Source: Rheinheimera nanhaiensis E407-8 (GTDB lineage Bacteria; Pseudomonadota; Gammaproteobacteria; Enterobacterales; Alteromonadaceae). From it: a stretch of 64,000 bases of DNA. The DNA lies in the NCBI RefSeq assembly GCF_000296695.1, contig NZ_BAFK01000004.1, positions 124,001 through 188,000 on the forward strand, given 5' to 3'. How positions within the stretch are numbered: the stretch's first letter is position 1; each line of letters begins with the position of its first letter. Below are positions 1 through 64,000 of the stretch, piece after piece. The translations under genes and the position numbers were made by a program. The notes below the pieces were generated by a model. That model saw only the letters and a program-made list of their open reading frames with translations. It was not told the origin of the DNA and searched no databases.

Positions 1-124
1 CGCCGGTTAGCTGCATGGCGATAAAGGGAATAAGTAATAAAGCGGCAGCAGCTACTGCCAGATAAATAAAAATATGCCGCCGATAAAGCAGTGATGTTGT
101 TTTGGGAGATAAGGTTTGCGCCAT
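1..124 (-). CDS. Membrane protein of unknown function, N-terminal part only
   Basis: The start codon is at 122-124 on the minus strand and the gene runs off the left edge of the window, leaving about 41 residues. The visible part has a short polar start, then a basic Leu-Tyr-Arg-Arg-His stretch, then one long hydrophobic segment ending in Pro-Phe-Ile-Ala-Met-Gln-Leu-Thr-Gly. That looks like a first membrane span with its basic residues on the cytoplasmic side. Small integral membrane proteins with a similar start are common in gammaproteobacteria, but I cannot name the family from this piece. It is divergent from the transporter gene at 262, with about 140 bases of shared upstream DNA. Confidence 0.6.
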   Translation of the reverse strand, partial: MAQTLSPKTTSLLYRRHIFIYLAVAAAALLLIPFIAMQLTG

Positions 125-261
125 AAAGCACCATGCCTTTGTGGTAAAGATGTGCACTAAGTTTAACCTGCAGCTACATGAATACAAGCTGAGTAGCAGT
201 TGCGCGCCAGGCCGGTTACAGGGTAGCTTAACAACCAATGATCAATACTTGTTAGGCCGCT

Positions 262-1122
262 ATGTTTGAAGCATTAACCCAAATTGGCTTACCGCTGGCA
301 CTTATTCTGATTATGACCGGTGTTGGCATGAGCCTGCGCCCGGCGAATTTTCAGCAAGTGCTGCGCCAGCCCAAGGCATTTTTTGTCGGTGCTACGGCAC
401 AGCTGCTGTTACTGCCCCTGCTGGCTGTTGGCGTAATTTGGTTATTCGGGCTTAGCGGCGAGCTGGCGGTGGGGTTGTTTATTCTGGCGCTGTGCCCGGG
501 TGGCACCACATCTAATTTGTACAGTTATCTGGCCAAAGCCGATGTGGGCTTGTCGGTGTCATTAACGGCTTTGGTCGGCTTTGTCTCGCCCTTTACCCTG
601 CCCCTGCTGGCCGCCTGGGCTATGCAGTATTACCTGGGTGCTGACAGTGCTTTACAGCTGCCACTGATAAAAACCTGGCTTACCTTGCTGATTGTCGGGG
701 TAGTGCCGGTGTTTGTCGGTATGCTGATTAAAGCCCGCTTTACCGCTTTTGCTGAACGGGCGCAGCCGCTGATTAGCCGTTTTTCCGTGTTGGTGTTGCT
801 GCTGTTAATTGTCAGCATAGCGCTGGATTTAGGTGATGCACTATGGCACTACCTGCTACTGAGCGGCCCGGCTGCGCTGGCACTGAATATCCTGTCTATG
901 GCGGCGGGCTATCTGCTTGGCCGCGCACTTTTGCACAATGAGCAGCAATCCCGCACCATTTGCCTGGAGGTCGGCCTGCAAAACGGGACCCTGGCGCTGC
1001 TTATCACCACCGGCATTTTACAAAGTGCAGAAATGTCGATCGCCCCCAGCGTCTATAGCCTGTTAATGTTTGCCAGCGCCAGCCTGTTTACCTGGTGGGT
1101 GTTAAAGCGCAAGCAGACTTAA
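262..1122 (+). CDS. Bile acid:sodium symporter (BASS) family transporter
   Basis: A 286-residue inner-membrane protein with about nine or ten hydrophobic segments and almost no soluble domain. The stretch LFILALCPGGTTSNLYSYLA (about residues 73-92) is the characteristic BASS-family motif in which Pro-Gly-Gly and the following Ser-Asn lie at the sodium/substrate site. Bacterial members carry organic anions such as bile acids, pantoate or keto acids with sodium; the substrate of this one cannot be read from the sequence. The length is normal for the family. It stands alone: the left neighbour is divergent and the downstream gene begins 150 bases later. The ribosome site before the ATG is weak. 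Confidence 0.85.
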   Translation: MFEALTQIGLPLALILIMTGVGMSLRPANFQQVLRQPKAFFVGATAQLLLLPLLAVGVIWLFGLSGELAVGLFILALCPGGTTSNLYSYLAKADVGLSVSLTALVGFVSPFTLPLLAAWAMQYYLGADSALQLPLIKTWLTLLIVGVVPVFVGMLIKARFTAFAERAQPLISRFSVLVLLLLIVSIALDLGDALWHYLLLSGPAALALNILSMAAGYLLGRALLHNEQQSRTICLEVGLQNGTLALLITTGILQSAEMSIAPSVYSLLMFASASLFTWWVLKRKQT

Positions 1123-1271
1123 CTGTGCAATTGCCAACAAATACCCAGCGTATTCAGGTTGTTGTAACAAAATAGCAGATAATGCCGGTTATCTTGCCGG
1201 TAACCATGTAGAATGCGCGCTTTATAACACACTCAGTGTTGGCGCGTTGGCGCCTATTGGCAGGACTACAG

Positions 1272-1577
1272 ATGAAAAAAACCTTTTTGTCAACCCACCC
1301 CAAACATAAAGCCGAGCGCTGGGTTGAACTGATAAAGCATGAAATTAAAAAGTATTTAAACCGCGAGCGGCGCAAAGCCCTGCCAGAGGGCGCGGACTAC
1401 TGGAGCTTTGATTGCCGCGTGGGCGAAGACGAAACGCAGGCGGTAACGGTGTTTACCTCTGAAATTAATAAGCATATTGATGCCGCAGCCGCAAAGCAGC
1501 TGGACGCGGTGTATGTTGAAATTCTGGCCCGCGCCTTTCAGCACCAGCCAAGGCCGGATGCTGACAGCGCCGAGTAA
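1272..1577 (+). CDS. DUF6172 family protein
   Basis: A soluble protein of 101 residues that I recognise as DUF6172. It opens MKKTF, has a basic central stretch (KYLNRERRKALPEG), then a WSFDCRVG motif and a C-terminal EINKHIDAA...VYVEILA segment, as in other members. The function of the family is unknown. The basic helix in the middle could contact nucleic acid, but that is only inference. I chose the ATG at 1272, not the in-frame codon at 1236, because family members begin at the Met-Lys-Lys-Thr sequence and an AGGA-like ribosome site lies just before it. It precedes the helicase gene by 90 bases and may share transcripts with it. Confidence 0.75.
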   Translation: MKKTFLSTHPKHKAERWVELIKHEIKKYLNRERRKALPEGADYWSFDCRVGEDETQAVTVFTSEINKHIDAAAAKQLDAVYVEILARAFQHQPRPDADSAE

Positions 1578-1668
1578 TTTCGCCTGCGCTGTTTTGCCGG
1601 CACCGTTACCGTTTTATGGCGCAGCTCCGCAGCAGATTTTTGCGTAGCTCTGCTACTAAGGACACTTT

Positions 1669-2937
1669 ATGCAATTTTCATCATTAGATTTAGCCGCTGA
1701 TCTAAAGCGCGCGTTGGATGCCTGCGGCTACAGCGAGATGACAGCGGTACAACAGCAGGCCATACCACCGGCGCGGCGCGGTAAAGATTTACAGGTTACC
1801 GCGCAAACCGGCACTGGCAAAACCGCCGCCTTTGCTATTCCGCTGCTGCAGCGCATGCTGGACAAACCTAAAGCCACCGTAGCCAGCCGGCCACGCGCTT
1901 TAGTACTTACGCCAACCCGCGAGCTGGCCGAGCAAATTGCCGCTGCCTTTACCCGCTATGCACAGTTTTTACCGCTTAGCAGCACCGCCTTATATGGCGG
2001 CGTAAAAATGGGCTTGCAGGCCAATAAGCTTAACGCTGGCGTAGATATTGTCATAAGCACACCGGGCCGCTTGCTGGAGCATATGGCGCTGGGTAATGTG
2101 ATTTTATCGGATGTCGAATTTGTGGTGCTGGATGAAGCCGACCGCATGCTGGATATGGGCTTTGTGACCGATGTGCTGAAAATTGTCGGCTCAACAGCAA
2201 ACTCTCGCCAAACCATGCTGTTTTCTGCCACCACCTCGCCGGCAGTAAATGAGCTGTCGCATAAGCTTTTGAAAAACCACCAGCAAATTCGGGTAACCAA
2301 AGTAAACAGTACGGCTGATACGGTGCAGCATGTGGTATATCCGGTAGAAGAGAGCCGCAAAATCGAGTTATTCGAGCAGCTGTTAGCCGAGCATAACTGG
2401 TTTCAGGTCTTAGTATTTACCAGCACCAAACAGCAGGCGGATCAATTGCTTGCTGGCTTACAGCAACGCAGCATCGATGCTGCAGTGTGCCATGGCGATA
2501 AAAGCCAGGGCGCCAGACGCCGGGCTATTGCCGATTTTAAAGCCGCCAGGTTACAGGTGCTGATTGCCACTGAAGTGGCGGCACGCGGGCTGGATATTCA
2601 GGGGCTGGATTATGTGGTTAACTTTAACCTGCCCTACCTGCCGGAAGACTATGTACACCGTATTGGCCGCACCGGCCGCGCCGGCGCCAGCGGCAATGCG
2701 CTGTCTTTTGTTAGCCGCGAAGAAGAGCAAAGCTTAAAGCGGATTGAGAAGCTTATCGGCACTACTATTAAACGTGTGGTAAAACCGGGCTTTGAAGTGA
2801 GTAACCGTGAGTCGCTGCTAAAAAGTTTGTCGCGTAAGGTGTTAAGCGGCCGGGCCAATAAAGCCAGCGCCACACAAATTGAGCTTAAAACCAGCAGCAA
2901 AAGCACGGCGAAAACCAACCCCCGGCGCAGCAAATAA
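1669..2937 (+). CDS. DEAD-box ATP-dependent RNA helicase, RhlE-like
   Basis: A 422-residue DEAD-box helicase. In order it has an N-terminal Q motif (AVQQQAIPPA), motif I AQTGTGKT, motif Ia PTRELAEQ, motif II DEAD (VLDEADRML), motif III SAT, and in the second RecA domain the ARGLDIQ and HRIGRTGR motifs. The tail after about residue 385 is basic and rich in Lys, Ser and Thr, as is usual for RNA-binding extensions. RhlE-type helicases unwind short RNA duplexes in ribosome assembly and RNA decay. TAAGGA lies about seven bases before the start. The gene converges on the thioredoxin gene with about 40 bases between the stops. Confidence 0.9.
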   Translation: MQFSSLDLAADLKRALDACGYSEMTAVQQQAIPPARRGKDLQVTAQTGTGKTAAFAIPLLQRMLDKPKATVASRPRALVLTPTRELAEQIAAAFTRYAQFLPLSSTALYGGVKMGLQANKLNAGVDIVISTPGRLLEHMALGNVILSDVEFVVLDEADRMLDMGFVTDVLKIVGSTANSRQTMLFSATTSPAVNELSHKLLKNHQQIRVTKVNSTADTVQHVVYPVEESRKIELFEQLLAEHNWFQVLVFTSTKQQADQLLAGLQQRSIDAAVCHGDKSQGARRRAIADFKAARLQVLIATEVAARGLDIQGLDYVVNFNLPYLPEDYVHRIGRTGRAGASGNALSFVSREEEQSLKRIEKLIGTTIKRVVKPGFEVSNRESLLKSLSRKVLSGRANKASATQIELKTSSKSTAKTNPRRSK

Positions 2938-2976
2938 GCCGGGGAATTAGCGGTTTTTGCAACAGCAGGCCGCCTG

Positions 2977-3780
2977 TTAATCTGTCGCGGCATCGATACC
3001 CTGTTGCAGTATTGCCCGCGATAATTCACCAAAATGGGCACTACTGAGGGTGCCATCGGCACGAAAAAACAGTGTTGCCGGCACACCCTGAGCACCATAA
3101 AAGCGGGCAACGTCGCCGCGCGTATCCAGTAACACCTGGCCAAAACTTAACTGATGCTGGCGCAGATACTTCGCCACTGTATCGCGGTTTTCTTGCAGGT
3201 TTACCATCATTACGCTGATGTCCGCGTTTTGCTGCGCGGTGTTGAGCAACAACGGCATTTCCCTATGGCATGGCGGACACCAACTGGCCCATAAATTAAG
3301 CACCACCGGTTTACCCTGCGCCATATCCGGCAGCGCCACGCTATAGCCAGATAAGGTTTCCAATCTAATATCCGCCAGTACTTGCTGTTGCTGCTGACTA
3401 TACAGCCAGGCCGAGCCCAGGCCAAAGCACACCAGGCAGCTTAAAAACCCACCAACTAATGCACGCTTAAACTCGGGGTAGCGTTTAAGCTGTACAATCA
3501 GCAGTACTAATGCCGCCATTACAGTGGCAGCGATGTCTATTCCCCTGTCACGAAAATCCAGCATTTGCCACACACTGTCGTAGCTGTCAGCGAAACGCAG
3601 TACAAACACCAGCCGGCCAAATAATAGCGCGGCAAACAGCACCAGCAGCAGCGGATCGGTAACGCTACTTGCGGCAGAACGGGTCAGCAGTTTTGCTGCC
3701 AGCAGCCCACAAACTACACTGGCAAGTAATACCAGCACTATAGTGGGTAAAGACACAGGGCCTATTGAGATACTGAGCAT
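2977..3780 (-). CDS. Membrane-anchored TlpA-like thioredoxin with an Lgt-like N-terminal membrane domain
   Basis: A 267-residue protein in two parts. Residues 1 to about 125 form four hydrophobic segments with a GRLVFVLRF stretch that resembles the membrane core of prolipoprotein diacylglyceryl transferase (Lgt), without enough sequence to be that enzyme. Residues from about 140 onward are a periplasmic thioredoxin fold of the TlpA/ResA type, with the redox motif WASWCPPC (Cys168 and Cys171) and the cis-proline loop GVPATLFF. Such proteins reduce disulfides in the periplasm, often for cytochrome c or cuproprotein assembly. No cytochrome maturation genes are nearby, so its partner is unknown. 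It is transcribed towards the helicase gene. Confidence 0.85.
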   Translation of the reverse strand: MLSISIGPVSLPTIVLVLLASVVCGLLAAKLLTRSAASSVTDPLLLVLFAALLFGRLVFVLRFADSYDSVWQMLDFRDRGIDIAATVMAALVLLIVQLKRYPEFKRALVGGFLSCLVCFGLGSAWLYSQQQQQVLADIRLETLSGYSVALPDMAQGKPVVLNLWASWCPPCHREMPLLLNTAQQNADISVMMVNLQENRDTVAKYLRQHQLSFGQVLLDTRGDVARFYGAQGVPATLFFRADGTLSSAHFGELSRAILQQGIDAATD

Positions 3781-3927
3781 TGTACGCGTCGTGGTTCCTG
3801 TTGAATTAACACTAACGTCGAGTATATAGCTTATTGCACTGCATTAGCGCTAAACCGCATAATGGCGTAGCACTTAAACAGCCAAGCCCTTATGCGGCGG
3901 TTATATTATTTCAGCTCCAGGACAGTT

Positions 3928-4266
3928 ATGAGCAAAGCCAACAGCGGCGCAGCAGCCTATCAGCAGCAAGAACAAGGCTACCGCGATAAAGCACTGAAAA
4001 TGTATCCCTGGGTGTGCGGCCGTTGTGCCCGCGAGTTTGTGCATTCTAATTTGCGCGAACTCACCGTGCATCATATCGACCACAACCACAGTAACAACCC
4101 AAGTGATGGCAGCAACTGGGAGTTACTCTGTATTTATTGTCATGATAACGAGCACAATAAATTTCACGAGTTTGTGCTGTATGGTGGCACTACTGAGCCA
4201 AAAGTGGCGCCAGCAACGCATAATCCTTTTGCCGATTTAAAAGCCTTGTTGAATAAACCAAAGTAA
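3928..4266 (+). CDS. yajD: HNH nuclease family protein, YajD-like
   Basis: A 112-residue protein matching the E. coli YajD family in length and layout. It has a zinc-binding CGRCAREF motif, the HNH core HHIDHNHSNNP, and a second metal-ligand pair LCIYCHDNEH. HNH proteins of this type are presumed to be nucleases, but YajD's target has not been shown to my knowledge. The ATG at 3928 is preferred over the codon at 3892: CAGGA lies six bases before it, and the shorter protein begins Met-Ser-Lys as in relatives. The upstream extension would encode an unlikely basic/aromatic leader. Confidence 0.8.
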   Translation: MSKANSGAAAYQQQEQGYRDKALKMYPWVCGRCAREFVHSNLRELTVHHIDHNHSNNPSDGSNWELLCIYCHDNEHNKFHEFVLYGGTTEPKVAPATHNPFADLKALLNKPK

Positions 4267-4272
4267 TAACCG

Positions 4273-4383
4273 TTAGCGCCCGGCAATCTGCAGTAAACGC
4301 TCAGCATGTCGCTGCAGCGCCTGTTTCAGCTCTGGCGGTTCAATAATACTAAAATCAAACGGCAGTTGGCTTAACCACGCTAG
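4273..4383 (-). pseudogene. C-terminal remnant of a WYL-domain transcriptional regulator
   Basis: On the minus strand an open stretch of about 36 codons ends at a TAA (4273-4275), with an in-frame stop just upstream and no start codon. Its translation includes LPFDFSIIEPPELKQALQRH, which fits the last helix of WYL-domain regulators (the usual pattern is a Trp-Leu-Leu, then valine-leucine-glutamate-proline, then PxELR and a Leu-rich helix). The rest of such a gene, about 200 codons, is absent: a NYN-domain gene follows directly. I read it as the scar of a deletion. The match rests on about 30 residues, so confidence is moderate. Confidence 0.5.
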
Positions 4384-4407
4384 TTAAACGGGCGCAGTAA
4401 TGCGCCG

Positions 4408-4884
4408 CTACGGCAGCAGCAGAGTCTCGTTAATGGCGATAAAGCGGCTGGCGGCGTTAATCAGTGCCTGAGCAGTTAAGTTTTCAACGCCAAATACCAC
4501 TACTTCTGTTTGGTATTTAGTGATGAGTGTTTCTGCCAGCAGGCCAAAATCGCCATCGCCGGAGGCCAGTACCAGCACATCGCTGTGCTGGCCGTATTCA
4601 ATGGCATCCAGCGTTATACCAACATCCCAGTCGCCTTTGGCACTGCCGTCAGCACGCTGGATAAACGGTTTTAATTTTACCTCAAAGCCGATGGCACGCA
4701 GAATATTCTGGAACTGGCGCTGCTTTTCATCGCCACGGTCAATAGCATAGGCAATGGCTTTAACGACCGTACGCCCGGCCGTTACCTGACGCCAAAAGGC
4801 GTTGTAGTCAAAATTGCGGCCAAAGGCCTCGCGGCTGGTGTAATAGATATTTTGCACATCAACCAAAATGGTAACACTGGGCAT
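4408..4884 (-). CDS. NYN-domain (LabA/DUF88-type) predicted ribonuclease
   Basis: A 158-residue protein consisting of one NYN (PIN-like) domain. The acidic metal-binding residues are visible as ILVDVQNIYY at the N-terminus, KGDWDVGITLDA in the middle and VLASGDGDFGLLAE towards the end, each with the expected Asp residues. NYN proteins are predicted or shown to be metal-dependent ribonucleases; the target is unknown. A GGAAG site lies seven bases before the ATG at 4882-4884, so the upstream in-frame codons that extend to 5007 are unlikely to be used. It is flanked on both sides by gene remnants. Confidence 0.85.
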   Translation of the reverse strand: MPSVTILVDVQNIYYTSREAFGRNFDYNAFWRQVTAGRTVVKAIAYAIDRGDEKQRQFQNILRAIGFEVKLKPFIQRADGSAKGDWDVGITLDAIEYGQHSDVLVLASGDGDFGLLAETLITKYQTEVVVFGVENLTAQALINAASRFIAINETLLLP

Positions 4885-4975
4885 AACAGCTTCCGCTAAT
4901 AAAACAGCCAAGCTAACCGCCAAACCTCTGGGGTGCAAGCGTTTTATATTTTTACCAGCGCGGTGGTGAGACGGG

Positions 4976-5399
4976 TTAAAAACTAATACCTTGCTTTTGC
5001 CGGGCAAATTGTTCCAGCCGCATGATTAACTCTTCCGGAAAGGTGCCCTGATACAACGCCCGCATGCTGCCATCAAGATAACTTTGCTCCAGCGCCTGTT
5101 GCCATTGTGCGATATAGTCGTCGGCATGCTCTGCTGAAAATGCCAGGTACAGTTGTACCTCATCAATATCAGCGATGCGAACCAGCTCTGTGCCCTGCTC
5201 AGACAGTTTTTGCGCCAAAGGCGCGGTAAAAAACTCATTCCATACAATCAGATCCGCCCTCTGCTGCAGAAACATATCGCGGCATTGGCTTTTTTGCACC
5301 GTCAGTGTCATGCGTGCGCTATCGCTAAAACCATACCGGCGCCATTGTCGCCAGGGAGAAAACGTAAAGTATTGGCAGCAGGCCAGGCAGATATTTCAT
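4976..5399 (-). pseudogene. Periplasmic solute-binding protein gene, internally deleted and frameshifted
   Basis: The 3' part (4976-5311) encodes about 111 residues typical of the second lobe of an SBP_bac_3-type binding protein: LQQRADLIVWNEF, then a YLAFSAEHADDYIAQWQQAL stretch and a final helix. Such proteins are normally about 240-270 residues. Upstream, an ATG at 5397-5399 opens a short frame reading MKYLPGLLPILYVFSLATMA, a good secretion signal, which stops after about 24 codons in a different frame from the lobe. The signal peptide and the end of lobe 2 are therefore kept while about 110 residues between them are gone, with a frame change at the joint. I see no transport genes nearby. 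Confidence 0.65.
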
Positions 5400-5494
5400 A
5401 AAAACAAGTTGTTGGATTAAAGTATTGGCTTTCAGTATTGACAGAATTTTGCATAAAAACCAGTAATCTGCGTGATTCAGCTCACTACCGTTGC

Positions 5495-5968
5495 CTACTG
5501 CGGCGCCAACAGTGCAGCAAGCTGCGCGTCTAACAACCGTCGTAAGTCCTCTGCTGCCAGTTCAATTTCCAGCCCGCGCTTACCGGCGCTGATATAAATG
5601 CTGGCAAACTGCTGCGCTGAATTGTCAATAATGGTAGGCAACAGCTTTTTTTGCCCCAGCGGGCTTACGCCACCCAGCACATAACCTGTACTGCGCATCA
5701 CATCAGCAGCATTGGCCATCTCCGCCTTTTTCGCCCCCAGTGCTCTGGCCAGCAACTTCATACTTAGCTGCTGACTTACCGGTAATACCGCAACAGCCAA
5801 CTGCTTAGTATCTAATTGCACTACCAGGGTTTTAAATACCTGCGCCGGGTTTACCCCCAGTTTTTCCGCTGCTTCCAGGCCATAAGAGACGGATGCCGGA
5901 TTATGTTGATAATGATGTACGGTATAAGCGATACCCTGCTGTTTGGCTAACTCGATAGCGGGTGTCAT
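5495..5968 (-). CDS. ybaK: Cys-tRNA(Pro)/Cys-tRNA(Cys) deacylase YbaK
   Basis: A 157-residue stand-alone editing protein of the YbaK/EbsC family. It hydrolyses cysteine wrongly attached to tRNA(Pro) in the cytoplasm. The family pattern is clear: GIAYTVHHY at the start, VFKTLVVQLD with the conserved catalytic-region Lys, a KKAEMA segment, and the GYVLGGVSPLGQKK motif characteristic of YbaK. Length is as in E. coli (159). It is a single gene, divergent from the dioxygenase gene at 6102 with about 130 bases between. The stop lies close to the upstream end of the decayed binding-protein gene. Confidence 0.92.
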   Translation of the reverse strand: MTPAIELAKQQGIAYTVHHYQHNPASVSYGLEAAEKLGVNPAQVFKTLVVQLDTKQLAVAVLPVSQQLSMKLLARALGAKKAEMANAADVMRSTGYVLGGVSPLGQKKLLPTIIDNSAQQFASIYISAGKRGLEIELAAEDLRRLLDAQLAALLAPQ

Positions 5969-6101
5969 AGATGCTGTTCCTCGTTAAGATCATTCGATTT
6001 TATTTGTAATAACTTCGAATACTTCGCACTATTTATTCTATTGCACAGTACGGTTGCTCAGCGTAGCCTGCACATAGTAATTCGCTAACAGGCACAACAC
6101 A

Positions 6102-6905
6102 ATGAGCTCATCTTTGGCACCGGTATTCTATCTGCCGCATGGCGGCGGCCCTTTACCCTTACTAGCCGACCCACATCATCTGGCCCTGACGCAATTTTTA
6201 ACCGAGCTTGGCGATACACTGGCAACACCGGCCGCGATACTGGTGATCAGTGCGCATTGGGAAAATGCCCAACCGGCGCTTACGGCTACTAAAAGCCCGG
6301 CATTATTGTTTGATTACTCTGGTTTCCCGCCAGAAAGCTATCAGTATCGCTACCCTGCGCCCGGTGCCCCTGCTTTGGCAAATGAAATTGCCGCAGCGTT
6401 GCAACAGCATGGCTTTGCTGCGCAACTGGACAATAATCGTGGCTGGGATCACGGTGTTTTTGTGCCGCTGATGCTGCTTAGGCCACAAGCCGATGTACCG
6501 GTATTGCAACTTTCGTTGCTGAAAAGCTTAGATCCGATGCAGCATATCGCCCTGGGTGAAGCCATCGCCTTTTTACGGCAAAAAAATGTGCTGATTATCG
6601 GCTCTGGTATGAGCTTTCATAATATGCGGGCGTTTTTTCAGCCTGATTTAGTCAGCCTGCCACAGGTTGCAGCTTTTAATCAGTATTTAATCGACAGCTT
6701 AAACTCCGTGCTCAGTTACGATGAACAAGCCACACGTTTAAGTGCCTGGCTTGATGCTCCCTATGCCCGGCTAATGCACCCTCGGGAAGAGCATTTATTA
6801 CCATTGCATGTCTGTTTTGGCGCAGCCAAAGGCAGCCGCGCCAAACTGCTGTTTCAGCATGAGGTAATTCAACGCGAAGTACTGGCTTTTGGCTGGTTTG
6901 ATTAA
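6102..6905 (+). CDS. Class III extradiol dioxygenase of the DODA/YgiD type
   Basis: A 267-residue cytoplasmic enzyme of the LigB-fold, single-chain class III extradiol dioxygenases that includes E. coli YgiD and plant DOPA dioxygenase. The likely metal and acid-base residues are visible: His13 in the YLPHGGGP start, His52 in VISAHWE, the RGWDHGVFVPL motif, and GSGMSFHNM. Family members open the ring of catechols such as DOPA next to the hydroxyls, using Fe(II) (YgiD reportedly zinc-like). The real substrate here is not evident, as no aromatic catabolic genes adjoin it. Length matches the family. It is followed by a decayed repressor gene on the other strand. Confidence 0.88.
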   Translation: MSSSLAPVFYLPHGGGPLPLLADPHHLALTQFLTELGDTLATPAAILVISAHWENAQPALTATKSPALLFDYSGFPPESYQYRYPAPGAPALANEIAAALQQHGFAAQLDNNRGWDHGVFVPLMLLRPQADVPVLQLSLLKSLDPMQHIALGEAIAFLRQKNVLIIGSGMSFHNMRAFFQPDLVSLPQVAAFNQYLIDSLNSVLSYDEQATRLSAWLDAPYARLMHPREEHLLPLHVCFGAAKGSRAKLLFQHEVIQREVLAFGWFD

Positions 6906-6949
6906 ACCCGGCAGTAGTTTAAATGCACAAAAGCAGCGCCATCAGTTGG

Positions 6950-7226
6950 CCCGGCAACCAAAGGGGCTATCCGGCCCGAAAAAATTCGTTCAACAAAGGA
7001 CCGGCCTTGCTCAAGCTGATATTGCTGCTGGTCAATGAGCGGATAATACAAATAAGCCCGCCCCTTTTTTTCAAAGCCCCTATACTCACCAAACGGTTAA
7101 GCAGTGTTTTTACGGTTTTTTCAGGCCAGTCTTTTTCGTTATCTAACACGGTAACGACATCATTGGCTGACAAAGGTTGTTGTTGCCACAACACCTGCAT
7201 CGCAACACGCAAAGTTGGCTTCCTGC
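6950..7226 (-). pseudogene. BlaI/MecI/CopY-type repressor gene, truncated and frameshifted
   Basis: Starting near 7226 on the minus strand the translation reads LRVAMQVLWQQQPLSANDVV and continues KTVKTLLNRLVSIGALKK, the winged-helix of BlaI-family repressors. At a run of seven A and four G (7061-7071, shown as C and T on the plus strand) the frame shifts. In the next frame the expected continuation appears: RAYLYYPLIDQQQYQLEQG, then SFVERIF and APLVAG. The first few residues and the C-terminal dimerisation helix are missing, and no M56/BlaR1 partner is nearby. It is a clear relic: frameshift, lost start and lost end. Its 5' end overlaps the 3' end of the regulator gene upstream in another frame. 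Confidence 0.75.
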
Positions 7227-8197
7227 ATAAATTTATGCCGGTATTGGCTGGGGGTGAGTTCGGTGTAAGTTAAAAACAGCTTTCTAAACGAGCTCATATC
7301 TTCATACCCTACCTGCAATACAATCTGTTCAATCGGCTGATTAGTGGTTTCCAGCAAGCGTTTGGCCTGCTCTACCCGTAAGCGCTGCAAATAATTAAGC
7401 GGTGTATCATTTAAAGCCGCCTTAAATCGGCGCAGCAAGGTGCGTTTGGTTAAATGAAACTGCTCCGCCAGTGGCTCCAGCGCAAAAGGTTCTGACAGCG
7501 TTTTCGCCAGATGTTTTTGTACCTGCTGGATCAGCACGTCGTTATGTTGCTGGCCAATGGATAAGTCCATGTAGGGAATTTGCGAGCTGCGATTTGGGTC
7601 GGTTAGCATAACTTTTGCAATCTGGCGGGCAAACTGCTCACCCACTAACAATTCTGTTAACGCCAGGCACAAGTTAACAAAAGACGTTGTCGCCCCTGCT
7701 GTCAGTATATTGCCATCTTGCACCAGCAATTTATTTAGCTGCAAGTGCACTTCAGGATACAGGTTTTGAAACACGTCTTTAAAGAACCAACTTGAGGTAG
7801 CATTCTTGTGCGCCAGTAGGCCACTGGCAGCCAGTATAAAGGTGCCGGTGCAATTAGCCGCGATAAGTTTACCGTTCGCCACCGCTTGCCTTAAGCCAGA
7901 AAAATACGCTTTAGATGGCTCTGCAATCGCCGTCAGTTGTGCCCGGTTATAAGCATAAGCCGGCGCCACAACAACCGCATCAGCTTGCAGCCAGTCGTTT
8001 GCTGCTACGTTAAAGGTAACGCCTTGTTTTAAAGTAAGTGGGCCGCCATCCGGTGACACCAGATAACAATGAAATAATGGTGCAGCGTCATGCTGTTGGT
8101 ACCGCCACAGCACATTGCAGTACTCAAAAAAGTCCAGTAAGCCAAATATATCGCTACTGATGCTACTGTTGGTGGCCAATACCGCAATCTGCTTCAT
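7160..8197 (-). CDS. GlxA-family transcriptional regulator (DJ-1/PfpI domain plus AraC-type HTH)
   Basis: A 345-residue regulator. Residues 1 to about 200 form a DJ-1/PfpI-like amidotransferase fold, with the nucleophile-elbow region AANCTGTFILAASGLL; residues from about 225 to 320 are an AraC double helix-turn-helix (LAEQFHLTKRTLLRRFKA, then the second helix IVLQVGYEDMSSFRKLF and TPSQYRHKF). Such regulators often control amino acid, betaine or stress genes; the signal is unknown. Normal sequence ends at about residue 325. The last 20 residues (EANFACCDAGVVATTTFVSQ) come from the blaI relic read out of frame, so the gene lost its own stop codon. AGGAAAG lies before the start, and an inverted repeat at 8210-8227 sits upstream. 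Confidence 0.87.
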   Translation of the reverse strand: MKQIAVLATNSSISSDIFGLLDFFEYCNVLWRYQQHDAAPLFHCYLVSPDGGPLTLKQGVTFNVAANDWLQADAVVVAPAYAYNRAQLTAIAEPSKAYFSGLRQAVANGKLIAANCTGTFILAASGLLAHKNATSSWFFKDVFQNLYPEVHLQLNKLLVQDGNILTAGATTSFVNLCLALTELLVGEQFARQIAKVMLTDPNRSSQIPYMDLSIGQQHNDVLIQQVQKHLAKTLSEPFALEPLAEQFHLTKRTLLRRFKAALNDTPLNYLQRLRVEQAKRLLETTNQPIEQIVLQVGYEDMSSFRKLFLTYTELTPSQYRHKFMQEANFACCDAGVVATTTFVSQ

Positions 8198-8209
8198 TTG
8201 TGCTTTCCT

Positions 8210-8227
8210 GTTATCTATCGCGATAAC
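8210..8227. promoter_or_regulatory. Inverted repeat upstream of the GlxA-type regulator, possible operator
   Basis: GTTATC, six bases, GATAAC. The centre TATCGCGATA is itself a perfect palindrome. It lies 13 bases before the start codon of the regulator gene, in the position of a repressor or autoregulatory site. No promoter elements can be fixed with confidence. Confidence 0.4.
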
Positions 8228-8331
8228 CTGTCACTTTTCACCCTTATTTTATCAATAGTGACACTGCAAACACCTTTTAGCAAGGACTAGACTGACATTG
8301 TCGTATCGAATCACCCCATGCAGGAGGCAGT

Positions 8332-8526
8332 ATGAATACCCTTAACGCTAAATGGCTGGCCATCGCCGCCTGGCTTATCAGCTGGCTGTTACTTTTTTGG
8401 ATTAACTTTGCCGCAGAGCTGTCACTGATGATGCACTTTTTTGCCATCCCGCTGTTACTGCTAAGCACAGCAGTGGGCGCGGCTCATTTTTATGAAGTGC
8501 GCGATGACGACAACAGCAATGACTGA
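8332..8526 (+). CDS. Small two-span membrane protein of unknown function
   Basis: A 64-residue protein with two hydrophobic segments (about residues 7-28 and 32-51) and a short acidic C-terminal tail (VRDDDNSND). I do not recognise a family. A strong AGGAGG ribosome site lies seven bases before the ATG, which supports a real gene despite its size. The next gene, a CbiM-like membrane protein, starts 53 bases after the stop, so the two may be one unit; a helper role in the same membrane complex is possible but not shown by the sequence. Confidence 0.7.
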   Translation: MNTLNAKWLAIAAWLISWLLLFWINFAAELSLMMHFFAIPLLLLSTAVGAAHFYEVRDDDNSND

Positions 8527-8579
8527 GGCCCCGCCAGCCGTTACAATATTGCCATAGGTATCAAACGGAATAACAGGTT

Positions 8580-9227
8580 ATGGGCAGTTGGCAGATAGCA
8601 GGCATGTTGATTGCTTCGGTGTGGCTGGTACTGTATTACCCGCAGGAACTGTTGCCCAAACTGCGTGCCGAGCCAGGTTATCAGCATTTTGTCTTCGCCT
8701 CCATCGTGGCGCTAAGTTTGTTCTGGAGTGTGCAGGCCGGTATTAAAGATGGTCTTAACCTGCATTTTTTGCTAATGACCACGCTGGTGCTGTGTCATGG
8801 CTGGCGTATTGCCTGCTGGATTGCACTGGCTCCCCTGATACTGTTGATTGGCTTTGGCAAACTGCCGTGGCAGGACGGCGGCCTGTATATGCTGTGTAGT
8901 GTTATGCTACCGGCACTGTTTAGCTATACGCTGTTTTTAGCCAGCTACCGTTACTTAAACCGGCATTTGTTTGTCTATATTTTTGTCGCAGGTTTTTTTG
9001 CCGCGGCGTTAACCATAGTGCTGCAAATTAGCCTGACGGCGCTGTGGTTTGGCCTGGAAGGCCGCTACAGTTGGCAGGAAATTATCGACAATTACTGGCT
9101 GCTGGCGCTGTTACTCTGGTTCCCGGAGGCGCTGTTAAATGGCAGTGCCATTACGCTGATGGCGATTTACCGGCCGCATTGGCTGCGCACCTTTTACGAC
9201 CGGGAATATTTATCACCCGAGCGTTAA
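8580..9227 (+). CDS. CbiM-like energy-coupling-factor permease homologue
   Basis: A 215-residue integral membrane protein with about six membrane spans. The C-terminal stretch WFPEALLNGSAITLMAIYRP matches the end of CbiM/CbiL-like ECF substrate-binding components, in which an Asn-Gly-(Ala/Ser) motif is conserved. CbiM proteins bind nickel or cobalt through a short N-terminal Met-His-Ile motif; here the N-terminus reads MGSWQIAG with no such His, so the substrate may differ. No ATPase (CbiO) or transmembrane coupling protein (CbiQ) gene adjoins it. A bidirectional terminator follows within about 12 bases. Confidence 0.65.
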   Translation: MGSWQIAGMLIASVWLVLYYPQELLPKLRAEPGYQHFVFASIVALSLFWSVQAGIKDGLNLHFLLMTTLVLCHGWRIACWIALAPLILLIGFGKLPWQDGGLYMLCSVMLPALFSYTLFLASYRYLNRHLFVYIFVAGFFAAALTIVLQISLTALWFGLEGRYSWQEIIDNYWLLALLLWFPEALLNGSAITLMAIYRPHWLRTFYDREYLSPER

Positions 9228-9238
9228 GCATAAAAAAA

Positions 9239-9261
9239 GCGAAGCCGCAGCTTCGCTTTTT
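9239..9261. terminator. Bidirectional rho-independent terminator
   Basis: GCGAAGC, loop CGCA, GCTTCGC, followed by five T; A-rich on the other side. It lies between the converging CbiM-like and DUF4870-like genes and can serve both. Confidence 0.88.
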
Positions 9262-9274
9262 CATAACGCCTGCT

Positions 9275-9625
9275 TTAGAACATCCAGGTTTTTTCGTCCT
9301 GTACCGGCTGCTCTAAGCCCAGCTGTTTTAAGCCTTTTACGCTGCGGATAATCAGCCAGACAATCCAGAACAGGATCACTAGCCAGCCGATAAGCACGAC
9401 CGATAACACACTACCGATCAGGATGTACACTAAACCCATCCAGAAAGTACGGATCTGGAAGCGATAATGGCTTTGCAGCCAGTCCGGGCCGTCGTCTTTG
9501 TTCACATAGGCGACGATTACACCAATAATGCCGGTGATACCAAACACCAACCCCACCAAATACAAAATATACACCAGTTTAGCGGTAGATGAATTCACCG
9601 CCGGTGCTGCATTAATGTCATTCAT
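9275..9625 (-). CDS. DUF4870-like small membrane protein
   Basis: A 116-residue protein with a polar N-terminus (about 17 residues), a first membrane span, a short hydrophilic segment with WLQSHYRFQIRTFW, then two more spans and a charged tail. The span-loop-HYRFQ-span pattern is that of DUF4870 proteins, whose function is unknown. The ribosome site AAAGGAGA before the ATG is near-perfect, suggesting good expression. It ends 13 bases from the bidirectional terminator shared with the CbiM-like gene. No relation to neighbours is evident. Confidence 0.75.
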   Translation of the reverse strand: MNDINAAPAVNSSTAKLVYILYLVGLVFGITGIIGVIVAYVNKDDGPDWLQSHYRFQIRTFWMGLVYILIGSVLSVVLIGWLVILFWIVWLIIRSVKGLKQLGLEQPVQDEKTWMF

Positions 9626-9766
9626 GACACTCTCTCCTTTACGGCCACTATTGTTATTGTAAGAAAACTGCCCTAAGACCGAACCGGCGCTACATTGACA
9701 GCCTCGCTTTGCAACATAGCGCTAAACGCGTAGCCGGGCAATGGTATTTCCTGCTTAAACAGCTAT

Positions 9767-10345
9767 TTACCCTAATGCGAGTAACTGATCGGAGCAGATA
9801 ATATAAAGCCCCAGTAGCATAAACACCGCACAAGCCGCTTTACGCGCCAGTGCCAGCGGCATTTTTTGCATTAGCCAGCTACCGGCGTATACCACAGGCA
9901 CATTGGCCGCTAACATGCCCAGCGTGGTGCCCCAGATAACCCACCACACAGCGTCATTAAAGCTGGCGGCTAACAGCACAGTGGCAATTTGGGTTTTATC
10001 GCCAATTTCGGCCAGGAAAAACAACATACAACTGGCGGCAAAAGCGCCAAAGCGCAGCACGCCGGTATCTTCACTGTCATCTTTATCAGGAATAAGTAAC
10101 CACAGCGCCACAGCGATAAAGCTGCCACCCAGCAGCCAGTTGTGCCAGTTAGCCGGAATAAACTGTGCTACCCAAACACCCAGCCAGGCCGATGCCGCAT
10201 GGTTGAGTAAGGTGGCGACCAAAATGCCAGCGACAATAGCGCCTTTGGCGCGAAAACGGGCCGCCAGAAATAACGATAATAATTGGGTTTTATCACCAAT
10301 TTCGGCAATAGCGACAGCAGTAAAGGACGACAGTAAGGCTTCCAT
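9767..10345 (-). CDS. TMEM165/GDT1 (UPF0016) family manganese exporter
   Basis: A 192-residue membrane protein of two homologous halves, each carrying the family signature: AEIGDKTQLLSLFLAARF in the first and AEIGDKTQIATVLLAA in the second. These acidic E-x-G-D-(K/R)-(T/S) motifs bind divalent cations; bacterial members export Mn2+. I take the ATG at 10343-10345 because the protein then begins right before the first motif region, and because the preceding 180 bases form a manganese riboswitch leader rather than coding sequence. The riboswitch supports a role in manganese export. Confidence 0.92.
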   Translation of the reverse strand: MEALLSSFTAVAIAEIGDKTQLLSLFLAARFRAKGAIVAGILVATLLNHAASAWLGVWVAQFIPANWHNWLLGGSFIAVALWLLIPDKDDSEDTGVLRFGAFAASCMLFFLAEIGDKTQIATVLLAASFNDAVWWVIWGTTLGMLAANVPVVYAGSWLMQKMPLALARKAACAVFMLLGLYIICSDQLLALG

Positions 10346-10357
10346 GAAATAACCTGA

Positions 10358-10393
10358 GCGGGAGTTCACATAAGACACAACAATGGCTCCCGC
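10358..10393 (-). promoter_or_regulatory. Expression-platform hairpin of the manganese riboswitch
   Basis: On the minus strand GCGGGAG (10387-10393) pairs with CTCCCGC (10358-10364) directly upstream of the ribosome site of the exporter gene. The loop contains GTGTCTT (10372-10378), which is complementary to AAGACAC at 10408-10414, a segment that overlaps the 3' strand of the riboswitch closing stem. The two pairings exclude each other, as expected of a switch. No U-run follows the hairpin, so control of translation is more likely than termination. Confidence 0.55.
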
Positions 10394-10411
10394 TATGGGC
10401 CACTGCAGTGT

Positions 10412-10523
10412 CTTAAGTCTCATCAATTCAGCGGGCGCTGAACGCTGTGGCCATGTGCATTGCAGCACAAGTATGTTGACCACACCGCTGCGGTAAAACA
10501 CCGCAGCAGATTACTCCCTTAAG
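10412..10523 (-). promoter_or_regulatory. yybP-ykoY manganese riboswitch
   Basis: On the minus strand the leader starts CTTAAGGGAGTA, has a G/C-rich hairpin (CTGCTGCGG...CCGCAG), then GTCAACATAC, a CATGGC segment, another stem (TTCAGCGccCGCTGAA) and ends GATGAGACTTAAG. The GGGAGTA loop, the CAACATAC segment and the closing GAGACTTAAG, paired through CTTAAG at both ends, are the conserved core of the yybP-ykoY class, which senses Mn2+. It lies 67 bases before the start of a UPF0016 exporter, a usual target of this class. Confidence 0.88.
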
Positions 10524-10597
10524 GACGGGCGCATTCTAATCAGTTAGCCACCTGCTGTAAAGCACCGATCATGGTTAACGCATGACGCGGTTTAAAC

Positions 10598-13500
10598 TCA
10601 AGCCCACACCTTATCGGCCCAGCGCCGGGCACTGGCGCGCCAGTTGCGCCAGCCGGCAATCAGGTTTACCAGGCCCAGGTAAGTCAGCGGTACCAGTACC
10701 AAACTGGTCAGGGTCGAAAACAGCAAGCCGCCGATAATGGCAATCGCCATAGGCGCATAGCTTGGGCCATCGCCGCCAATCTGGGTACCGCCCAGCGCCA
10801 GTGGCAATAGCCCCAGCACTGTGGTGGCCACTGTCATTAAAATAGGCCTCAAGCGTGACTCACTGGCATTGATAATCAGCTCACGCAGGGGTGTGTCGGG
10901 CATGGCCTGACGGTCCTGATTAATGCGGTCGACCAGCACTATACCGTTGTTCACCACTATGCCCATTAATACCAACATACCGATCATACCCATAATGCCC
11001 ATGCTGGTGCCGGTAAACAGGAAGGTCCAAAACACGCCGACCAGTGAAAACAGCAAAGAGCCAATCACTGCGGTTGGCAGCAGTAAAGATTCAAACAGCG
11101 CCGCCATCACGATATAAATCATCGCCACGGCCAGCAACATATTCACCAGCATCACCTGCTGCGACTCGTCCTGGCGCTGGAAACTGCCCTGAAACGACCA
11201 GCGATAGCCCGGCGGCAGTGCCAGCTGATCCATTACCTGTTTGATGTCCTCACGGGCTTTGTCCATTTGGTAATCTTTGGCCAGATTCATCCGAATGGCG
11301 ATGCCGGTTTGCCGGTCAAAGCGGCGGATCTGATCTAGCCTGGGCGCAAAGCTTAAGCTGGCCAGTTGTGCCAGGCTAATGACCACACCGTCTTTGGTTA
11401 GAATGGGCAAGGCCGCCAGCTCAGTTTGTGACTGACTGATACGCTCATCATACAGCACCCGCATTAACAGCTCGCCCTGTTCCAGGCTGCGATAAGTACG
11501 CAGGTTAGTGCCGCGAAGCGCCAGTGCCACCGCACCGGCAACCTGTTGGGCGCTTAAGCCATGACGCTGCAGCTGTTCGCCGTCCAGCCGTATTTGCAGC
11601 TCTTGCTGGCCACGGGCAATTTCTGAGCTGACATCTTCAAGGCCTTTAATACCCGCCAGCATCGGCTCAATGTCTTCTGCCAGCTTTAACAGCACCTCGG
11701 TTGAGCTACCCAGTAAATGCACTTGCATACCGCCATTATTGCCCCAGCCAAAAGACGGTTTCGAGCGCACCAGTGCCGGCCAGTCTTTGCGAATGGCGTC
11801 TTTTAGCGCCGCCAGTGGCTGGCTAAGCTGCGGCTTTAAAATAATGATCGACATGGCATAACCGGCGCGGTAATAGCTGTACACCGATTCAATATCAAAC
11901 TTATCTTTATTAGCATATAAATACGCTTCCATGCTGCTCACTTCAGCTTCTACTTCACTGAGCGCATAGTTGCCCTGCACATTGTAATTCACAAAGAGCC
12001 GGTCGCTGTCTTCGTTGTCATGATCACCGCCCGACACCTTGCCAATAGGGATAACAATGCTGGCCAGCAGCAGCACAGCAACCAGGGCTGACCAGCGCGG
12101 GTGGTACATCACCATACTTAAGGCTTTACGATAGCCGCGCTCCGCTTTGCCAGCTTGTGCCGTTTGCTTAGGTTGCATATTCAGTTTGGTGGTTAACAGC
12201 GGGATAAGCGTAAGCGACATCAGCAAACTGACCGCCAGACATAAACAAATGGCTATCGCCACATGCTCTAAAAAGATAGTCAGCTCCATTTTTTGCCCGA
12301 CAATATTGGGCAAAAATACAATAGCCGTAGTGGCAGTGCCGGCCACCACCGCCAGGCTCACCCGGCGCACACCGCGGGCAGTAGCGGCTTTCACATCGCC
12401 GCCCAGCGCACGCTCACGGAAGATACTCTCGGTAACCACTACGGCGTTATCCACCAGCATACCTATGGCCAACATCAGGCCCATCATGCTTAAAATATTC
12501 AGGCTGTAGCCTAAAAAGTACATTACGCCCAGCGCAATACAAATAGAGACCGGCACCGCCAGCACCACCACTATGGTGGTACCGATATGGCGCAAAAACA
12601 GATACAACACCGCAAAAGACAGCAAGGCACCGATGCCACCGGCACTGAGCAGATCAGATAGCGAAGTGGTTACGCCGTCGGCCATATCGTCCATGATGTA
12701 TAAACTGATGCCGTTAAAAGCCGGATCCTTATCGGCGGCTTCTACCACCGCCAGCGCGGCTTTGGCCACCTCAACCAGGTTGGCGCCAGACTCCTTAAAC
12801 ACATTCATGCCCACCGCATAGGTTTGGTCCAGATGACGGCCATCTTCGCGCTGGGGCAGCTCCAGCTGTACTGTGGCCACTTCGCGTAAGCTTAACCCCG
12901 GCCGCAGTGGCAAGGCGGCAATTTGCTCCAGTTGCTGATACTCACCCACCGGCTTTACCAGGATACTGGTTTCGCTGTTGCGTAGCTCACCGGCGGTCAT
13001 GGCAAAATTATTCGCTTTAAGCGCCTGTACAATAGTTTGCGCATCGATATTCAGCGCGCGCATTTTGTCGGGGTTTAGCCGGATAATCACCTGACGTTTT
13101 TCTACGCCATACAGCTCAACCTTTGACACACCGGCCACCCGCTCCAGCGGCCTTTTGATTTGCCGCTCCAGCAAATCATAGGCCATGGCTAAGTCGCGCT
13201 CACTGGAAATGCGCAGCTGAAAAATCGGCATATCGTTAGTATTAAACTGAAACACCAGCACCCGCTCAACGTCATCCGGCAGTAAATGGCGGATACTGTC
13301 CAGCCGCTCACGCACCTCAATGCTTTTGCTGTTGATGTTTTCTTCCCAGTTAAACTCCAGTGAAATCTCGCTGTTGTTTTCATTGGACCAGGAGCGCATT
13401 TCTTTCACGCCCGTCACTGTCGCTAATGCTTCCTCTAGCGGCCGCGTGATTAAGCGCTCTATCTCTGTCGGTGTTGCATTGCTGTAAGGCACATTGATAA

Positions 13501-13651
13501 AAATTTGTGGTATATCGATACCCGGAAATTTTTCCAGTGGCAGCATGCGGCTGGCAATAATGCCAAACACCAGCAGCGACAAAAACAGCATGCAAATGGT
13601 AACCGGCCGGTTTAGTGCAACACGGGTTAACCACAGGGGTTGCTGGCTCAT
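10598..13651 (-). CDS. RND efflux permease (second of a tandem pair)
   Basis: A 1017-residue inner-membrane RND protein: a first span, a large periplasmic domain (YSNATPTEIERLITRPLEEA, a typical porter-domain start), a central block of six spans with GIGALLSFAVLYLFL and the MLVDNAVVVTE motif of the proton relay, then the second half repeating the pattern with GIVVNNGIVLVDRINQ. The Asp residues expected in TM4 are present (LVDNAVVV). Its ATG overlaps the stop of the preceding RND gene by four bases (ATGA), so the two are translationally coupled. Together they probably form a mixed trimer with the adaptor encoded upstream. No outer-membrane channel gene is in the operon. Confidence 0.93.
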   Translation of the reverse strand: MSQQPLWLTRVALNRPVTICMLFLSLLVFGIIASRMLPLEKFPGIDIPQIFINVPYSNATPTEIERLITRPLEEALATVTGVKEMRSWSNENNSEISLEFNWEENINSKSIEVRERLDSIRHLLPDDVERVLVFQFNTNDMPIFQLRISSERDLAMAYDLLERQIKRPLERVAGVSKVELYGVEKRQVIIRLNPDKMRALNIDAQTIVQALKANNFAMTAGELRNSETSILVKPVGEYQQLEQIAALPLRPGLSLREVATVQLELPQREDGRHLDQTYAVGMNVFKESGANLVEVAKAALAVVEAADKDPAFNGISLYIMDDMADGVTTSLSDLLSAGGIGALLSFAVLYLFLRHIGTTIVVVLAVPVSICIALGVMYFLGYSLNILSMMGLMLAIGMLVDNAVVVTESIFRERALGGDVKAATARGVRRVSLAVVAGTATTAIVFLPNIVGQKMELTIFLEHVAIAICLCLAVSLLMSLTLIPLLTTKLNMQPKQTAQAGKAERGYRKALSMVMYHPRWSALVAVLLLASIVIPIGKVSGGDHDNEDSDRLFVNYNVQGNYALSEVEAEVSSMEAYLYANKDKFDIESVYSYYRAGYAMSIIILKPQLSQPLAALKDAIRKDWPALVRSKPSFGWGNNGGMQVHLLGSSTEVLLKLAEDIEPMLAGIKGLEDVSSEIARGQQELQIRLDGEQLQRHGLSAQQVAGAVALALRGTNLRTYRSLEQGELLMRVLYDERISQSQTELAALPILTKDGVVISLAQLASLSFAPRLDQIRRFDRQTGIAIRMNLAKDYQMDKAREDIKQVMDQLALPPGYRWSFQGSFQRQDESQQVMLVNMLLAVAMIYIVMAALFESLLLPTAVIGSLLFSLVGVFWTFLFTGTSMGIMGMIGMLVLMGIVVNNGIVLVDRINQDRQAMPDTPLRELIINASESRLRPILMTVATTVLGLLPLALGGTQIGGDGPSYAPMAIAIIGGLLFSTLTSLVLVPLTYLGLVNLIAGWRNWRASARRWADKVWA

Positions 13652-16600
13652 ACACTCACCTCCGCGGTTTGTGTAGCCGTGGCGTCAATACTGGCAGTGC
13701 GCGGCTTGTCGCGGCTAACCAGCGCATACAGCACCGGAATAAACAACAGCGTGAGCAAAGTAGCCAGTGCCAAACCAAAAATGACCGTTATCGCCATTGG
13801 CGCGCGGATTTCACTGCCATCACCGCTGCCCAGCGCCATCGGCAGCAGGCCTAAAATGGTGGTTAACGTCGTCATTAATACCGGGCGTAAACGGCTGGCA
13901 CCGGCCTCAACAATGGCTTGCTTCAGCGCCAGCCCTTCATCACGCAGCTGATTAATGCGGTCAATCAGTACGATGGCGTTATTTACCACTATACCCGCCA
14001 GCATAATCAGGCCGATAAAGACGATAACTGATAAGCGGGTGTCGGTTAGCCACAGGCCTAAAATAGCGCCGGCGCCGGCCAGCGGCACGGTAAATAAAAT
14101 CAGCAGTGGCTGCAGCAGGTTTTCAAACTGCGACGCCATCACTAAGTAAACCAAAAATACCGCCAGCAGCAGCGCTATGGTCAGTGAGGTGTAAGCCCGC
14201 TGCATTTCTTCACTTTGCCCCACCACCGCAGCCGATACGCCATATGGCAGCTGTTGCGCGGCTAAAATGCGCTCTGCTGCAGCAGTGGCTTGCTCTAAGT
14301 CACCATAGGCCAGGTTAGCGCTGACTACCGCCACCCGCTGCTGGCCAATACGGGTAATTTCACTGGGGCCGGTTTCGCGTTTTATTTCGGCTACCGCCGA
14401 TAACGGCAGCGGTTTGTCGCTACCGGGGTTAATAATAAGCTGCGCCAGTTGCTGCTCAGACTGCCGATACTGCTCAGCTAAACGCACGCGGATATCGACT
14501 TTACGATCGTTTACCGAATACTGGCCGGCCAGCTCGCCACCGACATAGGCTGCAACCCGCTTAGCAACATCATGCGAGGTCAGGCCCAGCTGGGATAACA
14601 AGCCATGATTAAAATACAACGTAATTTCCGGCTGACCGGGGCGCAGGCTGGTTTTCACATCACTGAAGCGATCTTCGGCTTCCAGTGCCAAGAGCAGGCT
14701 ATCGGCGGCAGTTTTCAGCTGTGCCAGCTCATACCCTGACAGCTCAATTTCCAGCGGGGTGCTAAAGCTAAACAGCTGCGGCCGGTCTATTTTTACGCTG
14801 ATATCCGGCTGCTGCGCCAGATAGTCACGTAGCACGTTAATCACCTGTTGTTCCTGCTCTGCACTACTGTCACTTTGTAACACCACATTCAGCCGGCCCC
14901 AGTGGCTGCCGCCGATGCTGGGATCGACCGTCATCTGGGCGCCGGTGCCGGCCTGGGCATAACTGCGTTTTACGCCAGCCTGCTCGCCGGCCAGTGCTGC
15001 AAGTTGGGTTAATACCTTATCGGTTTGCTCAATGGCGCTGCCTACCGGTAGCTGTATTTCGACAAAAAACTCGCCCTGGCTGATGGCCGGGATCACATCC
15101 GCACCCAGCCGTGGCAACAAACTAAAACACAGCGCAGCAATGGTTAGTGTCAGGGTTAGGGTCAGGGCTTTTAGCTTAAGGGCGCCATTTAGCGTGCGCC
15201 GATACAGGGCTTCCAGCCTGACCAACAGCCATTGCACCGCCAGCAACAACGGCTTAAACAATAGTGCCAGACCGCGGCTAACCACACGAAACAATAGTGT
15301 CAGCACGCTGAGCACCAGCAGTGCCAAACCGCGCAGTGCCTTGCCCAGCATACGCAGTGGCCAGGTGGGCCAGTAATACCAGCGCCGTACCGGTGCCTCA
15401 GTAGGCGTTGGTAAAGCTGGGGCATCAGAAGCTGTCTGGCTGCGCTCACGGGCGGCCATGGTCGGAATAAGCGTTAGCGCCACCACTAACGAAGCCAGCA
15501 GTGCAAAGGTTACCGTTAACGCCTGATCGCGAAACAGCTGGCCGGCAATGCCTTCAACAAACACCAGCGGAAAAAATACCGCTACAGTGGTTAAGGTAGA
15601 AGCCGTAATCGCCATCGACACTTCGCGGGTGCCGATTTTCGCCGCTTCAAAGGCTGGTTTGCCCTGCTCTTTATGCCGGGCGATGTTTTCCAGCACCACG
15701 ATAGCGTTATCGACCAGTAACCCCACTGCCAGTGCGATACCGCCTAAGCTCATCATATTTAGCGTAATGCCCTGACCGTACATCAGGTTAAAGGTGGCAA
15801 TCACCGATACCGGAATAGAAATAGAGATAATCAGCGTGGCCCAGGCGTTACGCAAAAACAGATACAGTACCAGCATCGCCAGCACACCACCGACCACAGC
15901 TGCTGATTTCACATCATCAATAGCTTGTTTGATAAACTCGGACTGATCGTACACTAAGGTTAAGCGATAACCGGCCGGCAGCGCTTTTTCAAGCTGTGGC
16001 AGCTGTGCCAGCAGGGTTTGCGCCACCTGCACCGTATTGGCATCACCCTCTTTATAAATGGCCACTTCAATGGCTTCTTTACCATCAACATAGGTAATGC
16101 TCTGGCGGTCGACAAAGCTGTCACGCACTTCGGCCACATCTTTTAAGCGAATTTGGCTGCCGTTTACCTCGGCCAGGTATAAATTTTCAATCTGGTTTAA
16201 ATCGGCAAATTGGTTAATGGTACGCACCAGATAATCGTAACTGGGGGTTTCTAAACGGCCTCCGGCCTGATTCAGGTTTTCCTGCCGCAGACGGTTACTT
16301 ATCTGGCTGATGTCCAGCTGCAGCTGGCTGAGTTTTTGTGGGTCGACCAGAATTTGAATTTCCTGGCTTAAGCCACCGTCAGGCCGCACGGCCGCCACGC
16401 CGGTTAAGGATTCCAATGCACGGCGTAAATCTTCTTCAGCAAAGGTGCGCAGGCTAACCAGTTGTGCCGGGCTTAACGCTTCACCGCTATTTTCACGGCT
16501 CAGTGCCAGCCGCACTATGGGGTCGTGGTTGGGGTTAAAGCGCAGCAACAACGGCTTTTCAATTTCCAACGGTAGTAACAGCACATCGAGCTTTTCGCGC

Positions 16601-16923
16601 ACCTCCAGCGCCGCTAAATCCATGTCGGTGCCCCAGTCAAACTCCATTACCACATCAGAGCGGCCAGAGCGCGATACCGACATCACCTTGCGTACGCCTT
16701 TAACAATGCCGACGGCTTCTTCAATAGGTTTGCTGACTAGCTGCTCGACTTCTGCCGGCGCAGCACCAATAAATTCAGTGCGCACGGTGAGTGATGGGTA
16801 AGATAAATCGGGCAGTAGGTTTACCGCCAGGCGGCCTGCGGCGACCAGGCCAAACAGCAAAATGCCAAGAGTAAACATCCAGATGGTAACGGGGCGGGCT
16901 ACCGCGGTATCGACCAGCTTCAT
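13648..16923 (-). CDS. RND efflux permease (first of a tandem pair)
   Basis: A 1091-residue RND permease. It begins MKLVDTAVARPVTIWMF, followed by a porter domain, the first membrane block with LLVDNAIVVLENIARHKEQG, and the second block with GIVVNNAIVLIDRINQLRDEG. About 70 extra residues between the halves (around 500-590, with a proline-rich then a hydrophobic stretch) make it longer than typical. I start it at the ATG at 16921-16923, which has AGGA about nine bases ahead; the in-frame codons upstream to 17001 run into the repeat element. It lies 243 bases after the adaptor gene, and a structured repeat lies in that gap. The stop overlaps the next permease start. Confidence 0.93.
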   Translation of the reverse strand: MKLVDTAVARPVTIWMFTLGILLFGLVAAGRLAVNLLPDLSYPSLTVRTEFIGAAPAEVEQLVSKPIEEAVGIVKGVRKVMSVSRSGRSDVVMEFDWGTDMDLAALEVREKLDVLLLPLEIEKPLLLRFNPNHDPIVRLALSRENSGEALSPAQLVSLRTFAEEDLRRALESLTGVAAVRPDGGLSQEIQILVDPQKLSQLQLDISQISNRLRQENLNQAGGRLETPSYDYLVRTINQFADLNQIENLYLAEVNGSQIRLKDVAEVRDSFVDRQSITYVDGKEAIEVAIYKEGDANTVQVAQTLLAQLPQLEKALPAGYRLTLVYDQSEFIKQAIDDVKSAAVVGGVLAMLVLYLFLRNAWATLIISISIPVSVIATFNLMYGQGITLNMMSLGGIALAVGLLVDNAIVVLENIARHKEQGKPAFEAAKIGTREVSMAITASTLTTVAVFFPLVFVEGIAGQLFRDQALTVTFALLASLVVALTLIPTMAARERSQTASDAPALPTPTEAPVRRWYYWPTWPLRMLGKALRGLALLVLSVLTLLFRVVSRGLALLFKPLLLAVQWLLVRLEALYRRTLNGALKLKALTLTLTLTIAALCFSLLPRLGADVIPAISQGEFFVEIQLPVGSAIEQTDKVLTQLAALAGEQAGVKRSYAQAGTGAQMTVDPSIGGSHWGRLNVVLQSDSSAEQEQQVINVLRDYLAQQPDISVKIDRPQLFSFSTPLEIELSGYELAQLKTAADSLLLALEAEDRFSDVKTSLRPGQPEITLYFNHGLLSQLGLTSHDVAKRVAAYVGGELAGQYSVNDRKVDIRVRLAEQYRQSEQQLAQLIINPGSDKPLPLSAVAEIKRETGPSEITRIGQQRVAVVSANLAYGDLEQATAAAERILAAQQLPYGVSAAVVGQSEEMQRAYTSLTIALLLAVFLVYLVMASQFENLLQPLLILFTVPLAGAGAILGLWLTDTRLSVIVFIGLIMLAGIVVNNAIVLIDRINQLRDEGLALKQAIVEAGASRLRPVLMTTLTTILGLLPMALGSGDGSEIRAPMAITVIFGLALATLLTLLFIPVLYALVSRDKPRTASIDATATQTAEVSV

Positions 16924-16984
16924 AGCGTCATATCCTGTGAACGTTGTTATTTTTGTCGTGTTAGCTGCGAGAAGTGTTCCGACA

Positions 16985-17150
16985 GACACCGGTTTACCCA
17001 CGCCAACACGCCGTGAACCCTTCCCTGGGGGCGATTATGAACTTCATCCATGAAGTTCACCCCACGGGCCAGCTTCGCTGTTCAAATTCGCTCCTGACGA
17101 ATTTGTCAGCATCCTGGCCTGCAACGGTTGGCTTAGGGTAAGCCGGTGTC
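16985..17150 (-). repeat. Structured 3'-UTR repeat, copy A (long variant, 166 bp)
   Basis: Ends are inverted repeats: GACACCGGTTTACCC and GGGTAAGCCGGTGTC on the plus strand, 14 of 15 paired. Read on the minus strand, the sense of the upstream adaptor gene, it starts 17 bases after that gene's stop. An inner helix GCCAAC/GTTGGC follows. The central part is larger than in the other copies and holds several hairpins: GGCCAG/CTGGCC enclosing CAAATTCG-TCAGGAG-CGAATTTG, then GAACTTCA-TGGA-TGAAGTTC, then CCC-AGGGAA-GGG. All three of these hairpin loops contain GGA. It separates the adaptor gene from the first RND permease in the same operon. Confidence 0.8.
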
Positions 17151-17166
17151 TATCTCGATTCAGTTA

Positions 17167-18240
17167 TCAAAATTCGCGTGTGGTAACCACATTAACCAGC
17201 GCATCGTCTTTCAGCGCCGACTGGCCGGCAATCACCACTCTGTCACCCAGCGCCAAGCCTGACAGCACTTCAACCGTATTGTCGGCCTGATAGCCCAGCT
17301 GCACTGGTTTGCGGCTCACTTTCTGCTCAGTATCTATCACAAACACGGTCTGGCTGTTATCGGTACTCATTAATGCCCGTTTTGGCAGCAGTAACGCATC
17401 GGGTTTTACATCAAACTGCAGCTGCACCTGGGCAAACATACCGGGTTTTAACTGTTGGCTGTCGTTGGCCACATTCAGCACAGCACGCACTGTGCCAGAC
17501 TGTGCGTCCACTACCGGCGCTATACGCACCAAAGTGGCAGTTACCGGTGTCATACCGGCAAACTGCAGCAGAGCAGTCTGGCCAAGGCGGGCCTGTGCCA
17601 GCTGCTGCTCAGGCAGATGCACTACGGCTTCCAACTGCTGGTTTGACACCAGATGAAATAAAGATTGTACTGCGTGCTGATTAACCAGCTGGCCCACTTT
17701 GGCATAGCGGCGTGACACCACACCGTCTATTGGCGCCCGAATTTGGGTTTCTTTTACCGCAAGCTCGGCTAAGTTCACGCTGGCCAGTAAGGCATCATGT
17801 TGCCACTGCAGCTTTTCAAACACGTCGGCACTGATTAGTTTGCGCTGGTACATCTCTTCCATGCGCTTTAACTCGCTGTTCAGCCGGCTTAATTCGGCTT
17901 TTTCTTTTTGCAGGCTGTATTGCTGACGCTCGTTATCCAGCACCGCCAGCAACTGGCCGGCCACTACTTTATCGCCCTCTTCCACCAGGATTTGCTGCAC
18001 GATACCGGTGGCTTTACTGATCACTTCAGCTTCGGCACGGGCTTCTAAGGTGGCAGTGGTACGATAACTGCTGCTGATCTCACCCTGTCGGATTAATACG
18101 GCTTCTACCGGTATGGCCACCACGGCTTCAGCTTTGGTGGCGGCGGTGGAACTGTTGGCCTGGTTACAACCACTGACCAACAGACTGGCGATAATAGCAG
18201 CGGCGGCGGTCAGTTTAATGCTGTGTGAGGTTTTCATCAT
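17167..18240 (-). CDS. RND efflux periplasmic adaptor (membrane fusion) lipoprotein
   Basis: A 357-residue adaptor with a lipoprotein signal: a hydrophobic stretch and the lipobox LLVSGC near residue 25. Then come the barrel-sandwich segments around an alpha-hairpin (GIVQQILVEEGDKVVAGQLL; a Leu/Gln-rich hairpin about 105-165; IRAPIDGVVSRRYAKVGQLV) and a beta-barrel and membrane-proximal domain (LKPGMFAQVQLQF). Adaptors link RND permeases to an outer-membrane channel. It is the first gene of an operon with the two RND permeases downstream. The gene is divergent from fadL, and two inverted repeats in the shared region are candidate operators. Confidence 0.92.
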   Translation of the reverse strand: MMKTSHSIKLTAAAAIIASLLVSGCNQANSSTAATKAEAVVAIPVEAVLIRQGEISSSYRTTATLEARAEAEVISKATGIVQQILVEEGDKVVAGQLLAVLDNERQQYSLQKEKAELSRLNSELKRMEEMYQRKLISADVFEKLQWQHDALLASVNLAELAVKETQIRAPIDGVVSRRYAKVGQLVNQHAVQSLFHLVSNQQLEAVVHLPEQQLAQARLGQTALLQFAGMTPVTATLVRIAPVVDAQSGTVRAVLNVANDSQQLKPGMFAQVQLQFDVKPDALLLPKRALMSTDNSQTVFVIDTEQKVSRKPVQLGYQADNTVEVLSGLALGDRVVIAGQSALKDDALVNVVTTREF

Positions 18241-18393
18241 TCATCCTTTGGAAAACAAAAAACAGTGCAAGTTAACAGGCTTAATGCAGAGGCTATGCCA
18301 GCTGATAAAAACATTAATTCCTGAATATTTTCAACAACATAAAATATGTTAAGCATTTTCAAGCCATCCAAGCCAGGTTAAATTTGGTCAAAT

Positions 18394-18410
18394 TCACTAA
18401 TTAATAGTGA
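18394..18410. promoter_or_regulatory. Inverted repeat between the adaptor gene and fadL (possible operator 1)
   Basis: TCACTA, five bases (ATTAA), TAGTGA: a perfect 6-base inverted repeat in the AT-rich divergent region. It lies about 155 bases before the adaptor start and 110 before fadL. It could serve either gene. I do not recognise the binding protein. Confidence 0.4.
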
Positions 18411-18453
18411 TAAAACACACTAGCGCACGACAAATCCACAGCCTTTTACGCTC

Positions 18454-18469
18454 TAGAGTATGTACTCTA
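18454..18469. promoter_or_regulatory. Inverted repeat upstream of fadL (possible operator 2)
   Basis: TAGAGTA, TG, TACTCTA: a 7-base inverted repeat, 50 bases before the fadL start, close to where a promoter would be. It does not look like the FadR consensus. The regulator is unknown. Confidence 0.4.
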
Positions 18470-18519
18470 AGGTATGACCTCTTTATACTGGCGGCTTTTA
18501 CATTCAACAGGGTATGTAT

Positions 18520-19971
18520 ATGTTTAGAAAAACCGCCGTGTCTTTAGCTATTATCGCCAGCCTTGCCAGTGTGTCGGCGCACGCTGAAGGCTATAAACTC
18601 TTCGAGCAATCGGTTAGCAGTATGGGCAATGCCTACGCCGGCCGTGGCGCCCAAATTACCGATGCCAGCCTGGTGCACTCTAACCCGGCGGCATTAACCC
18701 AATTAGACGGTGCCCAGCTGTCGGCCGGTTTAAACCTGATCAGCGCCAAAACCAATTACCGTAATGCCAGTGCACAAAGTGCTAATGGCCAGTCTGTTAT
18801 TGGTCGTACAGAAGGCGCAAATAGTTTGAATGAGCTGGTACCTTTTGTGTTTTACACCGACAAAGTGTCTGAGCAGCTAAGTTGGGGCATCGGTTTTTAT
18901 GTACCTTTTGGTTTGTCGTCAGACTATGACGATGATTTTGTCGGCCGTTATTTTGCCGATGAAACGGCAGTGCAGGTGCTAAGCCTGCAACCGACACTGG
19001 CGTATAAGCTAAATGACAGCTGGTCAGTGGGTCTGGGTATTTCGTTAAACCGCGCTGAGGGCACCTTATCCAAATTTAAAGATCACAGTGGTTTATGTGA
19101 AGCTGGCCCCATGTTAGGCGCGATTTTTAATGACGCCATCTGCCAAAGCCACTATGAGGTAGAAGGCGATGATCTTGCCTTGGGTTATACCCTGGGTATT
19201 CATGGCGAGCCGATTGCAGGCACCCGCTTAGCCTTTACCTGGCACTCGGCGGTCAATTACACCTTAACAGGCGACTCAGTTATTACTAATACGCCGGTGA
19301 CCAGCGCTAATGGTCTGCCTTACCTGGTACCGGTACCGGGCATGCCGCAGTTACCGCTGCTCGATACCCGCACCGGTAAACTGGCCAGTAATGATATGCT
19401 GATTGAAAAAAGCCAGCTGGATTTAACCACGCCAGCCACTGCCGCTTTTAGCCTGGATCAACAGCTGACTGAAGCCTTGTCGCTGCAGTTTAGCGCGGCC
19501 TGGACACAGTGGAGCAAGTTTGCAAGCATTGATATTGTCAGCAATGATGCCAACCCCAGCATTTCACTGAGTACCCAGCTCGGGCCAAACCTGAATAGTG
19601 AAGGCTATATTGGCTATATTCCTGAGTACTGGCATAACAGCTGGTCAGTCGCGCTGGGTGCTACCTATGTTTATCAGCCGGATCTGACGCTGAAAACCGG
19701 TATTGCCTATGATGAAAACCCCATTAGCCAAAGCCATAAAACCGCGCGTATTCCCACCGATGACCGGGTGTGGTTAACCGTGGGTGCCACCTGGCAGTTC
19801 AGCGAGCAGCTCAGCCTGGATTTTGCCTATGGCTACCTGTTTACCGGCGATGTCAGCGTAGATGAGCGGGAATACAATGTGCAGGACGAACCGTTGTACA
19901 ACAGTGGTTTTCAGGGCCAGTACAGCAATAAAGGCCAGTTGTTAGCGGTACAAGCCAACTATCGTTTTTAA
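18520..19971 (+). CDS. fadL: FadL/OmpP1 long-chain fatty acid outer-membrane transporter
   Basis: A 483-residue outer-membrane beta-barrel of the FadL family. A signal peptide (residues 1 to about 22, ending SAHA) is followed by the conserved N-terminal hatch EGYKLFEQSVSSMGNAYAGR and SNPAALTQLDGAQL, which pass through the barrel. The C-terminus ends QANYRF, with the terminal Phe needed for barrel insertion. FadL proteins let long-chain fatty acids and other hydrophobic compounds cross the outer membrane. I prefer the ATG at 18520 to that at 18514 because ACAGGG lies seven bases before it. Copy B of the structured repeat starts 28 bases after the stop. A fatty acid desaturase lies elsewhere in the window, but no link is shown. 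Confidence 0.9.
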   Translation: MFRKTAVSLAIIASLASVSAHAEGYKLFEQSVSSMGNAYAGRGAQITDASLVHSNPAALTQLDGAQLSAGLNLISAKTNYRNASAQSANGQSVIGRTEGANSLNELVPFVFYTDKVSEQLSWGIGFYVPFGLSSDYDDDFVGRYFADETAVQVLSLQPTLAYKLNDSWSVGLGISLNRAEGTLSKFKDHSGLCEAGPMLGAIFNDAICQSHYEVEGDDLALGYTLGIHGEPIAGTRLAFTWHSAVNYTLTGDSVITNTPVTSANGLPYLVPVPGMPQLPLLDTRTGKLASNDMLIEKSQLDLTTPATAAFSLDQQLTEALSLQFSAAWTQWSKFASIDIVSNDANPSISLSTQLGPNLNSEGYIGYIPEYWHNSWSVALGATYVYQPDLTLKTGIAYDENPISQSHKTARIPTDDRVWLTVGATWQFSEQLSLDFAYGYLFTGDVSVDEREYNVQDEPLYNSGFQGQYSNKGQLLAVQANYRF

Positions 19972-19998
19972 ATTTGGCAACGACACCGACATGTTAAG

Positions 19999-20093
19999 CA
20001 TCGGCTTACTCTAAACCAACCGTTGAAGGCATGGATGCCTGAATCGAGCCTACAGGGATGTATTAACGGCGTGTTGGTGTGAGTAAGCCGGTG
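19999..20093 (+). repeat. Structured 3'-UTR repeat, copy B (95 bp)
   Basis: Outer helix CGGCTTACTC/GAGTAAGCCG; inner helix ACCAAC/GTTGGT; hairpin AGGCA-TGGA-TGCCT; hairpin TACA-GGGA-TGTA. It starts 28 bases after the fadL stop and lies in the same orientation. The second hairpin reads CTACAGGGATGT, which differs from the CsrA in-vitro consensus RUACARGGAUGU only at the first base. It lies between converging genes. Confidence 0.85.
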
Positions 20094-20135
20094 CTTTAAC
20101 CGGCTTAAACCCGATAAACTATTACCCGCAAGCTT

Positions 20136-21446
20136 TTAATGCACCAAAGTCAGTTTATAACCTGACGGTGCTGCGTCATCCTGCTCGGCCAGCAGCATAT
20201 AACGCTGCCCTGGTGTTAGTTGCAGGCTGTCGGTTTTATCCAGCAAAGTAGTGCTGCCATTTTCTGCCACGTGTACCAGCGCAATAGCGTAGTAATTTTT
20301 CGGCAGGTTAATGCTCTGCTGCTTTTTAAATGCCAGATTCTTCACGCTGTAGCGGGCATCAGCAATAGTTTCGTTTTCCCGCACAAAGTAAAACTGCAGT
20401 TTGTCAAAATCGCTGGCCAGGTTGGCCACAATCACATCATGCGCCTGCACTTGTGGAGCGGCCGGCTCGTTAATGGCTAAGGCTTCTACCTGCTGCTCGG
20501 CATCGGCATACAGCAGTACCGCCTTACTGTCACCGGCACTGATGCTGAGCAGCGCACTGTTTAGCAGCAGCTGATTGTCGCCATCACGTACTGACAAACT
20601 AAAATCGCCTTTGTTAAGCGGTAAATAGTCGCTAAGCTCACCGGCGGGTAACGCCGCAACCGCGTTGTTGTCCAGCGCCACGCTCACCTGCTCTGTCAGG
20701 CTATTGTATAAACGAAACTGCGCCGGTGCATCGGCATGGTTGTAAGCGGTAACACTGGATGAGTGCAACACCAAATCCAGCGACAACTGCCCTGCTACCG
20801 GGCCATGTTTGTCACGTACAATCAGTACATAGTGGCTGGCATAGGCAAAATTGACACTGCGGGCGACAAACAGCGGTGTGGTGCTGCCACTGCTGGTCAG
20901 ATACAGATTAAACTTACCAATGTCTTTCGCCTCAGCCAACGAGCTGATTTCATGCAGCGCCAGGCTGTCCAGCAACTGCGCATCGGCAAAGCCTTTGTTT
21001 TCCGGGCTTAGGTAAACATCCAGTGCAGTTTGCTCGTCAGATAAATTCACCAGATGCAGCTTAAACTGCTTATCCAGGGTTTCTTCGCGCTTAAAGCTCA
21101 GGCTTAAATAATCGTACTGCTGCCCCTGCTCGGTCAGGATCAGCAGGGTTTTGTCGCCTTCTGCCAACGGCAATGTTTCTGTTAACAGCTCATCGGCCGA
21201 GCTGACATCGGTTAATGTCAACTCGTAGCTGTTTACATCAAGCGACTGCACACTGGTGGCATCGCCAAAGGTGGCACTGCCCACAGCAATATCGCCGGCT
21301 TTGAGCGAGGTGTTACCACTGCCGGCAGCCCCGTTGTAAAACTGCAAATAGGCTTGCGCGCTGCTGTCATCACTGCTGCTGCCACCACATGCTGTTAATA
21401 CCGCTACGGCACAGGCCAGCAGCGCCATGTTAAACCCTGATTTCAT
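20136..21446 (-). CDS. DUF4397-like lipoprotein
   Basis: A 436-residue lipoprotein: signal peptide with lipobox VLTACG (Cys at about 20), then a Gly/Ser/Asp linker, then repeated beta-rich units of about 100 residues with patterns such as YLQFYNGAAGS, FRLYNSLTEQVSVAL and VIVANLASDFDKLQFYFVRE. The repeats recall DUF4397 domains, which are small immunoglobulin-like modules on cell-surface lipoproteins; their function is not known. It converges on the FadL gene, with repeat copy B in between. Nothing in the sequence shows a ligand. Confidence 0.75.
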   Translation of the reverse strand: MKSGFNMALLACAVAVLTACGGSSSDDSSAQAYLQFYNGAAGSGNTSLKAGDIAVGSATFGDATSVQSLDVNSYELTLTDVSSADELLTETLPLAEGDKTLLILTEQGQQYDYLSLSFKREETLDKQFKLHLVNLSDEQTALDVYLSPENKGFADAQLLDSLALHEISSLAEAKDIGKFNLYLTSSGSTTPLFVARSVNFAYASHYVLIVRDKHGPVAGQLSLDLVLHSSSVTAYNHADAPAQFRLYNSLTEQVSVALDNNAVAALPAGELSDYLPLNKGDFSLSVRDGDNQLLLNSALLSISAGDSKAVLLYADAEQQVEALAINEPAAPQVQAHDVIVANLASDFDKLQFYFVRENETIADARYSVKNLAFKKQQSINLPKNYYAIALVHVAENGSTTLLDKTDSLQLTPGQRYMLLAEQDDAAPSGYKLTLVH

Positions 21447-21681
21447 TAAATGCTTCCTAAAGCTGGTTAATCCGCCGCTCAGGGTAAGGCAGGCACGCCA
21501 GACTGGCTACGGCAAATAACCAATACAAACAGTTGGTTACCCTTAGTTACAAACACCATAGCTTTTATACAACTGTGTGCTTGGCCAAAATGCGTTATTT
21601 AGCCGGGCGCCATACAGACTGATTCAGTTAAGCCAAGGATTCTGCTACACTCTGCGCGCCTAATTTAACGCCTCAGAAGAC

Positions 21682-22794
21682 ATGACTATGACTCTTGCAA
21701 CTCAGGTTCTGGCGGTCAACGACGACTTGCCTATTCGCACCCATTTGCCGGTCCACTCCGGTAAGGTGCGCAGCGTGTACTGGTTAACCAGCGAAGACAG
21801 CGCCCGGCTGATCCGGCAGAAAAACTACCCGGTTGCCGCCGATACGCCGCTGGCCATCATGGTAATAAGTGATCGCATTTCTGCCTTTGATTGCATCTGG
21901 CATGGTGAAAACGGCTTAAATGGCGTACCGGGCAAAGGCGCGGCGTTAAATGCCATTTCTAACCACTGGTTTTCACTGTTTAAACAGCACGGCCTGGCCG
22001 ACAGCCATATTTTAGATATTCCGCACCCGCTGGTGTGGATAGTACAAAAAGCCCGGCCGGTAAAAATTGAAGCGATTGCCCGTCAGTATATTACCGGCTC
22101 AATGTGGCGCGCCTACAGCAAAGGCGAGCGCGAGTTTTGCGGCATCACCTTGCCTGAAGGGCTTAAAAAAGATCAAAAGCTACCGGATATTTTAATCACC
22201 CCTTCCACCAAAGGCATTTTAACCGGCCTGGACGGTGTACCCGAGGCTGATGATGTTAATATTTCCCGCGCCGATATTGAGCGCCACAGTGCTGCCTTTG
22301 GTTTTGAACAAGCATCTGACATCGACTTATACGAAACGCTGTTAAAGCAAGGCTTTGGCGTAATTAGCGATGCCCTGGCTAAACTGGACCAGATCTTTGT
22401 TGATACCAAATTTGAGTTTGGTTACGTAAAAGATGCCACTGGCCAAAGCAAATTGATTTATATGGATGAAGTGGGCACGCCTGACAGCTCCCGCATTTGG
22501 GATGGTGCAAGCTGGCGCAGTGGCAAGATTGTCGAGCAGTCAAAAGAAGGTTTCAGGCAGTGGCTGCTAACTAACTTCCCTGAGCCAGATATTCTGCTAA
22601 ATAAAGACCGTATGCCAGAGCGTGCCGCCCTGGCGCGCGACAATGCGCTGCCAACTGAAGTGATGATGGATATCTCACGCACCTATTTAGGCATTGCCGA
22701 AAAAGTGATTGGGAAAAAGATTGAATTGTCGGCCAACCCGAAAGCCGAGATTATTGCCGTGCTCGATAAAGAGTACGGTTTAATTAACCGCTGA
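21682..22794 (+). CDS. purC: Phosphoribosylaminoimidazole-succinocarboxamide synthase (SAICAR synthase)
   Basis: A 370-residue SAICAR synthetase. The enzyme joins aspartate to CAIR using ATP in purine synthesis, in the cytoplasm. Clear motifs are the ATP-binding start [11 protein letters not shown], the second conserved block [20 protein letters not shown], and the [10 protein letters not shown] loop. It is the long form, about 370 residues, found in gammaproteobacteria and not the 237-residue E. coli form. The start at 21682 has a second in-frame ATG two codons on; I cannot choose firmly. Repeat copy C starts about 12 bases after the stop. Confidence 0.95.
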
Positions 22795-22806
22795 TAAATT
22801 TAACGT

Positions 22807-22902
22807 GACCGGTTTGCCCTAAATCAACCGTTGGAGGCCATGGATGGCCGGAATCGAGCCTCAGGGATGATTTATGGCGTGTTGATGTGGGCAAACCGCG
22901 TC
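22807..22902 (+). repeat. Structured 3'-UTR repeat, copy C (96 bp)
   Basis: Outer helix CGGTTTGCCC/GGGCAAACCG; inner helix ATCAAC/GTTGAT; hairpin GGCCA-TGGA-TGGCC; hairpin TCA-GGGA-TGA. It begins 12 bases after the purC stop, in the same orientation. Against copy B, changes in each stem are matched on the other strand. Confidence 0.85.
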
Positions 22903-22919
22903 ATGTTGTGACTCCGTTG

Positions 22920-23333
22920 TTACAACGTTTTAGTCATAAAGTATTTCGCTCCGCCGGCAAAGGGGTAATCCTGCTGTACCCACTGCACCTGATAACCATG
23001 ACGCTGATAAAAAGGTTTAGCCTGAAACTCCAGCGTATCTAACAGCACAAACTTGCACCCGCGCCTTTTGGCTATTTGCTCAGCCTCATTAAGCATGGCA
23101 CTGCCTAAGCCTTTGCCGCGCTCAAGATCGGCCAGCCAAAACGACTCTAAATAAAACCAGTTACCAAAGGTACGCCCGGCCAGCATAGCAATCAGCTCAC
23201 CGCGGCTATTTAGCTTTTTTAAGCCCAGTCCCTGCCGTTTGCTGGCATCCCAGTGTTTGGCATTAAACTCTGCAATTTTCTGTTTGGCCTGCTCAGCAAA
23301 GTGACTACTGTTATCAGCAATAAAATCTGTCAT
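22920..23333 (-). CDS. GNAT family acetyltransferase
   Basis: A 137-residue single-domain GNAT. The acetyl-CoA pyrophosphate loop reads LERGKGLGSAMLNEAEQIAKRR (R-G-K-G-L-G), preceded by a beta strand with SFWLADL and followed by the FYQRHGYQV strand common in this fold. The acceptor substrate cannot be read from the sequence; related proteins often acetylate small molecules or peptides. It is a single gene, converging on purC with repeat copy C between. The next gene on its strand upstream is separated by a terminator. Confidence 0.85.
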   Translation of the reverse strand: MTDFIADNSSHFAEQAKQKIAEFNAKHWDASKRQGLGLKKLNSRGELIAMLAGRTFGNWFYLESFWLADLERGKGLGSAMLNEAEQIAKRRGCKFVLLDTLEFQAKPFYQRHGYQVQWVQQDYPFAGGAKYFMTKTL

Positions 23334-23415
23334 CTAAACCCACCCTTTATTAGCTGGTGCGCCAGTGTAATCAGCTGTTAGCTCACAGCACAAGCGCCTG
23401 ATGGACTAACAGCAC

Positions 23416-23444
23416 AAAAAACAAAGGCCGCCAAGGCGACCTTT
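23416..23444 (-). terminator. Rho-independent terminator of the sigma/anti-sigma/DUF4097 operon
   Basis: On the minus strand AAAGGTCGCC, loop TT, GGCGGCCTTT, then G and a run of six T. The stem has one bulge or mismatch. It lies 25 bases after the stop of the DUF4097 gene. Confidence 0.8.
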
Positions 23445-23468
23445 ATCGTTATGCATCCGCGCAGGGTT

Positions 23469-24458
23469 TTATAGCTTTTCCAGCTTAATATCACCACTTA
23501 CTGTGGTTAGCTCAACACTGCCATCGCCACTGCCCAGGGTAAATTGCAGGCTACGGGAGGGGCCGTATTTAGCCTTGCTGGCTTTATCGCTACTGAGCTT
23601 ATTATCAATACTGCCGCCGGCCGACGCTTTAAGCTCAAAACGGGCGCTGATGCTGCTATCCAGTTTCAGCTCAATGTCACCACTAACGCTGCTGCCACTG
23701 ATGCGTGGTGCAGCACTGTCGCGCAGCGCCGCGTCAATCTCGCCGTTTACCGTACTTAGCTTCAGCTGTGTGGTACCGCTTAGTTTAAGGTCGGCATCAC
23801 CGTTTACCGTGCTAACGCTTACCTCTTCAGCGCTGCTGCTGGCTTTAATCTCGCCGTTGACCACTTCATAACTTATCCGACCGCGGGAGTCGGTATCTTC
23901 AATTTCGCCGTTTACTGAGCTGAGTTCTATGCGGCCACTGGCGCCACTGAGTTTAATTTCGCCATTAACGCTGCTTAATTGAACGCTGTTACGCAAATCG
24001 GTGGCGGTAATTTCACCATTTACCGTGCCAATTTGGCTACTGCCGTGAATACCGCTAACGCTGACATTACCATTAACGCCTTTAAACTCAACACTGGAGC
24101 CCACCGGCACCTCAAAGCTGAGCTGGGCGGCATTGCCTTTGTCATTCCAGCGGTAGTTAACCTGGCGTGGCATGGTCATTTCAAAGCGGGTAAAACCATC
24201 TTTGCTGTCAAACTCATAGCCGGTGGCTTTTTCATCCAGTTTGCCAGTTACACTAAAGGTATTAGTATCAACAGCTTTAATGGTTATCTCACCACTCATC
24301 ACCTCAAGGTAAATTTTTTCATTGGCTGATACGCTAACGCGCTCGTTTACCACGGTGCGCGGATCGGCAAGCGCCAGCTGACTTACGCCAAGCAGCATGA
24401 CGCCAAACAGGCCACTGCCCCATACGTTACGTACTGATAGATTATTTGCAATTTGCAT
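23469..24458 (-). CDS. DUF4097 family beta-helix protein (exported)
   Basis: A 329-residue protein: signal peptide (about 1-31, ending ALA), then many copies of a short strand repeat, mostly S-V-N-G-E-I/D (SSVNGEIKLSG, VNGEIKAS, TVNGEIDAA), the hallmark of DUF4097 proteins thought to form a right-handed beta fold. Function is unknown; members often sit with ECF sigma factors or in stress-responsive operons. Here it is the third gene of such an operon, ten bases after the anti-sigma gene. It is probably periplasmic or on the envelope. A terminator follows at 23416-23444. Confidence 0.82.
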   Translation of the reverse strand: MQIANNLSVRNVWGSGLFGVMLLGVSQLALADPRTVVNERVSVSANEKIYLEVMSGEITIKAVDTNTFSVTGKLDEKATGYEFDSKDGFTRFEMTMPRQVNYRWNDKGNAAQLSFEVPVGSSVEFKGVNGNVSVSGIHGSSQIGTVNGEITATDLRNSVQLSSVNGEIKLSGASGRIELSSVNGEIEDTDSRGRISYEVVNGEIKASSSAEEVSVSTVNGDADLKLSGTTQLKLSTVNGEIDAALRDSAAPRISGSSVSGDIELKLDSSISARFELKASAGGSIDNKLSSDKASKAKYGPSRSLQFTLGSGDGSVELTTVSGDIKLEKL

Positions 24459-24467
24459 AGCCTTCTC

Positions 24468-24947
24468 CTAACTAAGCGTTATAGGTTGTTGCAGCGTGGC
24501 TTGCTGAATATAGCTAAGCTGCTGTTGATACAAATGTTGCAGCTTCGCGAGTAGCTGCGGTTCATCCGGATAAAATTGCAGGGCCTGGCGTACCTGAGCG
24601 ATGGCCTGATCCCAAATCTGTAATTGCTGCTGCCAGTTGTCAAAGCCTTCAGCCACTGCCACCACCTGGCTTAGCTGCTGCGCTTTTTGTTGCTCATACA
24701 CCTGCAGCAACATCAGCTCAGCATTGGGCATGGCAGCGCTACGCTCGTTTGCTGGCGGCAGCAGCACCAGCTGCCAGCTGATTAAACCAACCAGTAACAG
24801 CGCTGCGGCGCTGGCCCAATAAGCGAGCGCCAGCTTAGCCTTTTGCTGCTGTGGCAAGCGGCTGACAATGTCTGGCCATAAGTCGCGCTCTGGCGCGATA
24901 CTGTTAGTTAAGCCGCGGATAGCGTTATCTAATTGCTGTTCATTCAT
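24468..24947 (-). CDS. Probable anti-sigma factor, single-span membrane protein
   Basis: A 159-residue protein with one hydrophobic segment at about residues 40-63, a cytoplasmic-looking N-terminal part that has no obvious zinc-finger anti-sigma motif (no HxxxCxxC), and a Gln/Leu-rich periplasmic part with heptad-like pattern. It overlaps the sigma factor gene by eight bases and is followed ten bases later by DUF4097, so it is most likely the partner that holds the sigma factor. This is inference from arrangement and topology; no recognisable family domain is visible. Confidence 0.65.
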   Translation of the reverse strand: MNEQQLDNAIRGLTNSIAPERDLWPDIVSRLPQQQKAKLALAYWASAAALLLVGLISWQLVLLPPANERSAAMPNAELMLLQVYEQQKAQQLSQVVAVAEGFDNWQQQLQIWDQAIAQVRQALQFYPDEPQLLAKLQHLYQQQLSYIQQATLQQPITLS

Positions 24948-25461
24948 CAGCTAACCACTCCTGTAATAATTGTCTGGCCCGAAAATACTGCGCTTTAGAA
25001 GTGCCTTCTGCTATTCCCAGCAAAGCGGCAATTTCCTGATGCTGATAGCCTTCCAGCGCAAACAGCACAAACACGGCTCTGGCCTGCGCCGGTAAACGTT
25101 GTATCGCTTGCTCCAGCGGTGCCAGCTCACTGGCGCAACCCACACTGGGTTCGGTAAGCGTTATCTCATCGCTGCTGTCGGTAAGACGCAGATATTTATC
25201 CTGCCGCCAGCTATCAATAGCGGTGCGGGTCGCTATGCTGTGCAGCCAGGTGGCAAAACTGCTGTCTCCACGAAACTGTGGCAGCTGCTGCCATACCTTG
25301 ATAAACACTTCCTGGCTGGTGTCTTCCGCTTTTTGTTTATTGGCCAGCAGTCGCCAGCAAATAGCATATACCCGGCCGATAAACTTCTGATACAAAATAT
25401 AAAATGCCTGTTTATCACCCTGTTGTGCCGCCGTTATGGCCTGCAACAGCTCCGTTGTCAT
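24940..25461 (-). CDS. ECF-type RNA polymerase sigma factor
   Basis: A 173-residue RpoE-like sigma factor. Region 2 is visible as FYILYQKFIGRVYAICWRLL with AEDTSQEVFIKVWQQLPQF and SFATWLHSIATRTAIDSWR; region 4 as RLPAQARAVFVLFALEGYQH and the HTH IAALLGIAEGTSKAQYFRAR. ECF factors direct polymerase to small stress or envelope regulons and are kept inactive by a cognate anti-sigma, here the overlapping gene. Target promoters cannot be read from the sequence. The upstream region of 415 bases is discussed at 25697. Confidence 0.93.
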   Translation of the reverse strand: MTTELLQAITAAQQGDKQAFYILYQKFIGRVYAICWRLLANKQKAEDTSQEVFIKVWQQLPQFRGDSSFATWLHSIATRTAIDSWRQDKYLRLTDSSDEITLTEPSVGCASELAPLEQAIQRLPAQARAVFVLFALEGYQHQEIAALLGIAEGTSKAQYFRARQLLQEWLADE

Positions 25462-25554
25462 AACTGCCCTTACTGGCCGGTGTTTTGCGTTATTGTAGGG
25501 TTAGTCGTAAGGCTGCTGCCAAGGGTTTAAATAAAGATAATTTTTTTGCGCAAG

Positions 25555-25576
25555 AAAAGCGGGAGCCAGGCTCCCG
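25555..25576 (-). terminator. Hairpin with T-rich tail
   Basis: CGGGAGC, loop CAG, GCTCCCG, followed on the minus strand by CTTTTCTTG. A fair rho-independent terminator for a minus-strand transcript from the region 25577-25850, upstream of the sigma factor gene. Confidence 0.5.
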
Positions 25577-25696
25577 TCACTAAAGTGGTGAAATAATCCA
25601 GGAAGGAAGGTGTAACAGGCGCCAGTATCTTTGCTTTTCGTGGCAGTTGTATGACAATAAAGGCATTAACGCCAAAAATATCCAGCGATTGCACAG

Positions 25697-25720
25697 AAAA
25701 AAGCCGGACACTAGTCCGGC
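25697..25720 (-). terminator. Strong rho-independent terminator
   Basis: Minus strand: GCCGGAC, loop TAGT, GTCCGGC, then six T. It is about 35 bases beyond the last codon of the small frame at 25756-25848. Confidence 0.8.
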
Positions 25721-25850
25721 CAAAATACCACCAACAAGTTAAGTACAATCAAGCACTAGGAGGAACAGATCTGCGCTTGCAGACCTGACTTAGTGTGCCA
25801 GCCAAGTGTGACAACCAGATGATTTTTCTGCGTCATATCGGTTACCATAA
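25697..25850 (-). ncRNA. Candidate small RNA (with a possible 30-residue peptide)
   Basis: The minus strand carries, in order, a short open frame (25756-25848, 30 codons, MVTDMTQKNHLVVTLGWHTK at its start) after a weak AGAG ribosome site, a 9-pair hairpin with loop AAGC (25766-25787), the single-stranded stretch UUCCUCCU (25758-25765), and a perfect 7-pair hairpin GCCGGAC/GTCCGGC at 25703-25720 followed by six U. The layout is that of an sRNA with a terminator; the C-rich stretch could pair with Shine-Dalgarno sequences. The peptide frame has no recognised family, and the hairpin lies inside it. I favour an RNA role, without strong proof. Confidence 0.4.
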
Positions 25851-25876
25851 TGCTCTTTTCTGACTGAAGCGGCAGT

Positions 25877-26611
25877 ATGAGCGCAAAGCTACAACACCGA
25901 TTGGCGAAATACATTGCGATCTGTGGTCACTGCTCGCGCCGGGCCGCAGAGCGGCTTATCACGCAAGGCCGGGTCAGCGTGAATGGTGCTGTGGGCAAAC
26001 ATACCGATACAGTCAGTAGCGACGATGTCGTGATAATTGACCAGTTGGCGCTGGCACAAGCCAGCACTTTGCTATATCTGGTTTATCACAAACCTGTGGG
26101 GGTCGATTGCAATAACAGACCCGAGGATCCGTCCAGTCTGTATCATTTGCTGCGCACCTTACCGCAACGCGTATTCGCCGTTGGCCGGCTAGATAAAGAC
26201 TCGTCGGGTTTATTGCTGCTAACCAATGACGGCGCCTTGTGTCAGCAGCTCATGCACCCAAGCTTTTATCATGAAAAAGCCTATCAGGTGCAAACGGATC
26301 AGCCCATTACGGCAATGCAGCTTGAACAATTAGCCTCAGGCGTCAGCTGGCGTCTTGGCACTACACAATACCAGTCAAGGCCCTGCAAGGTAGTACCGCT
26401 TACTGAAACCTCGTTTGATATCACCCTCACGCAAGGCCTGCACCGGCAAATTCGCTATATGTGCAAAACGGTTGGCTTAAAAGTTATCAAATTACAGCGT
26501 TATCGCATCCATAACCTGCTGCTTGGCGATTTAGCTGAGGGTGAACTGCGCAGGCTCTCAGATGACGAATTAACAGCGCTGCTTGCGCCTGGCGATAACA
26601 TAAAGCCATAA
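25877..26611 (+). CDS. 16S/23S rRNA pseudouridine synthase, RsuA/RluF-like
   Basis: A 244-residue enzyme: an N-terminal S4 RNA-binding domain (LAKYIAICGHCSRRAAERLI with QGRVSVNG), then the synthase domain with the catalytic motif FAVGRLDKDSSGLLLLTNDG, in which Asp106 attacks the uridine, and a C-terminal GLHRQIRYM block. Such enzymes convert uridine to pseudouridine at specific sites of rRNA. The RsuA, RluB, RluE and RluF subfamilies differ in target; the S4 domain and length fit RluF best but not firmly. The last 42 bases overlap the end of the MFS gene on the other strand. Confidence 0.88.
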   Translation: MSAKLQHRLAKYIAICGHCSRRAAERLITQGRVSVNGAVGKHTDTVSSDDVVIIDQLALAQASTLLYLVYHKPVGVDCNNRPEDPSSLYHLLRTLPQRVFAVGRLDKDSSGLLLLTNDGALCQQLMHPSFYHEKAYQVQTDQPITAMQLEQLASGVSWRLGTTQYQSRPCKVVPLTETSFDITLTQGLHRQIRYMCKTVGLKVIKLQRYRIHNLLLGDLAEGELRRLSDDELTALLAPGDNIKP

Positions 26612-27760
26612 ACTTAGCATCAGTGTCACGCCATACATTAATAAAGCGCCCACGACCACACCCTGCCATTGCAGCCACTGCCAAAACGGTTGCAAATAGA
26701 GACTGCCGGCGCTGGCGCCAATATAATAAAACACCAGATACAGTGCGCTGGCACTGGCTTTAGCTTTCTCTGCACATTGCGTTACCCAGCTACTGGCCAG
26801 AGAATGGGTCAGAAAAAAGCCAAAAGCATTAATAAAAAAACCACTGACAATAAGCCCCAGCTGACTGCCTGATGTGAAACAGGTGCCCAGCATCAGAATG
26901 GCCACGCCCACTGCCATGCCAAGCGGTACAGGTAGGTGCTGCGCAACCTTACCCGATAACGCCGAGCCGATAGTGCCGGTAAAATAGCTGACAAACAACA
27001 GGCCAATCCAGAAACTGGACAGCTGATAAGGCGCCTCTGACAGCACAAAAGCAATGTAAGTATATTGATTAAGAAAAATAAAAAAATTAAGCCCGCCAAT
27101 CAGATAGGTTAGCAGCAATAAAGGTTGGCGCAGATGAAGCAGATTATTTTTTACCGCATCCGCCAGGCGAAAAGGTTTGCCACTAAACCGTGCCGCAGCG
27201 GGTAAATCACGCCAGATCAGGTAACAGCTGAGCGCGCCTAACAGCACCATTGGCCAGAATACCCATTGCCAGTGGCCAATATCGGCCAAGGCGCCTGCCA
27301 TCAAGCGGCCACTGATGCCCCCCAACGAGTTAGCACTGATGTAATACCCCACCGCCGCAACCAGTGCCGGTTTACTGTATTCTTCGCCCATGTAGGCGAT
27401 GGCAATTGCCGGCAGGCCGCCTAAGAAAAACCCTTGCAGCGAGCGAAACAGGATCAGTGAGCCAAAGCTTTCAACCTGAGTCAGCGCCAACGTTGACAGC
27501 GTCATACCGCAAAGCGTTATCAGTAATAGTTTTTTCCGGCCCCAGGCGTCTGACAAGGCAGCATAAATCAGTAAAGATACCCCCAGACACAGGGTGCCTG
27601 CAGCATAAGCCCAGTTGGCTTGCAACGGCGTGAGGGAAAATTGCCGGCTAAGCTCTGGCAACAACGGCTGCAGTAAATGTAAATTGGCAAACACCACCAC
27701 CGCAGCCAGACATAAGGCAAAGGTGGCGCGATAAAATGCCGCACTTTTATACTCTATCAC
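26570..27760 (-). CDS. MFS transporter, YnfM-like
   Basis: A 396-residue transporter with about 12 membrane spans. The first half has the MFS loop SDAWGRKKLLL between spans 2 and 3, the motif LFRSLQGFFLGGLPAIAIAY in span 4, and a second-half hinge; the pattern NLHLLQPLLPELSRQF at the start is typical of the YnfM/arabinose-exporter subfamily of drug/sugar exporters. The substrate is unknown. The stop lies inside the C-terminal coding part of the pseudouridine synthase gene on the other strand (42 shared bases), so both C-termini are encoded by the same DNA. Confidence 0.87.
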   Translation of the reverse strand: MIEYKSAAFYRATFALCLAAVVVFANLHLLQPLLPELSRQFSLTPLQANWAYAAGTLCLGVSLLIYAALSDAWGRKKLLLITLCGMTLSTLALTQVESFGSLILFRSLQGFFLGGLPAIAIAYMGEEYSKPALVAAVGYYISANSLGGISGRLMAGALADIGHWQWVFWPMVLLGALSCYLIWRDLPAAARFSGKPFRLADAVKNNLLHLRQPLLLLTYLIGGLNFFIFLNQYTYIAFVLSEAPYQLSSFWIGLLFVSYFTGTIGSALSGKVAQHLPVPLGMAVGVAILMLGTCFTSGSQLGLIVSGFFINAFGFFLTHSLASSWVTQCAEKAKASASALYLVFYYIGASAGSLYLQPFWQWLQWQGVVVGALLMYGVTLMLSLWLYVIARRKQRC

Positions 27761-27834
27761 CGTACTGCCGTCCTGATTTTTGGTGGCAAGATTATAAACG
27801 AAGCCCGATTGATTTAAGGCTTTAATCGGAATAA

Positions 27835-27858
27835 AAAAGCGGCCTAACAGCCGCTTTT
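27835..27858. terminator. Bidirectional rho-independent terminator
   Basis: AAAAGCGGC, loop CTAACA, GCCGCTTTT. It is about 20 bases from the stop of the TonB receptor gene and works in that (minus) direction, with T and A runs on both sides. Confidence 0.85.
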
Positions 27859-27878
27859 AACAAACACCTGATGCGCGA

Positions 27879-30083
27879 TCAAAATTTCAGGCTGTAACGC
27901 ACACCAAACTCGCTGGCATCGTTACTCATAATACGCAGAATATAATCGCCGGTATTTAACCGTGCATTGTCATAACGCTTATCAAAAATATTCTGGCCAT
28001 ACAGCGCCACCGTCCAGTCGGCGTCAGCCGGTACGTAGCTAATATCCATATTAACCAGTTCGCGGCTATCAATCAGCGTTAAGCGGCCCGGGTCTGAGCT
28101 GGGCTCACCGTACATCTCGCCGCGATAGGAGTAATCGATACGTGTGGTAATGCTGCTGCCATTATCCATCACATACTCATAAGATGGGCTGATAGACGCC
28201 GTTAGCTCCGGCGTTAATGGCGCCACCGGTGTTACCCCATCCTGCTCATCCACATCAACATCGATATAACCTAAGCTGGTATGCAATTTAAAGCCATCGG
28301 TAACGTAAACCGTACTTTCCCATTCAATACCGCGAGAGCGCTGTTTTACCACCAGGTTAGTGGTGTTAAAACCGCCTGCAGCCGTGGTGCTTACCTGATA
28401 GGGTAAATCATCATATTCGGTATTAAACAAGGCGATACTCATGCTGATATCACTGGTTATCTGGCCTTTTAAACCTACTTCGTAGTTAACAGCCGTGATG
28501 TTGTCCGATGCAACAAAACACTCAGGGTTGCCGAATAAGCAGTACGGCCGTGCCGGGAACTGCCCTGACTGATAACCACTTTGAATACTACCATACAGGT
28601 TCATGCCGTTTTCCAGCCGATAGTTTGCCGATAAATCAAAGCTCACCTGGCTCCAGTCATCCTCTGCCGCAAAAGGACCAATACCCACGTTTGCCACGGC
28701 AGATTTTTTATCTTTGTTATAACGCACACCACCGGCGATACGCAGATCGTCGGTCAGGTTATAGCCAACATTAACAAACACCGCGCGACTTGTGGCGTCC
28801 TGATCCAGTTGTAACAGGTTTGCACCACCATTAAAGCGGGAATCCTCGCCCTGGCGGTTGCGGCCTTCTTCATTAAACCAATACACACCAGAGACGAAAT
28901 CAAAGTCACCAAAGTAACCGTTTAACTGCAGCTCGGCAGAGGTTTGGTCGGCGTCACCGCGCTCCGGATAATGGTCCAGCGCATAAATAGTGCCGTCATC
29001 ATCCAGACCGGCTTTGTACTCGGACGAGCGGCGGCTGATAATGGCACGGGTAGAAAAGTTATCACTAAAATTCCAATCCGCGGTTAGCGAGATACCGTCA
29101 GCCTGGTTGCTTACTTCGGTGACTTCTTTGGTACCCGTTGCGTTGTCGTACGGGTTAGCTGCAACATCGGTATTGCGCAGTGGGCCAGATGGCAGTGGCG
29201 CGCCAAACCGCTCACCGGTGTAATAAGCTCCCGTTGGTACTTCGTCAATTAGCGTGGTATAGGGGCGCAAACCACCTTTACCATCATTGGCATCGGCCGT
29301 CAGTACCAGGCTGAAATCTTTGTTTGGTGCAAATTTTACCGACAAACGGCCATAAGTATCTTCAGTTTCACCGACGTCATATTTGGCATCGGGCACATTG
29401 ATAAACTTACCCAAACCGTCACGTTTGTTATAACCGGCGTTGACGTTAAATGACAGCTCGTCTGTCAGGCCTGCATTAACAAACACATCGCCTTTAACGC
29501 GGCCACGGCTACCGCCTTGTAGGGTTACCTTTCTTAACGTGGTTTGATCCGGCTGCTTGGTGATAATATTAATGGCACCGCCAATAGAGTTGCGGCCGTA
29601 AAGCGTACCTTGTGGGCCGCGCAGCACCTCAATCCGCTCGATATTGTTCAGGTTCCAGTTTTGCCCGACCTGACGGCCAAGGTATACGCCATCTACATAC
29701 ACACTGACGCCCGGATCTGTGGTGATCAGGTGATCCTGCAAGCCGATACCGCGAATAAAAGGGTTCGCCGATGAGGTATGGCCTGCCGAAAACCCGGTAA
29801 CGTTCAGGTTAGGCACAAATTTACCCACGTCGGTTAAATCGGTTATGCCCTGCTCGGCCAACGCATCGCCACTAAAGGCGCTGATAGCCACCGGCACTTC
29901 ATAAATCACCTGCGCACGTTTGGTTGCGGTAACGGTAATTTTTTCTATTTTACTTGTCTCTTCGGCGCTGTCGGTAGCTTGTTGCGCCAGCACAGAGCCG
30001 GACAGCACCGTACTCAGTGCCAGAGTGAGTAAACTCAGTGGCGTAGTCAGCTTTTGTACTGCAGTATTGTTTTTGCTGTTCAA
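27879..30083 (-). CDS. TonB-dependent outer-membrane receptor
   Basis: A 734-residue receptor. After a signal peptide (LSGSVLAQQ) comes a TonB-box-like IEKITVTATKR, a plug domain (VPVAISAFSGDALAEQGITD, GVSVYVDGVYLGR, LRGPQGTLYGRNSIGGAINI), and a 22-strand-type beta-barrel ending YSLKF with a terminal Phe. The plug resembles receptors for siderophores, vitamin B12 or carbohydrate ligands; the substrate cannot be told, and no neighbouring enzymes suggest one. The TTG at 30081-30083 has GGAGAG seven bases before it and starts a good signal peptide, so I prefer it to the ATG at 30102-30104. A terminator follows. Confidence 0.9.
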   Translation of the reverse strand: MNSKNNTAVQKLTTPLSLLTLALSTVLSGSVLAQQATDSAEETSKIEKITVTATKRAQVIYEVPVAISAFSGDALAEQGITDLTDVGKFVPNLNVTGFSAGHTSSANPFIRGIGLQDHLITTDPGVSVYVDGVYLGRQVGQNWNLNNIERIEVLRGPQGTLYGRNSIGGAINIITKQPDQTTLRKVTLQGGSRGRVKGDVFVNAGLTDELSFNVNAGYNKRDGLGKFINVPDAKYDVGETEDTYGRLSVKFAPNKDFSLVLTADANDGKGGLRPYTTLIDEVPTGAYYTGERFGAPLPSGPLRNTDVAANPYDNATGTKEVTEVSNQADGISLTADWNFSDNFSTRAIISRRSSEYKAGLDDDGTIYALDHYPERGDADQTSAELQLNGYFGDFDFVSGVYWFNEEGRNRQGEDSRFNGGANLLQLDQDATSRAVFVNVGYNLTDDLRIAGGVRYNKDKKSAVANVGIGPFAAEDDWSQVSFDLSANYRLENGMNLYGSIQSGYQSGQFPARPYCLFGNPECFVASDNITAVNYEVGLKGQITSDISMSIALFNTEYDDLPYQVSTTAAGGFNTTNLVVKQRSRGIEWESTVYVTDGFKLHTSLGYIDVDVDEQDGVTPVAPLTPELTASISPSYEYVMDNGSSITTRIDYSYRGEMYGEPSSDPGRLTLIDSRELVNMDISYVPADADWTVALYGQNIFDKRYDNARLNTGDYILRIMSNDASEFGVRYSLKF

Positions 30084-30316
30084 TGTCGTCTCTCCACAAA
30101 ACATTTCACCGGGCGGCTTCCCAGCACGGAATTAGTATATCTGATTATTTTCAACCACTAAGCACCTAAGGCTGTATTTTCATTCATTTAAATCAGTATC
30201 TATGCACGGCTAAAAAAATATTTGCACCAAAATCTAAAGTTTTAACATCTGCTGCCGATAACTGGTCACCGGCTATACTAATGCCGGTAAAGCCCGCGTA
30301 AATCAGGAGCAGCATC

Positions 30317-30934
30317 ATGGCGATTTCTTCCGGTAATACCTCCAGTAGTAGTACAGCGGTTAGTCAGCTAGCCAAAAGTAATAATGCTGCGGTGAAAACC
30401 GACGATAACCGCAGCGTTAAAGAGCAGGCCAGGCAGGCGCAAAACAGCGCCATTTTAAAAGCCAATGAGCAGGTGTCGCTGCGCAGTAATAACGACTCGT
30501 TAAGCCTGCTGTATAAAACCGCACTGGAAGGCATTAATGCCGAGCTTGAGCCTGTGATGGGTGAAAACGCCGCGCAAAAGATTTACGACAGCGGCATAGA
30601 TACCTCGCCAGAGGCTACGGCAGAGCGCATTGTGGCTTTTGCCACAGGCTTTTATGGCCGCTATAAAGAGCTAAACCCGGACAACAGCGAAGAAGAAAAC
30701 CTGACGGAGTTTCTGAAAATTATCGGTGGCGGTATCGATAAAGGTTTTGCCGATGCCAAAGACATTCTTAAAGGCTTAAAAGTGTATGAGGGCGAAGTAG
30801 AAAGCGGGGTTGATAAAACCTACAGCCTGGTGATGCAGGGGCTGAACAGCTTCCGTGAAAAGATGCTCGAGCTTGCTGGTAATCATCAAGCCGCTGACAC
30901 CACAGGCAGTGTAGCCAATAACAGCACGGTTTAA
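30317..30934 (+). CDS. DUF5610 domain protein
   Basis: A 205-residue soluble protein. The N-terminus is Ser/Thr/Asn-rich and low in complexity (residues 1 to about 50); from about 70 the sequence fits DUF5610, with IYDSGIDTSPEATAERIVAF, a Phe-Tyr-Arg helix, and a repeat-like GGGIDKGFADAKDIL. The function is unknown. I see no signal peptide. The gene has an AGGAG site before the ATG and stands alone. Its stop lies in a palindrome shared with the converging PaeA-like gene, so both proteins end Ser-Thr-Val. Confidence 0.75.
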   Translation: MAISSGNTSSSSTAVSQLAKSNNAAVKTDDNRSVKEQARQAQNSAILKANEQVSLRSNNDSLSLLYKTALEGINAELEPVMGENAAQKIYDSGIDTSPEATAERIVAFATGFYGRYKELNPDNSEEENLTEFLKIIGGGIDKGFADAKDILKGLKVYEGEVESGVDKTYSLVMQGLNSFREKMLELAGNHQAADTTGSVANNSTV

Positions 30935-30943
30935 ACCGTGCTG
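30922..30943. terminator. Perfect 22-base palindrome covering both stop codons
   Basis: CAGCACGGTTTAAACCGTGCTG. The TAA of the DUF5610 gene and that of the converging CBS exporter gene overlap in its centre. The stem would be nine pairs with a TTAA centre. The downstream T content is low on both sides (CTTTG), so it may act by hairpin stability or by collision of transcripts rather than as a classic terminator. Confidence 0.55.
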
Positions 30944-32256
30944 TGCTCTTTGGGCTTGTCGGCCGTTTCGCCGTTATTCAGCCGGGTAACCAGCAGCTGG
31001 TCAATCTTGTAGCTGTCGATATCTACCACCTCAAACTTATAGCCACCGTGCAGCACAAAGTCAGTGCGTTTCGGAATTTTGCGCAGGCTGTACATCATAA
31101 AGCCGGCTATGGTTTCGTAGTTTTCCGGGCTGGGAAAACTGTCGATATCCAGCACCCGCATCACATCCTGCAGCGGCGTTAACCCCTCTACCAGCCAGGA
31201 GTTGGCATCGCGCGCCACAATTTGCTCTTCTTCAGAGCTGACCAGCTCGCCCATCACAATACTCATTACGTCTTTGAGCGTAATAATGCCGACCACCAGC
31301 GCGTACTCGTTCATAATGATGGCAAAATCGACACCGGCCGACTTAAAATGCTCCAGCACTTCATATAATGACAAGGTATCGGGGATGATCAGCGGCGAGC
31401 GCACTATGCCTTCTTTTTTCAGTGAAATCGGTTGGTCGTGCAGTACCTGCATCAGAATATCGCGGGTATCGACATAGCCCACGACTTTGTCCAGCACACC
31501 ATCCACTACCAGAAACTTGGCATGCGGGTGTTCGGCCAGCTTGGTTTTGATATTGTCCTGTGTTTCATCCAGGGTGAAAAAGATCAGGCTTTCGCGCGCT
31601 GTCATCGCTGAAGTGACTGTACGCGATTCCATATCAAACACATTTTCCAGCAGCTGATGCTCGTGCTCTTGCAGCACCCCCGCTTGGGCACCGGCTTCCA
31701 TCATGGCAATGATATCATCCGGCGTAATGTCATCTTTTCGCATAGTAGGCACGTTAAACAGGCTGAAAAACCAGTTAGCCAGGCCATTAAACAACCAGAC
31801 AAAGGGCTTTAACAGCGTGATTAACAGCAGCATAGGGTTTACCACCTTAGTGGCAATTTTCTCCGGTGCGATCATCGCCAGCCGTTTGGGCATTAAGTCG
31901 GCAAACAGGATAAACAACGAGGTAACAAAAAACACTGATAGGGCAAAACCGGCACTACCCACCCAGCTGCCGCTAAACATCAGAGCCAGTAAAGCGCTGA
32001 AATAAGGGGTAAAGGCCGACTCGCCCAAAATACCCCCTAAAATAGCCACCGCATTTAAGCCAATTTGCACTATGGTAAAAAAGTTGCCCGGATGCTCTTG
32101 TAGCGCCAGCACCTTTTCAGCGTTAGCATTGCCTTCACTGGCCATTAGCCGCAAGCGCATTTTGCGCGATGCCGCCAGGGCAATTTCAGACACCGAAAAA
32201 AACGCGCTGCCCGCCACTAATAACAGCATTAGCAACATATATTCCAGCGTGGTCAT
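30931..32256 (-). CDS. CNNM/CorC family protein, PaeA (YtfL)-like
   Basis: A 441-residue membrane protein: an N-terminal DUF21 (CNNM) domain with about three or four spans (LVAGSAFFSVSEIALAASRK, IVQIGLNAVAILGGI), then a pair of CBS domains (TRESLIFFTLDETQ to GIITLKDVMSIVMGEL), and a CorC-type acidic C-terminal domain (GYKFEVVDID). The start closely follows E. coli YtfL/PaeA, reported as an exporter of cadaverine and putrescine. CNNM relatives elsewhere move Mg2+, so the substrate is tentative. The gene is single, and converges on DUF5610 with the stops overlapping. Confidence 0.88.
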   Translation of the reverse strand: MTTLEYMLLMLLLVAGSAFFSVSEIALAASRKMRLRLMASEGNANAEKVLALQEHPGNFFTIVQIGLNAVAILGGILGESAFTPYFSALLALMFSGSWVGSAGFALSVFFVTSLFILFADLMPKRLAMIAPEKIATKVVNPMLLLITLLKPFVWLFNGLANWFFSLFNVPTMRKDDITPDDIIAMMEAGAQAGVLQEHEHQLLENVFDMESRTVTSAMTARESLIFFTLDETQDNIKTKLAEHPHAKFLVVDGVLDKVVGYVDTRDILMQVLHDQPISLKKEGIVRSPLIIPDTLSLYEVLEHFKSAGVDFAIIMNEYALVVGIITLKDVMSIVMGELVSSEEEQIVARDANSWLVEGLTPLQDVMRVLDIDSFPSPENYETIAGFMMYSLRKIPKRTDFVLHGGYKFEVVDIDSYKIDQLLVTRLNNGETADKPKEHSTV

Positions 32257-32438
32257 ACTTACTCCCGTAATACTGCGCCGCTAAAACGGCTGATATCAGC
32301 TGCCAGTATAGCGCTGTTAGATGACGAAACCTGCTAAGGTGCTGAAAATATTCAACGAAAAAATACCGACTGGCCAGAGCAATAACCCAAAGCCACACTA
32401 TACTTCAGACGATATTCCCACCCTGCCCCGGAGGCACT

Positions 32439-32795
32439 ATGAAAACCTTGCTCGTTCCCGTTATGGCGTTATTGCTAAGCGCACCGGCGCTGGCTGATGA
32501 TCAGTTATTCAGCAGTATCTGTGGTTATGTAAAAGAGGACAACCGTAATCAGCTGCGTAAAACCCTAACCGATAACAAGCTGAACGTACGTAAAATTTAC
32601 GACAGCCTGAAATGTGACAACGACAATCTGCTGCAATTTGCCATTCGCAGTGATGCCTATGAGTCCGGCACTTTTATTATCAAGCAAATGCCGGCCAAAA
32701 CCCTGGCCGAGTTTGATTATGACAGCTGGGCCAACAGCAACGGCTTTAGCGCTTCGCCCTTGGTAAACGAAATACGCGCCCGTATTGGCCAGTAA
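32439..32795 (+). CDS. DUF3718 family exported protein
   Basis: A 118-residue protein with a clean signal peptide (residues 1-19, ending ALA) and a mature part of about 99 residues matching DUF3718: a single conserved Cys pair (Cys at about 28 and 59 in ICGYVK and SLKCDND), the pattern ADDQLFSSIC and QFAIRSDAYESG. Members are small periplasmic proteins of Alteromonadales and Shewanella with unknown function. A GGAGG ribosome site lies before the ATG. It is a single gene. Confidence 0.78.
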   Translation: MKTLLVPVMALLLSAPALADDQLFSSICGYVKEDNRNQLRKTLTDNKLNVRKIYDSLKCDNDNLLQFAIRSDAYESGTFIIKQMPAKTLAEFDYDSWANSNGFSASPLVNEIRARIGQ

Positions 32796-32938
32796 CACCG
32801 CTTTTTATCATCTGCTTTGAGGCTGCAACCGTCTGCTGTTGCAGCCATATCAACGTTTTGTTTGATACATATCAAGCAAGTCCACCGCAACAACTGTACA
32901 CTAATTAACCAACACACCACTTTAGGCTGACCCAGACC

Positions 32939-33919
32939 ATGAGTACAGTACTGAGTGTTATTCTGGCCGGCGGCGCCGGCAAGCGGCTGCAACCGTTAAC
33001 GCTGCGACAAGCCAAGCCAGCACTGAATTTTGTTTATCGTCGCCGTATTATTGATTTTGTGCTGAGTAACCTGTGGCATTCGGGCTTTCATCAGTTGCTG
33101 GTATTGACGCAATACCAACCCTACCGGTTACATAAACATCTGCAGCAGCATTGGCTAGCCCGTTTTAAACCACATGGTGATTTAGTCTTACACCAGGCCC
33201 CGGCGCAGCTGATTACCGGCACAGCAGGTGCGGTAGCGCGTGAACTGAGCCTGATCCGCGATTACCAGCCGCAGCATGTCGCCATCTTAAGTGCCGATCA
33301 TATCTATAAAATGGACTACCGCCAGATGTTACAATTTCATCTGCAGCAGCAAGCCGATGTCACGGTAGCGGCTATTGCGGTTCCGATAGATAACGCCAGT
33401 CAGTTTGGCGTGTTTGTTGTCGATGACAAGCAACGAATTACAGGTTTTATTGAAAAGCCTAAAGGCGCAGTGCCACAGATGCCAGGCCGTCCCGGCTTTG
33501 CGCTGGTGTCGATGGGTAATTATTTATTTCGCACCACAGTATTAGAGCAGGCATTACATCAGGCCCAACCCGGCATTGAGTTGGATTTTGGCCACCATAT
33601 CCTGCCGCAACTGATAAGCGAAGACCGCTGCTCGGTATACGACTTCAGCCAAAACCAGCTACCCGGCACGCAAAGCCTGCCGCATTACTGGCGCGATGTT
33701 GGCACGCTGAACAGTTATTTTGCCAGCCGCTTAGACATTCTAAGCCACCCTGATTGGCTACAAGGTAGCGGCCAAAGCTGGCCTATTTTGGGGCGGCGCA
33801 GCTGCACTGAGCGCCTCTCGCAAGCCGGCTCGGCCCTGTTAACCAAGCACAGCAAAAGCTGGCTTAGCGCTATTCGCCCATTGGCGCCATCGCAGTATCA
33901 GCATGCTTTGTATTGCTGA
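32939..33919 (+). CDS. GlgC-like nucleotidyltransferase, shortened at the C-terminus
   Basis: A 326-residue enzyme matching the nucleotidyltransferase domain of ADP-glucose pyrophosphorylase: LAGGAGKRLQPLTLRQAKPA (nucleotide-binding start), RIIDFVLSNLWHSG, VLTQYQPYRLHKHLQ, the catalytic ILSADHIYKMDY, and YWRDVGTLNSYF. GlgC is about 420 residues with a C-terminal left-handed beta-helix; here about 45 non-helix residues follow position 280, so that domain is missing. No other glycogen gene is nearby. It may be a sugar-1-phosphate nucleotidyltransferase with another substrate, or a truncated GlgC that is no longer controlled allosterically. It ends one base before the converging Nramp gene's end. 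Confidence 0.75.
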   Translation: MSTVLSVILAGGAGKRLQPLTLRQAKPALNFVYRRRIIDFVLSNLWHSGFHQLLVLTQYQPYRLHKHLQQHWLARFKPHGDLVLHQAPAQLITGTAGAVARELSLIRDYQPQHVAILSADHIYKMDYRQMLQFHLQQQADVTVAAIAVPIDNASQFGVFVVDDKQRITGFIEKPKGAVPQMPGRPGFALVSMGNYLFRTTVLEQALHQAQPGIELDFGHHILPQLISEDRCSVYDFSQNQLPGTQSLPHYWRDVGTLNSYFASRLDILSHPDWLQGSGQSWPILGRRSCTERLSQAGSALLTKHSKSWLSAIRPLAPSQYQHALYC

Positions 33920-35176
33920 TCAGACAACAGCAAAAGCCAACGCCAGGCTGCGGCCACTTAACAGCAAACTCACCAGCAACACGGCCACGCCAAGAACATT
34001 TTGCCAAAATGTGTTTTTGTACTGGCCCAGCACAGGGTGGTTCATCGCCAGCAATAAGCACAGGCAAATCAACGGCAGTAATATGCCATTAGCCACCTGA
34101 GCAAACCAAATTACCTGTATTGGCCGGATCCCTAACGAGGCCAACAGCACCCCACATAGAATGATCAATAACCAGGTCACCCGGAACAGCGGCTGAGTAA
34201 GATCAAGCGGCTTGCCTAAAATACCGGCCAGGGCATAAGCCGCCGCCAGTGGTGCGGTAATGGCCGATGATAAACCTGCAGCCAGCAGCCCCAGTGCTAA
34301 ACACCAGGTGGAGGCACTGCCAAATAGCGGCGTTAAACTGTGCGCCAGCTGGCTGACATTGTCCAGTTGCTGGCCACTGCCAAAAAAGGCTGCAGCAGCG
34401 GTGGATACTATCGCAATGGAAATCAACCCACCCAGCGGTATCGCCAGCGCAATATCAGCGCGTGAAGCACTAAGTGCCGTTGTGGTATCAAGCCGCGCTT
34501 TCGGCCACTTTTGTGCCGCGCTGGCAGCATGCAAAAATAACGAATACGGCACTACAGTGGTGCCAATCAACGCAATTACGGTTAGTGTCGCCCCGGCAGG
34601 CAGCTTCAGCAAAAACATGCCATTTAGCAAGGCCATTACATCTGGCTTAGTCAGCACCATAGTGCCAATAAACGCCAGGCTCATCAGTAGCACCAGCACA
34701 ATTAAACAGCGCTCTATCCACTGATAACGGCCAAACCACAGCACTGTGGCGGCGACAGCCCCCAGCAACAGTACCCACAGATTAAGGCCGCTGGCCGCCT
34801 GCCAGTGGCGGATAACACTGATATGGCCAAACAGTGCATCGGCGCCCAGTGCCGCCCCGCTGATATTACCGCCCTGATAAGCGCTATTGCCAATGACAAT
34901 AGCCGCAATAACTAACGGCAACAGCGGCCAGCGCAGCAGCGGTTGTGTTACCAGGGTTCGCAGGTTTTCTCCCAGCCCCTGGCCGGTGACAATACCTAAG
35001 CGCGCCGCCATTTCCTGCAAAATCATGGTCGCAAATACCGAAAATACCAGCGCCCACAACAACGCATAGCCAAAGTTGGCACCAGCCAGCGAAGCAGTGA
35101 TCACCGTACCTGGGCCAATAAAGGCGGCGGTTACCAGCGCTGCCGGGCCAAAACGGGAGGTTTTTGTTGTCATCAA
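33920..35176 (-). CDS. Nramp-family transporter with altered metal site
   Basis: A 418-residue transporter of the Nramp fold with about 11 spans. In classical Nramp/MntH the first span has Asp-Pro-Gly-Asn and the sixth Met-Pro-His, which bind Mn2+ or Fe2+. Here the first reads GPGT (residues 21-24) and the sixth VPY (209-211) within VVPYSLFLHA, so both metal ligands (Asp, Asn, Met, His) are replaced. It keeps the fold and the Pro-Gly helix break. Divergent members with such changes have been shown to take Mg2+ or Al3+, or to be of unknown function. The substrate is therefore open. It converges on the GlgC-like gene, with the two stop codons directly adjacent. Confidence 0.82.
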   Translation of the reverse strand: MMTTKTSRFGPAALVTAAFIGPGTVITASLAGANFGYALLWALVFSVFATMILQEMAARLGIVTGQGLGENLRTLVTQPLLRWPLLPLVIAAIVIGNSAYQGGNISGAALGADALFGHISVIRHWQAASGLNLWVLLLGAVAATVLWFGRYQWIERCLIVLVLLMSLAFIGTMVLTKPDVMALLNGMFLLKLPAGATLTVIALIGTTVVPYSLFLHAASAAQKWPKARLDTTTALSASRADIALAIPLGGLISIAIVSTAAAAFFGSGQQLDNVSQLAHSLTPLFGSASTWCLALGLLAAGLSSAITAPLAAAYALAGILGKPLDLTQPLFRVTWLLIILCGVLLASLGIRPIQVIWFAQVANGILLPLICLCLLLAMNHPVLGQYKNTFWQNVLGVAVLLVSLLLSGRSLALAFAVV

Positions 35177-35241
35177 TAGAGGTTAACAAGCAGACATGGC
35201 GCTACCTTAGCACAAGGCAGCGCCATCAGGGCAAGTGGCTT

Positions 35242-38200
35242 TTACAATAAGCCCTCTTTGGTATCCAGATGCTCACGCCGGTGCTGCTGGGCAATTTCCT
35301 CGGCTAACTGCTGCTTAGTGCGCGTTTCGCGCAGGCGTCGCTCGGTCAACCAGAAGAAAAACAGCGGCACCACAAACACAGCTAAAAAGGTGGCCGCCAT
35401 CATACCGCCCATTACACCGGTACCGACGCTGTGGCGCGCACCGGCGCCGGCTCCGCTACTCAGTGCCAGTGGTACTACGCCTAAAATAAACGCCAGTGAG
35501 GTCATAATAATAGGCCGAAACCTTAAGCGTGCTGCTTCCAGCGCCGCCGTACCTGTCGTCCAGCCCTGCTGGGTTTTCATCAGCGCATATTCGACAATTA
35601 AGATGGCATTTTTCGCCGCTAAGCCTAATAAGGTCACCAAACCAATCTGGAAGTACACATCATTGGTTAAGCCGGCAATCCACACTGCCACCAGCGCACC
35701 GAAGATACCAAACGGCATCGCCAGCAGCACCGACAGCGGCAGCGACCATTTTTCATACAAGGCCGCCAGAATTAAAAATACCATTACCACCGCCATGCCC
35801 AGCGCCAAACCGGTAGTGCCACCACTGCGTTTTTCCTGAAAGGCGCTGCCGGTCCAGTCATAGCTGATATCCGGTGGCAACACCGTATTGGCCAGCCGTT
35901 CTATTTCCGCAATGGCCTGGCCTGAGCTGTAACCCGGCGCGGCATTACCCAGCAGTTTTACCGCTGGCAGGTTGTTGTAACGTTCCATATTATCCGGGCC
36001 CGAGCTGTACTGGATATTGGCAATGGCCGACAGCGGCACCATCTCGCCGGTGCTGCTTTTCACATAGATATGCTTAATGTCATCCGGCTGCATGCGATAG
36101 CCGGCATCGGCCGACATCAGCACCTGCCAGGCCCGGCCGTACTTATTAAAGTCATTGACATAATAAGTACCCAAGGTACCCGCCAGCGTATTAAAAGCAT
36201 CGCTTACCGGTACGCCCAGCGCTTTGGCGCGCTCTCTATCTAAATCGACTTTTAACTGCGGTGTATTGGGCCGCCACAGCGTTTGTACGCCGGCTAAAAT
36301 CGGGCTTTGCGCCGCGGCGCCCTGCATTATGCCCATGGCTTCGGCCAGTTTCTCCGGCCCGCCATCACCGCGGTTTTGCAGATAAAACTCAAAGCCACCG
36401 GTATTACCCAACCCAAAAATTGGCGGTGGGTTAAACGCCAGCACCAGGGCTTCATTAATATGGCCGGTTTTCATAAACAGCTCGTTCACTAAATCGCTGG
36501 CGCTGATATCACGCTCGTCCCAATCCTGCTGGGTCACAAAGATAGTGGCGGCGCTGTTTTTATAACCGCCGCCGATAAAATCAAAACCGGCAAAGCTGAC
36601 AATATCTTTATTGGCCGGGTTAGAGCGGATAGCGGCGATCACTTCATCGGTAACGCGCTGGGTACGCTCTAAAGAGGCGCCATCAGGTAAAAAGATCGCC
36701 GCTATATAAAAGCCCTGATCTTCATCCGGCACCAGGGAGCCGGGTGTCGCACGCCACAGGCCGGCGGTAATAACAATCATGCCGCCTACCAGCAGCAGCG
36801 CCAGCAAACCACGGCGCAGGAAAAAGCCCACTGTTGCGACATATTTACCGGTAATACGCTGGAAAAATGCATTAAACCAGAGGAAAAACTTCGCTGTTTG
36901 CTTATGCTCATGGCGTAATATCGCCACGCACAGCGCCGGCGTCATTACCAGGGCTACTACGCCGGACAAGCTGACCGAAATGGAGATAGTGACAGCAAAC
37001 TGACGGAACAGCTCGCCGGTTAAACCGCCTAAAAAGGCGATAGGTACAAACACCGCACACAGCACCATCACAATAGCCACCACCGGGCCGGACACTTCCT
37101 GCATGGCTTTTATTGCCGCATCGCGCGCCGATAAATGCTCTTCGTGCATAATGCGCTCGACGTTTTCCAGCACCACTATCGCATCATCCACCACTATGCC
37201 GATAGATAACACCATACCAAACAGCGTGAGCGTGTTAATGGAATAGCCCAGCATATACAGGCCGGCAAAGGTACCCAGCAACGAAATGGGCACAGCAAGA
37301 ATAGGAATTAAGGTAGCACGCCAGTTTTGTAAAAACAGATACACCACTAAAAACACCAGCAGCATAGCTTCGGCCAGGGTTTTTACTACCTCGCGAATAG
37401 ACACTTCAACAAAGCGCGTGGTGTCATAAGGCGTGGCCTGATCCAGCCCTGATGGAAAGCGCTGTTTAAGCTCGGCCACAGTAGCGTTTACTTCTGCTGC
37501 TACATCCAGCGCATTGGCGCCTGGCTGCAGAAAAATACCCACCAGGGTGGCCGATTTGCCGTTGTACTGGCCCGAGAAGTCATAATCACGTGAGCCCAGC
37601 TCCACCCTGGCAATGTCTTTTAGCCGCAAACTGCTGCCATCGGCATTGGCGCGGATAATGACATTTTCAAACTCTTCAACGGTAGAAAACCGGCCCTGCG
37701 CCGTCACGGTATACACCAGCTCCTGCGCGTCGGCCGCCGTGGGTGTGGCGCCTATTTTACCGGCAGCGAACTGGGCGTTTTGCTCACGCAGTGCGCCAGC
37801 AATTTCCGGTACTGTCACCTGTAGCTGGCTCATCTGATCCGGTTTTAACCAGATGCGCATCGCGTAGTCTTTGGCGCCGAAAATTTGCACATTAGTGGTG
37901 CCGGGAATACGTTTTAGCCTATCCAGTACGTTTAAGGTAACGTAGTTAGAGGTCCATAAGTCGTCCCGGCTACCATCGGGCGAGTAAAACGCCAATACCT
38001 GTAAGAAACTTGACGAGCCTTTCTCTACCGTAATGCCCTGCCGGCGCACTTCTTCTGGTAAACGTGCTTCGACCTTGCTGACACGGTTGTTGACGTTTAC
38101 CGCCGCCTGGTCGACGTCGGTGCCAATTTCAAAAGTAATAAAGATGGTGGTCATGCCCGAACTGGTCGAGGTAGATGACATATACATCATGCCCTCGACG

Positions 38201-38415
38201 CCGGTAATGGCGTTTTCCAAAGGTGCGGCCACCGTTTGCTCCAGCACCTCGGCCGAAGCCCCCGGGTACATCGCCATTACCTGCACCACAGGCGGGGCAA
38301 TTTCCGGGTACTGCGCTACCGGCAGGCTACGCATGGCGGCTAAACCCGCCAGACAGATAAAAATACCTATGACAAAGGCAAAAATGGGCCGGTCAATAAA
38401 ATAACGCGAAAACAT
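35242..38415 (-). CDS. RND multidrug efflux permease, AcrB/MexB (HAE1) type
   Basis: A 1057-residue permease starting MFSRYFIDRPIFAFVIGIFI, as is typical of HAE1 pumps. The pattern AQYPEIAPPVVQVMAMYPGA, the VDDAIVVLENVERIM motif with the Asp pair of the proton relay in TM4, and AILIVEYALMK in the second half are all in place. Substrates are probably hydrophobic compounds and drugs by analogy. It is the second gene of an operon after the adaptor gene, 17 bases apart. No outer-membrane channel gene follows; TolC is presumably elsewhere. A TetR-type palindrome lies upstream of the operon. Confidence 0.94.
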   Translation of the reverse strand: MFSRYFIDRPIFAFVIGIFICLAGLAAMRSLPVAQYPEIAPPVVQVMAMYPGASAEVLEQTVAAPLENAITGVEGMMYMSSTSTSSGMTTIFITFEIGTDVDQAAVNVNNRVSKVEARLPEEVRRQGITVEKGSSSFLQVLAFYSPDGSRDDLWTSNYVTLNVLDRLKRIPGTTNVQIFGAKDYAMRIWLKPDQMSQLQVTVPEIAGALREQNAQFAAGKIGATPTAADAQELVYTVTAQGRFSTVEEFENVIIRANADGSSLRLKDIARVELGSRDYDFSGQYNGKSATLVGIFLQPGANALDVAAEVNATVAELKQRFPSGLDQATPYDTTRFVEVSIREVVKTLAEAMLLVFLVVYLFLQNWRATLIPILAVPISLLGTFAGLYMLGYSINTLTLFGMVLSIGIVVDDAIVVLENVERIMHEEHLSARDAAIKAMQEVSGPVVAIVMVLCAVFVPIAFLGGLTGELFRQFAVTISISVSLSGVVALVMTPALCVAILRHEHKQTAKFFLWFNAFFQRITGKYVATVGFFLRRGLLALLLVGGMIVITAGLWRATPGSLVPDEDQGFYIAAIFLPDGASLERTQRVTDEVIAAIRSNPANKDIVSFAGFDFIGGGYKNSAATIFVTQQDWDERDISASDLVNELFMKTGHINEALVLAFNPPPIFGLGNTGGFEFYLQNRGDGGPEKLAEAMGIMQGAAAQSPILAGVQTLWRPNTPQLKVDLDRERAKALGVPVSDAFNTLAGTLGTYYVNDFNKYGRAWQVLMSADAGYRMQPDDIKHIYVKSSTGEMVPLSAIANIQYSSGPDNMERYNNLPAVKLLGNAAPGYSSGQAIAEIERLANTVLPPDISYDWTGSAFQEKRSGGTTGLALGMAVVMVFLILAALYEKWSLPLSVLLAMPFGIFGALVAVWIAGLTNDVYFQIGLVTLLGLAAKNAILIVEYALMKTQQGWTTGTAALEAARLRFRPIIMTSLAFILGVVPLALSSGAGAGARHSVGTGVMGGMMAATFLAVFVVPLFFFWLTERRLRETRTKQQLAEEIAQQHRREHLDTKEGLL

Positions 38416-38432
38416 AGTCTGCTCCCTGCCTG

Positions 38433-39614
38433 TTAGCCCTGCGCCGGATTAGCTTGTGCCAGCTGCACTGGCATCCCAGGGAAGAAAATACGCGCCATAC
38501 CCTCGACTATCACGGTATCACCGGCTTTTAACCCAGATTTAATTACCCAGCCGTTGCCGCCGTTCAGTTTTACCCAGTCGCCCACTTCTACCGGTGCCGG
38601 CATGGCAACTTTACCGCCCTGCTCGCCGTCGGCTAACAGATAGACAAATTTGCCGGTACCACCGTCGAGCACCGCATTTTGCGGCACGACGATAGCGTTG
38701 TGGCGTACCGCGCCTTCAAGCTCAATACGGACAAACTGCCCGGGCCTTAGCAACAGCTCGGGGTTGCTAATTTCCGCTTTCATTTCGCTGGTGCCGGTTT
38801 GGCTATTAATGCGTACATCAGCAAAATCGACCACACCGGTCTGGTTATATTCAGAGCCATCGGCCAGCAGCAGTTTTACCTGCCACTGCGCAGGCAGCGT
38901 TACTGCACCGCTTTGCGCTTCAGCACGCAGTTTTAACTGCTCGCGCTCGGCGATGGAAAAGCGCACGTACATAGGGTCAAGCTGGGTGACATAGGTCAGC
39001 AGCATGTCCGGGCCTGAAACCAGCGTGCCTTCCGACACCAACTCCCGGCTGACCACGCCGGCTATCGGCGAGCGCACCTGAGTGTAATTTAGCTGCAGTT
39101 GTGCCTGTTGTAATACCGCTTCAGCCGTTTTTACATCGGCTTTGGCCACATCCAGCGCCGATAAAGCATCATCTAACGCTTGCTGCGATACCGCGCCGTC
39201 TTTACGCAGTTGCTGCAGCCGGTTTAACGTGCGCTCGGCCTGGGTCTGACGTGCTCTGGCTGCGCTCAGCTCGGCCTGATTACGGTTTACCGTAGCCTGA
39301 AATGGCGCCGCATCTAGGCTAAACAGGCTTTGCTCTGCGCTGACTTTAGCGCCTTCATTAAAGTGGCGTTTCTCTAAAATACCGCCTACCCGGGCACGAA
39401 TTTCCACCTCGCGCGAGCCAGCCAGCAGCGCCGGGCTTTGCAGCAGTAACGGCACGCTCTGCGGTTTTACCGTTATGACATCGACAACAGCAGGTGGCAT
39501 ACCTCCACCTTGCTCAGCAGCATTGGGCGCATCTGAGCAGCCGGATAACAGCACAAGGGGAAACAACACTATTGCACCGATGGCAACACGAAAAGAAGCA
39601 GACCTGGTTATCAT
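38433..39614 (-). CDS. RND efflux periplasmic adaptor lipoprotein, AcrA/MexA type
   Basis: A 393-residue adaptor. It has a lipoprotein signal with LLSGCS (Cys at about 26), then the biotinyl-lipoyl-like strand (GILEKRHFNEGAKVSAEQSL), a long alpha-hairpin rich in Ala, Gln and Leu (about 105-175), the strand TQVRSPIAGVVSRELVSEGT, and the beta-barrel domain (LRPGQFVRIELEG). The length and order fit AcrA/MexA. It is the first gene of the operon with the RND permease. A perfect 14-base palindrome about 110 bases upstream, TTACCGATCGGTAA, is a likely repressor site. Confidence 0.93.
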   Translation of the reverse strand: MITRSASFRVAIGAIVLFPLVLLSGCSDAPNAAEQGGGMPPAVVDVITVKPQSVPLLLQSPALLAGSREVEIRARVGGILEKRHFNEGAKVSAEQSLFSLDAAPFQATVNRNQAELSAARARQTQAERTLNRLQQLRKDGAVSQQALDDALSALDVAKADVKTAEAVLQQAQLQLNYTQVRSPIAGVVSRELVSEGTLVSGPDMLLTYVTQLDPMYVRFSIAEREQLKLRAEAQSGAVTLPAQWQVKLLLADGSEYNQTGVVDFADVRINSQTGTSEMKAEISNPELLLRPGQFVRIELEGAVRHNAIVVPQNAVLDGGTGKFVYLLADGEQGGKVAMPAPVEVGDWVKLNGGNGWVIKSGLKAGDTVIVEGMARIFFPGMPVQLAQANPAQG

Positions 39615-39726
39615 AAAAGTACCTGTAAGCGATCCGTCTGATGCTGCAACTTCGGCAGCGGCAGGTGCGGTAGTTTAGCTGAAAACACAATTGATATGAT
39701 GAAACCGCAGTAAAATAGCATATTTC

Positions 39727-39740
39727 TTACCGATCGGTAA
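39727..39740. promoter_or_regulatory. TetR-type operator upstream of the AcrAB-like operon
   Basis: Perfect palindrome TTACCGATCGGTAA in an AT-rich stretch, about 110 bases before the adaptor start. Such CCG-centred palindromes are typical sites for AcrR/TetR-type repressors that control efflux operons. No such repressor gene adjoins it; a TetR-like gene occurs in the window at 51885 but nothing links the two. Confidence 0.6.
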
Positions 39741-39782
39741 TGAAATATATATGAAGATTTGTAAAAAAGATTTGACCATAAA

Positions 39783-39810
39783 GCCAGGCCACTGTAACTG
39801 ATGGCCTGGC
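39783..39810 (-). terminator. Hairpin terminator after secF
   Basis: GCCAGGCCA, loop of ten, TGGCCTGGC; on the minus strand TTTA follows. Nine perfect pairs, but the U-tract is short. It lies about 10 bases after the secF stop. Confidence 0.55.
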
Positions 39811-39820
39811 CGTGGTTGCT

Positions 39821-40759
39821 TTATGGCAGCGGATCGGCACCTTCGGTTTCTACCGGTGGGCTTAGCATATCTTCGCGGCTTAAGCCCAACAACTCAGCGA
39901 TGGCGCTGGCGACATAAATAGACGAGTAAGTACCCACGGCGATACCAAACAGCAGCGCGGTGGCAAAACCGTGGATTAGCGCACCGCCTAAATAAAACAG
40001 CACTACCAGCACTAATACTGTAGTCAGCGACGTGATCACTGTGCGGTTTAAGGTGGACGTGATCGCCTCGTTAATGGTTTCGGCTACGGTAGCATCGCGC
40101 AATTTGCGAAAGCTTTCGCGGATGCGGTCAAACACTACTATGGTGTCGTTGATAGAGTAACCAATCAGCGCCAGGATGGCGGCCAGCACCGTTAAGTCAA
40201 ACTCCAGCCCCAGCACCGAGAATAATCCCAGGGTTAAAATTACATCATGCAGCAGTGAGACAACAGCGCCGACCGATAAGCGCCATTCAAAGCGTAGCGC
40301 GACGTAAATTAAGATGCCGACTAACGCCACCAACATGGCCAGGCCGCCATCTTGTTTTAGCTCGGCGCCGACACTGGGGCCGACAAACTCAATCCGGCGC
40401 ACATTAACCGTGCCGGCATCACTGGCATTAAGCGCGGCGACGACCGCATCGCCAATTTGCGCTTGCACTAAATCGGCCCGCAGCGGTATGCGAATAAGCA
40501 CGTCACGGCTGCTGCCAAACAGTTGCACCACGGCATCGTCAAAGCCGGCAGCACTGAGCGTTTGCCTGACCTTGGGTAAGTCGGCGGCCTGGGCAAAACC
40601 GACCTCAATTACGGTGCCGCCGGTAAAATCCAGCCCCCAGTTAATGCCATTAATCGCGAAAGATGCGATAGCGCCACATACCAATAGCACAGACAAGATT
40701 ACCGCCGGCCATTTTAGGCGCATAAAATTCAGAGGTTTAGCAAAATTAAATATTTGCAT
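39821..40759 (-). CDS. secF: Protein translocase subunit SecF
   Basis: A 312-residue SecF: N-terminal span (KWPAVILSVLLVCGAIASF), the periplasmic P1-like domain starting with GLDFTGGTVIEVGF, then five spans ending with YSINDTIVVFDRIRESFRK, ALIHGFATALLFGIAVGTYS, and a short tail. SecF works with SecD and SecYEG, using the proton gradient to pull proteins across the inner membrane. I take the ATG at 40757-40759, with GGAG nine bases ahead. It starts 10 bases after the secD stop. The usual partner gene yajC is not present upstream of secD here. Confidence 0.93.
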   Translation of the reverse strand: MQIFNFAKPLNFMRLKWPAVILSVLLVCGAIASFAINGINWGLDFTGGTVIEVGFAQAADLPKVRQTLSAAGFDDAVVQLFGSSRDVLIRIPLRADLVQAQIGDAVVAALNASDAGTVNVRRIEFVGPSVGAELKQDGGLAMLVALVGILIYVALRFEWRLSVGAVVSLLHDVILTLGLFSVLGLEFDLTVLAAILALIGYSINDTIVVFDRIRESFRKLRDATVAETINEAITSTLNRTVITSLTTVLVLVVLFYLGGALIHGFATALLFGIAVGTYSSIYVASAIAELLGLSREDMLSPPVETEGADPLP

Positions 40760-40769
40760 CTTGTGCTCC

Positions 40770-42617
40770 TTACACTGGCAGTGACTGCAAACGGCGGCCA
40801 CCCCAAATTAAATTCACTAATAAGCGGGTGCCAACTACGGCGGTAAAGATAGAGGTTAAAATGCCAATCGCCAGCGTGACGGCAAAACCTTTTACCGGTC
40901 CTGTGCCAACACCAAACAGCACCAGTGCCACCAGCAAGGTGGTAATGTTGGAATCGGCAATGGTGGCAAAAGCCCTGTCGTACCCCAGGTGAATGGCCTG
41001 CTGCACCGAGCGGCCTTCACTGAGCTCTTCACGGATGCGCTCAAATATCAGCACATTGGCATCGACCGCCATGCCTACCGTTAACACTATGCCGGCCATC
41101 CCGGGTAAGGTCAGCGTTGCGCCGGGCACCATCGACAGCACACCGATAATCAGCACTAAATTGGCCATCAGCGCTATATTGGCTACCATGCCAAAGGCTT
41201 TGTAATACACCAGCATAAACAGCATTACCGCTGCCAGCCCCCACTGAATGGCACTGACACCCAGGGCGATATTCTCCTGCCCCAGGCTTGGGCCTATGGT
41301 GCGCTCTTCAATAATTTGCACCGGCGCTATTAAGGCACCAGCCCGCAGCAAGGTCGCCAGGTTTTGCGCCTCAGCCGGGCTGGCAATACCGGTAATGTCA
41401 AAGGACATGCCCAGCCGCTGCTGAATAGTGGCGTCGTTAATCACTTCCTGCTGTTTCAGCAGTACCGGCGTGCCGTCTGCGGTTAGCGCTTCACCAGGTT
41501 TGTACTCAATAAACACCGACGCCATACGCCGGCCTACCGCATCTTTAGTGGCGGCAGAGAGCTTAGTGCCGCCCTGGGCGTCCAGTTTAATGCTCACTTT
41601 GGGCTGACCATATTGGTCGTAACCGGCGCTGGCACCGTTAATATGATCGCCGGTCAGCATAATGCGTTTTTCCAGCAGTAGCGGCTGGCCATCGCGGCTG
41701 TAATACAATTCGGCATTGGGCGGCAAGCGGCCGGCTAAAGCTGCAGCAATATCGGCTTCAGTATCAACCAGACGAAACTCTAACGAGGCAGTGGCACCGA
41801 GGATTTCCTTGGCCAGTGCGGTATCCTGCACGCCCGGCAGCTGCACTATTATGCGATCCGCTCCCTGGCGCTGCACCAGGGGCTCGGCCACGCCAATCTC
41901 GTTAACCCGGTTGCGGATAATGGTCAGGTTTTGTTGCAGGGCTTCTTCACGTACTTGTTTTTGTCGTACTTCGGTTAATTTAAGCGTGAAGCTTAAACCA
42001 TCAGCACTTTGTTGTAACTCTGGCAACTGCTGAGTAATCAGTTTTGCGCTCGCCGCGGCATCGTTATTATCACGCAAGCTCAGCCTAAGCTGCTGGTTAG
42101 CCGTATCAACGCTGACACTTTGGTAACGGATCTGGTTTTCCCGTAATAAGGCGCGCAGCTGCTGAGCGCTGTCATTCAGCTGTTTATCCAGCACCGCCTG
42201 CATATCAACCGCCAGCAAAAAGTGCACACCACCGCGCAGGTCCAGCCCCAATTTCATCGGGCCGGCGCCAATCGCAGCAAGCCAGGCTGGCGTGGTCGGC
42301 GCCAGATTAAGCGCGGTAATGTAATTATTGCCAAGCACCGAGCTTGCCAGCTCACGCCCGGCCAATTGCTCATCAGCAGAGTTAAACCGCACCACCAGTT
42401 GGCCGTTATTTAGCTCCAGTGCCTGAGGTTTAAGGCCGGCGCGGTCAAATTCGTTGGCCAGTTGTTTCACCAGGCCTGGGGTTAACTCGCCGCCACGACT
42501 GGCACTGATATTCAGCGCCGGTTGCTCGGGGTATAAATTGGGTAGCGCATAAACCAGCGCCAGTAATAGCAGGCCCAGCACTACCAGGTAGCGCCAAAGC
42601 GGGTTTTTATTCAACAT
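40770..42617 (-). CDS. secD: Protein translocase subunit SecD
   Basis: A 615-residue SecD. It has an N-terminal span, the GLDLRGGVHFLLAVDM motif that begins the periplasmic P1 domain, the head domain, and six spans with MAVDANVLIFERIREELSEG (residues about 525-545) and the following proton-pathway region. I start at the ATG at 42615-42617, with AAAGGA nine bases ahead. In most gammaproteobacteria secD-secF follow tgt-yajC; here the gene upstream encodes a small secreted protein, so this looks like a separately placed secDF pair, either the only copy or a second one. Confidence 0.93.
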   Translation of the reverse strand: MLNKNPLWRYLVVLGLLLLALVYALPNLYPEQPALNISASRGGELTPGLVKQLANEFDRAGLKPQALELNNGQLVVRFNSADEQLAGRELASSVLGNNYITALNLAPTTPAWLAAIGAGPMKLGLDLRGGVHFLLAVDMQAVLDKQLNDSAQQLRALLRENQIRYQSVSVDTANQQLRLSLRDNNDAAASAKLITQQLPELQQSADGLSFTLKLTEVRQKQVREEALQQNLTIIRNRVNEIGVAEPLVQRQGADRIIVQLPGVQDTALAKEILGATASLEFRLVDTEADIAAALAGRLPPNAELYYSRDGQPLLLEKRIMLTGDHINGASAGYDQYGQPKVSIKLDAQGGTKLSAATKDAVGRRMASVFIEYKPGEALTADGTPVLLKQQEVINDATIQQRLGMSFDITGIASPAEAQNLATLLRAGALIAPVQIIEERTIGPSLGQENIALGVSAIQWGLAAVMLFMLVYYKAFGMVANIALMANLVLIIGVLSMVPGATLTLPGMAGIVLTVGMAVDANVLIFERIREELSEGRSVQQAIHLGYDRAFATIADSNITTLLVALVLFGVGTGPVKGFAVTLAIGILTSIFTAVVGTRLLVNLIWGGRRLQSLPV

Positions 42618-42759
42618 AGTTATTCCTTTAATGCACAGCCGCATGCTCAGAGGCAGCATAACGGCACTAATACAATCTGCTTATGCAGGTACAGACAGCT
42701 AAAGCTGAATCGCGCAGCAAACATAACTGCCGGTAACTAAACCAGTGTTTATCAGTGCA

Positions 42760-43080
42760 TTAAGAAAGTGGTGGTGCGCGGGGTTGCTGTGGCCTGACCA
42801 CAACAGAACAGGTACCGAACAGCTGAGCGCCACCCGCCAGGTAGCACGGGCGATATGACGGCAGCGTAGTTGCGCTTTTGGGCAGCGCCGGTGGCGTGTC
42901 ATCGTTATCTGTGTGGCTATTTTCGCCGGGAATGTGGGCTAGTTGCTGATGGCTGAGGTTAAGGGCATACAGCTGGCTGTCGGCAAGCGGCGATAAGCGA
43001 ACATCTTGCACGGCAAAGGCTTGCGGTGTGCAAAGTATTGCTAAGTAAAATAATATCGCGACGCGACTAATCCAGCGCAT
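42760..43080 (-). CDS. Small exported protein of unknown function
   Basis: A 106-residue protein with a signal peptide (residues 1-22, ending AFA) and a mature part with no recognised domain. It includes a Pro-rich C-terminus (VVVRPQQPRAPPLS) and three Cys residues, two of which could form a disulfide. The gene lies 143 bases upstream of secD on the same strand and may be cotranscribed. The ribosome site is weak (GGTGA further from the ATG than usual). I regard it as a likely but not certain gene; no family recognised. Confidence 0.5.
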   Translation of the reverse strand: MRWISRVAILFYLAILCTPQAFAVQDVRLSPLADSQLYALNLSHQQLAHIPGENSHTDNDDTPPALPKSATTLPSYRPCYLAGGAQLFGTCSVVVRPQQPRAPPLS

Positions 43081-43154
43081 AGCTGTTTATCACCCAAATT
43101 CACTATCGGTAGTGGCTGCGCTAACTAAGGCACAGCTATCAGCATAATGGGCCT

Positions 43155-43181
43155 TTAGCGGCCTTTGCACAAGGCCGCTAA
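43155..43181. other. Strong intergenic hairpin without a U-tract
   Basis: TTAGCGGCCTT, loop TGCAC, AAGGCCGCTAA: an 11-pair stem. The nearby A-run would be U before the hairpin on the minus strand, so it does not fit a rho-independent terminator for the minus-strand gene. It may shield the 3' end of the TerB-like transcript from decay. Confidence 0.5.
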
Positions 43182-43210
43182 GAAAAAATACTGCTACAGC
43201 GTAAGAAAAT

Positions 43211-43891
43211 TTAAGCCGTGGCCTGACGGGCTTGCTGCTCCAGCTCAGCTTTTAACGCCGGATCCAGCTTTAATTGCCGCGCCAGCTCAGTTAAGTAACT
43301 ACGCTCCATAAAATTCTCTTCATCTACCACCAGTACACTGGCCAGATACATTTCAGCGGCCATTTCCGGTGTGCTGGCGCTTGTGGCAATATCAGCCGGA
43401 TCCAGCGGTTTTCGAAGCTCTGCATCAAACCACTGCTGCAAGCTGCCATCGCTGGTCAAACGGGCAATTTCGTTATCGATAAGCTCGCGTTCTCTGTCAT
43501 CAATATGGCCATCGGCTTTAGCGGCAGCAATAATTGCACGCAAAATAGCATGACTATGCTGCTCAGCCTGTGGCGCCGGTAAGCGGTCGATAGTTTGTGG
43601 TTCACCCCTTGCTGCTGCGCTTTGTTGCTGCTGGTAGTTGCTATAGGCTTTATAGGCCACCACGCCAAGCGCAGCTAAACCGCCATAGGTTAATATTTTG
43701 CCGCCCATTTTGCGGCCTTTTTTACTGCCCAGCAGCAGCCCCAGCGCACCACCGCCCAAAGCTGCTCCGGCTTTGCCCGACAACAAACCACCGAAACCAC
43801 TGCTGCCAGAGGCTGATGTTTTGCTGTTAGCTGATAGTAATTCAGAGCCCTGCTTAAATAACTGATCTAATAATCCTTTGGTATTCATCAA
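43211..43891 (-). CDS. TerB-like (DUF533, YebE-type) inner membrane-associated protein
   Basis: A 226-residue protein of the DUF533/YebE family. The N-terminal third is Gly/Ala/Lys-rich with a hydrophobic stretch (ALGGGALGLLLG), then a short linker, and the C-terminal half (about 105-220) is a TerB-like helical domain: AIIAAAKADGHIDDRERELI and YLTELARQLKLDPALKAELE. The acidic DGHIDDRE segment is typical of TerB, where it binds metal. E. coli YebE is induced by envelope stress, but the function is unknown. A long spacer separates it from the divergent tricorn-like protease gene. Confidence 0.82.
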   Translation of the reverse strand: MMNTKGLLDQLFKQGSELLSANSKTSASGSSGFGGLLSGKAGAALGGGALGLLLGSKKGRKMGGKILTYGGLAALGVVAYKAYSNYQQQQSAAARGEPQTIDRLPAPQAEQHSHAILRAIIAAAKADGHIDDRERELIDNEIARLTSDGSLQQWFDAELRKPLDPADIATSASTPEMAAEMYLASVLVVDEENFMERSYLTELARQLKLDPALKAELEQQARQATA

Positions 43892-44042
43892 TCTGTCTCA
43901 TCTTTCCTAAGTTGTTTGTCTGACCATAGCGGTAGCAAATAATTCCGGCCAGACATTAACTGTTACAAGCTGATGTTTTGCCATCAGCACGCACTGTGCT
44001 TTACTTGTTGTCTATTCAGAACCAGAACAACAAGGAATGCTT

Positions 44043-47000
44043 ATGTTTAAACCACGTTACCTCGCGCTGTTTTGTGCGCTGACCAGCGGCTTTACCTTTG
44101 CCAGCGACGGCACTCGCCTGCTGCGCCAGCCGGATATCTCGGCTGCTCATCTTACTTTTGTTTATGGTGGCGATATCTGGCTGAGTGATAAAACCGGCCA
44201 GAACCCACGCCAGCTGACCAGCCATCCGGCCAGTGAATTTGCACCTAAGTTTTCGCCCGATGGCAACTGGATAGCCTTCTCTGCCAGTTACGATAACAAC
44301 ACTGACGTGTACATTATGCCTGTTAGCGGCGGCACGCCAACGCGACTGACTTATCACCCGGGGGTGGACACCGTAAATGGCTGGAGCCCGGATGGTAAAA
44401 GAGTGCTGTTTGCCTCGAACCGCGAAATTGCCAATAGCCGCAGTAATCAGCTGTACCAAATCAGTATTGACAGCGGTTACCCGGAAAAACTGATGCAGGC
44501 CGTTGCCTTTGAAGGCGACTTACACCCCGATGGCAAAAAACTGGCCTACCGGCCGAATAATATGGCTTACAGCGGCGCCAGTGGCTGGCGGTTGCATCGC
44601 GGTGGCAGCACGCCGCCGGTGTGGATCATCGATCTGGAAAAACAGCAGCTGGAAAAAATCCCCCACCCTAATGCCAATGAATTTAATCCGTTCTGGCTTA
44701 ATGACACCGTGTACTTTTTATCTGACCGCGACAACAAGGCAGTAAACCTGTTTCGCTATCGGAACCAGCAGGTCGAGCAGCTTAGCCAAAGCCAAGACTG
44801 GGATTTACGCAGCGCGGCCGGCCACGGTAACAGCATAGTGTATGAAGCCGGCGGCTATTTATACCTGTACGATGTTGCCAGTGGCCAAACTACTCCGGTT
44901 AACGTCAATATCAACTCCACTTCAGTGCAAAAACGACCACAGTGGAAAGACGCCAGTAAAACGCTGACCAGTGCGCGGCTATCCAGCACCGGTCAGCGGC
45001 TGGTGGTATCGGCCCGCGGCGATATCTTTACCGTACCGGTGACTGATGGCAGTACCCGTAGCCTGACGCAAAGCAGCGGCGTGCGCGAATTTGACGGCCT
45101 GTGGAGCCCGGATGGCAGCAAGGTGGCGTACATTTCCGATGCCGGCAATAAACACCAGCTGGTGTTGCAAAGCCAGGATGGTTTAAGCGCGCCGCAGGTG
45201 TTTGCGCTGTCAGACAACGGTTATTTTAACCTGCTAAGCTTCTCACCCGATGGCAAACGCATCGTGTATCAGGATAACCACCTGAATTTATATGCCTTTG
45301 ATCTACAGAAAAAGCGCAGCCAAAAACTCGATAGCTCACAGCGGCGCGAAGACTTTATTGTGTCATTCTCGCCCGACAGCCGTTATCTGGCCTATACCGT
45401 GGCCGGTGCCAACTACTTTAGCCAGATCAAACTGTTCGATTTTAACAGCAACAGCAGCACACAAATTACCGATGGCTTAAGCCATGCCAGCGATCCGGCC
45501 TTCAGCCAGGATTACTTATTCTTTACTGCCTCGGTCAATACCGGGCCGTCACAAGTCGGGCTGGATTTATCTACCCGTGAGCGGCCGGTACGCAGCGCTA
45601 TCTATGCTTACGTCCTGGCCGCTGACGGCAAGTCGCCGCTGTTGCCCAAAGCCGGTGATGAACCGGTTAAAGTCGACGACAAAGCAGGCAAAAAAGATGA
45701 CAGCAAAGACAGTGCTAAAACCGAAGTTAAACCGGTCAAACTTGACCTTAACGGCCTGCAAAATCGTATTGTCGCGCTGCCGGTGGCCGAACGTAATTAC
45801 GCCAGCTTAAGTGTCGCCAGTGACGGGGCGCTGTTTTATTTAGAACGCAGCCAGCCAGGTAGCAGTAATGAGCCACCAGCGCAGCAAAGCCCGAATAATG
45901 GCACGCTTCATCGTTATGATTTTAAAGAGCAAAAAGCCGAACAAGTGGCACAGGCCATCAGCAGTTATCAGCTAAGCAACGATGGTAATAAACTGTTGCT
46001 GCTAAGCCTGCCAAATAAGCTGGAGGTCGGCGATGCCAAGGCCAAGCCCGACGCTAAAGCCGTTGACCTGGCCGACGTACGTAGCTTTGTTAACCCCAGC
46101 GAAGAGTGGCAGCAGATTTTTAACGACGCCTGGCGTATGCAAAAAGAATACTTTTATGATGCCAAGATGCACGGCATTAACTGGCAGGCCATTTATGACA
46201 AATACCAACCAATGCTTAAACATGTGCAGCGCCGCGAAGATTTAAACGAGGTGCTGGTAGAGATGATTGCCGAGCTGCAAGTCGGCCATAACCGCATTGG
46301 CGGTGGCGATATTCACCAGGAAAGCCCGAGTAAAGTGGGTTTGCTGGGCGCTGATTTTGTCATTAAAAACGGTAAGTATCAGTTTAGCACTGTCTATCAG
46401 GGCGATCGCTGGAGCCCGTTTTTAAAAGCGCCGCTAAATGTGCCCGGTGCCAGTGCCAAAGCCGGTGATTACCTGCTGGCCATTAACGGCCGCGAGCTTA
46501 ACGCCACGGACAACATTCACGCCTTGCTGGACAACACCCAGGACCGGCAAGTGGTGCTGACACTGGCCGACGATGCCAAAGGCAAAAACCGCCGCAACAT
46601 TACGGTAGAGCCGATTGCCAACGACAGTCAGCTGCGGCTATGGCACTGGGTAGAGCATAACCGTAAGTTAGTGACAGAAAAAACCGACGGCAAAGTGGCC
46701 TATGTCTATCTGCCCAATACCGCTGATGGTGGCTTTTACTTCTTTAACCGTATGTTCTTTGCCCAGGTAGATAAACCGGCACTGATTATTGATGAGCGCA
46801 AAAACGGCGGCGGCCAGGCGGCGAACTACATTACCGAAATTCTTGGCCGGCCGTTTTTATCCGGCTGGAAAGATCGTGACGGCCTGGTATTTACCACGCC
46901 GGGCGGTGGCATTTATGGCCCGAAAACCATGCTGATTGATCAGGACGCCGGCTCTGGTGGTGATTTCCTGCCCTGGGCCTTTAAACACCTGGGCCTGGGT

Positions 47001-47300
47001 AAAACTATTGGTACGCGCACCTGGGGTGGCTTAATTGGTATCTCGGCCAACCCGCCAATGATCGACGGTGGTTTTCATGTGGTGCCATTTTTCCGTTTTT
47101 ACACGCCTGATGGGCAGTGGCGGGTCGAAAACGAAGGGGTAGCGCCGGATATCGAGGTAGAACTGGATCCGATAGCGGTGAACAAAGGCATAGATGTACA
47201 GTTAGAACGTGCCATTACACACACGCTAGACGAGCTCAAGGCTAACCCGCCGAAAGATCACAGCCAGGCGCCAGCGATGCCCACTCAGCTTGGTCTCTAA
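44043..47300 (+). CDS. Tricorn-like protease (S41 family C-terminal domain)
   Basis: A 1085-residue exported protein. After a signal peptide (residues about 1-22) come two WD40/TolB-like propellers made of repeats such as FSPDGNWIAFSA, WSPDGSKVAYIS and FSPDGKRIVYQD, then a PDZ-like domain (about 730-830; GDYLLAINGRELNATDN), and a C-terminal S41 protease domain (IDERKNGGGQAANYI, LIDQDAGSGGDFLPW with the Ser nucleophile). Tricorn proteases trim peptides. This bacterial form is likely periplasmic. I prefer the ATG at 44043: AAGGA lies six bases before it. A terminator follows 15 bases after the stop. Confidence 0.9.
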   Translation: MFKPRYLALFCALTSGFTFASDGTRLLRQPDISAAHLTFVYGGDIWLSDKTGQNPRQLTSHPASEFAPKFSPDGNWIAFSASYDNNTDVYIMPVSGGTPTRLTYHPGVDTVNGWSPDGKRVLFASNREIANSRSNQLYQISIDSGYPEKLMQAVAFEGDLHPDGKKLAYRPNNMAYSGASGWRLHRGGSTPPVWIIDLEKQQLEKIPHPNANEFNPFWLNDTVYFLSDRDNKAVNLFRYRNQQVEQLSQSQDWDLRSAAGHGNSIVYEAGGYLYLYDVASGQTTPVNVNINSTSVQKRPQWKDASKTLTSARLSSTGQRLVVSARGDIFTVPVTDGSTRSLTQSSGVREFDGLWSPDGSKVAYISDAGNKHQLVLQSQDGLSAPQVFALSDNGYFNLLSFSPDGKRIVYQDNHLNLYAFDLQKKRSQKLDSSQRREDFIVSFSPDSRYLAYTVAGANYFSQIKLFDFNSNSSTQITDGLSHASDPAFSQDYLFFTASVNTGPSQVGLDLSTRERPVRSAIYAYVLAADGKSPLLPKAGDEPVKVDDKAGKKDDSKDSAKTEVKPVKLDLNGLQNRIVALPVAERNYASLSVASDGALFYLERSQPGSSNEPPAQQSPNNGTLHRYDFKEQKAEQVAQAISSYQLSNDGNKLLLLSLPNKLEVGDAKAKPDAKAVDLADVRSFVNPSEEWQQIFNDAWRMQKEYFYDAKMHGINWQAIYDKYQPMLKHVQRREDLNEVLVEMIAELQVGHNRIGGGDIHQESPSKVGLLGADFVIKNGKYQFSTVYQGDRWSPFLKAPLNVPGASAKAGDYLLAINGRELNATDNIHALLDNTQDRQVVLTLADDAKGKNRRNITVEPIANDSQLRLWHWVEHNRKLVTEKTDGKVAYVYLPNTADGGFYFFNRMFFAQVDKPALIIDERKNGGGQAANYITEILGRPFLSGWKDRDGLVFTTPGGGIYGPKTMLIDQDAGSGGDFLPWAFKHLGLGKTIGTRTWGGLIGISANPPMIDGGFHVVPFFRFYTPDGQWRVENEGVAPDIEVELDPIAVNKGIDVQLERAITHTLDELKANPPKDHSQAPAMPTQLGL

Positions 47301-47314
47301 GCCAGCCAGAACAC

Positions 47315-47343
47315 AAAAGCCGCTTAACACTAGCGGCTTTTTT
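47315..47343. terminator. Rho-independent terminator after the tricorn-like gene
   Basis: AAAAGCCGCT, loop TAACACT, AGCGGCTTTTTT. Ten pairs with T and A runs on the two sides; acts in the + direction and probably both. Confidence 0.88.
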
Positions 47344-47542
47344 ATTGCTCCCGACATAATAAAAACCACAAAAGCGTACAAGCGTTAGCTTAAAAACAAA
47401 GCAATCACTTCACCCATAAGAATTTAAAGCCATATATTTCATAATATTACTACACTCAACAGTGACTAAGCATAACTAAAACTGGCCAAACCAGATATTT
47501 TAGTGTACAACTGTGCGCTGAAATAACACTAAACGAATTATT

Positions 47543-48649
47543 GTGACGACTGTGACTGCTTCTCCCTCTCTACCACGCCGCCTGTGGCGCCATTTTTGTT
47601 TAATGCTGGGTAATCAGCCTGCACTTAGCCTCTATCTGCAACCTTTACTTCGCGCTGTTTGGCCAGGTTTTATGCCCGGCCAATTTCGTGGCCAACTGGC
47701 AGAAAAAAGCTGGCAAACGGCTGATATGGTAAAACTGACCTTACGAGTGTCACGCCGCTGGCCGGGCTTTATACCGGGCCAGCATGTGCTGCTGACGCTT
47801 GAGCATAATGGCAAAAACCTCCCCCGCCCCTTTAGCATTTGCTCGCCGCTTAGCCTGTGGCATAGCCAACGCCAGATTGAGCTGTGCTGCAAGGTACAGC
47901 ATAACGGCGCCGTTACACCGCTGTTGGCCCAGCTGACAGCGGGCAGCAGGGTAAACATCAGCGCTGCTCAGGGTGCCTTTAGCTGGCAGCAACCTGCCAG
48001 GCCGGCACTGTTTGTCGCCGCGGGCTCCGGTATTACGCCTATTGCCTCGATGCTACTTAGCCAGCGCCATTGGCTTACGCCCGTCAGCCTTTACTACAGG
48101 GTGCGCGGCAAAGAGCAGGCCGCGTTACTGGCACCGCTGCAACAACTGGCCGCGCAACAACCTTTGTTCAGCCTGCAGCTGTCCGACAGCCGGTTTGAAC
48201 ATAGCGACGCCTTTACCCGGCAAGTTTGCACGGAAGGCCAGAATAAGCAGCTGTACCTATGCGGTCCCCAAGCCTTGATGCAGCAGTTAAACGCCGCCCT
48301 AGTGCAGTCCGGTGTAGCGAAACACAACATTTTTCAGGAGCAATTTGGCCCGGCGCTGCTGGCACAAAGCACTGACAGTATCAGCGGGCAATATCAGGTG
48401 GCGCTGCAAAGCAGCACCAGCCAGCAGGTATTTAGTGCCCAAGCAAACCAAAGCCTGCTGCAAAGCGCTGAGCAACAGGGCTTAAACCCGCGTTTTGGTT
48501 GTCGTATTGGTGTGTGTTTTCAATGCGTGTGCGACAAAATCAGCGGCCAGGTGCGTGATATCCGTAGCGGTGCCTTAAGCGGCCATGGCAGCGAGCAAAT
48601 TCAGTTATGTATCAGCCAGCCGGTCACGGATCTGGTGTTAAAACAATAA
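47543..48649 (+). CDS. Ferredoxin--NAD(P)H reductase with C-terminal 2Fe-2S domain
   Basis: A 368-residue flavoprotein: an FAD-binding domain (RPFSICSP; residues 95-102), an NAD(P)H-binding domain (FVAAGSGITPIASMLL, LYLCGPQALM), and a plant-type ferredoxin domain with the 2Fe-2S ligands Cys320, Cys325, Cys328 and Cys356. It can pass electrons from NAD(P)H to an acceptor. The gene directly before the fatty acid desaturase (11 bases apart, same strand) makes desaturase the likely acceptor, as in known pairs where a reductase of this kind feeds a membrane desaturase. The start has no strong ribosome site. Confidence 0.88.
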   Translation: MTTVTASPSLPRRLWRHFCLMLGNQPALSLYLQPLLRAVWPGFMPGQFRGQLAEKSWQTADMVKLTLRVSRRWPGFIPGQHVLLTLEHNGKNLPRPFSICSPLSLWHSQRQIELCCKVQHNGAVTPLLAQLTAGSRVNISAAQGAFSWQQPARPALFVAAGSGITPIASMLLSQRHWLTPVSLYYRVRGKEQAALLAPLQQLAAQQPLFSLQLSDSRFEHSDAFTRQVCTEGQNKQLYLCGPQALMQQLNAALVQSGVAKHNIFQEQFGPALLAQSTDSISGQYQVALQSSTSQQVFSAQANQSLLQSAEQQGLNPRFGCRIGVCFQCVCDKISGQVRDIRSGALSGHGSEQIQLCISQPVTDLVLKQ

Positions 48650-48660
48650 CAGGGCAAAAG

Positions 48661-49746
48661 ATGGTATTAAGCAACGAGCAATATCAGGCGCTGGCACAAG
48701 AGCTGGACGGTTTAAAACAGCAGGTGCAGGCACAATTAGGCGAGGCCGACGCCCGTTATATCCGCCGGGTCTTGCTGGTGCAGCGCATCAGCGCCATTAG
48801 CGGTCGTATTTTACTGGTGCTGGGCTTTATCACGCCCTGGCTGTGGGGGCTGGGTGTGCTGCTGTTGGCACTGGGCAAAATTCTCGACAATATGGAAATT
48901 GGCCACAATGTGCTGCATGGCCAGTACGACTGGATGAACGATCCCCTTTTACACTCACGCCGCTATGAGTGGGATATTGCCTGCGAAGCCGGCTCCTGGC
49001 AGCGCACCCATAATGTCGAGCATCACAGCTATACCAATATCATAGGCTTGGATCGCGACTTTGGTTATGGCTTACTGCGCCTGAGCAACGATTTTCGCTG
49101 GCGGCTGCGTAATTTATGGCAAAGCGGCACTTACCTGCTATTGAGCATGTTGTTTCAGTGGGGCGTGTCGTACCACGAGCTGGCCGGCCAGCGGGTGTTT
49201 TTCGGTAAAAAAAAGGCTAACCGCCAAACGCAGGTGTCTGACAGCGAGCTAAAAAAAGCCTTTTTCGGCAAGGGCGTGCGGCAACTGGTGAAAGACTATC
49301 TGTTTTTCCCCTTAATCGCCGGGCCCATGTGGCTGTGGGTGCTGTGCGGTAATTTACTGGCCAATTTAATCCGCAATGTGTGGACATCAACGGTGATCTT
49401 TTGCGGCCACTTTACCAAACAAGTGTATGCCTTTAAGCCGGAAGACTGTGAAAACGAAAGCCGCGGCCACTGGTATTACCGTCAGATGTTGGGCTCGTCT
49501 AATTTTACCGGCCCCACCTGGCTGCATATTTTAACCGGCCATTTAAGCTGCCAGATAGAGCACCACCTGTTTCCGGATATCCCTGCCCGGCACTACCCGA
49601 ATATGGCAAAACAGGTGCAGGCGATAGCGGCGAAATACGGCACCCCGTATAACACCGGCAGCTTTTTGCGCCAGTACAGTACCGTGTTTTGGCGCATTAT
49701 GCGCTATTCACTACCCGGTGGTAAAAGTGCGGTAAAAGCCTTGTAG
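48661..49746 (+). CDS. Membrane fatty acid desaturase (acyl-CoA/acyl-lipid type)
   Basis: A 361-residue membrane enzyme with the three histidine boxes of fatty acid desaturases: HNVLH (His82), HNVEHHSYTN (His117, His121, His122), and QIEHHLFPD (His301, His302). They bind the di-iron centre that inserts a double bond into a fatty acyl chain. Two or three hydrophobic regions lie between the boxes. The ATG at 48661 has AGGG just before it; the in-frame start at 48607 would overlap the reductase gene. Together with the 2Fe-2S reductase it is a complete desaturation unit. Repeat copy D follows. Confidence 0.92.
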   Translation: MVLSNEQYQALAQELDGLKQQVQAQLGEADARYIRRVLLVQRISAISGRILLVLGFITPWLWGLGVLLLALGKILDNMEIGHNVLHGQYDWMNDPLLHSRRYEWDIACEAGSWQRTHNVEHHSYTNIIGLDRDFGYGLLRLSNDFRWRLRNLWQSGTYLLLSMLFQWGVSYHELAGQRVFFGKKKANRQTQVSDSELKKAFFGKGVRQLVKDYLFFPLIAGPMWLWVLCGNLLANLIRNVWTSTVIFCGHFTKQVYAFKPEDCENESRGHWYYRQMLGSSNFTGPTWLHILTGHLSCQIEHHLFPDIPARHYPNMAKQVQAIAAKYGTPYNTGSFLRQYSTVFWRIMRYSLPGGKSAVKAL

Positions 49747-49762
49747 AAAAATCATCGTAGCG

Positions 49763-49861
49763 AGAAACGGTTTACCCTAAGCAGACCGTTGAAAGCATGG
49801 ATGCTTGAGACGAGCCTACATGGATGTATTTACGGCGTGTCTGTGTGGGTGAACCGTTTCG
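49763..49861 (+). repeat. Structured 3'-UTR repeat, copy D (about 99 bp)
   Basis: Outer helix CGGTTTACCC/GGGTGAACCG (one G-U pair); inner helix GCAGAC/GTCTGT (one G-U pair); hairpin AAGCA-TGGA-TGCTT; hairpin TACA-TGGA-TGTA. It starts about 17 bases after the desaturase stop, in the same orientation. Both hairpin loops present GGA. It lies between converging genes. Confidence 0.85.
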
Positions 49862-49871
49862 TGCAAATACT

Positions 49872-50303
49872 TCATTTGACAGGTGCTGTACGCTTATCAG
49901 TTCTGTCCAGTGCGCGGATAATATCGCGCCAGCTTAAAATACCCTGCGGCCGGTTTTGGCTGTCTACCACAGGGATACACGACACGCCTTCGTGATTAAA
50001 TAACTGAATCGCATCCATCACTTTAGCCTCTGGCGGCAAGGTTACCGGCTTGCGTAGCATCACCTGGTGTACCTTTTTATTTAAGGTAGCTAAATCACGC
50101 GCCGTTTCTGCTGCAGTGCCAATATGTGGGCTTAACGCTTTAAATAAATCCCGGTCAGACAGCACGCCAATTAATATCCCCTTTTCCACCACCAACACAT
50201 GATGAAACTTTACATTGTCAAAAATTTGCTTCACCACGGCCAAAGTATCGTCTGGCGAGACACTCACCGGTTTGGCACTCATTAAACGGGCAACATTCAG
50301 CAT
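49872..50303 (-). CDS. Tandem CBS-domain protein
   Basis: A 143-residue protein consisting of two CBS domains, with the usual strands: VARLMSAKPVSVSPDDTLAV, GILIGVLSDRDLFKALSPH, and VMLRKPVTLPPEAKVMDAIQ with SQNRPQGILSWRDIIRALDR. CBS pairs bind adenosine nucleotides and act as regulatory modules. There is no fused effector, so the partner is unknown. The gene converges on the desaturase with repeat D between and is near but not clearly linked to the EamA gene upstream. Confidence 0.87.
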   Translation of the reverse strand: MLNVARLMSAKPVSVSPDDTLAVVKQIFDNVKFHHVLVVEKGILIGVLSDRDLFKALSPHIGTAAETARDLATLNKKVHQVMLRKPVTLPPEAKVMDAIQLFNHEGVSCIPVVDSQNRPQGILSWRDIIRALDRTDKRTAPVK

Positions 50304-50384
50304 GAGTTACTCTTGGCTAAGCCACTGTAATAATTCGTTGTTCCTGGCAAGACTATAGCGCTTTTACACTACTTTACCAGCACA

Positions 50385-51260
50385 TCACCTTCTGTGCTGC
50401 CACAATAAGTAGAGCCCGCTTAACATAATGATGGCCGCCCCTATCAGGGTCGATAGCTGCGGGTACAACTGCCACAGCAGAATATCAAAACCTATGCCCC
50501 ACAATAGCGCGGTGTACTCGAAAGGCGCGATCAGCGCCGAGGGCGCCACTTTAAATGCCTGGGTAATGGCAATTTGGCCGGCAAAACCGGTTATGCCAAT
50601 TAAGACAAAACTAAACCACAGCTCACTTTTTAGTGGTTGCCAGTCTGGCAGGGCCAACAGGCCAGCACCGAGTGCTAATAGCGTCATCAGCCAAAACACC
50701 ATATTGCCGGTGCCTTCAGTGCGGCCCAAAATACGCACTGTAATAGCCGACACCGCATAGCACAATGCGGCCAAAAGTGCCATTAAAGCGCCAAAACTTA
50801 TCAGCTTGTCGCCGTCCGGTTTTAGCATAAACAGCACGCTCACCAGGCCTATGCCAATAGCCACCCAGTGCCTTGGTGCAACATATTCTTTTAGCCAAAA
50901 CGCCGACATCGCCGTGATGAGCAGCGGCGCGGTAAAAAAGATGGTGTAGGCTTCGGCCAGTGCCAGGCTTTGCAGGCTATAAACAAAAGCCCACAACATA
51001 GTAACGCCCAGCACAGCGCGCAGCAGGTGCAGGCTCCAGCGGGTGTTAAGCAGGGTTTTATAGCGGCCACTGCCAATAAGCCACAGCACCACCAAGGGCC
51101 AGGCCAGGGCTCCGCGCAAACAGGCAATTTGCATGGCACTGTAATGCGGCGTGAGTGATTTCATGGCAGCGTCCATGGCGGCAAACAGCGCCACGGCCAG
51201 CACCATACACAAAATACCGTGTAAGGGTTTATCAGTATTGGAAGAGGAAGAAACGGCCAT
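50385..51260 (-). CDS. EamA-family (DMT superfamily) exporter
   Basis: A 291-residue transporter with ten predicted spans in two homologous halves of five: the EamA pattern is seen in LVVLWLIGSGRY, LAEAYTIFFTAPLLITAMSA in the first half and IAITQAFKVAPSALIAPFEY in the second. EamA proteins export amino acids, their derivatives or other metabolites; the substrate here cannot be told. The ATG at 51258-51260 gives a start like other members; the TTG 18 bases upstream is less likely. It stands alone, downstream of the DUF4199 gene. Confidence 0.86.
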   Translation of the reverse strand: MAVSSSSNTDKPLHGILCMVLAVALFAAMDAAMKSLTPHYSAMQIACLRGALAWPLVVLWLIGSGRYKTLLNTRWSLHLLRAVLGVTMLWAFVYSLQSLALAEAYTIFFTAPLLITAMSAFWLKEYVAPRHWVAIGIGLVSVLFMLKPDGDKLISFGALMALLAALCYAVSAITVRILGRTEGTGNMVFWLMTLLALGAGLLALPDWQPLKSELWFSFVLIGITGFAGQIAITQAFKVAPSALIAPFEYTALLWGIGFDILLWQLYPQLSTLIGAAIIMLSGLYLLWQHRR

Positions 51261-51286
51261 ACCACAGCACCACAACAAAAGGTGCG

Positions 51287-51781
51287 CTATTGTATATCCT
51301 CCTGTCCTTTGCTGCGCAGAAAAAACGCCACTATCGCTGAGGTTAACACACCCATAATGGCGGCACCGATCATGCTTTGCAGCATATAGTTGCCTAGGCT
51401 GAAATACTCAGCGGCTTGTTCAACGCTCATCATGCCCTGAGTAATGGCATAGGCTTGCACATTATTAAAATACTCAGGGGTAATAATGGTGTGGGTTAGC
51501 CATTGTACTGCCGGGCTTAGCACCACAACCACCAGTGTTATCAGCACTCCGCTTTGCATGCCCTGCTTCCAGCTCATTTGCCCGCCGTAATCGCGGTGCT
51601 TTTTTTGTTTAAGTGCCAGCACATAAAGCAGTATCGCCGGTATGGCGAACAAGTTGGTGTAAGTCGCGTGCTGGGCAATATAACGGCCGTGCAGGCCAAC
51701 TAACTGCTCGCCCCACATCCATAGCAGCATAACCGCAGTAAAAATAAGGCCCCAACGGATTTCGGTTTGGTATCTGTGCAT
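51287..51781 (-). CDS. DUF4199 family membrane protein
   Basis: A 164-residue membrane protein with four hydrophobic segments (about 10-28, 43-58, 76-96, 131-154). The spacing and the pattern GGQMSWKQGMQSGVLIT match DUF4199, whose function is unknown. It is only 26 bases before the EamA start on the same strand, so they may be cotranscribed. It is divergent from the TetR-type gene at 51885, with about 100 bases between, which could hold a shared promoter region. Confidence 0.75.
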   Translation of the reverse strand: MHRYQTEIRWGLIFTAVMLLWMWGEQLVGLHGRYIAQHATYTNLFAIPAILLYVLALKQKKHRDYGGQMSWKQGMQSGVLITLVVVVLSPAVQWLTHTIITPEYFNNVQAYAITQGMMSVEQAAEYFSLGNYMLQSMIGAAIMGVLTSAIVAFFLRSKGQEDIQ

Positions 51782-51884
51782 AAAGACCTGTACTTATTCA
51801 ATGACTAACCGCATCACTATAGCCGCTTTATCTGGCTTTGCCACAGCCGCCTATACTTAATGTGAAACTAACACCGGAGCCACC

Positions 51885-52433
51885 ATGCGCGATGACATTT
51901 TAGCCACTGCCTTAACACTGGCCGACCACAGCAGTTGGGAGCAGCTAGGTTTACAGCAGATAGCTGCGGCACTGGGCATTAGCCTGGCTGATATTTACCC
52001 GCACTATCGCAGCAAAGATGAGTTAGTCGATGCCTGGTTTGACCGGGCTGACAAAGCCATGTTAAGCGCGCTGATAACACCAGAGTTGCCGCCAGCCAGC
52101 CGTATCGAGCAGGCGCTTAGCTGTTGGCTAAGCGAACTGTCACCCTATCATAAAGTCACCGGCCAGATGTTGTTGTATAAGCTGGAGCCTGGCCACATTC
52201 ATTTGCAGGTAGCCGGCGTGTTGCGCATTAGCCGCACTGTGCAGTGGCTACGCGAAGCAGCGCGGTTACAAGCCCGCGGCATCGCCCGTATCGGCCAGGA
52301 AATAGCGCTTAGCAGCGTATTCGTGGCGGTGTTTATTTACTGGTTAAATGACAACTCACAGGCGCAGCAGCGCAGCCTGGCGTTACTGAAACATAAACTG
52401 CAGCTGGGCAATAGGTTTGGGCTATGGCATTAA
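51885..52433 (+). CDS. TetR-family transcriptional regulator
   Basis: A 182-residue protein starting MRDDILATALTLADHSSWEQLGLQ. Residues about 22-45 form the TetR helix-turn-helix (LQQIAAALGISLADIYPHYRSKDELV), and the rest is helical with the Leu/Ala-rich pattern of ligand-binding/dimer domains. The ligand is unknown. It is divergent from the DUF4199 and EamA genes and may control them, the common arrangement for TetR exporters. Its stop overlaps the mnmH stop by four bases. Confidence 0.82.
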   Translation: MRDDILATALTLADHSSWEQLGLQQIAAALGISLADIYPHYRSKDELVDAWFDRADKAMLSALITPELPPASRIEQALSCWLSELSPYHKVTGQMLLYKLEPGHIHLQVAGVLRISRTVQWLREAARLQARGIARIGQEIALSSVFVAVFIYWLNDNSQAQQRSLALLKHKLQLGNRFGLWH

Positions 52434-53530
52434 GCCTGAGCATTTTGCTGTTGCCACCACTGCATAAGTTCAGTGGCATTGCCCTGCATCAGCACCGGCA
52501 AGCCGCGTTTTTGCAACTGATACTGATACATAGGGTCGTAATAGTCGCTAAGCAGCCGAGCTATCCACAGCCGGTGTAGTTGAATATCGCCGCTGTGCTG
52601 CTGTGCAGTTAATGCCCGTTCCAGCATAGCAGAGAGCTCAGTGTACAGCGCGCCGCCCAGGCGTTTGGCAATACGTGCCATCCCCTGGCGCAACATAGTG
52701 CTAAACACGGCAAAGCCCTGTTCGCCCTCCGCGGCCACTGCCTCCATATGCAAGCCGATAATATAATCCTGCAGTATCACCTCTATGCGCGCTGTTAATG
52801 GCTCGTCCAGCAGCAATAGCGGGCTGTGCTGCATCGCCTGATACAAAGTATGCGGAATATTGCGCTGGCCAATTAATAAACTTTCATCTTCTAACAACAG
52901 AAATGGCGGCTTGTCGCTTTGCACCTGCAATAGCCTGGCCGCCAGAGCGTTTTCAAAACTGATTTGGCTGGGCTGAGCCGCTAATTTACGGCCAAAGGCC
53001 GAACCACGATGATTGGCCAGTGCTTCTAAATCTACTGCCTGCAACTGTTTAAGTAAGCGGGTTTTACCGCTGCCGGTGGGGCCAGCCAATAATAACAGTG
53101 GCTGTTTTGCCGCCTGCGCTATCACATTAATCGCCGCCTGGCGCAGTGCTTTAAAGCCGCCTTGTACTCTGGGATAAATCACGCCGGCGTCAGCCAGCCA
53201 CAGCTGAGCAATTTGCGAGCGCAGGCCGCCACGGGCACAGTACAACATGCCGTTTGGGTGAGCTTTGGCAAATTCTGCCCAGGCTTGCACCCGCGCCGCT
53301 TTAACCTGCCCCTGCACCAGCTGATGGCCCAGCGTGATGGCAGCCTGCTGGCCCTGTTGTTTATAACAGGTGCCCACGGCGGCGCGCTCTGTGTCGGTCA
53401 TCAGAGGTAAATTAATGCTGCCACACAGCGCACCACGGCTAAACTCCTGCGGTGCGCGCAGGTCAATTAGCGGCAGTTGCTGCTGTAAAATAGCGTGATA
53501 ATTCGCCGTAAGCGGTAAATTTGGCGTCAT
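52430..53530 (-). CDS. mnmH: tRNA 2-selenouridine synthase
   Basis: A 366-residue enzyme (also called SelU/YbbB). The N-terminal part is a rhodanese domain with the active-site loop YCARGGLRS (Cys98); the second part carries a P-loop GPTGSGKT (residues 150-157) for binding tRNA or nucleotide. It replaces sulfur by selenium in 5-methylaminomethyl-2-thiouridine at tRNA position 34, using selenophosphate made by the product of the next gene. It lies 9 bases after the selD stop, so the pair is an operon. The two together indicate selenium use for tRNA; no selA or selB is in the window. Confidence 0.95.
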   Translation of the reverse strand: MTPNLPLTANYHAILQQQLPLIDLRAPQEFSRGALCGSINLPLMTDTERAAVGTCYKQQGQQAAITLGHQLVQGQVKAARVQAWAEFAKAHPNGMLYCARGGLRSQIAQLWLADAGVIYPRVQGGFKALRQAAINVIAQAAKQPLLLLAGPTGSGKTRLLKQLQAVDLEALANHRGSAFGRKLAAQPSQISFENALAARLLQVQSDKPPFLLLEDESLLIGQRNIPHTLYQAMQHSPLLLLDEPLTARIEVILQDYIIGLHMEAVAAEGEQGFAVFSTMLRQGMARIAKRLGGALYTELSAMLERALTAQQHSGDIQLHRLWIARLLSDYYDPMYQYQLQKRGLPVLMQGNATELMQWWQQQNAQA

Positions 53531-53539
53531 CTGCCGGGT

Positions 53540-54580
53540 TTAACGCACACGAATACGATGGCCACGACTGCGGGCTTTTAGCTCGCCAATCGGCTGCAGC
53601 GCTAAATCGTAGGCTACCGCCAGATGAATAAAAGCCGCCTCAGCCTGCGGGCTAACCGCCACCAGCAAGCCACCACTGGTTTGCGGATCGCACAGCAGCG
53701 CCTGCTGTTCACTGCTCAATGGTGATACTTTGCCGCCATAGCTGGCAAAGTTGCGGCCACTGCCACCGGGAATGCAACCTTTGGCAATATAGTCCGGCAC
53801 AAACGGCAGTACCGGTACCGCGTGGCTATCAAGCTCAGCATTCAGGCCGCTGCCTTCGCACATTTCCAGTAAATGACCCAACAAGCCAAAGCCAGTCACA
53901 TCGGTCATCGCATTTATACCGTCAATTTTTGCCATATCGGCACCGATGCGGTTTAACTGCACCATAGTGTCACGCGCCAGCAGCGCATGCTCTGGCAGCA
54001 GTTTTTTCTGCTTTTGCGCGGTCGTTAAAATACCCACCCCCAGCGGTTTGGTTAAATACAACCTATCGCCGACTTTGGCGGTATCGTTACGTTTTAGCTG
54101 ATCTATCGCCACCCGGCCATTTACAGCCAGGCCAAATATCGGCTCGGGCGCATCAATACTGTGGCCACCGGCCAGCATAATGCCGGCCTCTTTGCAGGTA
54201 TGACGGGCGCCTTCCAGCACCTGCTGCGCCAGCTCTGGCGGCAATTTACTCACTGGCCAGCCTAAGATGGCGATCGCCAGCATAGGCGTACCGCCCATCG
54301 CATAGATATCGCTGATCGCATTGGTGGCCGCCACCCGGCCAAAATCAAAGGCGTCATCGCAAATGGGCATAAAAAAGTCAGTGGTGCTTAACAGCGCAGT
54401 GCCATCGCCCAAGTTATAGGCGGCAGCGTCGTCTTTACTGGCGTTACCCACCAGCACGTTGTCGTCGTGCATTGTCAGGCCGGAGGCTAAAATTTTATCC
54501 AGCACCTGAGGCGAAATTTTACAGCCGCAGCCAGCGCCGTGGCTGTACTCGGTAAGCTTAATAGTGGAAAAATCAGACAT
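53540..54580 (-). CDS. selD: Selenide, water dikinase (selenophosphate synthase)
   Basis: A 346-residue enzyme that makes selenophosphate from selenide and ATP. The N-terminal active loop is HGAGCGCK: Cys18 (Cys17 in E. coli) with Lys21, so the residue that is selenocysteine in some organisms is cysteine here. The ATP-binding strand [16 protein letters not shown] and the [10 protein letters not shown] region are present. The ATG at 54578-54580 gives the E. coli-like N-terminus [18 protein letters not shown]. Its product feeds mnmH, directly downstream. Confidence 0.96.
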
Positions 54581-54702
54581 AGTCAGTATCGGCTTAGACA
54601 CAATAGCGCCAACATACCCAAAGCCTTTTGCAATAACAAGGCATCTTTTACTTGCCGGCTATTACCGCTACACTCGGGCGGTATTTTTGAAAAGGAAACG
54701 CT

Positions 54703-56538
54703 ATGTCTGTCCGTTTTTTGCTCTGCGCCACCACCCTGCTGGCCACTACTGCGGCTATCGCCGACGATAACTATACCTACGCCAACTATGCTGATGTGAA
54801 GGTGCAGCACCTGCATCTGGATCTTGCAGTTAATTTCGCTGATAAAGCCCTGACCGGCTTCGCCGATTTGCAGCTAAGCTGGCAAAACCAGCAAACTAAC
54901 ACTGTATATCTGGATAGCCGCGATTTAATCATCGATAGAGTGTACGCCAAGCGTGCCGATGGCCAATGGCAAAAAGTGGCGTTTGAGCTTAGCGCGCGCG
55001 ATGCGGTGCTGGGCAGTAAGCTGACAATAACGCCCGGCTTTCAGGCGCAAACCCTGCGTATTTACTATAGCTCTACCGACAAGGCCTCGGGCCTGCAGTG
55101 GTTAACGCCAGAGCAAACCGCCGGCAAAACCACGCCCTTTATGTTTAGCCAAAACCAGGCCATTCATGCCCGCAGCTGGATCCCCATTCAGGACACGCCC
55201 GCAGTGCGTATGACCTACAGCGCCCGTATTCAAACCCCCGACAATGTACTGGCGGTGATGAGCGCACCAAACGATCCGGCCAGTGCCCGTGATGGTGATT
55301 ATCAGTTTTTTATGCCACAGGCCATACCAGCGTATTTAATTGCTATTGCCGCCGGTGATTTGCAATTTAAAGCCATGAGTGAGCAAACCGGGGTTTATGC
55401 CGAGCCCTATATTTTGCAAGCCTCGGCGGAGGAATTTGCCAGCACTCAGGCCATGATCGACGCCACCGAACAGCTGTATGGCGATTACCGCTGGGGCCGC
55501 TATGATTTGCTGATCTTACCGCCCAGTTTCCCCTTTGGTGGTATGGAAAACCCGGTACTGAGCTTTATTACCCCCACCGTCGTGGCCGGGGATGGCAGCC
55601 TGGTGAATTTAATTGCCCATGAACTGGCGCACTCCTGGTCAGGTAACCTGGTAACCAATGCCACCTGGCGCGACCTGTGGCTAAATGAAGGTTTTACCTC
55701 TTATGTTGAAAACCGCATTATGGAGCAGGTGTTCGGTACTGACCGCGCGGTGATGGAGCAGGCACTGTCGGTACAGGGTTTAAAAGACGAACTGGCGCAT
55801 ATGCCGGCTAATGACAGCATACTGCATATCGATTTACAGGGCCGCGACCCTGACGATGCGTTTAGTGGCGTGCCTTACACCAAGGGCCAGCTGTTTTTAA
55901 TGTTTCTGGAGCAAAAGTTTGGCCGCGACAAGTTCGACCCTTTTGTTAAACAATACTTTGACGACCATGCCTTTCAAAGCCTGGATACCGCCCGCTTTGT
56001 GGTATACCTTGAGCAACAACTGCTGACCAAGTACCCCGGCATAGTGTCACTGGACGAGGTAAAGCGCTGGATTTATCAGCCTGGCTTACCTGAGGATACG
56101 CCAGAGCCACAATCTGATGCTTTTAATCAGGTGCAGCAGCAAGCCAATGGCTGGTTAGCCGGCGCAGCGGCCTTAAGCAGCTTGCCCACTGATAACTGGA
56201 CGGTGCACCAGTGGCTGTATTTTATTAATAACCTGCCGCTTAGCATTACCCCCGAGCAACTGGCCGAGCTGGATGCCACCTTTAACCTGACATTATCAAG
56301 CAACAGTGAAATTGCCCATGCCTGGTATTTACTGGCACTGAAAACCGGCTATCAGGACATTGCCGCCCCACTGGAGCAGTATCTGATTAACATAGGCCGG
56401 CGTAAGCTGATTATTCCGCTGTATAAACAGCTGGCCAGCACGCCGGAGGGCCTAGCCTTTGCCCGTGCCGTGTATGAAAAAGCCCGGCCGGGCTATCACC
56501 CACTGGCGCAAGGTACTGTGGACGAGCTATTAAAGTAG
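54703..56538 (+). CDS. M1 family aminopeptidase, leukotriene A4 hydrolase-like
   Basis: A 611-residue zinc metallopeptidase with a signal peptide (residues 1-20). The exopeptidase motif FPFGGMENP comes before the zinc site HELAHSW (His306, Glu307, His310) and the third ligand Glu329 in WLNEGF. The C-terminal helical domain (about 455-611) fits the LTA4H-type aminopeptidases, with [15 protein letters not shown] near its start. The reaction is removal of N-terminal residues from peptides; the predicted location is periplasmic. AAGGAAA lies about eight bases before the ATG. No linked genes are apparent. Confidence 0.93.
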
Positions 56539-56565
56539 CTTTGTAGCATTAAACCGTGCTGATCT

Positions 56566-56603
56566 AAAACCTGTTGTTAGCGTAATGGCTGGCAACAGGT
56601 TTT
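56566..56603 (+). terminator. Hairpin terminator after the aminopeptidase gene
   Basis: AAAACCTGTTG, loop, CAACAGGTTTT followed by ATTAT. Eleven pairs; the T-tract is short but the A-run is present, so it may serve both directions. It lies 28 bases after the stop. Confidence 0.6.
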
Positions 56604-56617
56604 ATTATGAGTAGCCC

Positions 56618-56746
56618 ATGCAAAAACTGTTTTATGACGGCAGCTGCCGGCTCTGCCGGCGCGAAATTAAAGGGCTGGTGAAAAAAGCTTCTGCCTACTG
56701 GGCAGCGAAACGCAGCCACTGTAGCAACGGCGATTGCGCGGTATAA
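56618..56746 (+). pseudogene. N-terminal remnant of a DUF393 (DCC1-type) thiol-disulfide protein
   Basis: From the ATG at 56618 the sequence reads MQKLFYDGSCRLCRREIKGL, the start of DUF393 proteins, with the redox pair Cys-Arg-Leu-Cys (residues 10 and 13). After about 22 residues the similarity ends and a stop follows at 56746, where a full protein would be about 120-150 residues. The remainder up to 56838 has an open stretch that overlaps the next start by four bases but has no clear family. I take it as a truncated gene; a functional 42-residue peptide is possible but unlikely. Confidence 0.6.
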
Positions 56747-56837
56747 GCATGCGCCGGCGTACTGTACTGGTGGGAATATTAACCGAACAAGAGCGGATGT
56801 CACTGCTTTTGCAGGCAGCCGAAGTGGAGACCACAGC

Positions 56838-57269
56838 ATGAGACTGATCAAGCTGCTGGGTTACGCCGGCCTGATCCCGTTTGTGGTGTTGCCGCTACTG
56901 TATGCCACACCGATGTGGCTCAGCCAGGCGACAATATTGGCGCTTTATCAGCTATACAGTGCGCTGATTTTAGGCTTTATGGCCGGAGTATTCTGGCCGG
57001 TGCTACACAGCAACACGGCAAGCCAGGCCAAAACCGAGCGGTTGGCGCTGGCAGCGGTGGCTTTCCCGGTACTAAGCTTTGTGGCGCTATTTAGTGCACC
57101 TGAGTATTTTTTGCCGGCGCAAGCCTGCTTGTTTGTGCTGCTGCGTTTAACCGAATACCGGCTGGGCCTGAACCGGCAATACGCCGGCCCTTATCGCAGC
57201 TTACGAAATCAGCTGACGTTGGTTGTGCTGGCCAGCCATGTATTGTTGTATTTTTTGGCCAGTGTCTGA
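56838..57269 (+). CDS. DUF3429 family membrane protein
   Basis: A 143-residue membrane protein with four or five hydrophobic segments. The pattern LLGYAGLIPFVVLPL, then LYSALILGFMAGVFWP, and LRLTEYRLGLNRQYAGPYRS matches DUF3429, an uncharacterised family of proteobacterial membrane proteins. The ATG overlaps by four bases the end of a short open stretch upstream (TGA within ATGA), suggesting an earlier translational coupling to the decayed DUF393 region. The function is unknown. Confidence 0.82.
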   Translation: MRLIKLLGYAGLIPFVVLPLLYATPMWLSQATILALYQLYSALILGFMAGVFWPVLHSNTASQAKTERLALAAVAFPVLSFVALFSAPEYFLPAQACLFVLLRLTEYRLGLNRQYAGPYRSLRNQLTLVVLASHVLLYFLASV

Positions 57270-57321
57270 TGTGTTAACAGCGGTTAAGTGCGTATCCCTG
57301 CTGACTATCTAGCAGCCAAAG

Positions 57322-59835
57322 TTAACTTAACGGGCTGTGCTCGTCTATCCAGCGGGCCGTTTCGGCAGCGGCTGCCGGTTTGGCAAACAAATACCCCTGA
57401 TAACAATAGCAACCACTTTGACGCAACAGCTCGTACTGCGCCTGGGTTTCTACCCCTTCTGCTATCAGTTTCATGCCAAAAGTGTTGGCAATACCAATGA
57501 TGGCCTCTACGATTACCCAGTCGCGCGGTTTGCCAGAGCTGGCGCTACGGACAAAGTACTGGTCGATCTTTACTTCATCAAACGGCAAGCGTGATAAATA
57601 AGACAGCGACGAATAACCGGTGCCAAAGTCATCCATGGAAAACCTGACACCCAACTGTTTTATTTGCTGCATGCGGCTGACCGCATCGTCAAGATCAGCC
57701 AGGATCAGGCTTTCGGTTAACTCTAACATGAGTTGCTCTGGCTTAAACTGATACTGGCTTAAGCACTGCTGTACCTGTGCAATAAACTCCGGTTGATAAA
57801 ACTGCCGTGCACTGATATTGACCGACATGATCAGCTCGCGCAGCTTCGGTTCACTCTGCCAGCGCTGCAATTGAGCACAAGCTTGCTGCAACACCCAATG
57901 GCCGATGCTGTCAATCTGGCCGGTTTCTTCGGCCAGCGCAATAAAGCGGGCCGGTGACACATAGCCCAGCTCTGGGTGTTGCCAGCGCAGCAGCGCTTCT
58001 ACCCCTACCACTTTGCCACTATCAGTTAACTGGGGCTGGTAGTGTAATTCGAACTGCCCGGCCGCCAGCGCCGCCGCTAAAGCAAGCTCCAGCTGATAGC
58101 GCTGCTGAATTTCTGCTGTCATAGCCGGGTTAAAACACACCTGGCTGTTACTGCCCAGCGCTTTAGCATGTGACAGCGCAATAGCGGCTTGTTTTAATAA
58201 CTCATCTGACGAAGCGCCGGGCTGCGCCAGGCAGTATCCGATGGATACCGTACAATGATACTGATGCTGCTGAATATCAAATGGCTGCTGCATTAACTGG
58301 CGCAGTGCGCTGCATTGTTGCTCAGCCTTGGGCTCCAACTCACCGGACAACGCGCCAGGTAGCAGCATAACAAACTCGTCACTGCTTAAACGGCCACAGT
58401 AAGCATTTGCCGGCGCTGCCACGCGTAGCCGCTTTGCCATTTGGATCAGCAACTGATCTCCGGCCTGATGGCCCTGGGTATCGTTTAAGCGTTTAAACTG
58501 GTCAATATCCAACAGGATTACCGCCACAGCGCTGTGCTCAGTTGCCTCGTCACACAGTTGTTGCAGCTGCTGCTGAATTTTGCCACGGTTAAAAAGGCCG
58601 GTCAGGCTGTCAAAGTAAGCCAGTTGCTGAATTTGCTGCTCGGTAGCTTTGCGCGCCGTTACATCAGTAATAAAGCCACTCCAGCTTACGCCGCCCGGGT
58701 CACGCTGCGGCTGGGCATTACCCAGCATCCAGCGTACCCTGCCGCTACTATCTTGCACGCGGTACTCGTGATACCACAGGCTGAGTTGCTCTGCCGAGCG
58801 ATAAACCGATTGCAACATCGCATCCCGATCATCCGGATGAATCGCCTTCAGTGCCGGTAAGGCATCCTGCTTTGCCTGTTCAGGCGAGATACCATAAATA
58901 TCGCGGATCGCCTCGCTGGCATAAGGAAAGCTAAAATGGCCATCGTTCGCCAGCCTGAACTCGTACACTAATCCTGGCACGCGGGACGCTATGCCCTGCA
59001 GCCGCAGCGCCAGCTGCTGCGTTTGCAACATGGCCTGATAACGGCTTTGCTCGGCATCCAGCACCCGGCGGCGCATTAACACTGTAATGGTCGCCAGCAG
59101 CAAGATGGTCACAGCCACCACCACCGCCAGGGTACCCAGCGTTTGCTTACTCATTACCCTGCCGCCCAAACCATACACCTGCTCGGCGGGCAAAAATACG
59201 GTAGCGTGCATGGCAACATAGTGCATGCTGGCGATCGCCATCCCCATCACCACCGAGCTGATAAACTCCAGCAACAGTTGGTTAGCCAACCAGCGGTTTA
59301 ACAGCGGCCGCACCGACAGCGCCAGCGTTGCCAACAATACCGCTACTACCACCGACAGCACAAACAGCAACGGCTGATACAGCCGCTCTGCCTGCATCAC
59401 CATCGCCGCCATACCGATATAATGCATACAACCAATACCGGCGCCCATCAGCACACCACCACGCACTATGGCCAGCGGCCGCTGCACACCGGCGGCCACC
59501 ACTTTAAGCGTGACAAAGGCTGCAGCAATGGCCGGCAGTACCGACAGCAACGTCAGGCTTAGCTGATAACTCACCTCGACCGGTAGCTGAAGCGACATCA
59601 TGCCGGTAAAGTGCATGGCCCAGACCCCCAGCCCCATCGCAACCGAGCCACTGCTTAGCCATAAACGGTATGACAAACTACTGACGGCCTGTTGCATTAA
59701 ATGGCGGTGACTAAAACTGGTGTAGGCGGCCAGAATGGCAATCAGCAACGACAGCAGCACCAGCGTACCAGTGTGCTGCCCCTGATACGCCTGCGATAAG
59801 TCCGTACTGTTGGTGGTAAAAGCAAGTAACGACAT
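57322..59835 (-). CDS. MHYT-PAS-GGDEF-EAL cyclic-di-GMP phosphodiesterase
   Basis: An 837-residue inner-membrane signalling protein. Residues 1 to about 255 form seven hydrophobic segments with three MHYT-type motifs (MHFT, MHYI, MHYV), proposed to bind copper or sense gases. A PAS domain follows (about 285-405), then a GGDEF domain and an EAL domain (about 580-825). The GGDEF active-site motif is SSDEF (484-488), so cyclase activity is likely lost, while the EAL motif is intact (Glu613) with KIDQYFV and DDFGTGYSS; it should act as a c-di-GMP phosphodiesterase. It is a single gene. Confidence 0.93.
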   Translation of the reverse strand: MSLLAFTTNSTDLSQAYQGQHTGTLVLLSLLIAILAAYTSFSHRHLMQQAVSSLSYRLWLSSGSVAMGLGVWAMHFTGMMSLQLPVEVSYQLSLTLLSVLPAIAAAFVTLKVVAAGVQRPLAIVRGGVLMGAGIGCMHYIGMAAMVMQAERLYQPLLFVLSVVVAVLLATLALSVRPLLNRWLANQLLLEFISSVVMGMAIASMHYVAMHATVFLPAEQVYGLGGRVMSKQTLGTLAVVVAVTILLLATITVLMRRRVLDAEQSRYQAMLQTQQLALRLQGIASRVPGLVYEFRLANDGHFSFPYASEAIRDIYGISPEQAKQDALPALKAIHPDDRDAMLQSVYRSAEQLSLWYHEYRVQDSSGRVRWMLGNAQPQRDPGGVSWSGFITDVTARKATEQQIQQLAYFDSLTGLFNRGKIQQQLQQLCDEATEHSAVAVILLDIDQFKRLNDTQGHQAGDQLLIQMAKRLRVAAPANAYCGRLSSDEFVMLLPGALSGELEPKAEQQCSALRQLMQQPFDIQQHQYHCTVSIGYCLAQPGASSDELLKQAAIALSHAKALGSNSQVCFNPAMTAEIQQRYQLELALAAALAAGQFELHYQPQLTDSGKVVGVEALLRWQHPELGYVSPARFIALAEETGQIDSIGHWVLQQACAQLQRWQSEPKLRELIMSVNISARQFYQPEFIAQVQQCLSQYQFKPEQLMLELTESLILADLDDAVSRMQQIKQLGVRFSMDDFGTGYSSLSYLSRLPFDEVKIDQYFVRSASSGKPRDWVIVEAIIGIANTFGMKLIAEGVETQAQYELLRQSGCYCYQGYLFAKPAAAAETARWIDEHSPLS

Positions 59836-59929
59836 ACAGCCACTTAATGATGAATTGACATAAGTATCAGCTTAGCCCAGCCACATCTGCAGCGAAATAT
59901 GGCCAGGCGGCGCTGGTGTGCGGCCAAGG

Positions 59930-60982
59930 CTAAAATGGCGCCGGGTATTGCTGGAGAAACTGCGTTAAATCGTCCAGCACCTGTGCTGACAAAGGCTGGG
60001 CAAAGGCGGCGATATTTTGTTCAAGTTGCGCCATACTGGTGGCCCCAATAATGGTTGAGGTAACCCCCTCGACCTGATTAACCCAGGCTAATGCCAGCTG
60101 CACCGGCGCCATGTTGTGCGCGGCAGCCAGCGCAACAAAGGCCGCTATCGCCTGGTTCGACTGCGGCGTATCACGAAACAAGCCATTGCGCTGCAGCATA
60201 CTCCAGCGCGAGCCGGCCGGCCGTGCACCACCAAGGTATTTACCACTTAGCGCGCCGCCGGCCAGCGGCGACCACGGCAGATAGGCAATATTTTCATGTA
60301 CACATTGCTCAATTAAGTAGGGCCAGTCTTTGCTGTGCAGCAGACTAAACTCATTCTGAATCGACACCATGCGCGGTACGTTGTGTTGCTTGCTAAGCTG
60401 CAGGTACTGGCTGATACCCCAGGGCGTTTCATTGGATACGCCACAAAAACGGATCTTACCGGCTTTAACGCAGTTATCCAGCGCCTGCAACAGCTCAAGC
60501 ATTTGCTCAGTTTGTTCAGCGCGGCTCACGTCACTAAAACCAATGCGGCCGACCCGGTGCTTACCAAAATGCGGCGAAACCCGGTTGGGCCAGTGCAGCT
60601 GATATAAATCGATATAGTCGGTTTGCAGACGCTGCAACGAAGCGTCTACTGCCTGCACTAAGGTAGCGGCTGTCATAGGCCCGCCACCACGGATATAAGA
60701 CAGCCCACTGCCGGCCATTTTGCTGGCGATAATCAGCTTGCTGCGCCTGCCCGGATTGCGTTTGAGCCAATCACCAATAATAGCTTCGGTGGCGCCATAG
60801 GTTTCGCTACTGGGCGGCACTGCATACATCTCAGCGGTGTCGATAAAATTCACGCCCTGCGCCAGCGCATAATCCAGCTGTGCATCGGCATCCGCCTGAT
60901 TATTTTGACAGCCCCAGGTCATAGTGCCCAAACACACGCGCGATACCGCCAAACCACTGTGGCCTAAAACAGAAAACTGCAT
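59930..60982 (-). CDS. NADP(H)-dependent aldo-keto reductase, Tas-like
   Basis: A 350-residue aldo-keto reductase of the Tas type. The catalytic Asp48 and Tyr53 lie in FIDTAEMYAVPP, the conserved Lys is in IIASKMAG, and the His is in YQLHWPN; the C-terminal QNEFSLLHSKD and GATSMAQLEQNI segments form the cofactor pocket. These enzymes reduce aldehydes or ketones with NADPH. E. coli Tas restores tyrosine prototrophy in some conditions, but the usual substrate is unknown. The gene is single and follows a short intergenic gap from the MHYT-EAL gene. Confidence 0.92.
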   Translation of the reverse strand: MQFSVLGHSGLAVSRVCLGTMTWGCQNNQADADAQLDYALAQGVNFIDTAEMYAVPPSSETYGATEAIIGDWLKRNPGRRSKLIIASKMAGSGLSYIRGGGPMTAATLVQAVDASLQRLQTDYIDLYQLHWPNRVSPHFGKHRVGRIGFSDVSRAEQTEQMLELLQALDNCVKAGKIRFCGVSNETPWGISQYLQLSKQHNVPRMVSIQNEFSLLHSKDWPYLIEQCVHENIAYLPWSPLAGGALSGKYLGGARPAGSRWSMLQRNGLFRDTPQSNQAIAAFVALAAAHNMAPVQLALAWVNQVEGVTSTIIGATSMAQLEQNIAAFAQPLSAQVLDDLTQFLQQYPAPF

Positions 60983-61169
60983 GCTTAACCCTGTCAGACA
61001 GTAAATAATGGATGTTATACGTTAAACAGCCTGCTCAGACTATAGCAAGCAATAAAAAGCCGCGCGGCCGCCTTTTTTGTCACCACTGGATAACCACTGG
61101 CAAATAGGCTGGCGTTCAGATGATAGTTTGTAAGATAATCGCACCATCACCACTATCAGAGAGATAACA

Positions 61170-61580
61170 ATGCGCGTATTAGTGAAGTTGGCACTGCTGG
61201 CTCTTTTTCCCCTGCTGGCTGCCTGCTCGGATACTCCGGGAGAACGTAAACTGGAGCAATTACTGCAACAGCAATTTGAACAGCAACACCCAGGCCTGGT
61301 CGAGATTGAACAACTGGAAAAACTCAATGGTTGGACCGACAGCGACACCCGCTACACGGCAGAAGTGAGCTATCAGATCAGTTTTAATAAATCGTTCAAA
61401 GCCTACATGGACGAGCAAACGCAAAAACCGGGTAATCCGTTGGAAAAGATGGCCAGCGGCATGGCGGTTGGTTTACTAAAACTGCAATACGGTGATTTTA
61501 ATGCCGGCGATGTGTATCAGGTAAAGCAGCAAAATCTGCAGCTGCGCCAGACCGAAAAAGGTTGGGCGTTAGCCGATTAA
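61170..61580 (+). CDS. Small lipoprotein of unknown function
   Basis: A 136-residue lipoprotein: signal peptide with lipobox LLAACS (Cys at about 19), then a highly charged, Gln-rich helical stretch (EQLLQQQFEQQHPGLVEIEQ), a GWTDSDTRYTAEVSY strand region and a Gln-rich C-terminal part. I do not recognise a family. The gene is single, with a bidirectional terminator close after the stop shared with the converging OmpA-like gene. It may be an outer-membrane or inner-membrane lipoprotein; there is no Asp after the Cys that would mark inner-membrane retention except Ser-Asp, which leaves this open. Confidence 0.75.
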   Translation: MRVLVKLALLALFPLLAACSDTPGERKLEQLLQQQFEQQHPGLVEIEQLEKLNGWTDSDTRYTAEVSYQISFNKSFKAYMDEQTQKPGNPLEKMASGMAVGLLKLQYGDFNAGDVYQVKQQNLQLRQTEKGWALAD

Positions 61581-61594
61581 CGCTCAGTGGCGGC

Positions 61595-61632
61595 AAAAAA
61601 CAACGGCGGCCGATGGCCGCCGTTGTTTTTTT
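61595..61632. terminator. Bidirectional rho-independent terminator
   Basis: AAAAAACAACGGCGGCC, loop GAT, GGCCGCCGTTGTTTTTTT. A long perfect stem with A and T runs on both sides, between the converging lipoprotein and OmpA-like genes. Confidence 0.92.
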
Positions 61633-61676
61633 GCTTATCAGTTGTCACTCAATGTCCACTCGTTTTAGCCAAGGCG

Positions 61677-62210
61677 TTAAAAAGCAACTTCCAGCTCTAC
61701 CCTACGGTTAGCTGAGCGCCCTTCTTTGGTGCGGTTATCGGCAATAGGCTCAGCCGGGCCTCGGCCCTCGGCAACCAGCTGTGCGTCAGTTAAGCCCTGC
61801 TGTAATAAAAAGGTTCTAACCTGCTCGGCACGTTGTAATGACAACTTATTGTTGTAAGCCAACTGGCCTGAGCTATCGCTATGACCTACTACCGCCACCT
61901 GAGAAAATGGGCTGTTTTTTAACAGTTGCGCAATAGCAGTCAGTTGCTGCTGCAAGTTGTCGCTTAAGCTGGCACCATCATGCGAAAACGCACTGATACC
62001 AGGAAAGCTCAGCTTTAACCGGCCGTCTGCTAATTCAGCGCTTTGCACGGCTGATAACGGCTGCAAGCGTGCCGCAAACACGGTTTGTGGCTTAGCGGCT
62101 TCAGCACTGACCGGTGCAGTTACTGTGTTACTGCTACTAGCCGCTGTGCTGGCACAGCCCGAGGTTAAAACGGCTGCAACAACGGCAGCCAATAGAGATA
62201 AAGTGCGCAA
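61677..62210 (-). CDS. OmpA-family peptidoglycan-binding lipoprotein
   Basis: A 177-residue lipoprotein: lipobox LTSGC (Cys at about 19), a Ser/Thr/Ala linker, then a strand-rich segment and an OmpA C-terminal domain from about 75 to 177 (VVGHSDSSGQLAYNNKLSLQ, then LVAEGRGPAEPIADNRTKEG and NRRVELEVAF). The Asp and Arg residues of this domain hold diaminopimelate of the peptidoglycan. It thus likely tethers the outer membrane to the wall, like Pal or YiaD. The gene is single. Confidence 0.87.
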   Translation of the reverse strand: MRTLSLLAAVVAAVLTSGCASTAASSSNTVTAPVSAEAAKPQTVFAARLQPLSAVQSAELADGRLKLSFPGISAFSHDGASLSDNLQQQLTAIAQLLKNSPFSQVAVVGHSDSSGQLAYNNKLSLQRAEQVRTFLLQQGLTDAQLVAEGRGPAEPIADNRTKEGRSANRRVELEVAF

Positions 62211-62607
62211 AGTAAAACTCCGATGTTAGTGTTAAATAATGGCGCACACTCTAATGGTTTTAATAAAACAAATAAATACTTTAAATTTACATTTTAAAAA
62301 AATAAAACCTCTTTATTTTTTTATTAAAAAACAACATTAACAAAGCCACCCCTTAGCGGCTGATAAGCCTAACCCGGCGGGGTTTTAGCGCCGGTATGAT
62401 TGAACTTTCGCAGCAGATGCACTATGGTACGCCCATGCAACTACTTCATTTCTATTCAGCTGGCACGGCTGCGCTGTGCCGCACGCATAATATCGCTATC
62501 GCCTTCCATTCTTAGGCCGGTTTTGCCCTGCGCGAAACCGGCATAACAGCTTTTTCTTATCGTCATTTTTTCGGCATTGATATGAGCTTTTATAAGGCGC
62601 AGCTAAC
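62211..62607. other. Gene-poor stretch of about 400 bases
   Basis: The first 130 bases are AT-rich, with A-runs that suit a promoter region of the OmpA-like gene. A small open frame of 26 codons (62435-62515, starting MQLLHFYSAGT) on the plus strand ends just before a hairpin GCCGGTTT/AAACCGGC (62516-62542) followed seven bases later by T5. This resembles a leader peptide with a terminator or a short RNA, but I see no recognised family and no strong ribosome site. Nothing else supported. Confidence 0.45.
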
Positions 62608-63018
62608 ATGTATTTCTGCTATCCGAAAGTATCCAACAGCCCCCTGGCAAGCATTATTGCCGCACTGGCCTGCCAGCCGTTTTTACCTGTAGCCCCACTG
62701 GCATTAAACCGTGTGGTCCAGTTTATTGCCGATGACAACGGCCAAAGCCGGCTAAATAACGACAGCAGCTGTGTGCGTATCGGCAGCTCGGTAGAGCTGA
62801 AAAACCTCGACACCAACGAGCAGGGCTGGCTACAGCTGGTTTATCCGCTGCAGGCCAGCTACCAACAGGGCCGGATTTCCGTGCTATCACCGCTGGGCCG
62901 GGCTTTATTAGGCCAGACCACTGAAGCAGATATCCAGCTGACGGTGCTCAGGCACAGGCTTCGGCTGCGGGTGCTCAGTGTTATTAATGTTCAACAACGT
63001 ATGAAGAGGAAAACCTGA
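62608..63018 (+). CDS. Divergent Rnk-like protein (GreA/GreB C-terminal domain)
   Basis: A 136-residue protein related to the Rnk protein encoded just downstream. The C-terminal half has the GreA/B FKBP-like pattern (GSSVELKNLDTNEQGWLQLV, ISVLSPLGRALLGQTTEADI). The N-terminal half lacks the acidic coiled-coil of Rnk and is instead Pro/Ala-rich and hydrophobic; no charged tip is visible. Rnk proteins bind RNA polymerase. Whether this one still does is unclear. Its stop overlaps the start of rnk by one base (TGATG), so the two are coupled. Confidence 0.7.
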   Translation: MYFCYPKVSNSPLASIIAALACQPFLPVAPLALNRVVQFIADDNGQSRLNNDSSCVRIGSSVELKNLDTNEQGWLQLVYPLQASYQQGRISVLSPLGRALLGQTTEADIQLTVLRHRLRLRVLSVINVQQRMKRKT

Positions 63019-63422
63019 TGAAAACTCCTGATATAACGCTCTCTACTACCGATTTTGAGCGGCTGGACAAATTACTTGCCGGTTTAACTGAAGGTACCCT
63101 TGGTTATGACAGCTTAAGCCAGGAGCTGGAGCGCGCCATTTTGGTTGAGCCTGCAAAGCTGCCAGCAGATGTCGTTAGCATGAACTCGACAGTACGTTTT
63201 CGCCTGGCCAACGGCAAACAGAGCACGCTAACCCTTGTCTATCCAAAAGATGCAAACGGCAGTGGTGATAAAATTTCCATCCTGGCACCGGTGGGCAGCG
63301 CCTTACTGGGGCTTAAGTGCGGCGATACCATTAACTGGCCATTGCCCGGCGGTGATATGTCGACCATCACCGTCGAAGAGGTGTTGTATCAACCTGAACG
63401 TGAGGGCGCTTTTCATCGTTAA
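63018..63422 (+). CDS. rnk: Nucleoside diphosphate kinase regulator Rnk
   Basis: A 134-residue protein of the Rnk family: a short N-terminal coiled-coil (residues about 10-48, with STTDFERLDKLLAGLTEG), then the GreA/GreB-type C-terminal domain (VVSMNSTVRFRLANGKQST, ISILAPVGSALLGLKCGDTI). Rnk binds RNA polymerase near the secondary channel but lacks the acidic pair of GreA needed for transcript cleavage. It has been named as a regulator of nucleoside diphosphate kinase. The pair of Rnk-like genes in tandem is unusual. Confidence 0.88.
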   Translation: MKTPDITLSTTDFERLDKLLAGLTEGTLGYDSLSQELERAILVEPAKLPADVVSMNSTVRFRLANGKQSTLTLVYPKDANGSGDKISILAPVGSALLGLKCGDTINWPLPGGDMSTITVEEVLYQPEREGAFHR

Positions 63423-63675
63423 CCCCGCCGCCGCGATGCCCGGCTGTCAATCCCTACAGCCGGACATCGCCGCAAAGCCACTAAAAAGAATCAAAATTTT
63501 CGATTAACCTTATCGGTTTAATTCACATACAGCTATTAAAATCTTGCTATACACTTTTCTTGCTGTGACGTTTAGCAGTATTGACCTAAGCTTGTTGTGC
63601 CGCAACGGGCAAAGGCGTGCTGCGACTGTTAATAACAAAAACACATTAACCAGGTAAACGATAAGGAAGCAGACA

Positions 63676-64000
63676 ATGAAAAGACCGATGTTTAAAGCTA
63701 AGGCTGTGGCCACCATGGTAAGCATGCTCTTACTGTCTGGCAGCGCCTTTGCTGATAATCCACAAATGACCAAACCGGCCGGCGCCAAAGGCCAGGGCAG
63801 CACGCAAATCGGTGTCGCCCGCAATAACCAGTTCTGGTGGCCGGATCAACTGGATTTATCACCTCTGCGCGACCATGACGCGCGCTCTAATCCCTACGGT
63901 GCCAACTTTAATTATGCTGAGGCCTTTAGCAAACTGAATTTGGCGGCGGTTAAAAAAGACATTGATACGCTGTTAACGCAATCGCAAGACTGGTGGCCGG
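63676..64000 (+). CDS. katG: Catalase-peroxidase KatG, N-terminal part, exported form
   Basis: The gene runs off the right end; about 108 codons are visible. The start has a signal peptide ([20 protein letters not shown], cleavage after SAFA near residue 26), followed by the typical KatG start: [20 protein letters not shown] and [20 protein letters not shown]. KatG proteins break down hydrogen peroxide with a haem. Most are cytoplasmic; the signal peptide suggests a periplasmic form like KatP of E. coli O157. AAGGAAG lies before the ATG. The catalytic residues are beyond the window. Confidence 0.93.

Follow-up and report, generated by a model that had tools for sequence, protein, structure and literature searches.

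Dispersed gene-end repeats with paired GGA hairpins in Rheinheimera and other Gammaproteobacteria: candidate CsrA-docking RNAs

REP-like repeats are usually viewed as DNA clutter or as generic hairpins, and antagonists of CsrA as a few dedicated small RNAs. The elements described here share features with both. TwoAYGGAY (RF01731) is, in the excerpts consulted, a group of predicted CsrA-binding RNAs with two AYGGAY-like hairpin loops (PMC4333381), and its range includes the Gammaproteobacteria (PMC2864571). The present elements likewise carry two hairpins with AYGGAY-like loops, the strict AYGGAY occurring in part of the copies, but are marked out by a three-way junction with a TTYAC bulge; the RF01731 model matches 0 of the 32 elements in the source genome (cut-off 43 bits), its seven weak matches there (22.6-33 bits) being a different repeat family, and a cmscan of one of our elements (B) gave nothing for RF01731 at E values up to 10. 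CsrB and CsrC, like RsmX, RsmY and RsmZ, share with the elements repeated GGA hairpin loops and site pairs, which in those RNAs are bound by CsrA (PMC7652899, in excerpt). They are, however, dedicated sRNA genes with many sites each, whereas the element copies, dispersed by the dozen beside gene ends, offer two candidate sites, or up to four in a long form. REP and BIME repeats resemble the elements in being dispersed, in lying mostly outside divergent gaps, in forming dimers and in the G-T pairs of their stems (PMC3733652, in excerpt), the elements also being intergenic, in unidirectional or convergent gaps, and found as dimers. The REP palindrome of 20-40 bp, tagged at one end by unpaired GTAG or CGTC, is nonetheless absent from the elements, which measure 99-166 nt, have a conserved junction with two arms, conserve their loops rather than their stems and end in columns that form a variable helix. 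ERIC and RU-1, RU-2 and RU-3, compared here by description only, are also MITE-like, lie between genes and measure 103-168 bp (PMC2759123).

The original prediction placed four elements, A to D, in the window, the 64-kb stretch of Rheinheimera DNA analysed as a whole, and all four were confirmed at those places (Table 1) with E values of 4e-14 to 7e-26 in a search with covariance model R1, which was built from eight copies, B and D among them and A and C outside; beyond these, no further element appeared in the window up to E = 5. Each begins shortly after a stop codon, with gaps of 17 (A), 26 (B), 11 (C) and 17 nt (D). The upstream host genes encode a HlyD-type RND adaptor (A), FadL (B), SAICAR synthetase (purC; C) and a fatty-acid desaturase (D). 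Element A lies between the adaptor gene (17167-18240, minus strand) and an RND pump gene, also on the minus strand. The other three have their host gene upstream on the plus strand and a convergent minus-strand gene downstream, for a DUF4397 protein (20136-21446) beside B, a GNAT protein (22920-23333) beside C and a CBS-domain protein (49872-50303) beside D. As B, C and D lie in convergent gaps, their being sense to the upstream gene is uninformative, and only A is informative in this respect. Predicted folding was better than in 200 of 200 shuffles for every element (z -6.6 for A, -6.2 for B, -4.6 for C and -7.5 for D). A consensus scan of 16800-23100 gave promoter-like sites at roughly the rate seen in shuffles (8 against 5.9, sd 2.5).

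Table 1. Elements in the window and the two GGA loops of element B, by window position.
Feature	Position	Strand	Basis
Element A, long form	16984..17149	-	R1 67.7 bits, E 4e-14, not in R1
Element B, short form	19998..20096	+	R1 116.2 bits, E 7e-26, R1 founder
Element C, short form	22806..22905	+	R1 77.3 bits, E 2e-16, not in R1
Element D, short form	49764..49862	+	R1 110.9 bits, E 1e-24, R1 founder
Element B hairpin 1 loop ATGGAT, CANGGANG context	20031..20036	+	sequence, column conservation
Element B hairpin 2 loop AGGGAT, CANGGANG context	20054..20059	+	sequence, column conservation

The four belong to what is apparently a large, unnamed dispersed repeat family in many Gammaproteobacteria, in keeping with the earlier suggestion of a duplicated or mobile family. 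The source Rheinheimera genome holds 32 copies, all 25 genomes of the genus examined hold 10-60 each, and matches occur in 69 of 369 Gammaproteobacteria genomes and 62 of 272 sampled genera, copy numbers in this class-wide search being lower bounds since 11-13 candidates per genome were scored. No Rfam family matches the element by gathering-score or E-value scans of Rfam 15, and genome annotation stands to gain a large structured-RNA family; no description of it was found in the open-access literature searched, mostly in the form of listings. Carriage as phage or plasmid cargo was rejected, two element stretches being present in viral contigs and element B finding no match in plasmids or phages at blastn sensitivity; the E. 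coli genome collection likewise yielded nothing for element B.

The proposal of a shared fold with an outer helix, an inner helix and two hairpins holds in these parts, but A is a long form with extra hairpins and the interior is better read as a three-way junction. From the aligned letters, the refined fold is best described as a long, variable outer stem P1 and an inner stem P2 that open into a three-way junction, whose two arms, P3 and P4, both end in a CANGGANG hexaloop. The alignment behind this (A4) covers 100 hand-chosen loci of 241, with several near-duplicates and one locus with a GGC loop (L103) left out, and its 114 rows collapse to 107 distinct copies. The stems quoted in the original prediction were correct, and the covariation claimed for them extends to the larger alignment, in which 34 of 35 pairs have double changes. 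Paired cells amount to 94.2% against 58.9% in shuffles and the covariation score is 0.870 against 0.200; four of five covariation measures lie above all 500 shuffles, while the fifth, further pair types, does not (120 vs 122.0). Five P3 pairs, absent from the aligning model, are among the 60 best of a scan of all column pairs, unlike the inner pairing CGTTG/CGGCG of R1 (columns 28-33 with 81-86), which shows no covariation and was discarded. The outer helix has 81 G-U against 19 A-C cells, which identifies the GGA strand as the folding strand; the inner helix has 12 against 1, and the arms are without a clear excess (P3 19 G-U and 13 A-C, 11 of these at one pair; P4 1 and 0). As the arms vary, the outer helix was also considered as a captured terminator stem; this was rejected by reading, because within one genome the copies follow a common consensus and differ by compensatory changes. 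A likeness to integron attC sites was set aside in the same way, the letters of the inner helix being freely variable. In B and D the predicted fold of lowest energy has an interior pairing other than the three-way junction, and the consensus fold lies 4.8 (B) and 7.0 kcal/mol (D) above that minimum. The mean pair probability of hairpin 1 is 0.94 in 61 rows from outside Rheinheimera but 0.36 in the 53 rows from the genus; for hairpin 2 the values are 0.34 and 0.11, weak in both groups. A two-state switch between the P3 arm and the CGTTG/CGGCG pairing is possible, because predicted energies in Rheinheimera still favour the latter.

The two CsrA-type GGA hairpins that had been predicted are borne out by the letters of the family. 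All 107 distinct copies in the alignment have GGA in both loops, a count in which 73 of the 100 underlying loci were found without a GGA-bearing pattern but by a GGA-favouring model, and the two motifs are 19-21 nt apart in all of them; the weak match L103 (E 0.09) has GGC in loop 2. The loops read A-N-GGA-N with variable N positions, the leading A being present in 87/107 copies in hairpin 1 and 107/107 in hairpin 2, and a pyrimidine preceding GGA in 60/107 and 33/107, respectively. In long forms, one added hairpin loop has GGA in 13 of 13 and another in 12 of 13; element A has such extra GGA hairpins inserted, GAACTTCATGGATGAAGTTC among them (long-form alignment A6). A second repeat family in the source genome likewise has two such hairpins. 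For RsmE the consensus is A/UCANGGANGU/A (PMC6849547, in excerpt), with which the loop context CA-N-GGA-N-G is identical; this context, in hexaloops on short stems, also suits the SELEX consensus, and CUACAGGGAUGU in hairpin 2 of element B agrees with RUACARGGAUGU at 11 of 12 positions (consensus from PMC7652899, in excerpt), as had been noted. By covariation and letters, the loops thus present the hairpin-loop GGA within CANGGANG that characterises CsrA/RsmA sites in the excerpts of these papers, and the GGA spacing falls inside the 10-63 nt over which one CsrA dimer bridges two sites (PMC7652899, in excerpt). Binding of CsrA by the elements is well motivated as a prediction from sequence. 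Conserved besides the GGA loops are the TTYAC bulge and GAGCC, which CsrA leaves unexplained.

That the likeness among A to D is chance or compositional is scarcely credible; nothing was found in its favour, and the window E values, the 32 genome copies and a covariation score above all 500 shuffles stand against it. A weightier alternative, though one we hold to be somewhat unlikely, is a DNA-level mobile repeat of the REP/BIME type, in which a transposase-like enzyme would recognise a strand-specific single-stranded DNA hairpin with the GGA loops and junction as its marks, the likeness to CsrA sites being coincidental. With a codon-model gene caller, which superseded a greedy longest-ORF context, copies are intergenic in 92 of 92 cases in two genomes and, at loci picked by exact pattern among the matches listed, in 152 of 155 elsewhere (174 matches less 19 partial, edge-cut or weakest ones). 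They are depleted in divergent gaps (4 of the 89 gaps with an element, but 40 of the 132 control gaps) and lie a median of 27 nt from the nearest gene 3' end (88 of 92 copies), so the predicted placement at gene 3' ends stands. The sense orientation of the original prediction is not supported in that form: co-directional gaps in Rheinheimera hold 35 sense and 19 antisense copies, a weak strand bias, and orientation is unbiased in other lineages (34:38), so that the GGA sense of many copies there would go untranscribed. REPs, too, lie between unidirectional or convergent genes and form dimers (PMC3733652, in excerpt). The REP/BIME reading is also favoured by close pairs outside Rheinheimera, which are mostly inverted (-+ 24, +- 8, ++ 4 and -- 1; n = 37), by tandem arrays in genome G019, by inversion in place at fadL between genomes G000 and G021, by the REP-like look of the terminator replacement described below, and by an outer-helix G-U excess that is alike in sense and antisense copies. 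G-T pairs hold in single-stranded DNA too. Against it, the loops of both arms, of the extra hairpins in long forms and of the second family hold the letters of the CsrA/RsmE consensus without change, the ends bear neither GTAG nor CGTC as a fixed tag, the length far exceeds 20-40 bp, and no transposase appears among the matches listed for 60 neighbour genes (25 of 122 Pfam families). The original prediction had named as its alternative a REP-like element with no RNA role; the distribution fits the former, while the outer-stem asymmetry of G-U over A-C and the GGA invariance disfavour the latter.

Less probable again is a structural 3'-end element, whose long helix would replace an intrinsic terminator and block 3'-to-5' exonucleases after Rho-dependent termination, CsrA not being needed. 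It would account for the scarcity of terminator-like hairpins at co-directional gene ends with an element (6/51, against 23/66 without; p 0.005) and for the fadL locus, at which, among 24 genus genomes, two have the element and nine, by reading, a GGCGATC terminator instead; at purC, G021 was likewise read as having a terminator. However, terminator rates in convergent gaps are no different (17/66 vs 3/10), 23 of 92 copies in the two genomes are antisense or divergent, and only 2 of 92 copies have a T-run behind them, so the elements themselves are not intrinsic terminators; invariant GGA loops, fixed spacing and the conserved bulge would also go unexplained.

The reading we prefer, which we hold to be slightly more likely than not, is a REP-like dispersed chromosomal repeat of which one strand encodes a compact CsrA/RsmA-docking RNA. 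It builds directly on the repeat family and its covariation, on an outer helix that folds strand-specifically, on GGA motifs that are invariant and kept at a set spacing, and on the placement at gene 3' ends. Transcription would usually reach a copy by running on beyond a stop codon or from one operon gene into the next, its two GGA loops may each occupy one RNA-binding face of a single CsrA/RsmA dimer, and the closed outer helix with bound CsrA could make and shield the 3' region of mRNAs that have lost their intrinsic terminator. Dozens of copies together might drain free CsrA, and the means by which the repeat spreads is a postulated part of the proposal. The source genome encodes a CsrA with L4 and R44 (Pfam E 8e-26), and in a hand tally that ignores kinship and genome size, csrA is present in 56 of 57 high-quality element-bearing genomes of the class against 224 of 257 without the element. 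Evidence against the CsrA reading comes from predicted energies, which do not favour the hairpins in Rheinheimera, and from genome G236 (98% complete, 270 contigs), which bears the element and has no csrA above cut-off, yet keeps both GGA loops in its four copies read. Further points against it are the unbiased orientation outside Rheinheimera, a G-U excess that sense and antisense copies share and that is not clear in the arms, the GGC loop of L103, and the conserved bulge and GAGCC.

Extended to the class, the docking RNA would make a scattered CsrA sponge, in which each copy is a ready-made dock for a CsrA dimer at the 3' end of an ordinary mRNA, overall transcription determines the level of free CsrA and copy number tunes Csr; conversely, the repeat might be kept because CsrA protects or aids its RNA or a single-stranded intermediate. 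We regard this extension as speculative and rather unlikely. With its CsrA/RsmA-site loop letters, the family links REP-like repeats to CsrA antagonists across those 62 genera, and gives a direct way of asking whether sites scattered over many mRNAs can buffer a global regulator.

The four repeats read earlier in the window are present at their sites, the sequence and covariance model R1 (eight own-genome copies, elements B and D among its founders) agreeing, and the names given to the upstream genes (RND adaptor, fadL, purC and desaturase) were borne out. Each element beats all 200 dinucleotide shuffles in fold, and the model finds no further match in the window at E <= 5. When the search was carried to the genome and its relatives, as the original prediction had proposed, the own genome (3.99 Mb) gave 32 matches at E <= 1, the weakest at 5e-5, and among 41 relatives all 25 Rheinheimera genomes, the own among them, hold 10 to 60 copies each, and 4 to 65 occur in 5 of the 16 genomes that represent other families of the order. 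At a threshold of E <= 0.01, 69 of the 369 class genomes searched, spread over 62 of 272 genera, contain a match, and a later model, R3, matches 22 of 299 genomes in a phylum sample counted irrespective of class, all 22 lying within the class. Bearers among the matches listed under a strict pattern include Rheinheimera, Alishewanella, Alteromonas, Marinobacter, Microbulbifer, Cellvibrio, Methylococcaceae, Stenotrophomonas, Xanthomonas, Arenimonas, one Yersinia and others. Two contigs of a viral collection carry the core pattern, one near a contig end; plasmids, phages and E. coli genomes gave no blastn match to element B. Rfam scans gave no match to the family, and searches of an open-access literature collection turned up no description of it. 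Within these searches the dispersed repeat is a real, large and undescribed family, REP-like by distribution and CsrA-sponge-like by its loops.

Locations of the window elements, related loci and the second repeat family
Feature	Sequence	Position	Strand	Remark
Element A	window	16984-17149	-	67.7 bits, E 4e-14
Element B	window	19998-20096	+	116.2 bits, E 7e-26
Element C	window	22806-22905	+	77.3 bits
Element D	window	49764-49862	+	110.9 bits
fadL element, two Rheinheimera genomes	L330 vs L329	2985-3083 in both		inverted in place
Tandem array	genome G019, contig C1	1123345-1124034		six copies, ~118-base spacing
Tandem array	genome G019, contig C1	452572-453522		four copies, 216- or 426-base spacing
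Core pattern, viral contig	L240	11498-11524
Core pattern, viral contig	L241	6228-6254
Second family	L114-L120 (own contigs C55, C38, C51, C51, C41, C36, C46)	~1501-1630 of each locus		RF01731 weak match

The RNA plan runs, 5' to 3', through an outer helix (P1), an inner helix (P2), hairpin 1 (P3) with a GGA loop, one A, and hairpin 2 (P4) with a GGA loop and a 3' bulge TTYAC, followed by GT; P1 is modelled with 14 pairs and extends by a median of 4 and a maximum of 19 more. Compensatory double changes affect 21 of 30 predicted pairs in 20 own-genome copies, and pairing under the first model reaches 93.9% across 107 distinct copies drawn from several families, against 59.9% in shuffles. A scan of all column pairs in this alignment recovers both helices and places among its best 60 five new pairs (28-59, 29-58, 32-54, 33-53 and 34-52), not in the aligning model, that lengthen P3; 28-59 is C-G in 86 copies and U-A in 21, with zero exceptions. 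The pairs at the base of P4 (61-84, 62-83 and 63-82), proposed by reading, all fall below the best 60: two show covariation of 0.41 and 0.24 and the nearly invariant third none; doubly changed sequences number 5, 2 and 0. The covariation of the stems claimed earlier holds in the resulting three-way junction, in which 34 of 35 pairs are doubly changed, the counts of the added pairs being partly selected since they were picked on the same alignment. Pairing is 94.2% vs 58.9% in shuffles, the covariation score is 0.870 vs 0.200 (0.09-0.11 when slid), and on four of the five measures the fold lies beyond every one of 500 shuffles; further pair types show no excess (120 vs 122.0). In Rheinheimera copies the consensus hairpins differ from the predicted energy minimum, the modelled hairpins being backed by covariation and not by predicted energies, and an alternative inner pairing could make this a two-state element.

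According to a purpose-made codon-model gene caller, every one of the 92 copies in the Rheinheimera genomes G000 and G024 lies between genes: 35 in sense and 19 in antisense between co-directional genes, 34 in convergent and 4 in divergent gaps. A gene 3' end adjoins 88 of the 92, at a median distance of 27 nt. The gaps that hold elements divide into 51 co-directional, 34 convergent and 4 divergent, against 80, 12 and 40 among gaps of 40 nt or more without an element at the same loci (p < 1e-6 for both contrasts), which ties the elements to gene 3' ends. The proposal that they are 3'-UTR elements in the sense of their gene thus stands as to position but hardly as to strand, the preference being slight in these two genomes (p 0.04) and absent in other lineages (34:38; 155 copies used, 19 of 174 dropped); within the window only element A informs the question, since B, C and D lie in convergent gaps. 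In those other lineages 3 of 155 copies lie inside genes, and close neighbours are mainly inverted. At L197 and L171 (Xanthomonas) and at L217, four elements follow one another with alternating strand, their starts ~150-260 bases apart, in a BIME-like arrangement. At four loci (L365, L370, L372 and L373) draft contigs stop at or within 35 bases of an element, as expected of assemblies that break at multi-copy repeats.

Mismatches in the outer helix are G-U in 81 cases and A-C in 19, and in the inner helix 12 and 1, an excess that points to the GGA strand folding while single-stranded, whether as RNA or as DNA. On crude gene calls it is alike whether a copy runs with the upstream gene or against it (sense 29:9 and antisense 9:3 in Rheinheimera, 15:1 and 10:1 in other lineages), and so does not follow transcription of the host gene; the arms show no clear excess (P3 19:13, 11 of the A-C falling at one pair; P4 1:0).

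Both loops, already read as GGA loops in the four elements, carry GGA in 107 of 107 distinct copies, the loop count covering 100 loci of which 73 came from the model alone, which favours GGA, and 27 from a pattern requiring it in loop 2. Hairpin 1 reads C(105)A(87)-N-GGA-N-G(105) and hairpin 2 C(100)A(107)-N-GGA-N-G(100), N being variable, and the two GGA lie 19-21 nt apart in every copy; L103, a weak match outside the alignment, has GGC in loop 2. Loops, stems and spacing all fit what two papers give: the RsmE consensus A/UCANGGANGU/A (PMC6849547), and the SELEX consensus RUACARGGAUGU in hexaloops on short stems, with one dimer bridging sites 10-63 nt apart (PMC7652899). In 13 long forms like element A (5 in G000, 8 in G024), the inserted hairpin loops carry GGA in 13/13 and 12/13, and their stems show some compensatory changes. 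A single clear csrA is present in the own genome, between the alanyl-tRNA synthetase and tRNA-Ser genes, with a 66 aa product containing L4 and R44. By hand tally csrA occurs in 64 of 69 element-bearing genomes of the class, and among high-quality genomes in 56 of 57 with the element vs 224 of 257 (p 0.01, uncorrected for phylogeny or size). The high-quality bearer G236 yields no csrA above cut-off in a permissive search, and its four copies read keep both GGA loops; in the less complete csrA-negative genomes G109, G382 and G048 (ten copies read, G140 left out) hairpin 2 has GGA in 10/10 and hairpin 1 in 8/8 in view. Unless csrA lies in assembly gaps, nothing else speaks as strongly against a CsrA role as this retention. 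On balance, a putative docking of CsrA on transcribed copies is slightly favoured, the lack of a G-U excess in the arms counting very slightly against it; such copies may act physiologically as a sponge or in mRNA decay.

The model of RF01731 (TwoAYGGAY), an RNA motif predicted to bind CsrA (PMC4333381), matches no element of this family in the own genome. Its seven sub-threshold matches there (22.6-33 bits, cut-off 43) are another repeat, which weakly resembles TwoAYGGAY; the model also gives a sub-threshold signal in 1 of 14 control genomes. The seven copies of this second family share a fold of their own, a long outer helix that covaries plus a pair of GGA hairpins, with double changes at 21 of 40 pairs. 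On crude gene calls, 4 of the 7 follow closely after a gene and lie in its sense.

A role as intrinsic terminators was ruled out, a T-run following just 2 of 92 copies. Terminator-like hairpins occur at 6 of 51 co-directional ends with an element vs 23 of 66 without (p 0.005), and at similar rates in convergent gaps (17/66 and 3/10). By reading, 9 of the 22 other genus genomes that match at fadL have a GGCGATC terminator there; at purC, matched in 8 genomes, the long form survives in G015 in a decayed state and G021 carries a terminator. The element beyond the fadL 3' end lies in sense in G000 and inverted at the identical offset in G021, the outcome that recombination between outer-helix arms would give.
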